Position numbers and translations under genes: made by a program. This document shows, in pieces, positions 1 to 64,000 of a stretch of 64,000 nucleotides of DNA; the stretch's first letter is position 1, and every line of letters begins with the position of its first letter. The notes below the pieces were generated by a model. It was not told where the DNA came from. It saw nothing but the letters and a program-made list of their open reading frames with translations, and did no database searches. Origin of the DNA: Psococerastis gibbosa (taxonomy: Eukaryota > Arthropoda > Insecta > Psocodea > Psocidae). The stretch is taken from positions 372,001 to 436,000 of the forward strand of contig CAXART010000009.1 in the NCBI GenBank assembly GCA_963971405.1. Direction: 5' to 3'.

Positions 1-78
1 GCAATTGCTCAATGTTAATTACAATACAATGAGCCAAAATAAGCCAAATTAAGACACCCGTGTCATATCAAGACCTTT

Positions 79-137
79 AAAAAAAATAAAATAAGTATTT
101 AGCTAATTTTCTTATTCTTGTCGAATGAATTTTTTTT
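79..137. other. A8 and T8 tracts about 51 bp apart in the monomer (representative)
   Basis: In the first monomer an A8 run lies at 79-86 and a T8 run at 130-137, with centres 51 bp apart, close to five helical turns. Nearly every monomer has both, although T8 is T6G in some types and A8-T-A4 becomes A11 or A13 in others. In-phase A/T tracts are known to bend DNA; curvature here is predicted, not shown. Confidence 0.7.
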
Positions 138-255
138 AGCAGCATTTAAACCGATGTACACGCAGGAGCAATTGTTTAATATCAAGTGCGATGCAATGAG
201 CCAAAATAAGCAAAATTAAGACACCTACATCTTTTAGAAACCTTTAAAAAAATAA

Positions 256-282
256 AATAAGTAAATAGCTATTTTTCTTATT
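256..282. other. 27-bp imperfect dyad centred on AGCT (representative)
   Basis: Outer arms aataag and cttatt are exact reverse complements, and the inner aaatagctattt is a 12-bp perfect palindrome. The outer arms are almost constant across monomers. The inner arm varies: gtatatagctattt and gtatttagctaatt keep only 8 bp of symmetry. The dyad lies about 98 bp downstream of the monomer-start palindrome. Confidence 0.7.
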
Positions 283-498
283 CTTGTCGAATGAATTTTT
301 TTTAGCTACATTTACAACGATGAACACGCAGAAGCAATTGCTCAATGTTAATTACAATACAATGAGCCAAAATAAGCCAAATTTAGACACCCGTGTCATA
401 TCAAGACCTTTAAAAAAAAAAAAATAAGTATATAGCTAATTTTCTTATTCTTGTCGAATGAATTTTTTTTAGCTACATTTACACCGATGAACACGCAG

Positions 499-510
499 GA
501 GCAATTGCTC
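499..510. other. 12-bp perfect palindrome at the monomer start (representative)
   Basis: gagcaattgctc reads the same on both strands. It straddles the monomer boundary used here and recurs in every monomer ending gga that starts gcaattgctc. Monomers ending ggaa and starting acaattgctc keep only the inner caattg. Types starting gcaagtg, gcaactg or acaatag lose the symmetry. It could form a short cruciform or bind a dimeric protein; both are inference. Confidence 0.8.
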
Positions 511-667
511 AATGTTAAGTACAATACAGTGAGCCAAAATAAGCAAAATTTAGACACCCGTGTCATATCAAGACCTTTAAAAAAAATAAAATAAGTATAT
601 AGCTAATTTTCTTATTCTTGTCGAATGAATTTTTTTTAGCTACATTTACACCGATGAACACGCAGGA
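501..667 (+). repeat. Hybrid junction monomer
   Basis: The left half carries acagtgagcc and aaatttagacaccc, as in the P monomer that follows cassette K elsewhere (for example 13508 and 30682). The right half then reads gtgtcatatcaagacc and gtatatagctaatttt, as in the monomer at 2672 that precedes a 668-like monomer. It therefore appears to join the K/P context to the 19-mer HOR. The exchange point is inferred near base 65-75 of the monomer. Confidence 0.65.
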
Positions 668-3600
668 GCAATTGCTCAATGTTAAGTACAATACAATGAG
701 CCAAAATAAGCCAAATTAAGACACTTGTGTCATATCAAGACCTTTAAAAAAAATAAAATAAGTATTTAGCTAATTTTCTTATTCTTGTCGAATGAATTTT
801 TTTTAGCTACATTTACACCGATGAACACGCAGGAGCAATTGTTTAATATCAAGTACGATACAATGAGCCAAAATAAGCAAAATTAAGACACCTATATCTT
901 TTTAAAACCTTTAAAAAAATAAAATAACTAAATAGCTATTTTTCTTATTCTTGTCGAATGAATTTTTTTTAGCTACATTTACACCGATGAACACGCAGGA
1001 GCAATGGCTCAATGTTAATTACAATACAATGAGCCAAAATAAGCCAAATTAAGACACCCGTGTCATATCAAGACCTTTAAAAAAAATAAAATAATTATTT
1101 AGCTAATTTTCTTATTCTTGTCGAATGAATTTTTTTTAGCTACATTTACACCGATGAACACGCAGGAACAATTGCTCAATGTTAAGTACAATACAATGAG
1201 CCAAAATAAGCCAAATTAAGACACCCGTGTCATATCAAGACCTTTAAAAAAAATAAAATAAGTATATAGCTATTTTTCGTATTCTTGTCGAATGAATTTT
1301 TTGTAGCTACATTTACACCGATGTACACGCAGGAGCAAGTGTTCAATGTTAAGTACAATACAATGAGCCTAAATAAGCAAAATTAAGACACCTATATCTT
1401 TTAAAGACCTTTAAAAAAAATAAAATAAGTAAATAGCTATTTTTCTTATTCTTGTCGAATGAATTTTTTCTAGCTACATTTACACCGATGAACACGCAGG
1501 AACAATAGCTCAATGTTAAGTACAATACAATGAGCCAAAATAAGCCAAATTTAGACACCCGTGTCATATCAAGACCTTTAAAAAAAATAAAATAAGTATA
1601 TAGCTATTTTTCGTATTCTTGTCGAATGAATTTTTTGTAGCTACAGTTACACCGATTAACACGCAGGAACAATTGCTCAATGTTAAGTACAATACAATGA
1701 GCCAAATTAAGCAAAATTAAGACACCTATATCTTTTTAAAACCTTTAAAAGAAATAAAATAAGTAAATAGCTATTTTTCTTATTCTTGTCGAATGAATTT
1801 TTTTTAGCTACATTTACACCGATGAACACGCAGGAGCAATTGCTCAATGTTAAGTACAATACAATGAGCCAAAATAAGCAAAATTAAGACACTCATATCA
1901 TATCAAGACCTTTAAAAAAAAAAATAAGTATATAGCTATTTTTCTTATTCTTGTCGAATGAATTTTTTGTAGCTACATTTACACCGATGAACACGCAGGA
2001 GCAAGTGGCCAATGTTGAGTACAATACAGTGAGCCTAAATTAGCAAAATTAAGACACCTATATCTTTATAAGACCTTTTAAAAAAATAAAATAAGTAAAT
2101 AGCTATTTTTCTTATTCTTGTCGAATGAATTTTTTTTAGCTACATTTACACCGATGAACACGCAGGAACAATTTCTCAATGTTAAGTACAATACATTGAG
2201 CCAAAATAAGCAAAATTAAGACACCTTTATCTTTTTAAAACCTTTAAAAAAAATAAAATAAGTAAATAGCTATTTTTCTTATTCTTGTCGAATGAATTTT
2301 TTTTAGCTACATTTACACCGATGAACACGCAGGAGCAATTGTTCAATGTTAAGTGCAATACAATGAGCCAAAATAAGCAAAATTAAGACACCCTTATCAT
2401 ATCAAGACCTTTAAAAAAAATAAAAAAAGTAAATAGCTATTTTTTTTATTCTTGTCGAATAAATTTTTTTTAGCAACATTTAAACCGATGTACACGCAGG
2501 AGCAATTGTTTAATATCAAGTACGATACAATGAGCCAAAATAAGCAAAATTAAGACACCTACATCTTTTAGAAACCTTTCAAAAAATAAAATAAGTAAAT
2601 AGCTATTTTTCTTATTCTTGTCGAATGAATTTTTTTTAGCTACATTTACAACGATGAACACGCAGAAGCAATTGCTCAATGTTAAGTACAATACAATGAG
2701 CCAAAATAAGCAAAATTTAGACACCCGTGTCATATCAAGACCTTTAAAAAAAATAAAATAAGTATATAGCTAATTTTCTTATTCTTGTCGAATGAATTTT
2801 TTTTAGCTACATTTACACCGATGAACACGCAGGAGCAATTGCTCAATGTTAAGTACAATACAATAAGCCAAAATAAGCCAAATTAAGACACTTGTGTCAT
2901 ATCAAGACCTTTAAAAAAAATAAAATAAGTATTTAGCTAATTTTCTTATTCTTGTCGAATGAATTTTTTTTAGCTACATTTACACCGATGAACACGCAGG
3001 AGCACAGGTTTAATATCAAGTACGATACAATGAGCCAAAATAAGCAAAATTAAGACACCTCTATCTTTTTAAAACCTTTAAAAAAATAAAATAAGTAAAT
3101 AGCTATTTTTCTTATTCTTGTCGAATGAATTTTTTTTAGCTACATTTACACCGATGAACACGCAGGAGCAGTTGCTCAATGTTAATTACAATACAATGAG
3201 CCAAAATAAGCCAAATTAAGACACCCGTGTCATATCAAGACCTTTAAAAAAAATAAAATAAGTATTTAGCTAATTTTCTTATTCTTGTCGAATGAATTTT
3301 TTTTAGCTACATTTACACCGATGAACACGCAGGAACAATTGCTCAATGTTAAGTACAATACAATGAGCCAAAATAAGCCAAATTAAGACACCCGTGTCAT
3401 ATCAAGACCTTTAAAAAAAATAAAATAAGTATATAGCTATTTTTCGTATTCTAGTCGAATGAATTTTTTGTAGCTACATTTACACCGATGTACACGCAGG
3501 AGCATATGTTCAATGTTAAGTACAATACAATGAGCCTAAATAAGCAAAATTAAGACACCTATATCTTTTAAAGACCTTTAAAAAAAATAATATAAGTAAA

Positions 3601-3837
3601 TAGCTATTTTTCTTATTCTTGTCGAATGAATTTTTTTTAGCTACATTTACACCGATGAACACGCAGGAACAATTGCTCAATGTTAAGTACAATACAATGA
3701 GCCAAATTAAGCAAAATTAAGACACCTATATCTTTTTAAAACCTTTAAAAAAAAAATAAAATAAGTAAATAGCTATTTTTCTTATTCTTGTCGAATGAAT
3801 TTTTTTTAGCTACATTTACACCGATGAACACGCAGGA
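668..3837 (+). repeat. 19-monomer higher-order repeat, copy A1 (3170 bp)
   Basis: This unit recurs immediately downstream at an offset of exactly 3170 bp. Private or rare variants include gcacaggttt at 3002, actaaatagc near 930, and an aataaattt variant near 2460. About eight substitutions and no net indel were seen against 3838-7007, so identity is near 99.7%. The monomers before 668 and after 7007 break the match, so exactly two tandem copies exist here. No gene is contained. Confidence 0.92.
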
Positions 3838-6800
3838 GCAATTGCTCAATGTTAAGTACAATACAATGAGCCAAAATAAGCCAAATTAAGACACTTGTGT
3901 CATATCAAGACCTTTAAAAAAAATAAAATAAGTATTTAGCTAATTTTCTTATTCTTGTCGAATGAATTTTTTTTAGCTACATTTACACCGATGAACACGC
4001 AGGAGCAATTGTTTAATATCAAGTACGATACAATGAGCCAAAATAAGCAAAATTAAGACACCTATATCTTTTTAAAACCTTTAAAAAAATAAAATAACTA
4101 AATAGCTATTTTTCTTATTCTTGTCGAATGAATTTTTTTTAGCTACATTTACACCGATGAACACGCAGGAGCAATGGCTCAATGTTAATTACAATACAAT
4201 GAGCCAAAATAAGCCAAATTAAGACACCCGTGTCATATCAAGACCTTTAAAAAAAATAAAATAATTATTTAGCTAATTTTCTTATTCTTGTCGAATGAAT
4301 TTTTTTTAGCTACATTTACACCGATGAACACGCAGGAACAATTGCTCAATGTTAAGTACAATACAATGAGCCAAAATAAGCCAAATTAAGACACCCGTGT
4401 CATATCAAGACCTTTAAAAAAAATAAAATAAGTATATAGCTATTTTTCGTATTCTTGTCGAATGAATTTTTTGTAGCTACATTTACACCGATGTACACGC
4501 AGGAGCAAGTGTTCAATGTTAAGTACAATACAATGAGCCTAAATAAGCAAAATTAAGACACCTATATCTTTTAAAGACCTTTAAAAAAAATAAAATAAGT
4601 AAATAGCTATTTTTCTTATTCTTGTCGAATGAATTTTTTCTAGCTACATTTACACCGATGAACACGCAGGAACAATAGCTCAATGTTAAGTACAATACAA
4701 TGAGCCAAAATAAGCCAAATTAAGACACCCGTGTCATATCAAGACCTTTAAAAAAAATAAAATAAGTATATAGCTATTTTTCGTATTCTTGTCGAATGAA
4801 TTTTTTGTAGCTACATTTACACCGATGAACACGCAGGAACAATTGCTCAATGTTAAGTACAATACAATGAGCCAAATTAAGCAAAATTAAGACACCTATA
4901 TCTTTTTAAAACCTTTAAAAGAAATAAAATAAGTAAATAGCTATTTTTCTTATTCTTGTCGAATGAATTTTTTTTAGCTACATTTACACCGATGAACACG
5001 CAGGAGCAATTGCTCAATGTTAAGTACAATACAATGAGCCAAAATAAGCAAAATTAAGACACTCATATCATATCAAGACCTTTAAAAAAAAAAATAAGTA
5101 TATAGCTATTTTTCTTATTCTTGTCGAATGAATTTTTTGTAGCTACATTTACACCGATGAACACGCAGGAGCAAGTGGCCAATGTTGAGTACAATACAGT
5201 GAGCCTAAATTAGCAAAATTAAGACACCTATATCTTTATAAGACCTTTTAAAAAAATAAAATAAGTAAATAGCTATTTTTCTTATTCTTGTCGAATGAAT
5301 TTTTTTTAGCTACATTTACACCGATGAACACGCAGGAACAATTTCTCGATGTTAAGTACAATACATTGAGCCAAAATAAGCAAAATTAGGACACCTTTGT
5401 CTTTTTAAAACCTTTAAAAAAAATAAAATAAGTAAATAGCTATTTTTCTTATTCTTGTCGAATGAATTTTTTTTAGCTACATTTACACCGATGAACACGC
5501 AGGAGCAATTGTTCAATGTTAAGTGCAATACAATGAGCCAAAATAAGCAAAATTAAGACACCCTTATCATATCAAGACCTTTAAAAAAAATAAAAAAAGT
5601 AAATAGCTATTTTTTTTATTCTTGTCGAATGAATTTTTTTTAGCAACATTTAAACCGATGTACACGCAGGAGCAATTGTTTAATATCAAGTACGATACAA
5701 TGAGCCAAAATAAGCAAAATTAAGACACCTACATCTTTTAGAAACCTTTCAAAAAATAAAATAAGTAAATAGCTATTTTTCTTATTCTTGTCGAATGAAT
5801 TTTTTTTAGCTACATTTACAACGATGAACACGCAGAAGCAATTGCTCAATGTTAAGTACAATACAATGAGCCAAAATAAGCAAAATTTAGACACCCGTGT
5901 CATATCAAGACCTTTAAAAAAAATAAAATAAGTATATAGCTAATTTTCTTATTCTTGTCGAATGAATTTTTTTTAGCTACATTTACACCGATGAACACGC
6001 AGGAGCAATTGCTCAATGTTAAGTACAATACAATAAGCCAAAATAAGCCAAATTAAGACACTTGTGTCATATCAAGACCTTTAAAAAAAATAAAATAAGT
6101 ATTTAGCTAATTTTCTTATTCTTGTCGAATGAATTTTTTTTAGCTACATTTACACCGATGAACACGCAGGAGCACAGGTTTAATATCAAGTACGATACAA
6201 TGAGCCAAAATAAGCAAAATTAAGACACCTATATCTTTTTAAAACCTTTAAAAAAATAAAATAAGTAAATAGCTATTTTTCTTATTCTTGTCGAATGAAT
6301 TTTTTTTAGCTACATTTACACCGATGAACACGCAGGAGCAGTTGCTCAATGTTAATTACAATACAATGAGCCAAAATAAGCCAAATTAAGACACCCGTGT
6401 CATATCAAGACCTTTAAAAAAAATAAAATAAGTATTTAGCTAATTTTCTTATTCTTGTCGAATGAATTTTTTTTAGCTACATTTACACCGATGAACACGC
6501 AGGAACAATTGCTCAATGTTAAGTACAATACAATGAGCCAAAACAAGCCAAATTAAGACACCCGTGTCATATCAAGACCTTTAAAAAAAATAAAATAAGT
6601 ATATAGCTATTTTTCGTATTCTAGTCGAATGAATTTTTTGTAGCTACATTTACACCGATGTACACGCAGGAGCATATGTTCAATGTTAAGTACAATACAA
6701 TGAGCCTAAATAAGCAAAATTAAGACACCTATATCTTTTAAAGACCTTTAAAAAAAATAATATAAGTAAATAGCTATTTTTCTTATTCTTGTCGAATGAA

Positions 6801-7007
6801 TTTTTTTTAGCTACATTTACACCGATGAACACGCAGGAACAATTGCTCAATGTTAAGTACAATACAATGAGCCAAATTAAGCAAAATTAAGACACCTATA
6901 TCTTTTTAAAACCTTTAAAAAAAAAATAAAATAAGTAAATAGCTATTTTTCTTATTCTTGTCGAATGAATTTTTTTTAGCTACATTTACACCGATGAACA
7001 CGCAGGA
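3838..7007 (+). repeat. 19-monomer higher-order repeat, copy A2 (3170 bp)
   Basis: Second tandem copy of the unit starting at 668. It differs by taagac at 4721 (ttagac in A1), by ctcgatg near 5347, by acctttgtc near 5398 (acctttatc in A1), by gaattt rather than aaattt near 5631, and by aaacaagcc near 6541. The acctttgtc variant is shared with the second copy of the other macro-block at about 28741, which makes it a lineage marker. The match stops at 7008. Confidence 0.92.
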
Positions 7008-7838
7008 GCAATTGCTCAATGTTAAGTACAATACAATGAGCCAAAATAAGCAAAATTAAGACACTCATATCATATCAAGACCTTTAAAAAAAAAAATAAG
7101 TATATAGCTATTTTTCTTATTCTTGTCGAATGAATTTTTTGTAGCTACATTTACACCGATGAACACGCTGGAGCAATGGCCTAATGTTAGATACAGTACG
7201 ATGAGCCAAAATAAGCAAAATAAAGACACCTATATCTTTTTAAATCCTTTAAAAAAATAAAATAAGTAAATAGCTATTTTTCTTATTCTTGTCGAATGAA
7301 TTTTTTTTAGCTACATTTACACCGATGAACACGCAGGAGCAATTGCTCAATGTTAATTACAATACAATGAGCCAAAATAAGCCAAATTAAGACACCCGTG
7401 TCATATCAAGACCTTTAAAAAAAATAAAATAAGTATTTAGCTAATTTTCTTATTCTTGTCGAATGAATTTTTTTTAGCAGCATTTAAACCGATGTACACG
7501 CAGGAGCAATTGTTTAATATCAAGTGCGATGCAATGAGCCAAAATAAGCAAAATTAAGACACCTACATCTTTTAGAAACCTTTAAAAAAATAAAATAAGT
7601 AAATAGCTATTTTTCTTATTCTTGTCGAATGAATTTTTTTTAGCTACATTTACAACGATGAACACGCAGAAGCAATTGCTCAATGTTAATTACAATACAA
7701 TGAGCCAAAATAAGCCAAATTTAGACACCCGTGTCATATCAAGACCTTTAAAAAAAAAAAAATAAGTATATAGCTAATTTTCTTATTCTTGTCGAATGAA
7801 TTTTTTTTAGCTACATTTACACCGATGAACACGCAGGA
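7008..7838 (+). repeat. Cassette K, full five-monomer copy (831 bp)
   Basis: Five monomers in fixed order. The first has actcatatcatatc with an A11 run lacking the usual T. The second begins gcaatggcctaatgttagat and has aaataaagac. The third has gttaattac. The fourth has gtttaatatcaagtgcgatg. The fifth has aaatttagacacccgtgtc. The same order and length (830-831 bp) recurs at 19346, 29851, 36520, 41850, 45682 and 56012. In this copy the P monomer that normally follows is missing. Confidence 0.85.
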
Positions 7839-10800
7839 GCAATTGCTCAATGTCACGTACAATACAATGAGCCTAAATAAGCAAAATTAAGACACCTATA
7901 TCTTTTAAAGACCTTTAAAAAAAATAAAATAAGTAAATAGCTATTTTTCTTATTCTTGTCGAATTAATTTTTTTTAGCTACATTTACACCGATGAACACG
8001 CAGGAACAATTGCTCAATGTTTAGTACAATACAATGAGCCAAAATAAGCAAAATTAAGACACCTATATCTTTTTAAAACCTTTAAAAAAAATAAAATAAG
8101 TAATTAGCTATTTTTCTTATTCTTGTCGAATGAATTTTTTTTAGCTACATTTACACCGATGAACACGCACGAGCAATTGCTCAATGTCAAGTACAATACA
8201 ATGAGCCTAAATAAGCAAAATTAAGACACCCTTATCATATCAAGACCTTTAAAAAAAATAAAAAAAGTAAATAGCTATTTTTTTTATTCTTGTCGAATGA
8301 ATTTTTTTTAGCAACATTTAAACCGATGTACACGCAGGAGCAATCGTTTAATATCAAGTACGATACAATGAGCCAAAATGAGCAAAACTAAGACACCTAC
8401 ATCTTTTAGAAACCTTTAAAAAAATAAAATAAGTAAATAGCTATTTTTCTTATTCTTGTCGAATGAATTTTTTTTAGCTACATTTACAACGAAGAACACG
8501 CAGAAGCAATTGCTCAATGTTAAGTGCAATACAATGAGCCAAAATAAGGAAAATTTAGACACCCGTGTCATATCAAGACCTTTAAAAAAAATAAAATAAG
8601 TATATAGCTAATTTTCTTATTCTTGTCGAATGAATTTTTTTTAGCTACATTTACACCGATGAACACGCAGGAGCAATTGCTCAATGTTAAGTACAATACA
8701 ATGAGCCAAAATAAGCCAAATTAAGACACTTATGTCATATCAAGACCTTTAAAAAAAAGAAAATAAGTATTTAGCTAATTTTCTTATTCTTGTCGAATGA
8801 ATTTTTATTAGCTACATTTACACCGTTGAACACGCAGGAGCAATTGTTTAATATCAAGTACGATACAATGAGCCAGAATAAGCAAAATTAAGACACCTAT
8901 ATCTTTTTAAAACCTTTAAAAAAATAAAATAAGTAAATAGCTATTTTTCTTATTCTTGTCGAATGAATTTTTTTTAGCTACATTTACACCGATGAACACG
9001 CAGGAGCAGTTGCTCAATGTTAATTACAATACAATGAGCCAAAATAAGCCAAATTAAGACACCCGTGTCATATCAAGACCTTTAAAAAAAATAAAATAAG
9101 TATTTAGCTAATTTTCTTATTCTTGTCGAATGAATTTTTTTTAGCTACATTTACACCGATGAACACGCTGGAACAATTGCTCAATGTTAAGTACAATACA
9201 ATGAGCCAAAATAAGCCAAATTAAGACACCCGTGTCATATCAAGACCTTTAAAAAAAATAAAATAAGTATATAGCTATTTTTCGTATTCTTGTCGAATGA
9301 ATTTTTTGTAGCTACATTTACACCGATGTACACGCAGGAGCAAGTGTTTAATGTTAAGTACAATACAATGAGCCTAAATAAGCAAAATTAAGACACCTAT
9401 ATCTTTTAAAGACCTTTAAAAAAAATAATATAAGTAAATAGCTATTTTTCTTATTCTTGTCGAATGAATTTTTTTTAGCTACATTTACACCGATGAACAC
9501 GCAGGAACAATTGCTCAATGTTACGTACAATACAATGAGCCAAATTAAGCAAAATTAAGACACCTATATCTTTTTAAAACCTTTAAAAAAAAATAAAATA
9601 AGTAAATAGCTATTTTTCTTATTCTTGTCGAATGAATTTTTTTTAGCTACATTTACACCGATGAACACGCAGGAGCAATTGCTCAATGTCAAGTACAATA
9701 CAATGAGCCAAAATAAGCAAAATTAAGACACTCATATCATATCAAGACCTTTAAAAAAAAAAATAAGTATATAGCTATTTTTCTTATTCTTGTCGAATGA
9801 ATTTTTTGTAGCTACATTTACACCGATGAACACGCTGGAGCAATTGCCTAATGTTAGATACAGTACAATGAGCCAAAATAAGCAAAATAAAGACACCTAT
9901 ATCTTTTTAAAACCTTTAAAAAAATAAAATAAGTAAATAGCTATTTTTCTTATTCTTGTCGAATGAATTTTTTTTAGCTACATTTACACCGATGAACACG
10001 CAGGAACAATTGCTCAATGTTAAGTACAATACAATGAGCCAAAATAAGCAAAATTAAGACACCTATATCTTTTTAATACCTTTAAAAAAAATAAAATAAG
10101 TAATTAGCTATTTTTCTTATTCTTGTCGAATGAATTTTTTTTAGCTACATTTACACCGATGAACACGCACGAGCAATTGCTCAGTGTCAAGTACAATACA
10201 ATGAGCCTAAATAAGCAAAATTAAGACACCTATATCTTTTTAAGACCTTTAAAAAAAATAAAATAAGTAAATAGCTATTTATCTTATTCTTGTCGAATGA
10301 ATTTGTTTTAGCTACATTTACACCGATGAACACGCAGGAACAATTGCTCAATGTTAAGTACAATACAATGAGCCAAAATAAGCAAAATTAAGACACCTAT
10401 ATCTTTTTAAAACCTTTAAAAAAAATAAAATAAGTAATTAGCTATTTTTCTTATTCCTGTCGAATGAATTTTTTTTAGCTACATTTACACCGATGAACAC
10501 GCAGGAACAATTGCTCAATGTTAAGTACAATACAATGAGGCAAAATAAGCAAAATTAAGACACCTATATCTTTTTAAAACCTTTAAAAAAATAAAATAAG
10601 TAAATAGCTATTTTTCCTATTCTTGTCGAATGAATTTTTTTTAGCTACATTTACACCGATGAACACGGAGGAGCAACTGCTCAATGTTAAGTACAATACA
10701 ATGAGCCAAAATAAGCCAAATTAAGACACCCGCGTCATATCAAGACCTTTAAAAAAAATAAAATAAGTATATAGCTATTTTTCGTATTCTTGTCGAATGA

Positions 10801-13340
10801 ATTTTTTGTAGCTACATTTACACCGATGTACACGCAGGAGCAAGTGTTCAATGTTAAGTACAATACAATGAGCCTAAATAAGCAAAATTAAGACACCTAT
10901 ATCTTTTTAAGACCTTTAAAAAAAATAAAATAAGTAAATAGCTATTTTTCTTATTCCTGTTGAATGAATTTTTTTTAGCTACATTTACAACGACGAACAC
11001 GCAGGAACAATAGCTCATTGTTAAGTACAATACAATGAGCCTAAATAAGCAAAATTAAGACACCTTAATCTTTTTAAGACCTTTAAAAAAAATAAAATAA
11101 GTAAATAGCTATTTATCTTATTCTTGTCGAATGAATTTGTTTTAGCTACATTTACACCGATGAACACGCACGAGCAATTGCTCAATGTCAAGTACAATAC
11201 AATGAGCCTAAATAAGCAAAATTAAGACACCTATATCTTTTTAAGACCTTTAAAAAAAATAAAATAAGTAAATAGCTATTTATCTTATTCTTGTCGAATG
11301 AATTTGTTTTAGCTACATTTACACCGATGAACACGCAGGAACAATTGCTCAATGTTAAGTACAATACAATGAGCCAAAATAAGCAAAATTAAGACACCTA
11401 TATCTTTTTAAAACCTTTAAAAAAAATAAAATAAGTAATTAGCTATTTTTCTTATTCCTGTCGAATGAATTTTTTTTAGCTACATTTACACCGATGAACA
11501 CGCAGGAACAATTGCTCAATGTTAAGTACAATACAATGAGGCAAAATAAGCAAAATTAAGACACCTATATCTTTTTAAAACCTTTAAAAAAATAAAATAA
11601 GTAAATAGCTATTTTTCCTATTCTTGTCGAATGAATTTTTTTTAGCTACATTTACACCGATGAACACGCAGGAGCAACTGCTCAATGTTAAGTACAATAC
11701 AATGAGCCAAAATAAGCCAAATTAAGACACCCGCGTCATATCAAGACCTTTAAAAAAAATAAAATAAGTATATAGCTATTTTTCGTATTCTTGTCGAATG
11801 AATTTTTTGTAGCTACATTTACACCGATGTACACGCAGGAGCAAGTGGTCAATGTTAAGTACAATACAATGAGCCTAAATAAGCAAAATTAAGACACCTA
11901 TATCTTTTTAAGACCTTTAAAAAAAATAAAATAAGTAAATAGCTATTTTTCTTATTCCTGTTGAATGAATTTTTTTTAGCTACATTTACAACGACGAACA
12001 CGCAGGAACAATAGCTCATTGTTAAGTACAATACAGTGAGCCAAAATAGGCAAAATTAAGACACCTATATCTTTTTAAAACCTTTAAAAAAAATAAAATA
12101 AGTAAATAGCTATTTTTCTTATTCTTGTCTAATGAATTTTTTTTAGCTACATTTACACCGATGAACACGCAGGAACAATTGCTCAATGTTAAGTACAATA
12201 CAATGAGCCAAAATAAGCCAAACTAAGACACCCGTGTCATATCAAGACCTTTAAAAAAAATAAAATAAGTATATAGCTATTTTTCGTATTCTTGACGAAT
12301 GAATTTTTTGTAGCTACATTTACACCGATGTACACGCAGGAGCAAGTGTTCAATGTTAAGTACAATACAATGAGCCTAAATAAGCAAAATTAAGACACCT
12401 ATATCTTTTAAAGACCTTTAAAAAAAATAAAATAAGTAAATAGCTATTTTTCTTATTCTTGTCGAATGAATTTTTTTTAGCTACATTTACACCGATGAAC
12501 ACGCAGGAGCAATTGTTCAATGTTAAGTACAATACAATGAGCCAAAATAAGCAAAATTAAGACACTCATATCATATCAAGACCTTTAAAAAAAAAAATAA
12601 GTATATAGCTATTTTTCTTATTCTTGTCGAATGAATTTTTTGTAGCTACATTTACACCGATGAACACGCTGGAGCAATTGCCTAATGTTAGATACAGTAC
12701 AATGAGCCAAAATAAGCAAAATAAAGACACCTTTATCTTTTTAAAACCTTTAAAAAAATAAAATAAGTAAATAGCTATTTTTCTTATTCTTGTCGAATGA
12801 ATTTTTTTTAGCTACATTTACACCGATGAACACGCAGGAGCAGTTGCTCAATGTTAATTACAATACATTGAGCCAAAATAAGCCAAATTAAGACACCCGT
12901 GTCATATCAAGACCTTTAAAAAAAATAAAATAAGTATTTAGCTAATTTTCTTATTCTTGTCGAATGAATTTTTTTTAGCTACATTTACACCGATGAACAC
13001 GCAGGAACAATTGCTCAATGTTAAGTACAATACAATGAGCCAAAATAAGCCAAATTAAGACACCCGTGTCATATCAAGACCTTTAAAAAAAATAAAATAA
13101 GTATATAGCTATTTTTCGTATTCTTGTCGAATGAATTTTTTGTAGCTACATTTACACCGATGTACACGCAGGAGCAAGTGTTCAATGTTAAGTACAATAC
13201 AATGAGCCTAAATAAGCAAAATTAAGACACCTATATCTTTTAAAGACCTTTAAAAAAAATAATATAAGTAAATAGCTATTTTTCTTATTCTTGTCGAATG
13301 AATTTTTTTTAGCTACATTTACAACGATGAACACGCAGAA
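7839..13340 (+). repeat. Block T, copy A1 (33 monomers)
   Basis: Begins with the tgtcacg monomer and matches 13675 onward at an offset of 5836 bp; for example the rare caatcgttta monomer is at 8340 and 14176. It also matches 30849 onward at an offset of 23010. It contains a six-monomer internal duplication. Variants seen only here include gaattaattt near 7963 and caccttaatc near 11070. The last monomer (13174-13340) is a hybrid: its left half matches the gcaagtgttc type and its right half ends acaacgatgaacacgcagaa, as in the fourth monomer of cassette K. Confidence 0.85.
10173..12174 (+). repeat. Six-monomer tandem duplication in block T, copy A1 (1001-bp period)
   Basis: The gcacgagc monomer occurs at 10173 and 11174, and the aacaatagctcattg monomer at 11007 and 12008; both offsets are 1001 bp. 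The first unit ends in a hybrid monomer (11007-11173). Its left half matches the ctcattg type. Its right half carries gcctaaataagc, tttatcttattc and gaatttgtttt, as in a different type. Block U (for example 22509-23510) carries only one copy of this unit, so the duplication is specific to the T lineage. Confidence 0.85.
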
Positions 13341-13674
13341 GCAATTGCTCAATGTTAATTACAATACAATGAGCCAAAATAAGCCAAATTTAGACACCCG
13401 TGTCATATCAAGACCTTTAAAAAAAATAAAATAAGTATATAGCTAATTTTCTTATTCTTGTCGAATGAATTTTTTTTAGCTACATTTACACCGATGAACA
13501 CGCAGGAGCAATTGCTCAATGTTAAGTACAATACAGTGAGCCAAAATAAGCAAAATTTAGACACCCAAATCATATCAAGACCTTTAAAAAAAATAATATA
13601 AGTAAATAGCTATTTTTTTTATTCTTGTCGAATGAATTTTTTTTAGCAACATTTAAACCGATGAACACGCAGGA
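13341..13674 (+). repeat. Monomer K5 and marker monomer P between T copies
   Basis: The monomer at 13341 equals the last monomer of cassette K (gttaattac, aaatttagac). The monomer at 13508 is type P (acagtgagcc, aaatttagacacccaaatc, then gcaacatttaaacc). This order, K5 then P then the tgtcacg monomer, is the standard start of block T and is also seen at 30515-30849. It marks where the second tandem copy of the unit begins. Confidence 0.8.
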
Positions 13675-16600
13675 GCAATTGCTCAATGTCACGTACAATA
13701 CAATGAGCCTAAATAAGCAAAATTAAGACACCTATATCTTTTAAAGACCTTTAAAAAAAATAAAATAAGTAAATAGCTATTTTTCTTATTCTTGTCGAAT
13801 GAATTTTTTTTAGCTACATTTACACCGATGAACACGCAGGAACAATTGCTCAATGTTTAGTACAATACAATGAGCCAAAATAAGCAAAATTAAGACACCT
13901 ATATCTTTTTAAAACCTTTAAAAAAAATAAAATAAGTAATTAGCTATTTTTCTTATTCTTGTCGAATGAATTTTTTTTAGCTACATTTACACCGATGAAC
14001 ACGCACGAGCAATTGCTCAATGTCAAGTACAATACAATGAGCCTAAATAAGCAAAATTAAGACACCCTTATCATATCAAGACCTTTAAAAAAAATAAAAA
14101 AAGTAAATAGCTATTTTTTTTATTCTTGTCGAATGAATTTTTTTTAGCAGCATTTAAACCGATGTACACGCAGGAGCAATCGTTTAATATCAAGTACGAT
14201 ACAATGAGCCAAAATGAGCAAAACTAAGACACCTACATCTTTTAGAAACCTTTAAAAAAATAAAATAAGTAAATAGCTATTTTTCTTATTCTTGTCGAAT
14301 GAATTTTTTTTAGCTACATTTACAACGAAGAACACGCAGAAGCAATTGCTCAATGTTAAGTGCAATACAATGAGCCAAAATAAGGAAAATTTAGACACCC
14401 GTGTCATATCAAGACCTTTAAAAAAAATAAAATAAGTATATAGCTAATTTTCTTATTCTTGTCGAATGAATTTTTTTTAGCTACATTTACACCGATGAAC
14501 ACGCAGGAGCAATTGCTCAATGTTAAGTACAATACAATGAGCCAAAATAAGCCAAATTAAGACACTTATGTCATATCAAGACCTTTAAAAAAAAGAAAAT
14601 AAGTATTTAGCTAATTTTCTTATTCTTGTCGAATGAATTTTTATTAGCTACATTTACACCGTTGAACACGCAGGAGCAATTGTTTAATATCAAGTACGAT
14701 ACAATGAGCCAGAATAAGCAAAATTAAGACACCTATATCTTTTTAAAACCTTTAAAAAAATAAAATAAGTAAATAGCTATTTTTCTTATTCTTGTCGAAT
14801 GAATTTTTTTTAGCTACATTTACACCGATGAACACGCAGGAGCAGTTGCTCAATGTTAATTACAATACAATGAGCCAAAATAAGCCAAATTAAGACACCC
14901 GTGTCATATCAAGACCTTTAAAAAAAATAAAATAAGTATTTAGCTAATTTTCTTATTCTTGTCGAATGAATTTTTTTTAGCTACATTTACACCGATGAAC
15001 ACGCTGGAACAATTGCTCAATGTTAAGTACAATACAATGAGCCAAAATAAGCCAAATTAAGACACCCGTGTCATATCAAGACCTTTAAAAAAAATAAAAT
15101 AAGTATATAGCTATTTTTCGTATTCTTGTCGAATGAATTTTTTGTAGCTACATTTACACCGATGTACACGCAGGAGCAAGTGTTTAATGTTAAGTACAAT
15201 ACAATGAGCCTAAATAAGCAAAATTAAGACACCTATATCTTTTAAAGACCTTTAAAAAAAATAATATAAGTAAATAGCTATTTTTCTTATTCTTGTCGAA
15301 TGAATTTTTTTTAGCTACATTTACACCGATGAACACGCAGGAACAATTGCTCAATGTTACGTACAATACAATGAGCCAAATTAAGCAAAATTAAGACACC
15401 TATATCTTTTTAAAACCTTTAAAAAAAAATAAAATAAGTAAATAGCTATTTTTCTTATTCTTGTCGAATGAATTTTTTTTAGCTACATTTGCACCGATGA
15501 ACACGCAGGAGCAATTGCTCAATGTCAAGTACAATACAATGAGCCAAAATAAGCAAAATTAAGACACTCATATCATATCAAGACCTTTAAAAAAAAAAAT
15601 AAGTATATAGCTATTTTTCTTATTCTTGTCGAATGAATTTTTTGTAGCTACATTTACACCGATGAACACGCTGGAGCAATTGCCTAATGTTAGATACAGT
15701 ACAATGAGCCAAAATAAGCAAAATAAAGACACCTATATCTTTTTAAAACCTTTAAAAAAATAAAATAAGTAAATAGCTATTTTTCTTATTCTTGTCGAAT
15801 GAATTTTTTTTAGCTACATTTACACCGATGAACACGCAGGAACAATTGCTCAATGTTAAGTACAATACAATGAGCCAAAATAAGCAAAATTAAGACACCT
15901 ATATCTTTTTAATACCTTTAAAAAAAATAAAATAAGTAATTAGCTATTTTTCTTATTCTTGTCGAATGAATTTTTTTTAGCTACATTTACACCGATGAAC
16001 ACGCACGAGCAATTGCTCAGTGTCAAGTACAATACAATGAGCCTAAATAAGCAAAATTAAGACACCTATATCTTTTTAAGACCTTTAAAAAAAATAAAAT
16101 AAGTAAATAGCTATTTATCTTATTCTTGTCGAATGAATTTGTTTTAGCTACATTTACACCGATGAACACGCAGGAACAATTGCTCAATGTTAAGTACAAT
16201 ACAATGAGCCAAAATAAACAAAATTAAGACACCTATATCTTTTTAAAACCTTTAAAAAAAATAAAATAAGTAATTAGCTATTTTTCTTATTCCTGTCGAA
16301 TGAATTTTTTTTAGCTACATTTACACCGATGAACACGCAGGAACAATTGCTCAATGTTAAGTACAATACAATGAGGCAAAATAAGCAAAATTAAGACACC
16401 TATATCTTTTTAAAACCTTTAAAAAAATAAAATAAGTAAATAGCTATTTTTCCTATTCTTGTCGAATGAATTTTTTTTAGCTACATTTACACCGATGAAC
16501 ACGGAGGAGCAACTGCTCAATGTTAAGTACAATACAATGAGCCAAAATAAGCCAAATTAAGACACCCGCGTCATATCAAGACCTTTAAAAAAAATAAAAT

Positions 16601-19345
16601 AAGTATATAGCTATTTTTCGTATTCTTGTCGAATGAATTTTTTGTAGCTACATTTACACCGATGTACACGCAGGAGCAAGTGGTCAATGTTAAGTACAAT
16701 ACAATGAGCCTAAATAAGCAAAATTAAGACACCTATATCTTTTTAAGACCTTTAAAAAAAATAAAATAAGTAAATAGCTATTTTTCTTATTCCTGTTGAA
16801 TGAATTTTTTTTAGCTACATTTACAACGACGAACACGCAGGAACAATAGCTCATTGTTAAGTACAATACAATGAGCCTAAATAAGCAAAATTAAGACACC
16901 TTTATCTTTTTAAGACCTTTAAAAAAAATAAAATAAGTAAATAGCTATTTATCTTATTCTTGTCGAATGAATTTGTTTTAGCTACATTTACACCGATGAA
17001 CACGCACGAGCAATTGCTCAATGTCAAGTACAATACAATGAGCCTAAATAAGCAAAATTAAGACACCTATATCTTTTTAAGACCTTTAAAAAAAATAAAA
17101 TAAGTAAATAGCTATTTATCTTATTCTTGTCGAATGAATTTGTTTTAGCTACATTTACACCGATGAACACGCAGGAACAATTGCTCAATGTTAAGTACAA
17201 TACAATGAGCCAAAATAAGCAAAATTAAGACACCTATATCTTTTTAAAACCTTTAAAAAAAATAAAATAAGTAATTAGCTATTTTTCTTATTCCTGTCGA
17301 ATGAATTTTTTTTAGCTACATTTACACCGATGAACACGCAGGAACAATTGCTCAATGTTAAGTACAATACAATGAGGCAAAATAAGCAAAATTAAGACAC
17401 CTATATCTTTTTAAAACCTTTAAAAAAATAAAATAAGTAAATAGCTATTTTTCCTATTCTTGTCGAATGAATTTTTTTTAGCTACATTTACACCGATGAA
17501 CACGCAGGAGCAACTGCTCAATGTTAAGTACAATACAATGAGCCAAAATAAGCCAAATTAAGACACCCGCGTCATATCAAGACCTTTAAAAAAAATAAAA
17601 TAAGTATATAGCTATTTTTCGTATTCTTGTCGAATGAATTTTTTGTAGCTACATTTACACCGATGTACACGCAGGAGCAAGTGGTCAATGTTAAGTACAA
17701 TACAATGAGCCTAAATAAGCAAAATTAAGACACCTATATCTTTTTAAGACCTTTAAAAAAAATAAAATAAGTAAATAGCTATTTTTCTTATTCCTGTTGA
17801 ATGAATTTTTTTTAGCTACATTTACAACGACGAACACGCAGGAACAATAGCTCATTGTTAAGTACAATACAGTGAGCCAAAATAGGCAAAATTAAGACAC
17901 CTATATCTTTTTAAAACCTTTAAAAAAAATAAAATAAGTAAATAGCTATTTTTCTTATTCTTGTCTAATGAATTTTTTTTAGCTACATTTACACCGATGA
18001 ACACGCAGGAACAATTGCTCAATGTTAAGTACAATACATTGAGCCAAAATAAGCCAAACTAAGACACCCGTGTCATATCAAGACCTTTAAAAAAAATAAA
18101 ATAAGTATATAGCTATTTTTCGTATTCTTGACGAATGAATTTTTTGTAGCTACATTTACACCGATGTACACGCAGGAGCAAGTGTTCAATGTTAAGTACA
18201 ATACAATGAGCCTAAATAAGCAAAATTAAGACACCTATATCTTTTAAAGACCTTTAAAAAAAATAAAATAAGTAAATAGCTATTTTTCTTATTCTTGTCG
18301 AATGAATTTTTTTTAGCTACATTTACACCGATGAACACGCAGGAGCAATTGTTCAATGTTAAGTACAATACAATGAGCCAAAATAAGCAAAATTAAGACA
18401 CTCATATCATATCAAGACCTTTAAAAAAAAAAATAAGTATATAGCTATTTTTCTTATTCTTGTCGAATGAATTTTTTGTAGCTACATTTACACCGATGAA
18501 CACGCTGGAGCAATTGCCTAATGTTAGATACAGTACAATGAGCCAAAATAAGCAAAATAAAGACACCTTTATCTTTTTAAAACCTTTAAAAAAATAAAAT
18601 AAGTAAATAGCTATTTTTCTTATTCTTGTCGAATGAATTTTTTTTAGCTACATTTACACCGATGAACACGCAGGAGCAGTTGCTCAATGTTAATTACAAT
18701 ACATTGAGCCAAAATAAGCCAAATTAAGACACCCGTGTCATATCAAGACCTTTAAAAAAAATAAAATAAGTATTTAGCTAATTTTCTTATTCTTGTCGAA
18801 TGAATTTTTTTTAGCTACATTTACACCGATGAACACGCAGGAACAATTGCTCAATGTTAAGTACAATACAATGAGCCAAAATAAGCCAAATTAAGACACC
18901 CGTGTCATATCAAGACCTTTAAAAAAAATAAAATAAGTATATAGCTATTTTTCGTATTCTTGTCGAATGAATTTTTTGTAGCTACATTTACACCGATGTA
19001 CACGCAGGAGCAAGTGTTCAATGTTAAGTACAATACAATGAGCCTAAATAAGCAAAATTAAGACACCTATATCTTTTAAAGACCTTTAAAAAAAATAATA
19101 TAAGTAAATAGCTATTTTTCTTATTCTTGTCGAATGAATTTTTTTTAGCTACATTTACACCGATGAACACGCAGGAACAATTGCTCAATGTTAAGTACAA
19201 TACAATGAGCCAAATTAAGCAAAATTAAGACACCTATATCTTTTTAAAACCTTTAAAAAAAAAATAAAATAAGTAAATAGCTATTTTTCTTATTCTTGTC
19301 GAATGAATTTTTTTTAGCTACATTTACACCGATGAACACGCAGGA
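13675..19345 (+). repeat. Block T, copy A2 (34 monomers, 5671 bp)
   Basis: Matches copy A1 at an offset of 5836 bp over about 5.4 kb. Its length (5671 bp) equals that of the single copy in the second macro-block (30849-36519). It shares cttgacgaatg (near 18127) with A1 (near 12292), where 35300 has cttgtcgaatg. This supports A1 and A2 being sister copies. Private variants include atttgcaccg near 15488 and aaataaacaaa near 16214. It contains its own copy of the six-monomer duplication. Confidence 0.87.
16009..18010 (+). repeat. Six-monomer tandem duplication in block T, copy A2
   Basis: Same arrangement as at 10173-12174, shifted by 5836 bp. Both internal units have gcaagtggtcaatg here, whereas the first unit of copy A1 has gcaagtgttcaatg near 10844. 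The hybrid monomer joining the two units is preserved, so the six-monomer duplication is older than the T-block duplication. Confidence 0.83.
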
Positions 19346-20343
19346 GCAATTGCTCAATGTTAAGTACAATACAATGAGCCAAAATAAGCAAAATTAAGAC
19401 ACTCATATCATATCAAGACCTTTAAAAAAAAAAATAAGTATATAGCTATTTTTCTTATTCTTGTCGAATGAATTTTTTGTAGCTACATTTACACCGATGA
19501 ACACGCTGGAGCAATTGCCTAATGTTAGATACAGTACAATGAGCCAAAATAAGCAAAATAAAGACACCTATATCTTTTTAAATCCTTTAAAAAAATAAAA
19601 TAAGTAAATAGCTATTTTTCTTATTCTTGTCGAATGAATTTTTTTTAGCTACATTTACACCGATGAACACGCAGGAGCAATTGCTCAATGTTAATTACAA
19701 TACAATGAGCCAAAATAAGCCAAATTAAGACACCCGTGTCATATCAAGACCTTTAAAAAAAATAAAATAAGTATTTAGCTAATTTTCTTATTCTTGTCGA
19801 ATGAATTTTTTTTAGCAGCATTTAAACCGATGTACACGCAGGAGCAATTGTTTAATATCAAGTGCGATGCAATGAGCCAAAATAAGCAAAATTAAGACAC
19901 CTACATCTTTTAGAAACCTTTAAAAAAATAAAATAAGTAAATAGCTATTTTTCTTATTCTTGTCGAATGAATTTTTTTTAGCTACATTTACAACGATGAA
20001 CACGCAGAAGCAATTGCTCAATGTTAATTACAATACAATGAGCCAAAATAAGCCAAATTTAGACACCCGTGTCATATCAAGACCTTTAAAAAAAATAAAA
20101 TAAGTATATAGCTAATTTTCTTATTCTTGTCGAATGAATTTTTTTTAGCTACATTTACACCGATGAACACGCAGGAGCAATTGCCCAATGTTAAGTACAA
20201 TACAGTGAGCCAAAATAAGCAAAATTTAGACACCCAAATCATATCAAGACCTTTAAAAAAAATAATATAAGTAAATAGCTATTTTTTTTATTCTTGTCGA
20301 ATGAATTTTTTTTAGCAACATTTAAACCGATGAACACGCAGGA
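19346..20343 (+). repeat. Cassette K plus P monomer
   Basis: Five K monomers (19346-20176, 831 bp) are followed by P (20177-20343). P carries acagtgagcc, cccaaatc and the rarer gcaattgcccaatg start, shared with the copy at 37350. The next monomer is tgtcacg, but with ctttttaagacc instead of the cttttaaagacc of block T, so this K+P introduces a different block (U). Confidence 0.85.
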
Positions 20344-23300
20344 GCAATTGCTCAATGTCACGTACAATACAATGAGCCTAAATAAGCAAAATTAAGACAC
20401 CTATATCTTTTTAAGACCTTTAAAAAAAATAAAATAAGTAAATAGCTATTTTTCTTATTCTTGTCGAATGAATTTGTTTTAGCTACATTTACACCGATGA
20501 ACACGCACGAGCAATTGCTCAATGTCAAGTACAATACAATGAGCCTAAATAAGCAAAATTAAGACACCTATATCTTTTTAAGACCTTTAAAAAAAATAAA
20601 ATAAGTAAATAGCTATTTTTCTTATTCTTGTCGAATGAATTTTTTTTAGCTACATTTACACCGATGAACACGCAGGAGCAATTGTTCAATGTTAAGTACA
20701 ATACAATGAGCCAAAATAAGCAAAATTAAGACACCCTTATCATATCAAGACCTTTAAAAAAAATAAAAAAAGTAAATAGCTATTTTTTTTATTCTTGTCG
20801 AATGAATTTTTTTTAGCTACATTTAAACCGATGTACACGCAGGAGCAATTGTTTAATATCAAGTACGATACAATGAGCCAAAATAAGCAAAACTAAGACA
20901 CCTACATCTTTTAGAAACCTTTAAAAAAATAAAATAAGTAAATAGCTATTTTTCTTATTCTTGTCGAATGAATTTTTTTTAGCTACATTTACAACGATGA
21001 ACACGCAGAAGCAATTGCTCAATGTTAAGTGCAATACAGTGAGCCAAAATAAGCAAAATTTAGACACCCGTGTCATATCAAGACCTTTAAAAAAAATAAA
21101 ATAAGTATATAGCTAATTTTCTTATTCTTGTCGAATGAATTTTTTTTAGCTACATTTACACCGATGAACACGCAGGAGCAATTGCTCAATGTTAAGTACA
21201 ATACAATGAGCCAAAATAAGCCAAATTAAGACACTTATGTCATATCAAGACCTTTAAAAAAAATAAAATAAGTATTTAGCTAATTTTCTTATTCTTGTCG
21301 AATGAATTTTTATTAGCTACATTTACACCGATGAACACGCAGGAGCAATTGTTTAATATCAAGTACGATACAATGAGCCAAAATAAGCAAAATTAAGACA
21401 CCTATATCTTTTTAAAACCTTTAAAAAAATAAAATAAGTAAATAGCTATTTTTCTTATTCTTGTCGAATGAATTTTTTTTAGCTACATTTACACCGATGA
21501 ACACGCAGGAGCAGTTGCTCAATGTTAATTACAATACAATGAGCCAAAATAAGCCAAATTAAGACACCCGTGTCATATCAAGACCTTTAAAAAAAATAAA
21601 ATAAGTATTTAGCTAATTTTCTTATTCTTGTCGAATGAATTTTTTTTAGCTACATTTACACCGATGAACACGCAGGAACAATTGCTCAATGTTAAGTACA
21701 ATACAATGAGCCAAAATAAGCCAAATTAAGACACCCGTGTCATATCAAGACCTTTAAAAAAAATAAAATAAGTATATAGCTATTTTTCGTATTCTTGTCG
21801 AATGAATTTTTTGTAGCTACATTTACACCGATGTACACGCAGGAGCAAGTGTTTAATGTTAAGTACAGTACAATGAGCCTAAATAAGCAAAATTAAGACA
21901 CCTATATCTTTTAAAGACCTTTAAAAAAAATAATATAAGTAAATAGCTATTTTTCTTATTCTTGTCGAATGAATTTTTTTTAGCTACATTTACACCGATG
22001 AACACGCAGGAACAATTGCTCAATGTTACGTACAATACAATGAGCCAAAATAAGGAAAACTAAGACACTCATATCATATCAAGACCTTTAAAAAAAAAAA
22101 TAAGTATATAGCTATTTTTCTTATTCTTGTCGAATGAATTTTTTGTAGCTACATTTACACCGATGAACACGCTGGAGCAATTGCCTAATGTTAGATACAG
22201 TACAGTGAGCCAAAATAAGCAAAATAAGGACACCTATATCTTTTTAAAACCTTTAAAAAAATAAAATAAGTAAATAGCTATTTTTCTTATTCTTGTCGAA
22301 TGAATTTTTTTTAGCTACATTTACACCGATGAACACGCAGGAACAATTGCTCAATGTTAAGTACAATACAATGAGCCAAACTAAGCAAAATTAAGACACC
22401 TATATCTTTTTAATACCTTTAAAAAAAATAAAATAAGTAATTAGCTATTTTTCTTATTCTTGTCGAATGAATTTTTTTTAGCTACATTTACACCGATGAA
22501 CACGCACGAGCAATTGCTCAATGTCAAGTACAATACAATGAGCCTAAATAAGCAAAATTAAGACACCTATATCTTTTTAAGACCTTTAAAAAAAATAAAA
22601 TAAGTAAATAGCTATTTATCTTATTCTTGTCGAATGAATTTGTTTTAGCTACATTTACACCGATGAACACGCAGGAACAATTGCTCAATGTTAAGTACAA
22701 TACAATGAGCCAAAATAAGCAAAATTAAGACACCTATATCTTTTTAAAACCTTTAAAAAAAATAAAATAAGTAATTAGCTATTTTTCTTATTCCTGTCGA
22801 ATGAATTTTTTTTAGCTACATTTACACCGATGAACACGCAGGAACAATTGCTCAATGTTAAGTACAATACAATGAGGCAAAATAAGCAAAATTAAGACAC
22901 CTATATCTTTTTAAAACCTTTAAAAAAATAAAATAAGTAAATAGCTATTTTTCCTATTCTTGTCGAATGAATTTTTTTTAGCTACATTTACACCGATGAA
23001 CACGCAGGAGCAACTGCTCAATGTTAAGTACAATACAATGAGCCAAAATAAGCCAAATTAAGACACCCGCGTCATATCAAGACCTTTAAAAAAAATAAAA
23101 TAAGTATATAGCTATTTTTCGTATTCTTGTCGAATGAATTTTTTGTAGCTACATTTACACCGATGTACACGCAGGAGCAAGTGGTCAATGTTAAGTACAA
23201 TACAATGAGCCTAAATAAGCAAAATTAAGACACCTATATCTTTTTAAGACCTTTAAAAAAAATAAAATAAGTAAATAGCTATTTTTCTTATTCCTGTTGA

Positions 23301-23677
23301 ATGAATTTTTTTTAGCTACATTTACAACGACGAACACGCAGGAACAATAGCTCATTGTTAAGTACAATACAGTGAGCCAAAATAGGCAAAATTAAGACAC
23401 CTATATCTTTTTAAAACCTTTAAAAAAAATAAAATAAGTAAATAGCTATTTTTCTTATTCTTGTCTAATGAATTTTTTTTAGCTACATTTACACCGATGA
23501 ACACGCAGGAACAATTGCTCAATGTTAAGTACAACACAATGAGCCAAAATAAGCCAAACTAAGACACCCGTGTCATATCAAGACCTTTAAAAAAAATAAA
23601 ATAAGTATATAGCTATTTTTCGTATTCTTGTCGAATGAATTTTTTTTAGCTACATTTACACCGATGTACACGCAGGA
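20344..23677 (+). repeat. Block U, copy A (about 20 monomers)
   Basis: Matches 37517 onward at an offset of 17173 bp; for example the ctcattg monomer is at 23344 and 40517. It shares monomer types with block T but is shorter: several T monomers are absent and the six-monomer unit is single. Near 22021 a monomer with ttacg start runs into aaataaggaaaac and actcatatc, a hybrid that shortens the order compared with T. Private variants include ggacaccta near 22228. Confidence 0.82.
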
Positions 23678-24011
23678 GCAAGTGTTCAATGTTAAGTACA
23701 ATACAATGAGCCTAAATAAGCAAAATTAAGACACCTATATCTTTTAAAGACCTTTAAAAAAAATAAAATAAGTAAATAGCTATTTTTCTTATTCTTGTCG
23801 AATGAATTTTTTTTAGCTACATTTACAACGATGAACACGCAGAAGCAATTGCTCAATGTTAAGTACAATACAATGAGCCAAAATAAGCAAAATTTAGACA
23901 CCCGTGTCATATCAAGACCTTTAAAAAAAATAAAATAAGTATATAGCTAATTTTCTTATTCTTGTCGAATGAATTTTTTTTAGCTACATTTACACCGATG
24001 AACACGCAGGA
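23678..24011 (+). repeat. Junction monomers between macro-blocks A and B
   Basis: The monomer at 23678 starts as the gcaagtgttc type, as at 40851. Its right end is acaacgatgaacacgcagaa, whereas the 40851 monomer runs into the usual acaccgatgaacacgcaaga. The next monomer (23845) has aaatttagacacccgtgtc and leads straight into the 19-mer unit at 24012. These two monomers mark the point where the 23-kb macro-repeat restarts. Confidence 0.72.
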
Positions 24012-27000
24012 GCAATTGCTCAATGTTAAGTACAATACAATGAGCCAAAATAAGCCAAATTAAGACACTTGTGTCATATCAAGACCTTTAAAAAAAATAA
24101 AATAAGTATTTAGCTAATTTTCTTATTCTTGTCGAATGAATTTTTTTTAGCTACATTTACACCGATGAACACGCAGGAGCAATTGTTTAATATCAAGTAC
24201 GATACAATGAGCCAAAATAAGCAAAATTAAGACACCTATATCTTTTTAAAACCTTTAAAAAAATAAAATAACTAAATAGCTATTTTTCTTATTCTTGTCG
24301 AATGAATTTTTTTTAGCTACATTTACACCGATGAACACGCAGGAGCAATGGCTCAATGTTAATTACAATACAATGAGCCAAAATAAGCCAAATTAAGACA
24401 CCCGTGTCATATCAAGACCTTTAAAAAAAATAAAATAATTATTTAGCTAATTTTCTTATTCTTGTCGAATGAATTTTTTTTAGCTACATTTACACCGATG
24501 AACACGCAGGAACAATTGCTCAATGTTAAGTACAATACAATGAGCCACAATAAGCCAAATTAAGACACCCGTGTCATATCAAGACCTTTAAAAAAAATAA
24601 AATAAGTATATAGCTATTTTTCGTATTCTTGTCGAATGAATTTTTTGTAGCTACATTTACACCGATGTACACGCAGGAGCAAGTGTTCAATGTTAAGTAC
24701 AATACAATGAGCCTAAATAAGCAAAATTAAGACACCTATATCTTTTAAAGACCTTTAAAAAAAATAAAATAAGTAAATAGCTATTTTTCTTATTCTTGTC
24801 GAATGAATTTTTTCTAGCTACATTTACACCGATGAACACGCAGGAACAATAGCTCAATGTTAAGTACAATACAATGAGCCAAAATAAGCCAAATTTAGAC
24901 ACCCGTGTCATATCAAGACCTTTAAAAAAAATAAAATAAGTATATAGCTATTTTTCGTATTCTTGTCGAATGAATTTTTTGTAGCTACATTTACACCGAT
25001 GAACACGCAGGAACAATTGCTCAATGTTAAGTACAATACAATGAGCCAAATTAAGCAAAATTAAGACACCTATATCTTTTTAAAACCTTTAAAAGAAATA
25101 AAATAAGTAAATAGCTATTTTTCTTATTCTTGTCGAATGAATTTTTTTTAGCTACATTTACACCGATGAACACGCAGGAGCAATTGCTCAATGTTAAGTA
25201 CAATACAATGAGCCAAAATAAGCAAAATTAAGACACTCATATCATATCAAGACCTTTAAAAAAAAAAATAAGTATATAGCTATTTTTCTTATTCTTGTCG
25301 AATGAATTTTTTGTAGCTACATTTACACCGATGAACACGCAGGAGCAAGTGGCCAATGTTGAGTACAATACAGTGAGCCTAAATTAGCAAAATTAAGACA
25401 CCTATATCTTTATAAGACCTTTTAAAAAAATAAAATAAGTAAATAGCTATTTTTCTTATTCTTGTCGAATGAATTTTTTTTAGCTACATTTACACCGATG
25501 AACACGCAGGAACAATTTCTCAATGTTAAGTACAATACATTGAGCCAAAATAAGCAAAATTAAGACACCTTTATGTTTTTAAAACCTTTAAAAAAAATAA
25601 AATAAGTAAATAGCTATTTTTCTTATTCTTGTCGAATGAATTTTTTTTAGCTACATTTACACCGATGAACACGCAGGAGCAATTGTTCAATGTTAAGAGC
25701 AATACAATGAGCCAAAATAAGCAAAATTAAGACACCCTTATCATATCAAGACCTTTAAAAAAAATAAAAAAAGTAAATAGCTATTTTTTTTATTCTTGTC
25801 GAATAAATTTTTTTTAGCAACATTTAAACCGATGTACACGCAGGAGCAATTGTTTAATATCAAGTACGATACAATGAGCCAAAATAAGCAAAATTAAGAC
25901 ACCTACATCTTTTAGAAACCTTTCAAAAAATAAAATAAGTAAATAGCTATTTTTCTTATTCTTGTCGAATGAATTTTTTTTAGCTACATTTACAACGATG
26001 AACACGCAGAAGCAATTGCTCAATGTTAAGTACAATACAATGAGCCAAAATAAGCAAAATTTAGACACCCGTGTCATATCAAGACCTTTAAAAAAAATAA
26101 AATAAGTATATAGCTAATTTTCTTATTCTTGTCGAATGAATTTTTTTTAGCTACATTTACACCGATGAACACGCAGGAGCAATTGCTCAATGTTAAGTAC
26201 AATACAATAAGCCAAAATAAGCCAAATTAAGACACTTGTGTCATATCAAGACCTTTAAAAAAAATAAAATAAGTATTTAGCTAATTTTCTTATTCTTGTC
26301 GAATGAATTTTTTTTAGCTACATTTACACCGATGAACACGCAGGAGCACAGGTTTAATATCAAGTACGATACAATGAGCCAAAATAAGCAAAATTAAGAC
26401 ACCTATATCTTTTTAAAACCTTTAAAAAAATAAAATAAGTAAATAGCTATTTTTCTTATTCTTGTCGAATGAATTTTTTTTAGCTACATTTACACCGATG
26501 AACACGCAGGAGCAGTTGCTCAATGTTAATTACAATACAATGAGCCAAAATAAGCCAAATTAAGACACCCGTGTCATATCAAGACCTTTAAAAAAAATAA
26601 AATAAGTATTTAGCTAATTTTCTTATTCTTGTCGAATGAATTTTTTTTAGCTACATTTACACCGATGAACACGCAGGAACAATTGCTCAATGTTAAGTAC
26701 AATACAATGAGCCAAAATAAGCCAAATTAAGACACCCGTGTCATATCAAGACCTTTAAAAAAAATAAAATAAGTATATAGCTATTTTTCGTATTCTAGTC
26801 GAATGAATTTTTTGTAGCTACATTTACACCGATGTACACGCAGGAGCATATGTTCAATGTTAAGTACAATACAATGAGCCTAAATAAGCAAAATTAAGAC
26901 ACCTATATCTTTTAAAGACCTTTAAAAAAAATAATATAAGTAAATAGCTATTTTTCTTATTCTTGTCGAATGAATTTTTTTTAGCTACATTTACACCGAT

Positions 27001-27181
27001 GAACACGCAGGAACAATTGCTCAATGTTAAGTACAATACAATGAGCCAAATTAAGCAAAATTAAGACACCTATATCTTTTTAAAACCTTTAAAAAAAAAA
27101 TAAAATAAGTAAATAGCTATTTTTCTTATTCTTGTCGAATGAATTTTTTTTAGCTACATTTACACCGATGAACACGCAGGA
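24012..27181 (+). repeat. 19-monomer higher-order repeat, copy B1
   Basis: Equals 668-3837 shifted by 23344 bp. It shares copy-1 markers with A1: aaatttagac near 24891, the aataaattt variant near 25804, and the ttat state near 25571. It therefore descends from the first of the two 19-mer copies rather than the second. Private changes include gccacaataag near 24545, ttatgttttt near 25571 and ttaagagcaat near 25693. Confidence 0.9.
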
Positions 27182-29850
27182 GCAATTGCTCAATGTTAAG
27201 TACAATACAATGAGCCAAAATAAGCCAAATTAAGACACTTGTGTCATATCAAGACCTTTAAAAAAAATAAAATAAGTATTTAGCTAATTTTCTTATTCTT
27301 GTCGAATGAATTTTTTTTAGCTACATTTACACCGATGAACACGCAGGAGCAATTGTTTAATATCAAGTACGATACAATGAGCCAAAATAAGCAAGATTAA
27401 GACACCTATATCTTTTTAAAACCTTTAAAAAAATAAAATAACTAAATAGCTATTTTTCTTATTCTTGTCGAATGAATTTTTTTTAGCTACATTTACACCG
27501 ATGAACACGCAGGAGCAATGGCTCAATGTTAATTACAATACAATGAGCCAAAATAAGCCAAATTAAGACACCCGTGTCATATCAAGACCTTTAAAAAAAA
27601 TAAAATAATTATTTAGCTAATTTTCTTATTCTTGTCGAATGAATTTTTTTTAGCTACATTTACACCGATGAACACGCAGGAACAATTGCTCAATGTTAAC
27701 TACAATACAATGAGCCAAAATAAGCCAAATTAAGACACCCGTGTCATATCAAGACCTTTAAAAAAAATAAAATAAGTATATAGCTATTTTTCGTATTCTT
27801 GTCGAATGAATTTTTTGTAGCTACATTTACACCGATGTACACGCAGGAGCAAGTGTTCAATGTTAAGTACAATACAATGAGCCTAAATAAGCAAAATTAA
27901 GACACCTATATCTTTTAAAGACCTTTAAAAAAAATAAAATAAGTAAATAGCTATTTTTCTTATTCTTGTCGAATGAATTTTTTCTAGCTACATTTACACC
28001 GATGAACACGCAGGAACAATAGCTCAATGTTAAGTACAATACAATGAGCCAAAATAAGCCAAATTAAGACACCCGTGTCATATCAAGACCTTTAAAAAAA
28101 ATAAAATAAGTATATAGCTATTTTTCGTATTCTTGTCGAATGAATTTTTTGTAGCTACATTTACACCGATGAACACGCAGGAACAATTGCTCAATGTTAA
28201 GTACAATACAATGAGCCAAATTAAGCAAAATTAAGACACCTATATCTTTTTAAAACCTTTAAAAGAAATAAAATAAGTAAATAGCTATTTTTCTTATTCT
28301 TGTCGAATGAATTTTTTTTAGCTACATTTACACCGATGAACACGCAGGAGCAATTGCTCAATGTTAAGTACAATACAATGAGCCAAAATAAGCAAAATTA
28401 AGACACTCATATCATATCAAGACCTTTAAAAAAAAAAATAAGTATATAGCTATTTTTCTTATTCTTGTCGAATGAATTTTTTGTAGCTACATTTACACCG
28501 ATGAACACGCAGGAGCAAGTGGCCAATGTTGAGTACAATACAGTGAGCCTAAATTAGCAAAATTAAGACACCTATATCTTTATAAGACCTTTTAAAAAAA
28601 TAAAATAAGTAAATAGCTATTTTTCTTATTCTTGTCGAATGAATTTTTTTTAGCTACATTTACACCGATGAACACGCAGGAACAATTTCTCAATGTTAAG
28701 TACAATACATTGAGCCAAAATAAGCAAAATTAAGACACCTTTGTCTTTTTAAAACCTTTAAAAAAAATAAAATAAGTAAATAGCTATTTTTCTTATTCTT
28801 GTCGAATGAATTTTTTTTAGCTACATTTACACCGATGAACACGCAGGAGCAATTGTTCAATGTTAAGTGCAATACAATGAGCCAAAATAAGCAAAATTAA
28901 GACACCCTTATCATATCAAGACCTTTAAAAAAAATAAAAAAAGTAAATAGCTATTTTTTTTATTCTTGTCGAATGAATTTTTTTTAGCAACATTTAAACC
29001 GATGTACACGCAGGAGCAATTGTTTAATATCAAGTACGATACAATGAGCCAAAATAAGCAAAATTAAGACACCTACATCTTTTAGAAACCTTTCAAAAAA
29101 TAAAATAAGTAAATAGCTATTTTTCTTATTCTTGTCGAATGAATTTTTTTTAGCTACATTTACAACGATGAACACGCAGAAGCAATTGCTCAATGTTAAG
29201 TACAATACAATGAGCCAAAATAAGCAAAATTTAGACACCCGTGTCATATCAAGACCTTTAAAAAAAATAAAATAAGTATATAGCTAATTTTCTTATTCTT
29301 GTCGAATGAATTTTTTTTAGCTACATTTACACCGATGAACACGCAGGAGCAATTGCTCAATGTTAAGTACAATACAATAAGCCAAAATAAGCCAAATTAA
29401 GACACTTGTGTCATATCAAGACCTTTAAAAAAAATAAAATAAGTATTTAGCTAATTTTCTTATTCTTGTCGAATGAATTTTTTTTAGCTACATTTACACC
29501 GATGAACACGCAGGAGCACAGGTTTAATATCAAGTACGATACAATGAGCCAAAATAAGCAAAATTAAGACACCTATATCTTTTTAAAACCTTTAAAAAAA
29601 TAAAATAAGTAAATAGCTATTTTTCTTATTATTGTCGAATGAATTTTTTTTAGCTACATTTACACCGATGAACACGCAGGAGCAGTTGCTCAATGTTAAT
29701 TACAATACAATGAGCCAAATTAAGCAAAATTAAGACACCTATATCTTTTTAAAACCTTTAAAAAAAAAATAAAATAAGTAAATAGCTATTTTTCTTATTC
29801 TTGTCGAATGAATTTTTTTTAGCTACATTTACACCGATGAACACGCAGGA
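27182..29850 (+). repeat. 19-monomer higher-order repeat, copy B2, shortened by three monomers
   Basis: Follows B1 at a 3170-bp offset and carries the copy-2 marker acctttgtc near 28740, as in A2. At 29682 the gcagttgctc monomer switches after caatgagcc to aaattaagc, which in A2 belongs to the monomer 501 bp further on (6839). Three monomers are thus missing and one hybrid monomer (29682-29850) remains. Downstream the offset to block A falls from 23344 to 22843. Confidence 0.87.
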
Positions 29851-30848
29851 GCAATTGCTCAATGTTAAGTACAATACAATGAGCCAAAATAAGCAAAATT
29901 AAGACACTCATATCATATCAAGACCTTTAAAAAAAAAAATAAGTATATAGCTATTTTTCTTATTCTTGTCGAATGAATTTTTTGTAGCTACATTTACACC
30001 GATGAACACGCTGGAGCAATGGCCTAATGTTAGATACAGTACGATGAGCCAAAATAAGCAAAATAAAGACACCTATATCTTTTTAAATCCTTTAAAAAAA
30101 TAAAATAAGTAAATAGCTATTTTTCTTATTCTTGTCGAATGAATTTTTTTTAGCTACATTTACACCGATGAACACGCAGGAGCAATTGCTCAATGTTAAT
30201 TACAATACAATGAGCCAAAATAAGCCAAATTAAGACACCCGTGTCATATCAAGACCTTTAAAAAAAATAAAATAAGTATTTAGCTAATTTTCTTATTCTT
30301 GTCGAATGAATTTTTTTTAGCAGCATTTAAACCGATGTACACGCAGGAGCAATTGTTTAATATCAAGTGCGATGCAATGAGCCAAAATAAGCAAAATTAA
30401 GACACCTACATCTTTTAGAAACCTTTAAAAAAATAAAATAAGTAAATAGCTATTTTTCTTATTCTTGTCGAATGAATTTTTTTTAGCTACATTTACAACG
30501 ATGAACACGCAGAAGCAATTGCTCAATGTTAATTACAATACAATGAGCCAAAATAAGCCAAATTTAGACACCCGTGTCATATCAAGACCTTTAAAAAAAA
30601 TAAAATAAGTATATAGCTAATTTTCTTATTCTTGTCGAATGAATTTTTTTTAGCTACATTTACACCGATGAACACGCAGGAGCAATTGCTCAATGTTAAG
30701 TACAATACAGTGAGCCAAAATAAGCAAAATTTAGACACCCAAATCATATCAAGACCTTTAAAAAAAATAATATAAGTAAATAGCTATTTTTTTTATTCTT
30801 GTCGAATGAATTTTTTTTAGCAACATTTAAACCGATGAACACGCAGGA
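29851..30848 (+). repeat. Cassette K plus P monomer
   Basis: K occupies 29851-30681 (831 bp) and P 30682-30848. The second K monomer has gcaatggcctaatg and acagtacgatg, exactly as at 7173, which confirms correspondence with the K at 7008. P is present here but absent after 7838, so the offset to block A rises from 22843 to 23010 at this point. Confidence 0.87.
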
Positions 30849-33800
30849 GCAATTGCTCAATGTCACGTACAATACAATGAGCCTAAATAAGCAAAATTAA
30901 GACACCTATATCTTTTAAAGACCTTTAAAAAAAATAAAATAAGTAAATAGCTATTTTTCTTATTCTTGTCGAATGAATTTTTTTTAGCTACATTTACACC
31001 GATGAACACGCAGGAACAATTGCTCAATGTTTAGTACAATACAATGAGCCAAAATAAGCAAAATTAAGACACCTATATCTTTTTAAAACCTTTAAAAAAA
31101 ATAAAATAAGTAATTAGCTATTTTTCTTATTCTTGTCGAATGAATTTTTTTTAGCTACATTTACACCGATGAACACGCACGAGCAATTGCTCAATGTCAA
31201 GTACAATACAATGAGCCTAAATAAGCAAAATTAAGACACCCTTATCATATCAAGACCTTTAAAAAAAATAAAAAAAGTAAATAGCTATTTTTTTTATTCT
31301 TGTCGAATGAATTTTTTTTAGCAACATTTAAACCGATGTACACGCAGGAGCAATCGTTTAATATCAAGTACGATACAATGAGCCAAAATGAGCAAAACTA
31401 AGACACCTACATCTTTTAGAAACCTTTAAAAAAATAAAATAAGTAAATAGCTATTTTTCTTATTCTTGTCGAATGAATTTTTTTTAGCTACATTTACAAC
31501 GAAGAACACGCAGAAGCAATTGCTCAATGTTAAGTGCAATACAATGAGCCAAAATAAGGAAAATTTAGACACCCGTGTCATATCAAGACCTTTAAAAAAA
31601 ATAAAATAAGTATATAGCTAATTTTCTTATTCTTGTCGAATGAATTTTTTTTAGCTACATTTACACCGATGAACACGCAGGAGCAATTGCTCAATGTTAA
31701 GTACAATACAATGAGCCAAAATAAGCCAAATTAAGACACTTATGTCATATCAAGACCTTTAAAAAAAAGAAAATAAGTATTTAGCTAATTTTCTTATTCT
31801 TGTCGAATGAATTTTTATTAGCTACATTTACACCGTTGAACACGCAGGAGCAATTGTTTAATATCAAGTACGATACAATGAGCCAGAATAAGCAAAATTA
31901 AGACACCTATATCTTTTTAAAACCTTTAAAAAAATAAAATAAGTAAATAGCTATTTTTCTTATTCTTGTCGAATGAATTTTTTTTAGCTACATTTACACC
32001 GATGAACACGCAGGAGCAGTTGCTCAATGTTAATTACAATACAATGAGCCAAAATAAGCCAAATTAAGACACCCGTGTCATATCAAGACCTTTAAAAAAA
32101 ATAAAATAAGTATTTAGCTAATTTTCTTATTCTTGTCGAATGAATTTTTTTTAGCTACATTTACACCGATGAACACGCTGGAACAATTGCTCAATGTTAA
32201 GTACAATACAATGAGCCAAAATAAGCCAAATTAAGACACCCGTGTCATATCAAGACCTTTAAAAAAAATAAAATAAGTATATAGCTATTTTTCGTATTCT
32301 TGTCGAATGAATTTTTTGTAGCTACATTTACACCGATGTACACGCAGGAGCAAGTGTTTAATGTTAAGTACAATACAATGAGCCTAAATAAGCAAAATTA
32401 AGACACCTATATCTTTTAAAGACCTTTAAAAAAAATAATATAAGTAAATAGCTATTTTTCTTATTCTTGTCGAATGAATTTTTTTTAGCTACATTTACAC
32501 CGATGAACACGCAGGAACAATTGCTCAATGTTACGTACAATACAATGAGCCAAATTAAGCAAAATTAAGACACCTATATCTTTTTAAAACCTTTAAAAAA
32601 AAATAAAATAAGTAAATAGCTATTTTTCTTATTCTTGTCGAATGAATTTTTTTTAGCTACATTTACACCGATGAACACGCAGGAGCAATTGCTCAATGTC
32701 AAGTACAATACAATGAGCCAAAATAAGCAAAATTAAGACACTCATATCATATCAAGACCTTTAAAAAAAAAAATAAGTATATAGCTATTTTTCTTATTCT
32801 TGTCGAATGAATTTTTTGTAGCTACATTTACACCGATGAACACGCTGGAGCAATTGCCTAATGTTAGATACAGTACAATGAGCCAAAATAAGCAAAATAA
32901 AGACACCTATATCTTTTTAAAACCTTTAAAAAAATAAAATAAGTAAATAGCTATTTTTCTTATTCTTGTCGAATGAATTTTTTTTAGCTACATTTACACC
33001 GATGAACACGCAGGAACAATTGCTCAATGTCAAGTACAATACAATGAGCCAAAATAAGCAAAATTAAGACACCTATATCTTTTTAATACCTTTAAAAAAA
33101 ATAAAATAAGTAATTAGCTATTTTTCTTATTCTTGTCGAATGAATTTTTTTTAGCTACATTTACACCGATGAACACGCACGAGCAATTGCTCAGTGTCAA
33201 GTACAATACAATGAGCCTAAATAAGCAAAATTAAGACACCTATATCTTTTTAAGACCTTTAAAAAAAATAAAATAAGTAAATAGCTATTTATCTTATTCT
33301 TGTCGAATGAATTTGTTTTAGCTACATTTACACCGATGAACACGCAGGAACAATTGCTCAATGTTAAGTACAATACAATGAGCCAAAATAAGCAAAATTA
33401 AGACACCTATATCTTTTTAAAACCTTTAAAAAAAATAAAATAAGTAATTAGCTATTTTTCTTATTCCTGTCGAATGAATTTTTTTTAGCTACATTTACAC
33501 CGATGAACACGCAGGAACAATTGCTCAATGTTAAGTACAATACAATGAGGCAAAATAAGCAAAATTAAGACACCTATATCTTTTTAAAACCTTTAAAAAA
33601 ATAAAATAAGTAAATAGCTATTTTTCCTATTCTTGTCGAATGAATTTTTTTTAGCTACATTTACACCGATGAACACGGAGGAGCAACTGCTCAATGTTAA
33701 GTACAATACAATGAGCCAAAATAAGCCAAATTAAGACACCCGCGTCATATCAAGACCTTTAAAAAAAATAAAATAAGTATATAGCTATTTTTCGTATTCT

Positions 33801-36519
33801 TGTCGAATGAATTTTTTGTAGCTACATTTACACCGATGTACACGCAGGAGCAAGTGGTCAATGTTAAGTACAATACAATGAGCCTAAATAAGCAAAATTA
33901 AGACACCTATATCTTTTTAAGACCTTTAAAAAAAATAAAATAAGTAAATAGCTATTTTTCTTATTCCTGTTGAATGAATTTTTTTTAGCTACATTTACAA
34001 CGACGAACACGCAGGAACAATAGCTCATTGTTAAGTACAATACAATGAGCCTAAATAAGCAAAATTAAGACACCTTTATCTTTTTAAGACCTTTAAAAAA
34101 AATAAAATAAGTAAATAGCTATTTATCTTATTCTTGTCGAATGAATTTGTTTTAGCTACATTTACACCGATGAACACGCACGAGCAATTGCTCAATGTCA
34201 AGTACAATACAATGAGCCTAAATAAGCAAAATTAAGACACCTATATCTTTTTAAGACCTTTAAAAAAAATAAAATAAGTAAATAGCTATTTATCTTATTC
34301 TTGTCGAATGAATTTGTTTTAGCTACATTTACACCGATGAACACGCAGGAACAATTGCTCAATGTTAAGTACAATACAATGAGCCAAAATAAGCAAAATT
34401 AAGACACCTATATCTTTTTAAAACCTTTAAAAAAAATAAAATAAGTAATTAGCTATTTTTCTTATTCCTGTCGAATGAATTTTTTTTAGCTACATTTACA
34501 CCGATGAACACGCAGGAACAATTGCTCAATGTTAAGTACAATACAATGAGGCAAAATAAGCAAAATTAAGACACCTATATCTTTTTAAAACCTTTAAAAA
34601 AATAAAATAAGTAAATAGCTATTTTTCCTATTCTTGTCGAATGAATTTTTTTTAGCTACATTTACACCGATGAACACGCAGGAGCAACTGCTCAATGTTA
34701 AGTACAATACAATGAGCCAAAATAAGCCAAATTAAGACACCCGCGTCATATCAAGACCTTTAAAAAAAATAAAATAAGTATATAGCTATTTTTCGTATTC
34801 TTGTCGAATGAATTTTTTGTAGCTACATTTACACCGATGTACACGCAGGAGCAAGTGGTCAATGTTAAGTACAATACAATGAGCCTAAATAAGCAAAATT
34901 AAGACACCTATATCTTTTTAAGACCTTTAAAAAAAATAAAATAAGTAAATAGCTATTTTTCTTATTCCTGTTGAATGAATTTTTTTTAGCTACATTTACA
35001 ACGACGAACACGCAGGAACAATAGCTCATTGTTAAGTACAATACAGTGAGCCAAAATAGGCAAAATTAAGACACCTATATCTTTTTAAAACCTTTAAAAA
35101 AAATAAAATAAGTAAATAGCTATTTTTCTTATTCTTGTCTAATGAATTTTTTTTAGCTACATTTACACCGATGAACACGCAGGAACAATTGCTCAATGTT
35201 AAGTACAATACAATGAGCCAAAATAAGCCAAACTAAGACACCCGTGTCATATCAAGACCTTTAAAAAAAATAAAATAAGTATATAGCTATTTTTCGTATT
35301 CTTGTCGAATGAATTTTTTGTAGCTACATTTACACCGATGTACACGCAGGAGCAAGTGTTCAATGTTAAGTACAATACAATGAGCCTAAATAAGCAAAAT
35401 TAAGACACCTATATCTTTTAAAGACCTTTAAAAAAAATAAAATAAGTAAATAGCTATTTTTCTTATTCTTGTCGAATGAATTTTTTTTAGCTACATTTAC
35501 ACCGATGAACACGCAGGAGCAATTGTTCAATGTTAAGTACAATACAATGAGCCAAAATAAGCAAAATTAAGACACTCATATCATATCAAGACCTTTAAAA
35601 AAAAAAATAAGTATATAGCTATTTTTCTTATTCTTGTCGAATGAATTTTTTGTAGCTACATTTACACCGATGAACACGCTGGAGCAATTGCCTAATGTTA
35701 GATACAGTACAATGAGCCAAAATAAGCAAAATAAAGACACCTTTATCTTTTTAAAACCTTTAAAAAAATAAAATAAGTAAATAGCTATTTTTCTTATTCT
35801 TGTCGAATGAATTTTTTTTAGCTACATTTACACCGATGAACACGCAGGAGCAGTTGCTCAATGTTAATTACAATACATTGAGCCAAAATAAGCCAAATTA
35901 AGACACCCGTGTCATATCAAGACCTTTAAAAAAAATAAAATAAGTATTTAGCTAATTTTCTTATTCTTGTCGAATGAATTTTTTTTAGCTACATTTACAC
36001 CGATGAACACGCAGGAACAATTGCTCAATGTTAAGTACAATACAATGAGCCAAAATAAGCCAAATTAAGACACCCGTGTCATATCAAGACCTTTAAAAAA
36101 AATAAAATAAGTATATAGCTATTTTTCGTATTCTTGTCGAATGAATTTTTTGTAGCTACATTTACACCGATGTACACGCAGGAGCAAGTGTTCAATGTTA
36201 AGTACAATACAATGAGCCTAAATAAGCAAAATTAAGACACCTATATCTTTTAAAGACCTTTAAAAAAAATAATATAAGTAAATAGCTATTTTTCTTATTC
36301 TTGTCGAATGAATTTTTTTTAGCTACATTTACACCGATGAACACGCAGGAACAATTGCTCAATGTTAAGTACAATACAATGAGCCAAATTAAGCAAAATT
36401 AAGACACCTATATCTTTTTAAAACCTTTAAAAAAAAAATAAAATAAGTAAATAGCTATTTTTCTTATTCTTGTCGAATGAATTTTTTTTAGCTACATTTA
36501 CACCGATGAACACGCAGGA
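30849..36519 (+). repeat. Block T, single copy in macro-block B (34 monomers)
   Basis: Matches 7839 onward at an offset of 23010 (caatcgttta monomer at 31350). Its right end (36351-36519, aaattaagc monomer) matches the end of copy A2 (19177-19345). Block B therefore carries one T unit where block A carries two. It contains the six-monomer duplication at 33183-35184. A private variant is gtcaagtac in the monomer at 33017. Confidence 0.87.
33183..35184 (+). repeat. Six-monomer tandem duplication in block T, macro-block B
   Basis: The gcacgagc monomers are at 33183 and 34184, a 1001-bp offset, with the same hybrid monomer at the join as in both A copies. Its presence in all three T copies and absence from U copies dates it before the T-block copies diverged. 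Confidence 0.83.
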
Positions 36520-37516
36520 GCAATTGCTCAATGTTAAGTACAATACAATGAGCCAAAATAAGCAAAATTAAGACACTCATATCATATCAAGACCTTTAAA
36601 AAAAAAAATAAGTATATAGCTATTTTTCTTATTCTTGTCGAATGAATTTTTTGTAGCTACATTTACACCGATGAACACGCTGGAGCAATTGCCTAATGTT
36701 AGATACAGTACAATGAGCCAAAATAAGCAAAATAAAGACACCTATATCTTTTTAAATCCTTTAAAAAAATAAAATAAGTAAATAGCTATTTTTCTTATTC
36801 TTGTCGAATGAATTTTTTTTAGCTACATTTACACCGATGAACACGCAGGAGCAATTGCTCAATGTTAATTACAATACAATGAGCCAAAATAAGCCAAATT
36901 AAGACACCCGTGTCATATCAAGACCTTTAAAAAAAATAAAATAAGTATTTAGCTAATTTTCTTATTCTTGTCGAATGAATTTTTTTTAGCAACATTTAAA
37001 CCGATGTACACGCAGGAGCAATTGTTTAATATCAAGTGCGATACAGTGAGCCAAATAAGCAAAATTAAGACACCTACATCTTTTAGAAACCTTTAAAAAA
37101 ATAAAATAAGTAAATAGCTATTTTTCTTATTCTTGTCGAATGAATTTTTTTTAGCTACATTTACAACGATGAACACGCAGAAGCAATTGCTCAATGTTAA
37201 CTACAATACAATGAGCCAAAATAAGCCAAATTTAGACACCCGTGTCATATCAAGACCTTTAAAAAAAATAAAATAAGTATATAGCTAATTTTCTTATTCT
37301 TGTCGAATGAATTTTTTTTAGCTACATTTACACCGATGAACACGCAGGAGCAATTGCCCAATGTTAAGTACAATACAGTGAGCCAAAATAAGCAAAATTT
37401 AGACACCCAAATCATATCAAGACCTTTAAAAAAAATAATATAAGTAAATAGCTATTTTTTTTATTCTTGTCGAATGAATTTTTTTTAGCAACATTTAAAC
37501 CGATGAACACGCAGGA
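36520..37516 (+). repeat. Cassette K plus P monomer, with a 1-bp deletion
   Basis: K spans 36520-37349 (830 bp) and P 37350-37516. The fourth monomer reads acagtgagccaaataagc near 37045-37060, one A short of the usual ccaaaataag, which lowers the offset to block A from 17174 to 17173. The fifth monomer has gttaactac near 37197, a private change. P has the gcccaatg start shared with 20177. Confidence 0.83.
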
Positions 37517-40516
37517 GCAATTGCTCAATGTCACGTACAATACAATGAGCCTAAATAAGCAAAATTAAGACACCTATATCTTTTTAAGACCTTTAAAAAA
37601 AATAAAATAAGTAAATAGCTATTTTTCTTATTCTTGTCGAATGAATTTGTTTTAGCTACATTTACACCGATGAACACGCACGAGCAATTGCTCAATGTCA
37701 AGTACAATACAATGAGCCTAAATAAGCAAAATTAAGACACCTATATCTTTTTAAGACCTTTAAAAAAAATAAAATAAGTAAATAGCTATTTTTCTTATTC
37801 TTGTCGAATGAATTTTTTTTAGCTACATTTACACCGATGAACACGCAGGAGCAATTGTTCAATGTTAAGTACAATACAATGAGCCAAAATAAGCAAAATT
37901 AAGACACCCTTATCATATCAAGACCTTTAAAAAAAATAAAAAAAGTAAATAGCTATTTTTTTTATTCTTGTCGAATGAATTTTTTTTAGCAACATTTAAA
38001 CCGATGTACACGCAGGAGCAATTGTTTAATATCAAGTACGATACAATGAGCCAAAATAAGCAAAACTAAGACACCTACATCTTTTAGAAACCTTTAAAAA
38101 AATAAAATAAGTAAATAGCTATTTTTCTTATTCTTGTCGAATGAATTTTTTTTAGCTACATTTACAACGATGAACACGCAGAAGCAATTGCTCAATGTTA
38201 AGTGCAATACAATGAGCCAAAATAAGCAAAATTTAGACACCCGTGTCATATCAAGACCTTTAAAAAAAATAAAATAAGTATATAGCTAATTTTCTTATTC
38301 TTGTCGAATGAATTTTTTTTAGCTACATTTACACCGATGAACACGCAGGAGCAATTGCTCAATGTTAAGTACAATACAATGAGCCAAAATAAGCCAAATT
38401 AAGACACTTATGTCATATCAAGACCTTTAAAAAAAATAAAATAAGTATTTAGCTAATTTTCTTATTCTTGTCGAATGAATTTTTATTAGCTACATTTACA
38501 CCGATGAACACGCAGGAGCAATTGTTTAATATCAAGTACGATACAATGAGCCAAAATAAGCAAAATTAAGACACCTATATCTTTTTAAAACCTTTAAAAA
38601 AATAAAATAAGTAAATAGCTATTTTTCTTATTCTTGTCGAATGAATTTTTTTTAGCTACATTTACACCGATGAACACGCAGGAGCAGTTGCTCAATGTTA
38701 ATTACAATACAGTGAGCCAAAATAAGCCAAATTAAGACACCCGTGTCATATCAAGACCTTTAAAAAAAATAAAATAAGTATTTAGCTAATTTTCTTATTC
38801 TTGTCGAATGAATTTTTTTTAGCTACATTTACACCGATGAACACGCAGGAACAATTGCTCAATGTTAAGTACAATACAATGAGCCAAAATAAGCCAAATT
38901 AAGACACCCGTGTCATATCAAGACCTTTAAAAAAAATAAAATAAGTATATAGCTATTTTTCGTATTCTTGTCGAATGAATTTTTTGTAGCTACATTTACA
39001 CCGATGTACACGCAGGAGCAAGTGTTTAATGTTAAGTACAGTACAATGAGCCTAAATAAGCAAAATTAAGACACCTATATCTTTTAAAGACCTTTAAAAA
39101 AAATAATATAAGTAAATAGCTATTTTTCTTATTCTTGTCGAATGAATTTTTTTTAGCTACATTTACACCGATGAACACGCAGGAACAATTGCTCAATGTT
39201 ACGTACAATACAATGAGCCAAAATAAGGAAAATTAAGACACTCATATCATATCAAGACCTTTAAAAAAAAAAATAAGTATATAGCTATTTTTCTTATTCT
39301 TGTCGAATGAATTTTTTGTAGCTACATTTACACCGATGAACACGCTGGAGCAATTGCCTAATGTTAGATACAGTACAGTGAGCCAAAATAAGCAAAATAA
39401 AGACACCTATATCTTTTTAAAACCTTTAAAAAAATAAAATAAGTAAATAGCTATTTTTCTTATTCTTGTCGAATGAATTTTTTTTAGCTACATTTACACC
39501 GATGAACACGCAGGAACAATTGCTCAATGTTAAGTAGAATACAATGAGCCAAACTAAGCAAAATTAAGACACCTATATCTTTTTAATACCTTTAAAAAAA
39601 ATAAAATAAGTAATTAGCTATTTTTCTTATTCTTGTCGAATGAATTTTTTTTAGCTACATTTACACCGATGAACACGCACGAGCAATTGCTCAATGTCAA
39701 GTACAATACAATGAGCCTAAATAAGCAAAATTAAGACACCTATATCTTTTTAAGACCTTTAAAAAAAATAAAATAAGTAAATAGCTATTTATCTTATTCT
39801 TGTCGAATGAATTTGTTTTAGCTACATTTACACCGATGAACACGCAGGAACAATTGCTCAATGTTAAGTACAATACAATGAGCCAAAATAAGCAAAATTA
39901 AGACACCTATATCTTTTTAAAACCTTTAAAAAAAATAAAATAAGTAATTAGCTATTTTTCTTATTCCTGTCGAATGAATTTTTTTTAGCTACATTTACAC
40001 CGATGAACACGCAGGAACAATTGCTCAATGTTAAGTACAATACAATGAGGCAAAATAAGCAAAATTAAGACACCTATATCTTTTTAAAACCTTTAAAAAA
40101 ATAAAATAAGTAAATAGCTATTTTTCCTATTCTTGTCGAATGAATTTTTTTTAGCTACATTTACACCGATGAACACGCAGGAGCAACTGCTCAATGTTAA
40201 GTACAATACAATGAGCCAAAATAAGCCAAATTAAGACACCCGCGTCATATCAAGACCTTTAAAAAAAATAAAATAAGTATATAGCTATTTTTCGTATTCT
40301 TGTCGAATGAATTTTTTGTAGCTACATTTACACCGATGTACACGCAGGAGCAAGTGGTCAATGTTAAGTACAATACAATGAGCCTAAATAAGCAAAATTA
40401 AGACACCTATATCTTTTTAAGACCTTTAAAAAAAATAAAATAAGTAAATAGCTATTTTTCTTATTCCTGTTGAATGAATTTTTTTTAGCTACATTTACAA
40501 CGACGAACACGCAGGA
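37517..40516 (+). repeat. Block U, copy B
   Basis: Matches 20344 onward at an offset of 17173 bp, including the ttacg monomer with aaataaggaaaa near 39199 and the single gcacgagc monomer near 39682. Private changes include gtagaatac near 39535. It runs without a break into the 3832-bp tandem units that start here at 40517; that boundary is a chosen anchor, since homology to 23344-23.7 kb continues a little further. Confidence 0.8.
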
Positions 40517-41849
40517 ACAATAGCTCATTGTTAAGTACAATACAGTGAGCCAAAATAGGCAAAATTAAGACACCTATATCTTTTTAAAACCTTTAAAAAA
40601 AATAAAATAAGTAAATAGCTATTTTTCTTATTCTTGTCTAATGAATTTTTTTTAGCTACATTTACACCGATGAACACGCAGGAACAATTGCTCAATGTTA
40701 AGTACAACACAATGAGCCAAAATAAGCCAAACTAAGACACCCGTGTCATATCAAGACCTTTAAAAAAAATAAATTAAGTATATAGCTATTTTTCGTATTC
40801 TTGTCGAATGAATTTTTTTTAGCTACATTTACACCGATGTACACGCAGGAGCAAGTGTTCAATGTTAAGTACAATACAATGAGCCTAAATAAGCAAAATT
40901 AAGACACCTATATCTTTTAAAGACCTTTAAAAAAAATAAAATAAGTAAATAGCTATTTTTCTTATTCTTGTCGAATGAATTTTTTTTAGCTACATTTACA
41001 CCGATGAACACGCAAGAGCAATTGTTCAATGTTAAGTACAATACAATGAGCCAAAATAAGCAAAATTAAGACACTCATATCATATCAAGACCTTTAAAAA
41101 AAAAAATAAGTATATAGCTATTTTTCTTATTCTTGTCGAATGAATTTTTTGTAGCTACATTTACACCGATGAACACGCTGGAGCAATTGCCTAATGTTAG
41201 ATACAGTACAATGAGCCAAAATAAGCAAAATAAAGACACCTTTATCTTTTTAAAACCTTTAAAAAAATAAAATAAGTAAATAGCTATTTTTCTTATTCTT
41301 GTCGAATGAATTTTTTTTAGCTACATTTACACCGATGAACACGCAGGAGCAATTGCTCAATGTTAATTACAATACAATGAGCCAAAATAAGCCAAATTAA
41401 GACACCCGTGTCATATCAAGACCTTTAAAAAAAATAAAATAAGTATTTAGCTAATTTTCTTATTCTTGTCGAATGAATTTTTTTTAGCTACATTTACACC
41501 GATGAACACGCAGGAACAATTGCTCAATGTTAAGTACAATACAATGAGCCAAAATAAGCCAAATTAAGACACCCGTGTCATATCAAGACCTTTAAAAAAA
41601 ATAAAATAAGTATATAGCTATTTTTCGTATTCTTGTCGAATGAATTTTTTGTAGCTACATTTACACCGATGTACACGCAGGAGCAAGTGTTCAATGTTAA
41701 GTACAATACAATGAGCCTAAATAAGCAAAATTAAGACACCTATATCTTTTAAAGACCTTTAAAAAAAATAATATAAGTAAATAGCTATTTTTCTTATTCT
41801 TGTCGAATGAATTTTTTTTAGCTACATTTACACCGATGAACACGCAGGA

Positions 41850-42847
41850 GCAATTGCTCAATGTTAAGTACAATACAATGAGCCAAAATAAGCAAAATTA
41901 AGACACTCATATCATATCAAGACCTTTAAAAAAAAAAATAAGTATATAGCTATTTTTCTTATTCTTGTCGAATGAATTTTTTGTAGCTACATTTACACCG
42001 ATGAACACGCTGGAGCAATTGCCTAATGTTAGATACAGTACAATGAGCCAAAATAAGCAAAATAAAGACACCTATATCTTTTTAAATCCTTTAAAAAAAT
42101 AAAATAAGTAAATAGCTATTTTTCTTATTCTTGTCGAATGAATTTTTTTTAGCTACATTTACACCGATGAACACGCAGGAGCAATTGCTCAATGTTAATT
42201 ACAATACAATGAGCCAAAATAAGCCAAATTAAGACACCCGTGTCATATCAAGACCTTTAAAAAAAATAAAATAAGTATTTAGCTAATTTTCTTATTCTTG
42301 TCGAATGAATTTTTTTTAGCAACATTTAAACCGATGTACACGCAGGAGCAATTGTTTAATATCAAGTGCGATACAATGAGCCAAAATAAGCAAAATTAAG
42401 ACACCTACATCTTTTAGAAACCTTTAAAAAAATAAAATAAGTAAATAGCTATTTTTCTTATTCTTGTCGAATGAATTTTTTTTAGCTACATTTACAACGA
42501 TGAACACGCAGAAGCAATTGCTCAATGTTAATTACAATACAATGAGCCAAAATAAGCCAAATTTAGACACCCGTGTCATATCAAGACCTTTAAAAAAAAT
42601 AAAATAAGTATATAGCTAATTTTCTTATTCTTGTCGAATGAATTTTTTTTAGCTACATTTACACCGATGAACACGCAGGAGCAATTGCTCAATGTTAAGT
42701 ACAATACAGTGAGCCAAAATAAGCAAAATTTAGACACCCAAATCATATCAAGACCTTTAAAAAAAATAATATAAGTAAATAGCTATTTTTTTTATTCTTG
42801 TCGAATGAATTTTTTTTAGCAACATTTAAACCGATGAACACGCAGGA
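41850..42847 (+). repeat. Cassette K plus P monomer inside W1
   Basis: K spans 41850-42680 (831 bp) and P 42681-42847. The fourth monomer has gtgcgatacaatg rather than the gtgcgatgcaatg of block A, the state that prevails in the right part of the window. The tgtcacg monomer follows. Confidence 0.83.
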
Positions 42848-44182
42848 GCAATTGCTCAATGTCACGTACAATACAATGAGCCTAAATAAGCAAAATTAAG
42901 ACACCTATATCTTTTTAAGACCTTTAAAAAAAATAAAATAAGTAAATAGCTATTTTTCTTATTCTTGTCGAATGAATTTTTTTTAGCTACATTTACACCG
43001 ATGAACACGCAGGAACAATTGCTCAATGTTAAGTACAATACAATGAGCCAAAATAAGCAAAATTAAGACACCTATATCTTTTTAAAACCTTTAAAAAAAT
43101 AAAATAAGTAATTAGCTATTTTTCTTATTCTTGTCGAATGAATTTTTTTTAGCTACATTTACACCGATGAACACGCACGAGCAATTGCTCAATGTCAAGT
43201 ACAATACAATGAGCCTAAATAAGCAAAATTAAGACACCTATATCTTTTTAAGACCTTTAAAAAAAATAAAATAAGTAAATAGCTACTTTTCTTATTCTTG
43301 TCGAATGAATTTTTTTTAGCTACATTTACACCGATGAACACGCAGGAGCAATTGTTCAATGTTAAGTACAATACAATGAGCCAAAATAAGCAAAATTAAG
43401 ACACCCTTATCATATCAAGACCTTTAAAAAAAATAAAAAAAGTAAATAGCTATTTTTTTTATTCTTGTCGAATGAATTTTTTTTAGCAACATTTAAACCG
43501 ATGTACACGCAGGAGCAATTGTTTAATATCAAGTACGATACAATGAGCCAAAATAAGCAAAACTAAGACACCTACATCTTTTAGAAACCTTTAAAAAAAT
43601 AAAAATAAGTAAATAGCTATTTTTCTTATTCTTGTCGAATGAATTTTTTTTAGCTACATTTACAACGATGAACACGCAGAAGCAATTGCTCAATGTTAAG
43701 TGCAATACAATGAGCCAAAATAAGCAAAATTTAGACACCCGTGTCATATCAAGACCTTTAAAAAAAATAAAATAAGTATATAGCTAATTTTCTTATTCTT
43801 GTCGAATGAATTTTTTTTAGCTACATTTACACCGATGAACACGCAGGAGCAATTGCTCAATGTTAAGTACAATACTATGAGCCAAAATAAGCCAAATTAA
43901 GACACTTATGTCATATCAAGACCTTTAAAAAAAATAAAATAAGTATTTAGCTAATTTTCTTATTCTTGTCGAATGAATTTTTTTTAGCTACATTTACACC
44001 GATGAACACGCAGGAGCAATTGTTTAATATCAAGTACGATACAATGAGCCAAAATAAGCAAAATTAAGACACCTATATCTTTTTAAAACCTTTAAAAAAA
44101 TAAAATAAGTAAATAGCTATTTTTCTTATTCTTGTCGAATGAATTTTTTTTAGCTACATTTACACCGATGAACACGCAGGAG

Positions 44183-44348
44183 CAGTTGCTCAATGTTAAT
44201 TACAATACAATGAGCCAAAATAAGCCAAATTAAGACACCCGTGTCATATCAAGACCTTTAAAAAAAATAAAATAAGTAAATAGCTATTTTTCTTATTCTT
44301 GTCGAATGAATTTTTTTTAGCTACATTTACAACGACGAACACGCAGGA
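44183..44348 (+). repeat. Hybrid monomer at the W1/W2 junction
   Basis: The left half (gcagttgctc, gttaattac, acacccgtgtc) matches 48014. The right end (acaacgacgaacacgcagga) matches the monomer preceding 40517. The exchange lies between about 44278 and 44332. The intervening taaatagctatttttc and cttgtcgaatg match neither parent exactly, since 40.47 kb has cctgttgaatg, so a third donor or a later point change is possible. Confidence 0.78.
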
Positions 44349-47300
44349 ACAATAGCTCATTGTTAAGTACAATACAGTGAGCCAAAATAGGCAAAATTAA
44401 GACACCTATATCTTTTTAAAACCTTTAAAAAAAATAAAATAAGTAAATAGCTATTTTTCTTATTCTTGTCTAATGAATTTTTTTTAGCTACATTTACACC
44501 GATGAACACGCAGGAACAATTGCTCAATGTTAAGTACAACACAATGAGCCAAAATAAGCCAAACTAAGACACCCGTGTCATATCAAGACCTTTAAAAAAA
44601 ATAAATTAAGTATATAGCTATTTTTCGTATTCTTGTCGAATGAATTTTTTTTAGCTACATTTACACCGATGTACACGCAGGAGCAAGTGTTCAATGTTAA
44701 GTACAATACAATGAGCCTAAATAAGCAAAATTAAGACACCTATATCTTTTAAAGACCTTTAAAAAAAATAAAATAAGTAAATAGCTATTTTTCTTATTCT
44801 TGTCGAATGAATTTTTTTTAGCTACATTTACACCGATGAACACGCAAGAGCAATTGTTCAATGTTAAGTACAATACAATGAGCCAAAATAAGCAAAATTA
44901 AGACACTCATATCATATCAAGACCTTTAAAAAAAAAAATAAGTATATAGCTATTTTTCTTATTCTTGTCGAATGAATTTTTTGTAGCTACATTTACACCG
45001 ATGAACACGCTGGAGCAATTGCCTAATGTTAGATACAGTACAATGAGCCAAAATAAGCAAAATAAAGACACCTTTATCTTTTTAAAACCTTTAAAAAAAT
45101 AAAATAAGTAAATAGCTATTTTTCTTATTCTTGTCGAATGAATTTTTTTTAGCTACATTTACACCGATGAACACGCAGGAGCAATTGCTCAATGTTAATT
45201 ACAATACAATGAGCCAAAATAAGCCAAATTAAGACACCCGTGTCATATCAAGACCTTTAAAAAAAATAAAATAAGTATTTAGCTAATTTTCTTATTCTTG
45301 TCGAATGAATTTTTTTTAGCTACATTTACACCGATGAACACGCAGGAACAATTGCTCAATGTTAAGTACAATACAATGAGCCAAAATAAGCCAAATTAAG
45401 ACACCCGTGTCATATCAAGACCTTTAAAAAAAATAAAATAAGTATATAGCTATTTTTCGTATTCTTGTCGAATGAATTTTTTGTAGCTACATTTACACCG
45501 ATGTACACGCAGGAGCAAGTGTTCAATGTTAAGTACAATACAATGAGCCTAAATAAGCAAAATTAAGACACCTATATCTTTTAAAGACCTTTAAAAAAAA
45601 TAATATAAGTAAATAGCTATTTTTCTTATTCTTGTCGAATGAATTTTTTTTAGCTACATTTACACCGATGAACACGCAGGAGCAATTGCTCAATGTTAAG
45701 TACAATACAATGAGCCAAAATAAGCAAAATTAAGACACTCATATCATATCAAGACCTTTAAAAAAAAAAATAAGTATATAGCTATTTTTCTTATTCTTGT
45801 CGAATGAATTTTTTGTAGCTACATTTACACCGATGAACACGCTGGAGCAATTGCCTAATGTTAGATACAGTACAATGAGCCAAAATAAGCAAAATAAAGA
45901 CACCTATATCTTTTTAAATCCTTTAAAAAAATAAAATAAGTAAATAGCTATTTTTCTTATTCTTGTCGAATGAATTTTTTTTAGCTACATTTACACCGAT
46001 GAACACGCAGGAGCAATTGCTCAATGTTAATTACAATACAATGAGCCAAAATAAGCCAAATTAAGACACCCGTGTCATATCAAGACCTTTAAAAAAAATA
46101 AAATAAGTATTTAGCTAATTTTCTTATTCTTGTCGAATGAATTTTTTTTAGCAACATTTAAACCGATGTACACGCAGGAGCAATTGTTTAATATCAAGTG
46201 CGATACAATGAGCCAAAATAAGCAAAATTAAGACACCTACATCTTTTAGAAACCTTTAAAAAAATAAAATAAGTAAATAGCTATTTTTCTTATTCTTGTC
46301 GAATGAATTTTTTTTAGCTACATTTACAACGATGAACACGCAGAAGCAATTGCTCAATGTTAATTACAATACAATGAGCCAAAATAAGCCAAATTTAGAC
46401 ACCCGTGTCATATCAAGACCTTTAAAAAAAATAAAATAAGTATATAGCTAATTTTCTTATTCTTGTCGAATGAATTTTTTTTAGCTACATTTACACCGAT
46501 GAACACGCAGGAGCAATTGCTCAATGTTAAGTACAATACAGTGAGCCAAAATAAGCAAAATTTAGACACCCAAATCATATCAAGACCTTTAAAAAAAATA
46601 ATATAAGTAAATAGCTATTTTTTTTATTCTTGTCGAATGAATTTTTTTTAGCAACATTTAAACCGATGAACACGCAGGAGCAATTGCTCAATGTCACGTA
46701 CAATACAATGAGCCTAAATAAGCAAAATTAAGACACCTATATCTTTTTAAGACCTTTAAAAAAAATAAAATAAGTAAATAGCTATTTTTCTTATTCTTGT
46801 CGAATGAATTTTTTTTAGCTACATTTACACCGATGAACACGCAGGAACAATTGCTCAATGTTAAGTACAATACAATGAGCCAAAATAAGCAAAATTAAGA
46901 CACCTATATCTTTTTAAAACCTTTAAAAAAATAAAATAAGTAATTAGCTATTTTTCTTATTCTTGTCGAATGAATTTTTTTTAGCTACATTTACACCGAT
47001 GAACACGCACGAGCAATTGCTCAATGTCAAGTACAATACAATGAGCCTAAATAAGCAAAATTAAGACACCTATATCTTTTTAAGACCTTTAAAAAAAATA
47101 AAATAAGTAAATAGCTACTTTTCTTATTCTTGTCGAATGAATTTTTTTTAGCTACATTTACACCGATGAACACGCAGGAGCAATTGTTCAATGTTAAGTA
47201 CAATACAATGAGCCAAAATAAGCAAAATTAAGACACCCTTATCATATCAAGACCTTTAAAAAAAATAAAAAAAGTAAATAGCTATTTTTTTTATTCTTGT

Positions 47301-48108
47301 CGAATGAATTTTTTTTAGCAACATTTAAACCGATGTACACGCAGGAGCAATTGTTTAATATCAAGTACGATACAATGAGCCAAAATAAGCAAAACTAAGA
47401 CACCTACATCTTTTAGAAACCTTTAAAAAAATAAAATAAGTAAATAGCTATTTTTCTTATTCTTGTCGAATGAATTTTTTTTAGCTACATTTACAACGAT
47501 GAACACGCAGAAGCAATTGCTCAATGTTAAGTGCAATACAATGAGCCAAAATAAGCAAAATTTAGACACCCGTGTCATATCAAGACCTTTAAAAAAAATA
47601 AAATAAGTATATAGCTAATTTTCTTATTCTTGTCGAATGAATTTTTTTTAGCTACATTTACACCGATGAACACGCAGGAGCAATTGCTCAATGTTAAGTA
47701 CAATACTATGAGCCAAAATAAGCCAAATTAAGACACTTATGTCATATCAAGACCTTTAAAAAAAATAAAATAAGTATTTAGCTAATTTTCTTATTCTTGT
47801 CGAATGAATTTTTTTTAGCTACATTTACACCGATGAACACGCAGGAGCAATTGTTTAATATCAAGTACGATACAATGAGCCAAAATAAGCAAAATTAAGA
47901 CACCTATATCTTTTTAAAACCTTTAAAAAAATAAAATAAGTAAATAGCTATTTTTCTTATTCTTGTCGAATGAATTTTTTTTAGCTACATTTACACCGAT
48001 GAACACGCAGGAGCAGTTGCTCAATGTTAATTACAATACAATGAGCCAAAATAAGCCAAATTAAGACACCCGTGTCATATCAAGACCTTTAAAAAAAATA
48101 AAATAAGT
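44349..48108 (+). repeat. 23-monomer higher-order repeat, copy W2
   Basis: Second tandem copy of W1, sharing aaattaagtat, gcaagagc near 44842 and agctactttt near 47113. The two copies are nearly identical by eye. The match ends inside the monomer at 48014, where W1 switches to its hybrid right half. It contains K (45682-46512) and P (46513-46679). Confidence 0.88.
45682..46679 (+). repeat. Cassette K plus P monomer inside W2
   Basis: Exactly 3832 bp after the K cassette at 41850, with the same length (831 bp) and the same gtgcgatacaatg state. P begins at 46513. Confidence 0.83.
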
Positions 48109-50347
48109 ATTTAGCTAATTTTCTTATTCTTGTCGAATGAATTTTTTTTAGCTACATTTACACCGATGAACACGCAGGAACAATTGCTCAATGTTAAGTA
48201 CAATACAATGAGCCAAAATAAGCCAAATTAAGACACCCGTGTCATATCAAGACCTTTAAAAAAAATAAAATAAGTATATAGCTATTTTTCGTATTCTTGT
48301 CGAATGAATTTTTTGTAGCTACATTTACACCGATGTACACGCAGGAGCAAGTGTTTAATGTTAAGTCCAATACAATGAGCCTAAATAAGCAAAATTAAGA
48401 CACCTATATCTTTTAAAGACCTTTAAAAAAAATAATATAAGTAAATAGCTATTTTTCTTATTCTTGTCGAATGAATTTTTTTTAGCTACATTTACACCGA
48501 TGAACACGCAGGAACAATTGCTCAATGTTACGTACAATACAATGAGCCAAATTAAGCAAAATTAAGACACCTATATCTTTTTAAAACCTTCAAAAAAAAT
48601 AAAATAAGTAAATAGCTATTTTTCTTATTCTTGTCGAATGAATTTTTTTTAGCTACATTTACACAGATGAACACGCAGGAGCAATTGCTCAATGTTAAGT
48701 ACAATACAATGAGCCAAAATAAGCAAAATTAAGACACTCATATCATATCAAGACCTTTAAAAAAAAAATAAGTATATAGCTATTTTTCTTATTCTTGTCG
48801 AATGAATTTTTTGTAGCTACATTTACACAGATGAACACGCTGGAGCAATTGCCTAATGTTAGATACAGTACAATGAGCCAAAATAAGCAAAATAAAGACA
48901 CCTATATCTTTTTAAAACCTTTAAAAAAATAAAATAAGTAAATAGCTATTTTTCTTATTCTTGTCGAATGAATTTTTTTTAGCTACATTTACACCGATGA
49001 ACACGCAGGAGCAATTGCTCAATGTTAATTACAATATATATAATGAGCCAAAATAAGCCAAATTAAGACACCCGTGTCATATCAAGACCTTTAAAAAAAT
49101 AAAATAAGTATTTAGCTAATTTTCTTATTCTTGTCGAATGAATTTTTTTTAGCAACATTTAAACCGATGTACACGCAGGAGCAATTGTTTAATATCAAGT
49201 GCGATACAATGAGCCAAAATAAGCAAAATTAAGACACCTACATCTTTTAGAAACCTTTAAAAAAATAAAATAAGTATATAGCTAATTTTCTTATTCTTGT
49301 CGAATGAATTTTTTTTAGCTACATTTACACCGATGAACACGCAGGAGCAATTGCTCAATATTAAGCACAATACAATGAGCCAAAATAAGCAAAATTTAGA
49401 CACCCAAATCATATCAAGACCTTTAAAAAAAATAATATAAGTAAATAGCTATTTTTTTTATTCTTGTCGAATGAATTTTTTTTAGCAACATTTAAACCGA
49501 TGAACACGCAGGAGCAATTGCTCAATGTCACGTACAATACAATGAGCCTAAATAAGCAAAATTAAGACACCTATATCTTTTTAAGACCTTTAAAAAAAAT
49601 AAAATAAGTAAATAGCTATTTTTCTTATTCTTGTCGAATGAATTTTTTTTAGCTACATTTACACCGATGAACACGCAGGAACAATTGCTCAATGTTAAGT
49701 ACAATACAATGAGCCAAAATAAGCAAAATTAAGACACCTATATCTTTTTAAAACCTTTAAAAAAAATAAAATAAGTAATTAGCTATTTTTCTTATTCCTG
49801 TCGAATGAATTTTTTTTAGCTACATTTACACCGATGAACACGCAGGAACAATTGCCCAATGTTAAGTACAATACAATGAGGCAAAATAAGCAAAATTAAG
49901 ACACCTATATCTTTTTAAAACCTTTAAAAAAATAAAATAAGTAAATAGCTATTTTTCCTATTCTTGTCGAATGAATTTTTTTTAGCTACATTTACACCGA
50001 TGAACACGCAGGAGCAACTGCTCAATGTTAAGTACAACACAATGAGCCAAAATAAGCCAAATTAAGACACCCGCGTCATATCAAGACCTTTAAAAAAAAT
50101 AAAATAAGTATATAGCTATTTTTCGTATTCTTGTCGAATGAATTTTTGGTAGCTACATTTACACCGATGTACACGCAGGAGCAAGTGGTCAATGTTAAGT
50201 ACAATACAATGAGCCTAAATAAGCAAAATTAAGACACCTATATCTTTTTAAGACCTTTAAAAAAAATAAAATAAGTAAATAGCTATTTTTCTTATTCCTG
50301 TCGAATGAATTTTTTTTAGCTACATTTACAACGACGAACACGCAGGA
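48109..50347 (+). repeat. Mixed monomer segment with a short cassette K
   Basis: From 48109 to 48680 the monomers follow the order of block U near 38.8-39.2 kb, then pass through a ttacg monomer with aaaaccttcaaaa (near 48589). A four-monomer form of cassette K follows at 48681-49346, then P at 49347-49513, then tgtcacg and gaggc monomers leading to the ctcattg monomer at 50348. The cacagatg variant (near 48663 and 48828) first appears here and is a marker of the right-hand region. Confidence 0.78.
49033..49042 (+). repeat. Short (TA)n insertion in one monomer
   Basis: The monomer starting at 49011 reads ttacaatatatataatgagcc where all other copies seen read ttacaatacaatgagcc, a net gain of about 4 bp. 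It looks like slippage at an ata motif after a point change. It occurs in only this copy, so it arose after the last duplication of the segment or was not propagated. Confidence 0.85.
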
Positions 50348-53300
50348 ACAATAGCTCATTGTTAAGTACAATACAGTGAGCCAAAATAGGCAAAATTAAG
50401 ACACCTATATCTTTTTAAAACCTTTAAAAAAAATAAAATAAGTAAATAGCTATTTTTCTTATTCTTGTCTAATGAATTTTTTTTAGCTACATTTACACCG
50501 ATGAACACGCAGGAACAATTGCTCAATGTTGAGTACAATACAATGAGCCAAAATAAGCCAAACTAAGACACCCGTGTCATATCAAGACCTTTAAAAAAAA
50601 TAAAATAAGTATATAGCTATTTTTCGTATTCTTGTCGAATGAATTTTTTGTAGCTACATTTACACCGATGTACACGCAGGAGCAAGTGTTCAATGTTAAG
50701 TACAATACAATGAGCCTAAATAAGCAAAATTAAGACACCTATATCTTTTAAAGACCTTTAAAAAAAATAAAATAAGTAAATAGCTATTTTTCTTATTCTT
50801 GTCGAATGAATTTTTTTTAGCTACATTTACACCGATGAACACGCAGGAGCAATTGTTCAATGTTAAGTACAATACAATGAGCCAAAATAAGCAAAATTAA
50901 GACACTCATATCATATCAAGACCTTTAAAAAAAAAAATAAGTATATAGCTATTTTTCTTATTCTTGTCGAATGAATTTTTTGTAGCTACATTTACACCGA
51001 TGAACACGCTGGAGCTATTGCCTAATGTTAGATACAGTACAATGAGCCAAAATAAGCAAAATAAAGACACCTATATCTTTTTAAAACCTTTAAAAAAATA
51101 AAATAAGTAAATAGCTATTTTTCTTATTCTTGTCGAATGAATTTTTTTTAGCTACATTTACACCGATGAACACGCAGGAGCAATTGCTCAATGTTAATTA
51201 CAATACAATAAGCCAAAATAAGCCAAATTAAGACACCCGTGTCATATCAAGACCTTTAAAAAAAATAAAATAAGTATTTAGCTAATTTTCTTATTCTTGT
51301 CGAATGAATTTTTTTTAGCAACATTTAAACCGATGTACAAGCAGGAGCAATTGTTTAATATCAAGTGCGATACAATGAGCCAAAATAAGCAAAATTAAGA
51401 CACCTACATCTTTTAGAAACCTTTAAAAAAATAAAATAAGTAAATAGCTATTTTTCTTATTCTTGTCGAATAAATTTTTTTTAGCTACATTTACAACGAT
51501 GAACACGCAGAAGCAATTGCTCAATGTTAATTACAATACAATGAGCCAAAATAAGCCAAATTTAGACACCCGTGTCATATCAAGACCTTTAAAAAAAATA
51601 AAATAAGTATATAGCTAATTTTCTTATTCTTGTCGAATGAATTTTTTTTAGCTACATTTACACCGATGAACACAAAGGAGCAATTGCTCAATGTTAAGTA
51701 CAATACAATGAGCCAAAATAAGCAAAATTTAGACACCCAAATCATATCAAGACCTTTAAAAAAATAATATAAGTAAATAGCTATTTTTTTTATTTTTGTC
51801 GAATGAATTTTTTTTAGCAACATTTAAACCGATGAACACGCAGGAGCAATTGCTCAATGTCACGTACAATACAATGAGCCTAAATAAGCAAAATTAAGAC
51901 ACCTATATCTTTTTAAGACCTTTAAAAAAAATAAAATAAGTAAAAAGCTATTTTTCTTATTCTTGTCGAATGAATTTTTTTTAGCTACATTTACACCGAT
52001 GAACACGCAGGAACAATTGCTCAATGTTACGTACAATACAATGAGCCAAATTAAGCAAAATTAAGACACCTATATCTTTTTAAAACCTTCAAAAAAAATA
52101 AAATAAGTAAATAGCTATTTTTCTTATTCTTGTCGAATGAATTTTTTTTAGCTACATTTACACAGATGAACACGCAGAAGCAATTGCTCAATGTTAAGTA
52201 CAATACAATGAGCCAAAATAAGCAAAATTAAGACACTCATATCATATCAAGACCTTTAAAAAAAAAAATAAGTATATAGCTATTTTTCTTATTCTTGTCG
52301 AATGAATTTTTTGTAGCTACATTTACACAGATGAACACGCTGGAGCAATTGCCTAATGTTAGATACAGTACAATGAGCCAAAATAAGCAAAATAAAGACA
52401 CCTATATCTTTTTAAAACCTTTAAAAAAATAAAATAAGTAAATAGCTATTTTTCTTATTCTTGTCGAATGAATTTTTTTTAGCTACATTTACACCGATGA
52501 ACACGCAGGAGCAATTGCTCAATGTTAATTACAATACAATGAGCCAAAATAAGCCAAATTAAGACACCCGTGTCATATCAAGACCTTTAAAAAAAATAAA
52601 ATAAGTATTTAGCTAATTTTCTTATTCTTGTCGAATGAATTTTTTTTAGCAACATTTAAACCGATGTACAAGCAGGAGCAATTGTTTAATATCAAGTGCG
52701 ATACAATGAGCCAAAATAAGCAAAATTAAGACACCTACATCTTTTAGAAACCTTTAAAAAAATAAAATAAGTAAATAGCTAATTTTCTTATTCTTGTCGA
52801 ATGAATTTTTTTTAGCTACATTTACACCGATGAACACGCAGGAGCAATTGCTCAATGTTAAGTACAATACAATGAGCCAAAATAAGCAAAATTTAGACAC
52901 CCAAATCATATCAGGACCTTTAAAAAAAATAATATAAGTAAATAGCTATTTTTTTTATTCTTGTCGAATGAATTTTTTTAGCAACATTTAAACCGATGAA
53001 CACGCAGGAGCAATTGCTCAATGTCAAGTACAATACAATGAGCCTAAATAAGCAAAATTAAGACACCTATATCTTTTTAAGACCTTTAAAAAAAATAAAA
53101 TAAGTAAATAGCTATTTTTCTTATTCTTGTCGAATGAATTTTTTTTAGCTACATTTACACCGATGAACACGCAGGAACAATTGCTCAATGTTAAGTTCAA
53201 TACAATGAGCCAAAATAAGCAAAATTAAGACACCTATATCTTTTTAAAACCTTTAAAAAAAATAAAATAAGTAATTAGCTATTTTTCATATTCTTGTCGA

Positions 53301-54511
53301 ATGAATTTTTTTTAGCTACATTTACACCGATGAACACGCACGAGCAATTGCTCAATGTCAAGTACAATACAATGAGCCTAAATAAGCAAACTTAAGACAC
53401 CTATATCTTTTTAAGACCTTTAAAAAAAATAAAATAAGTAAATAGCTATTTTTCTTATTCTTGTCGAATGAATTTTTTTTAGCTACATTTACACCGATGA
53501 ACACGCAGGAACAATTGCTCAATGTTAAGTACAATACAATGAGCCAAAATAAGCAAAATTAAGACACCTATATCTTTTTAAAACCTTTAAAAAAAATAAA
53601 ATAAGTAATTAGCTATTTTTCTTATTCTTGTCGAATGAATTTTTTTTAGCTACATTTACACCGATGAACACGCACGAGCAATTGCTCAATGTCAAGTACA
53701 ATACAATGAGCCTAAATAAGCAAAATTAAGACACCTATATCTTTTTAAGACCTTTAAAAAAAATAAAATAAGTAAATAGCTATTTATCTTATTCTTGTCG
53801 AATGAATTTGTTTTAGCTACATTTACACCGATGAACACGCAGGAACAATTGCTCAATATTAAGTACAATACAATGAGCCAAAATAAGCAAAATTAAGACA
53901 CCTATATCTTTTTAAAACCTTTAAAAAAAATAAAATAAGTAATTAGCTATTTTTCTTATTCCTGTCGAATGAATTTTTTTTAGCTACATTTACACCGATG
54001 AACACGCAGGAACAATTGCCCAATGTTAAGTACAATACAATGAGGCAAAATAAGCAAAATTAAGACACCTATATCTTTTTAAAACCTTTAAAAAAATAAA
54101 ATAAGTAAATAGCTATTTTTCCTATTCTTGTCGAATGAATTTTTTTTAGCTACATTTACACCGATGAACACGCAGGAGCAACTGCTCAATGTTAAGTACA
54201 ATACAATGAGCCAAAATAAGCCAAATTAAGACACCCGCGTCATACCAAGACCTTTAAAAAAAATAAAATAAGTATATAGCTATTTTTCGTATTCTTGTCG
54301 AATGAATTTTTTGTAGCTACATTTACACCGATGTACACGCAGGAGCAAGTGGTCAATGTTAAGTACAATACAATGAGCCTAAATAAGCAAAATTAAGACA
54401 CCTATATCTTTTTAAGACCTTTAAAAAAAATAAAATAAGTAAATAGCTATTTTTCTTATTCCTGTCGAATGAATTTTTTTTAGCTACATTTACAACGACG
54501 AACACGCAGGA
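50348..54511 (+). repeat. 25-monomer higher-order unit (4164 bp), first copy
   Basis: Runs from the ctcattg monomer at 50348 to the next at 54512. The part 50348-52508 matches 61840-64000 at an offset of 11492. Markers are aacacaaagg near 51670, gtacaagcagg near 51335 and 52667, and tatttttgtc near 51790. A short cassette K lies at 52180-52843 with P at 52844-53009, the latter with a T7 rather than T8 run. The part 53177-54511 matches 60505-61839 at an offset of 7328. Confidence 0.83.
52180..53009 (+). repeat. Short (four-monomer) cassette K plus P
   Basis: Monomers start at 52180, 52345, 52511 and 52678, and P starts at 52844, so K is 664 bp instead of 831. The fourth and fifth K monomers are fused: left half gtttaatatcaagtgcgat with cttttagaaacc, right half agctaattttc. 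The fusion reads gtaaatagctaa here but gtatatagctaa in the short cassettes at 48681, 56843 and 58008. Confidence 0.8.
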
Positions 54512-56011
54512 ACAATAGCTCATTGTTAAGTACAATACAGTGAGCCAAAATAGGCAAAATTAAGACACCTATATCTTTTTAAAACCTTTAAAAAAAATAA
54601 AATAAGTAAATAGCTATTTTTCTTATTCTTGTCTAATGAATTTTTTTTAGCTACATTTACACCGATGAACACGCAGGAACAATTGCTCAATGTTGAGTAC
54701 AATACAATGAGCCAAAATAAGCCAAACTAAGACACCCGTGTCATATCAAGACCTTTAAAAAAAATAAAATAAGTATATAGCTATTTTTCTTATTCTTGTC
54801 GAATGAATTTTTTGTAGCTACATTTACACCGATGAACACGCTGGAGCAATTGCCTAATGTTAGATACAGTACAATGAGCCAAAATAAGCAAAATAAAGAC
54901 ACCTATATCTTTTTAAAACCTTTAAAAAAATAAAATAAGTAAATAGCTATTTTTCTTATTCTTGTCGAATGAATTTTTTTTAGCTACATTTACACCGATG
55001 AACACGCAGGAGCAATTGCTCAATGTTAATTACAATACAATAAGCCAAAATAAGCCAAATTAAGACACCCGTGTCATATCAAGACCTTTAAAAAAAATAA
55101 AATAAGTATTTAGCTAATTTTCTTATTCTTGTCGAATGAATTTTTTTTAGCAACATTTAAACCGATGTACAAGCAGGAGCAATTGTTTAATATCAAGTGC
55201 GATACAATGAGCCAAAATAAGCAAAATTAAGACACCTACATCTTTTAGAAACCTTTAAAAAAATAAAATAAGTAAATAGCTATTTTTCTTATTCTTGTCG
55301 AATAAATTTTTTTTAGCTACATTTACAACGATGAACACACAGAAGCAATTGCTCAATGTTAATTACAATACAATGAGCCAAAATAAGCCAAATTTAGACA
55401 CCCGTGTCATATCAAGACCTTTAAAAAAAATAAAATAAGTATATAGCTAATTTTCTTATTCTTGTCGAATGAATTTTTTTTAGCTACATTTACACCGATG
55501 AACACAAAGGAGCAATTGCTCAATGTTAAGTACAATACAATGAGCCAAAATAAGCAAAATTTAGACACCCAAATCATATCAAGACCTTTAAAAAAATAAT
55601 ATAAGTAAATAGCTATTTTTTTTATTTTTGTCGAATGAATTTTTTTTAGCAACATTTAAACCGATGAACACGCAGGAGCAATTGCTCAATGTCACGTACA
55701 ATACAATGAGCCTAAATAAGCAAAATTAAGACACCTATATCTTTTTAAGACCTTTAAAAAAAATAAAATAAGTAAAAAGCTATTTTTCTTATTCTTGTCG
55801 AATGAATTTTTTTTAGCTACATTTACACCGATGAACACGCAGGAACAATTGCTCAATGTTACGTACAATACAATGAGCCAAATTAAGCAAAATTAAGACA
55901 CCTATATCTTTTTAAAACCTTCAAAAAAAATAAAATAAGTAAATAGCTATTTTTCTTATTCTTGTCGAATGAATTTTTTTTAGCTACATTTACACAGATG
56001 AACACGCAGAA
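54512..56011 (+). repeat. Second copy of the right-hand unit, with a two-monomer deletion
   Basis: Matches 50348 onward, but at 54679-54845 the gttgag monomer passes directly into the gctggagc end. The gcaagtgttc and gcaattgttc monomers present at 50682-51013 and again before 62506 are missing, a loss of 332 bp. The offset to 50.3 kb changes from 4164 to 3832 at this point. Markers aacacaaagg (near 55502) and gtacaagcagg (near 55167) are retained. Confidence 0.85.
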
Positions 56012-56842
56012 GCAATTGCTCAATGTTAAGTACAATACAATGAGCCAAAATAAGCAAAATTAAGACACTCATATCATATCAAGACCTTTAAAAAAAAAAA
56101 TAAGTATATAGCTATTTTTCTTATTCTTGTCGAATGAATTTTTTGTAGCTACATTTACACAGATGAACACGCTGGAGCAATTGCCTAATGTTAGATACAG
56201 TACAATGAGCCAAAATAAGCAAAATAAAGACACCTATATCTTTTTAAAACCTTTAAAAAAATAAAATAAGTAAATAGCTATTTTTCTTATTCTTGTCGAA
56301 TGAATTTTTTTTAGCTACATTTACACCGATGAACACGCAGGAGCAATTGCTCAATGTTAATTACAATACAATGAGCCAAAATAAGCCAAATTAAGACACC
56401 CGTGTCATATCAAGACCTTTAAAAAAAATAAAATAAGTATTTAGCTAATTTTCTTATTCTTGTCGAATGAATTTTTTTTAGCAACATTTAAACCGATGTA
56501 CAAGCAGGAGCAATTGTTTAATATCAAGTGCGATACAATGAGCCAAAATAAGCAAAATTAAGACACCTACATCTTTTAGAAACCTTTAAAAAAATAAAAT
56601 AAGTAAATAGCTATTTTTCTTATTCTTGTCGAATAAATTTTTTTTAGCTACATTTACAACGATGAACACGCAGAAGCAATTGCCCAATGTTAATTACAAT
56701 ACAATGAGCCAAAATAAGCCAAATTTAGACACCCGTGTCATATCAAGACCTTTAAAAAAAATAAAATAAGTATATAGCTAATTTTCTTATTCTTGTCGAA
56801 TGAATTTTTTTTAGCTACATTTACACAGATGAACACGCAGGA
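56012..56842 (+). repeat. Cassette K, full copy (831 bp)
   Basis: Five monomers start at 56012, 56177, 56343, 56510 and 56676, with gtacaagcagg before the fourth and a gcccaatg start in the fifth. It is followed directly by another, short K at 56843 rather than by P, so two K cassettes lie back to back with an 831-bp offset between their second monomers (56177 and 57008). Confidence 0.82.
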
Positions 56843-58007
56843 GCAATTGCTCAATGTTAAGTACAATACAATGAGCCAAAATAAGCAAAATTAAGACACT
56901 CATATCATATCAAGACCTTTAAAAAAAAAAATAAGTATATAGCTATTTTTCTTATTCTTGTCGAATGAATTTTTTGTAGCTACATTTACACAGATGAACA
57001 CGCTGGAGCAATTGCCTAATGTTAGATACAGTACAATGAGCCAAAATAAGCAAAATAAAGACACCTATATCTTTTTAAAACCTTTAAAAAAATAAAATAA
57101 GTAAATAGCTATTTTTCTTATTCTTGTCGAATGAATTTTTTTTAGCTACATTTACACCGATGAACACGCAGGAGCAATTGCTCAATGTTAATTACAATAC
57201 AATGAGCCAAAATAAGCCAAATTAAGACACCCGTGTCATATCAAGACCTTTAAAAAAAATAAAATAAGTATTTAGCTAATTTTCTTATTCTTGTCGAATG
57301 AATTTTTTTTAGCAACATTTAAACCGATGTACACGCAGGAGCAATTGTTTAATATCAAGTGCGATACAATGAGCCAAAATAAGCAAAATTAAGACACCTA
57401 CATCTTTTAGAAACCTTTAAAAAAATAAAATAAGTATATAGCTAATTTTCTTATTCTTGTCGAATGAATTTTTTTTAGCTACATTTACACCGATGAACAC
57501 GCAGGAGCAATTGCTCAATATTAAGTACAATACAATGAGCCAAAATAAGCAAAATTTAGACACCCAAATCATATCAAGACCTTTAAAAAAAATAATATAA
57601 GTAAATAGCTATTTTTTTTATTCTTGTCGAATGAATTTTTTTTAGCAACATTTAAACCGATGAACACGCAGGAGCAATTGCTCAATGTCACGTACAATAC
57701 AATGAGCCTAAATAAGCAAAATTAAGACACCTATATCTTTTTAAGACCTTTAAAAAAAATAAAATAAGTAAAAAGCTATTTTTCTTATTCTTGTCGAATG
57801 AATTTTTTTTAGCTACATTTACACCGATGAACACGCAGGAACAATTGCTCAATGTTACGTACAATACAATGAGCCAAATTAAGCAAAATTAAGACACCTA
57901 TATCTTTTTAAAACCTTCAAAAAAAATAAAATAAGTAAATAGCTATTTTTCTTATTCTTGTCGAATGAATTTTTTTTAGCTACATTTACACAGATGAACA
58001 CGCAGGA
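56843..58007 (+). repeat. Seven-monomer unit (1165 bp), first copy: short K, P and two more monomers
   Basis: Short K 56843-57506, P 57507-57673, then a tgtcacg monomer (57674) and a ttacg monomer with aaaaccttcaaaa. The same order restarts at 58008 with an offset of 1165 bp (P monomers at 57507 and 58672). Both P monomers start gcaattgctcaatattaag, a marker of this cluster also present at 49347 (with gcac) and 59839. Confidence 0.85.
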
Positions 58008-59502
58008 GCAATTGCTCAATGTTAAGTACAATACAATGAGCCAAAATAAGCAAAATTAAGACACTCATATCATATCAAGACCTTTAAAAAAAAAAATAAG
58101 TATATAGCTATTTTTCTTATTCTTGTCGAATGAATTTTTTGTAGCTACATTTACACAGACGAACACGCTGGAGCAATTGCCTAATGTTAGATACAGTACA
58201 ATGAGCCAAAATAAGCAAAATAAAGACACCTATATCTTTTTAAAACCTTTAAAAAAATAAAATAAGTAAATAGCTATTTTTCTTATTCTTGTCGAATGAA
58301 TTTTTTTTAGCTACATTTACACCGATGAACACGCAGGAGCAATTGCTCAATGTTAATTACAATACAATGAGCCAAAATAAGCCAAATTAAGACACCCGTG
58401 TCATATCAAGACCTTTAAAAAAAATAAAATAAGTATTTAGCTAATTTTCTTATTCTTGTCGAATGAATTTTTTTTAGCAACATTTAAACCGATGTACACG
58501 CAGGAGCAATTGTTTAATATCAAGTGCGAAACAATGAGCCAAAATAAGCAAAATTAAGACACCTACATCTTTTAGAAACCTTTAAAAAAATAAAATAAGT
58601 ATATAGCTAATTTTCTTATTCTTGTCGAATGAATTTTTTTTAGCTACATTTACACCGATGAACACGCAGGAGCAATTGCTCAATATTAAGTACAATACAA
58701 TGAGCCAAAATAAGCAAAATTTAGACACCCAAATCATATCAAGACCTTTAAAAAAAATAATATAAATAAATAGCTATTTTTTTTATTCTTGTCGAATGAA
58801 TTTTTTTTAGCAAGATTTAAACCGATGAACACGCAGGAGCAATTGCTCAATGTCACGTACAATACAATGAGCCAAAATAAGCAAAATTAAGACACCTATA
58901 TCTTTTTAAAACCTTTAAAAAAAATAAAATAAGTAATTAGCTATTTTTCTTATTCTTGTCGAATGAATTTTTTTTAGCTACATTTACACCGATGAACACG
59001 CACGAGCAATTGCTCAATGTCAAGTACAATACAATGAGCCTAAATGAGCAAAATTAAGACACCTATATCTTTTTAAGACCTTTAAAAAAAATAAAATAAG
59101 TAAATAGCTATTTATCTTATTCTTGTCGAATGAATTTGTTTTAGCTACATTTACACCGATGAACACGCAGGAACAATTGCTCAATGTTAAGTACAATACA
59201 ATGAGCCAAAATAAGCAAAATTAAGACACCTATATCTTTTTAAAACCTTTAAAAAAAATAAAATAAGTAATTAGCTATTTTTCTTATTCCTGTCGAATGA
59301 ATTTTTTTTAGCTACATTTACACCGATGAACACGCAGGAACAATTGCTCAATGTTAAGTACAATACAATGAGGCAAAATAAGCAAAATTAAGACACCTAT
59401 ATCTTTTTAAAACCTTTAAAAAAATAAAATAAGTAAATAGCTATTTTTCCTATTCTTGTCGAATGAATTTTTTTTAGCTACATTTACACCGATGAACACG
59501 CA
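58008..59502 (+). repeat. Seven-monomer unit, second (partial) copy, running into other monomers
   Basis: Short K 58008-58671 (second monomer with cacagacgaac) and P 58672-58838 with private gtgcgaaac near 58524 and agcaagattt near 58810. The tgtcacg monomer at 58839 then switches to gccaaaataagc and ctttttaaaacc instead of gcctaaataagc, so the match to the first copy ends inside it. The gcacgagc, aacaattgc and gaggc monomers follow up to 59502. Confidence 0.8.
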
Positions 59503-60504
59503 GGAGCAATTGCTCAATGTTAATTACAATACAATGAGCCAAAATAAGCCAAATTAAGACACCCGTGTCATATCAAGACCTTTAAAAAAAATAAAATAAG
59601 TATTTAGCTAATTTTCTTATTCTTGTCGAATGAATTTTTTTTAGCAACATTTAAACCGATGTACACGCAGGAGCAATTGTTTAATATCAAGTGCGATACA
59701 ATGAGCCAAAATAAGCAAAATTAAGACACCTACATCTTTTAGAAACCTTTAAAAAAATAAAATAAGTATATAGCTAATTTTCTTATTCTTGTCGAATGAA
59801 TTTTTTTTAGCTACATTTACACCGATGAACACGCAGGAGCAATTGCTCAATATTAAGTACAATACAATGAGCCAAAATAAGCAAAATTTAGACACCCAAA
59901 TCATATCAAGACCTTTAAAAAAATAATATAAGTAAATAGCTATTTTTTTTATTTTTGTCGAATGAATTTTTTTTAGCAACATTTAAACCGATGAACACGC
60001 AGGAGCAATTGCTCATTGTCACGTACAATACAATGAGCCTAAATAAGCAAAATTAAGACACCTATATCTTTTTAAGACCTTTAAAAAAAATAAAATAAGT
60101 AAAAAGCTATTTTTCTTATTCTTGTCGAATGAATTTTTTTTAGCTACATTTACACCGATGAACACGCAGGAACAATTGCTCAATGTTAAGTACAATACAA
60201 TGAGCCAAAATAAGCAAAATTTAGACACCCAAATCATATCAAGACCTTTAAAAAAAATAATATAAGTAAATAGCTATTTTTTTTATTCTTGTCGAATGAA
60301 TTTTTTTAGCAACATTTAAACCGATGAACACGCAGGAGCAATTGCTCAATGTCAAGTACAATACAATGAGCCTAAATAAGCAAAATTAAGACACCTATAT
60401 CTTTTTAAGACCTTTAAAAAAAATAAAATAAGTAAATAGCTATTTTTCTTATTCTTGTCGAATGAATTTTTTTTAGCTACATTTACACCGATGAACACGC
60501 AGGA
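59503..60504 (+). repeat. Partial short K, P and hybrid monomers
   Basis: Monomers at 59503 and 59670 are the last two of short K. They follow a gaggc monomer ending with ttcctattc, which elsewhere precedes gcaactgctc, so a junction lies near 59503. P at 59839 has tatttttgtc. The monomer near 60172 starts as aacaattgctc but continues as aaatttagacacccaaatc, another hybrid. The next monomer has T7 (near 60300), as at 52970. Confidence 0.75.
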
Positions 60505-63500
60505 ACAATTGCTCAATGTTAAGTTCAATACAATGAGCCAAAATAAGCAAAATTAAAACACCTATATCTTTTTAAAACCTTTAAAAAAAATAAAATAAGT
60601 AATTAGCTATTTTTCATATTCTTGTCGAATGAATTTTTTTTAGCTACATTTACACCGATGAACACGCACGAGCAATTGCTCAATGTCAAGTACAATACAA
60701 TGAGCCTAAATAAGCAAACTTAAGACACCTATATCTTTTTAAGACCTTTAAAAAAAATAAAATAAGTAAATAGCTATTTTTCTTATTCTTGTCGAATGAA
60801 TTTTTTTTAGCTACATTTACACCGATGAACACGCAGGAACAATTGCTCAATGTTAAGTACAATACAATGAGCCAAAATAAGCAAAATTAAGACACCTATA
60901 TCTTTTTAAAACCTTTAAAAAAAATAAAATAAGTAATTAGCTATTTTTCTTATTCTTGTCGAATGAATTTTTTTTAGCTACATTTACACCGATGAACACG
61001 CACGAGCAATTGCTCAATGTCAAGTACAATACAATGAGCCTAAATAAGCAAAATTAAGACACCTTTATCTTTTTAAGACCTTTAAAAAAAAAAAAATAAG
61101 TAAATAGCTATTTATCTTATTCTTGTCGAATGAATTTGTTTTAGCTACATTTACACCGATGAACACGCAGGAACAATTGCTCAATATTAAGTACAATACA
61201 ATGAGCCAAAATAAGCAAAATTAAGACACCTATATCTTTTTAAAACCTTTAAAAAAAATAAAATAAGTAATTAGCTATTTTTCTTATTCCTGTCGAATGA
61301 ATTTTTTTTAGCTACATTTACACCGATGAACACGCAGGAACAATTGCCCAATGTTAAGTACAATACAATGAGGCAAAATAAGCAAAATTAAGACACCTAT
61401 ATCTTTTTAAAACCTTTAAAAAAATAAAATAAGTAAATAGCTATTTTTCCTATTCTTGTCGAATGAATTTTTTTTAGCTACATTTACACCGATGAACACG
61501 CAGGAGCAACTGCTCAATGTTAAGTACAATACAATGAGCCAAAATAAGCCAAATTAAGACACCCGCGTCATACCAAGACCTTTAAAAAAAATAAAATAAG
61601 TATATAGCTATTTTTCGTATTCTTGTCGAATGAATTTTTTGTAGCTACATTTACACCGATGTACACGCAGGAGCAAGTGGTCAATGTTAAGTACAATACA
61701 ATGAGCCTAAATAAGCAAAATTAAGACACCTATATCTTTTTAAGACCTTTAAAAAAAATAAAATAAGTAAATAGCTATTTTTCTTATTCCTGTCGAATGA
61801 ATTTTTTTTAGCTACATTTACAACGACGAACACGCAGGAACAATAGCTCATTGTTAAGTACAATACAGTGAGCCAAAATAGGCAAAATTAAGACACCTAT
61901 ATCTTTTTAAAACCTTTAAAAAAAATAAAATAAGTAAATAGCTATTTTTCTTATTCTTGTCTAATGAATTTTTTTTAGCTACATTTACACCGATGAACAC
62001 GCAGGAACAATTGCTCAATGTTGAGTACAATACAATGAGCCAAAATAAGCCAAACTAAGACACCCGTGTCATATCAAGACCTTTAAAAAAAATAAAATAA
62101 GTATATAGCTATTTTTCGTATTCTTGTCGAATGAATTTTTTGTAGCTACATTTACACCGATGTACACGCAGGAGCAAGTGTTCAATGTTAAGTACAATAC
62201 AATGAGCCTAAATAAGCAAAATTAAGACACCTATATCTTTTAAAGACCTTTAAAAAAAATAAAATAAGTAAATAGCTATTTTTCTTATTCTTGTCGAATG
62301 AATTTTTTTTAGCTACATTTACACCGATGAACACGCAGGAGCAATTGTTCAATGTTAAGTACAATACAATGAGCCAAAATAAGCAAAATTAAGACACTCA
62401 TATCATATCAAGACCTTTAAAAAAAAAAATAAGTATATAGCTATTTTTCTTATTCTTGTCGAATGAATTTTTTGTAGCTACATTTACACCGATGAACACG
62501 CTGGAGCAATTGCCTAATGTTAGATACAGTACAATGAGCCAAAATAAGCAAAATAAAGACACCTATATCTTTTTAAAACCTTTAAAAAAATAAAATAAGT
62601 AAATAGCTATTTTTCTTATTCTTGTCGAATGAATTTTTTTTAGCTACATTTACACCGATGAACACGCAGGAGCAATTGCTCAATGTTAATTACAATACAA
62701 TAAGCCAAAATAAGCCAAATTAAGACACCCGTGTCATATCAAGACCTTTAAAAAAAATAAAATAAGTATTTAGCTAATTTTCTTATTCTTGTCGAATGAA
62801 TTTTTTTTAGCAACATTTAAACCGATGTACAAGCAGGAGCAATTGTTTAATATCAAGTGCGATACAATGAGCCAAAATAAGCAAAATTAAGACACCTACA
62901 TCTTTTAGAAACCTTTAAAAAAATAAAATAAGTAAATAGCTATTTTTCTTATTCTTGTCGAATAAATTTTTTTTAGCTACATTTACAACGATGAACACAC
63001 AGAAGCAATTGCTCAATGTTAATTACAATACAATGAGCCAAAATAAGCCAAATTTAGACACCCGTGTCATATCAAGACCTTTAAAAAAAATAAAATAAGT
63101 ATATAGCTAATTTTCTTATTCTTGTCGAATGAATTTTTTTTAGCTACATTTACACCGATGAACACAAAGGAGCAATTGCCCAATGTTAAGTACAATACAA
63201 TGAGCCAAAATAAGCAAAATTTAGACACCCAAATCATATCAAGACCTTTAAAAAAATAATATAAGTAAATAGCTATTTTTTTTATTTTTGTCGAATGAAT
63301 TTTTTTTAGCAACATTTAAACCGATGAACACGCAGGAGCAATTGCTCAATGTCACGTACAATACAATGAGCCTAAATAAGCAAAATTAAGACACCTATAT
63401 CTTTTTAAGACCTTTAAAAAAAATAAAATAAGTAAAAAGCTATTTTTCTTATTCTTGTCGAATGAATTTTTTTTAGCTACATTTACACCGATGAACACGC

Positions 63501-64000
63501 AGGAACAATTGCTCAATGTTACGTACAATACAATGAGCCAAATTAAGCAAAATTAAGACACCTATATCTTTTTAAAACCTTCAAAAAAAATAAAATAAGT
63601 AAATAGCTATTTTTCTTATTCTTGTCGAATGAATTTTTTTTAGCTACATTTACACAGATGAACACGCAGAAGCAATTGCTCAATGTTAAGTACAATACAA
63701 TGAGCCAAAATAAGCAAAATTAAGACACTCATATCATATCAAGACCTTTAAAAAAAAAAATAAGTATATAGCTATTTTTCTTATTCTTGTCGAATGAATT
63801 TTTTGTAGCTACATTTACACAGATGAACACGCTGGAGCAATTGCCTAATGTTAGATACAGTACAATGAGCCAAAATAAGCAAAATAAAGACACCTATATC
63901 TTTTTAAAACCTTTAAAAAAATAAAATAAGTAAATAGCTATTTTTCTTATTCATGTCGAATGAATTTTTTTTAGCTACATTTACACCGATGAACACGCAG
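60505..64000 (+). repeat. Third copy of the right-hand unit, cut by the window end
   Basis: The part 60505-61839 matches 53177-54511 (offset 7328) and 61840-64000 matches 50348-52508 (offset 11492). The two monomers deleted near 54.8 kb are present here. An A13 run near 61084 replaces A8-T-A4. The first two K monomers begin at 63672 and 63837, and the window ends in the third. The last bases, aacacgcag, are mid-array. Confidence 0.85.

What the first reader, a model, noticed from the sequence alone, without database searches (positions are those of the whole stretch)
1..64000. Unrecognised 167-bp satellite with multi-level higher-order repeats
The sequence directly shows about 384 monomers in one orientation with no insertion of other DNA, organised at 6-, 7-, 19-, 23-, 25- and 35-monomer levels and a 23-kb level. 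HORs of this depth are best known from primate alpha satellite. I do not recognise this family. A period equal to chromatosome length (about 167 bp) and the lack of transposon insertions suggest a homogenised, active centromere core rather than old flanking heterochromatin, which is inference.
Basis: partly seen in the sequence, partly recalled or inferred. Interest (0 to 1): 0.75.

Follow-up and report, generated by a model that had tools for sequence, protein, structure and literature searches.

The report
Barkfly telomere-side satellite, not a centromere
This is a stretch of the abundant repetitive "satellite" DNA of a barkfly; it mostly forms large blocks near chromosome ends in an insect reported to have no single centromeres, so the pattern is real but is best read as ordinary heterochromatin rather than an active centromere.

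Summary
The window is one uninterrupted head-to-tail array of a 71% AT, ~167-bp satellite: 384 anchors, all on one strand. Offsets of 19, 23, 35 and 138-140 monomers (23 kb) are real; the copies are 99.7-99.9% identical. They are local two- or three-copy segment duplications, not a fixed higher-order unit: 15 other stretches of the contig have 11 different leading offsets, though 19 and 15 recur.
The window lies in a 973-kb contig of a 409,210,807-bp genome that matches the barkfly Psococerastis gibbosa. At least 96,461 monomers (~16 Mb, ~4%) occur genome-wide. A partial map shows blocks on 9 of 10 chromosome-size contigs: at or near one end on seven, interior only on two; none seen on chromosome 1. 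One array abuts (TTAGG)n directly.
Barklice are reported as holokinetic, and this species as having small terminal AT-rich C-bands. Best reading: terminal heterochromatin homogenised locally. The active-centromere reading is not supported; kinetochore data are lacking, and my CenH3 and CENP-C searches are inconclusive.

The parts
1..64000 (+). uninterrupted head-to-tail array of a ~167-bp, 71% AT satellite monomer (384 anchors); no coding or RNA feature recognised
   Evidence: the 7 ORFs of 80 aa or more recur with the duplications; Rfam search of 1-6000 found nothing
114..279 (+). example monomer (first whole one by the anchor used here, 166 bp); the consensus is 167 bp
614..6953 (+). 19-monomer tandem duplication (614-3783 and 3784-6953), 99.72% identical
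7785..19122 (+). 35-monomer-offset duplication (7785-13286 and 13621-19122), 99.84%; a third copy at 30795-36296 (99.87% to the first)
614..40964 (+). 23-kb level duplication: 614-6283 matches 23958-29627 (offset 23,344 bp, 99.82%) and 7785-13286 matches 30795-36296 (offset 23,010 bp)
13287..40964 (+). 63-monomer block 13287-23790 repeated at about 30461-40963 (offset 103 monomers, 17,174 bp, 99.83%)
40463..47958 (+). 23-monomer-offset duplication (40463-44127 and 44295-47958), 99.92%
49627..63948 (+). 17-monomer block 49627-52456 repeated 69 monomers later at 61119-63948, 99.72%

Best explanation
The window is part of an abundant AT-rich heterochromatic satellite of the barkfly Psococerastis gibbosa. 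The satellite forms blocks up to megabases long, mostly at or near chromosome ends, plus some interior blocks, on chromosomes reported as holokinetic. It is probably the DNA of the small terminal AT-rich C-bands described in this species. Shown here: sequence, single orientation in the window, a partial map of locations, copy number, local 99.7-99.9% duplications, block-specific variants. Inferred: the layered pattern arises because tandem arrays keep exchanging unequally with themselves, duplicating segments of varying length (offsets from 9 to about 140 monomers seen) within one block, with little exchange between chromosomes. Inferred function: structural, repeat-packed silent chromatin that buffers chromosome ends; no localised centromere role is needed.
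For: Host: genome of 409,210,807 bp whose ten chromosome-size contigs agree with the published lengths, one off by 0.01 Mb, and whose 17,084-bp contig carries frames that I recognise by eye as COX1, COX2 and COX3, against the published 409.21 Mb and 17.08 kb mitochondrion. Abundance: 96,461 matches to a 24-base core with up to 2 mismatches, 0 for the reversed control. Position: C3 begins with (CCTAA)n that passes straight into the satellite between 9.0 and 10.16 kb; left ends of C2, C13, C14, C20 and right parts of C19, C21. Same polarity relative to the nearer end on C2, C3, C13, C14 and C19, except that the first 400 bases of C14 are reversed; of two C20 samples one agrees and one does not; C21 has both strands. 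Local homogenisation: 11 different leading offsets in 15 stretches; one variant is on C2 1.25-1.35 Mb in 27 of 27 listed places, another on C4, C5, C6, C8 or C11 in 72 of 73 (100 of 102 listed). Literature: terminal AT-rich C-heterochromatin in P. gibbosa (PMC8490342 section 10); holokinetic chromosomes in the order (PMC6910881 passages).
Against: Not all blocks are terminal: C12 about 18.79-21.01 Mb, C14 about 11.60-12.61 Mb, C15 about 27.10-27.30 Mb. On the partial map most chromosomes show one block, which by itself would also fit centromeres. Some offsets recur between stretches: 19 is among the three longest in 6 of 15, 15 in 5 of 15, which hints at an older shared unit. The review says the species has a 'small amount' of C-heterochromatin in 'tiny blocks', while I count about 16 Mb. 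No FISH or chromatin data link this sequence to the C-bands. The telomere join was read on one array only. Placement of repeat blocks depends on Hi-C scaffolding of a 427-contig assembly.
Confidence: 0.8

Rival explanations
1. Localised centromere: the array is the active core of a conventional centromere with CenH3 nucleosomes, as in primate alpha satellite.
For: Near-nucleosomal period, strong homogenisation, few insertions; on the partial map most chromosome-size contigs show one block, terminal or interior.
Against: The order is described as holokinetic. CenH3 was not found in lice or Hemiptera by others (PMC4359364 passages); an H3 search here showed canonical H3 and pieces like it, inconclusive. 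Chromosome 1 shows no block in seven pattern searches (five of the lists capped) and chromosome 6 at least two. No full CENP-B box. No fixed higher-order unit.
Confidence: 0.07
2. Kinetochore-competent silent chromatin: in a holocentric insect without CenH3 the kinetochore settles on low-turnover chromatin, so these blocks carry much of the kinetochore activity, perhaps above all in meiosis when chromosome ends lead.
For: In Bombyx kinetochore proteins occupy broad regions of low chromatin turnover (PMC9089191 passages); blocks here are mostly at or near ends. A plant holocentromere made of a few megabase satellite arrays exists (PMC10264360 abstract).
Against: I saw no kinetochore data from any barklouse; blocks are too few to span the chromosomes, and chromosome 1 shows none. 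The Chionographis arrays are 7-11 per chromatid and CENH3-positive.
Confidence: 0.1
3. Assembly effect: the 23-kb and other long duplications, or the interior blocks, are errors of assembling and scaffolding a repeat.
For: The contig is not part of a chromosome-size contig, has a length that is a multiple of 1000 and ends inside the satellite; the C21 array changes strand between 9.8 and 10.4 Mb.
Against: The seven block pairs compared differ at 2-17 bases each rather than being identical; the assembly is HiFi with primary QV 60.4; collinear runs of 5-24 monomers occur at the leading offset of each of 15 other stretches of the contig.
Confidence: 0.03

Closest known systems
169-bp subtelomeric satellite of the Myzus persicae aphid group (Spence et al. 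1998, cited in PMC12241859 and PMC4296714; passages seen)
   Same: Nucleosome-length satellite in subtelomeric heterochromatin of many chromosomes of a holocentric paraneopteran insect
   Different: Sequence not compared (not available here); [quoted passage not shown]
Primate alpha satellite with higher-order repeats (recalled)
   Same: Near-nucleosomal monomer, megabase arrays, chromosome-specific variants
   Different: No fixed n-mer unit in many tandem copies, no full CENP-B box, host reported as holokinetic
Chionographis japonica satellite holocentromere units (PMC10264360, abstract and outline seen)
   Same: Megabase satellite blocks on holocentric chromosomes
   Different: 23- and 28-bp monomers, 7-11 evenly spaced CENH3-positive units per chromatid
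Prunus 166-bp centromere-associated repeat (PMC9028240 passages)
   Same: Nearly the same period
   Different: Plant, centromeric by FISH; sequences not compared

Membership tests
Subtelomeric heterochromatin satellite | tandem head-to-tail array of long monomers | tested here: met
   384 anchors, one strand
Subtelomeric heterochromatin satellite | array next to the telomere repeat | tested here: met
   C3: (CCTAA)n passes directly into the satellite; for the other arrays the join was not read. C19 has other DNA at 22 kb from its end and satellite at 62 kb
Subtelomeric heterochromatin satellite | present at ends of most chromosomes | tested here: met
   at or near one end of 7 of 10 chromosome-size contigs (C2, C3, C13, C14, C19, C20, C21); seen in the interior only on C12 and C15; none seen on C1 (partial map)
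Subtelomeric heterochromatin satellite | lies in C-banded chromatin | not testable with these tools
   published C-bands of this species are terminal and AT-rich, but no FISH with this monomer
Regional (CenH3) centromere satellite | CenH3 occupancy | not testable with these tools
   no chromatin data
Regional (CenH3) centromere satellite | host has CenH3 and CENP-C genes | tested here: inconclusive
   H3 query: 22 matches, canonical H3 and pieces like it; 9 weaker places fetched, three pieces at C15:25.77 Mb not fetched, and one place at C19:8.26 Mb (56%, no stop) is too short to judge. CENP-C_C: 0 matches, but the positive control Ndc80 was not found either, so that absence proves nothing
Regional (CenH3) centromere satellite | one site on every chromosome | tested here: not met
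   at least two blocks on C14; none seen on C1 in seven pattern searches (lists complete; capped at 100) nor in ten sampled places on C1. A C1 block missing from the assembly is not excluded
Regional (CenH3) centromere satellite | CENP-B box (where present) | tested here: not met
   0 of 1299 monomers reach 9 of 9; 8 in 3 of 1299 against 2 of 300 shuffled; 7 in 287 of 1299 against 24 of 300 shuffled, so near-matches are commoner than by chance (motif recalled)
Alpha-satellite-type higher-order repeat | a fixed n-mer repeated many times in tandem through the array | tested here: not met
   the long window duplications have 2-3 copies; 11 different leading offsets in 15 sampled stretches, although 24 leads in three, 19 and 17 in two each, and 19 is among the top three in 6 of 15

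The most novel reading that the evidence does not exclude
In a holocentric insect lineage with no described CenH3, a few megabase satellite blocks, mostly at one chromosome end, act as the preferred kinetochore platforms in meiosis, making them a satellite-based centromere without CenH3 and a possible drive element.
Probability: 0.06. Interest if true: 0.75.

Novelty: new member of a known kind. Interest (0 to 1): 0.3.

Why it matters
It gives a candidate molecular identity for the terminal AT-rich heterochromatin described in this barkfly in 2004, a possible FISH marker for a group whose chromosomes are hard to tell apart, and an assembled example of how satellite blocks homogenise when no single centromere seems to be involved. 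It also warns that a near-nucleosomal period plus HOR-like layering is not by itself evidence of a centromere.

Tried and rejected
Searches for a known relative led nowhere: viral contigs 0 matches; phages two 51-base matches at 83% and plasmids none; bacterial and archaeal contigs one match without a 167-bp array; a literature search for six 13-base pieces of the monomer listed two papers whose titles are unrelated. Paper searches for a barklouse satellite (in one search only 15 of 538 papers were shown) and for 167-bp centromeric satellites, with a further HOR search, showed none for this order; listings only, in an open-access library. Passages of three papers that mention 167 bp gave no match. 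Coding potential rejected: the 7 ORFs of 80 aa or more (longest 87 aa) recur with the duplications. A full CENP-B box rejected. A one-block-per-chromosome reading was considered after and rejected. CENP-C absence is not used as evidence, because Ndc80, which should be present, was not found either.
Full report
WHAT IS THERE. The window is a single satellite array. An anchor search (up to 5 errors) finds 384 monomers on the + strand and none on the - strand. All 383 spacings lie between 164 and 170 bp, and TRF reports one array from base 1 to 64000. G+C is 28-29% throughout. In the alignment of 383 monomers the mean pairwise identity is 91.3%, 153 sequences are distinct, and at least three quarters of the monomers have an identical partner over the columns used. 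The 7 ORFs of 80 aa or more, 82-87 aa long, recur with the duplications; Rfam finds nothing in 1-6000.

HIGHER-ORDER STRUCTURE. Monomer-by-monomer comparison, single misses allowed, shows long collinear duplicates: 63 monomers at offset 103 (17.2 kb), 34 at offset 140 and 33 at offset 138 (23.3 and 23.0 kb), 33 at offset 35, 22 at offset 23 and 19 at offset 19. The longest strict run after shuffling monomer order was 4 in 50 trials. Base-level identities of seven pairs are 99.72-99.92%. Offsets 19, 23, 35, 103, 138, 140 and 159 stand far above 300 shuffles; 6 is weak; 7 and 25 are not enriched across the window. The '23-kb level' reads roughly as one duplication of 614-23790 into 23958-40964, the second copy having one 35-monomer segment fewer (inference from the offsets).

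WHERE IT LIES. The window is C16:372001-436000 of a 409,210,807-bp genome. C16 is 973,000 bp. It begins with about 1.87 kb of other DNA holding a GIY-YIG domain frame (Pfam E 2.5e-5) and a 410-aa frame without a Pfam match at 0.01, reverse-transcriptase-like by eye (Penelope-like by recall of this pairing), then satellite on +; the last stretch fetched ends in satellite at the last base. All 15 ten-kilobase stretches of C16 that I fetched are + oriented satellite; the first also holds the flank. One ~450-bp foreign insert, which looks by eye like a LINE fragment, sits near C16:506.8 kb; a few monomers in three further stretches are shortened or lengthened.

HOST. The 17,084-bp contig carries frames that I recognise as COX1, COX2 and COX3 and fits the published 17.08-kb mitochondrion. 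Contig order suggests that C4-C11 are unlocalised pieces of chromosome 3 and C16-C18 of chromosome 7; this is inference.

GENOME-WIDE. A 24-base core with up to 2 mismatches matches 54,587 + 41,874 = 96,461 times, and the reversed-pattern control 0 times. At 167 bp each this is about 16.1 Mb, 3.9% of the assembly, a lower bound. Sampled places and rare-variant patterns give a partial map; blocks without those variants would be missed. C2: left end to at least 1.35 Mb. C3: left, joined directly to (CCTAA)n, satellite also at 100 and 300 kb, not at 1 Mb. C13: left (50 kb yes, 200 kb no). C14: left to at least 0.91 Mb (1 Mb no), and interior about 11.60-12.61 Mb. C20 (X): left (50 kb yes, 200 kb no). 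C19: right, about 34.14 Mb to 62 kb from the end (22 kb no). C21 ('Y'): about 6.08 Mb to 22 kb from the end; 10 of 10 samples from 6.2 to 11.6 Mb are satellite, 0 of 10 from 0.2 to 5.6 Mb. C12: interior about 18.79-21.01 Mb. C15: interior about 27.10-27.30 Mb. C1 never appeared in seven pattern searches. Two of them listed every hit (51 of 51; 56 of 56); the other five listed 100 places in what looks like contig order, but one search lists 40 places on C2 and then C3 although C2 holds more, so the order is not fully clear. Ten places sampled on C1 held no satellite. Sampled points about 20 and 60 kb from the opposite (right) ends of C2, C3, C13, C14 and C20 held none either. The first 400 bases of C12 and C19 read N.

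HOW IT CHANGES. Within C16, monomers of the stretches at 362, 436, 700, 800 and 900 kb have exact copies in the window in 53-80% of cases. The six stretches from 0 to 260 kb and the one at 600 kb have none; those at 300, 500 and 963 kb have 5-11%. The 15 stretches have 11 different leading duplication offsets. Against a purely random picture, 24 leads in three, 19 and 17 in two each, and 19 is among the top three offsets in 6 of 15, 15 in 5 of 15, so an older 15- or 19-monomer unit may show through. One rare variant was confined to C2 in 27 of 27 listed places and another to C4, C5, C6, C8 or C11 in 72 of 73 (100 of 102 places listed). This is what recurrent unequal exchange and segment duplication inside each block would give, with little traffic between chromosomes (inference). 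Mean identity within C16 (91.0%) is hardly above that to other contigs (87.5-91.1%, 2-11 monomers each), so the family is shared and only recent copies are local.

WHY NOT A CENTROMERE. The order is described as holokinetic, without primary constrictions (PMC6910881 passages). In P. gibbosa itself C-banding gave tiny terminal AT-rich blocks (PMC8490342, section 10 read whole). CenH3 was not found in lice or Hemiptera by Drinnenberg et al. (PMC4359364 passages); that paper does not mention Psocoptera or Psocodea. In this genome an H3 query gave 22 matches: canonical H3 four times at C19:8-74 kb, further near-canonical copies or exons, and weaker pieces. I fetched nine of the partial or weaker places: those on C12 and C20 match canonical H3 closely; the others show gaps, stops or frame breaks, and one at C19:8.26 Mb (56%, a 4-residue gap, no stop) is too short to judge; three pieces at C15:25.77 Mb were not fetched. 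Introns or strong divergence could hide a CenH3. CENP-C_C gave nothing, but Ndc80 gave nothing either, so that test has no power. At least two blocks on chromosome 6 and none seen on chromosome 1 also fit a centromere poorly. Against my reading: on the partial map most chromosomes have one block, three blocks are interior, and monomers with 7 of 9 CENP-B box positions are commoner than in shuffles (287 of 1299 against 24 of 300).

MECHANISM. Most likely: repeat-packed silent chromatin at chromosome ends, maintained by unequal exchange in each block. Shown: sequence, partial map, local duplication, block-specific variants. Inferred: heterochromatin state, identity with the C-bands, structural role.

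NOVELTY. I found no published satellite for this order in the searches made (listings, open-access library only). The kind is known: the 169-bp subtelomeric repeat of Myzus persicae is the nearest analogue by position and length (passages).

Noticed in passing
G000:C21 (chromosome 'Y', 12.03 Mb), 6.1-12.0 Mb: About half of the scaffold called Y appears to be this satellite (10 of 10 samples from 6.2 to 11.6 Mb, 0 of 10 from 0.2 to 5.6 Mb), with a strand change between 9.8 and 10.4 Mb. Published cytology gives males of this species as 2n = 16 + X(0) (PMC6910881 passages), so the 'Y' may be a neo-Y, a B-like element, a population difference or a scaffolding product.
   Followed up: partly
G000:C12 18.79-21.01 Mb; C14 11.60-12.61 Mb; C15 27.10-27.30 Mb: Large interior blocks of the mostly terminal satellite, possibly footprints of chromosome fusion or scaffolding errors.
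   Followed up: partly
L010 (G000:C16:1-1870): The array's edge looks like a Penelope-like pair: a GIY-YIG frame on + (Pfam) and an RT-like (by eye) 410-aa frame on -.
   Followed up: partly
L019 6796-7416 (G000:C16 about 506.8 kb): A foreign insert of about 450 bp in one monomer, LINE-like by eye, apparently flanked by a short duplication of the target.
   Followed up: no
G000:C19 8-100 kb: Four canonical H3 genes, with 28S rDNA-like sequence at 100 kb by eye, at the chromosome 8 end opposite to its satellite block.
   Followed up: no
starts of C21, C24, C27, C40: A shared degenerate telomere-like repeat (CTAACCTAACCCAATGTAACC...) at the start of the 'Y' and of several small contigs.
   Followed up: no
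G000:C15 1-10 kb: The contig starts with degenerate AACTT repeats, while the sample at 10 kb begins with at least 60 bases of (AACCT)n.
   Followed up: no
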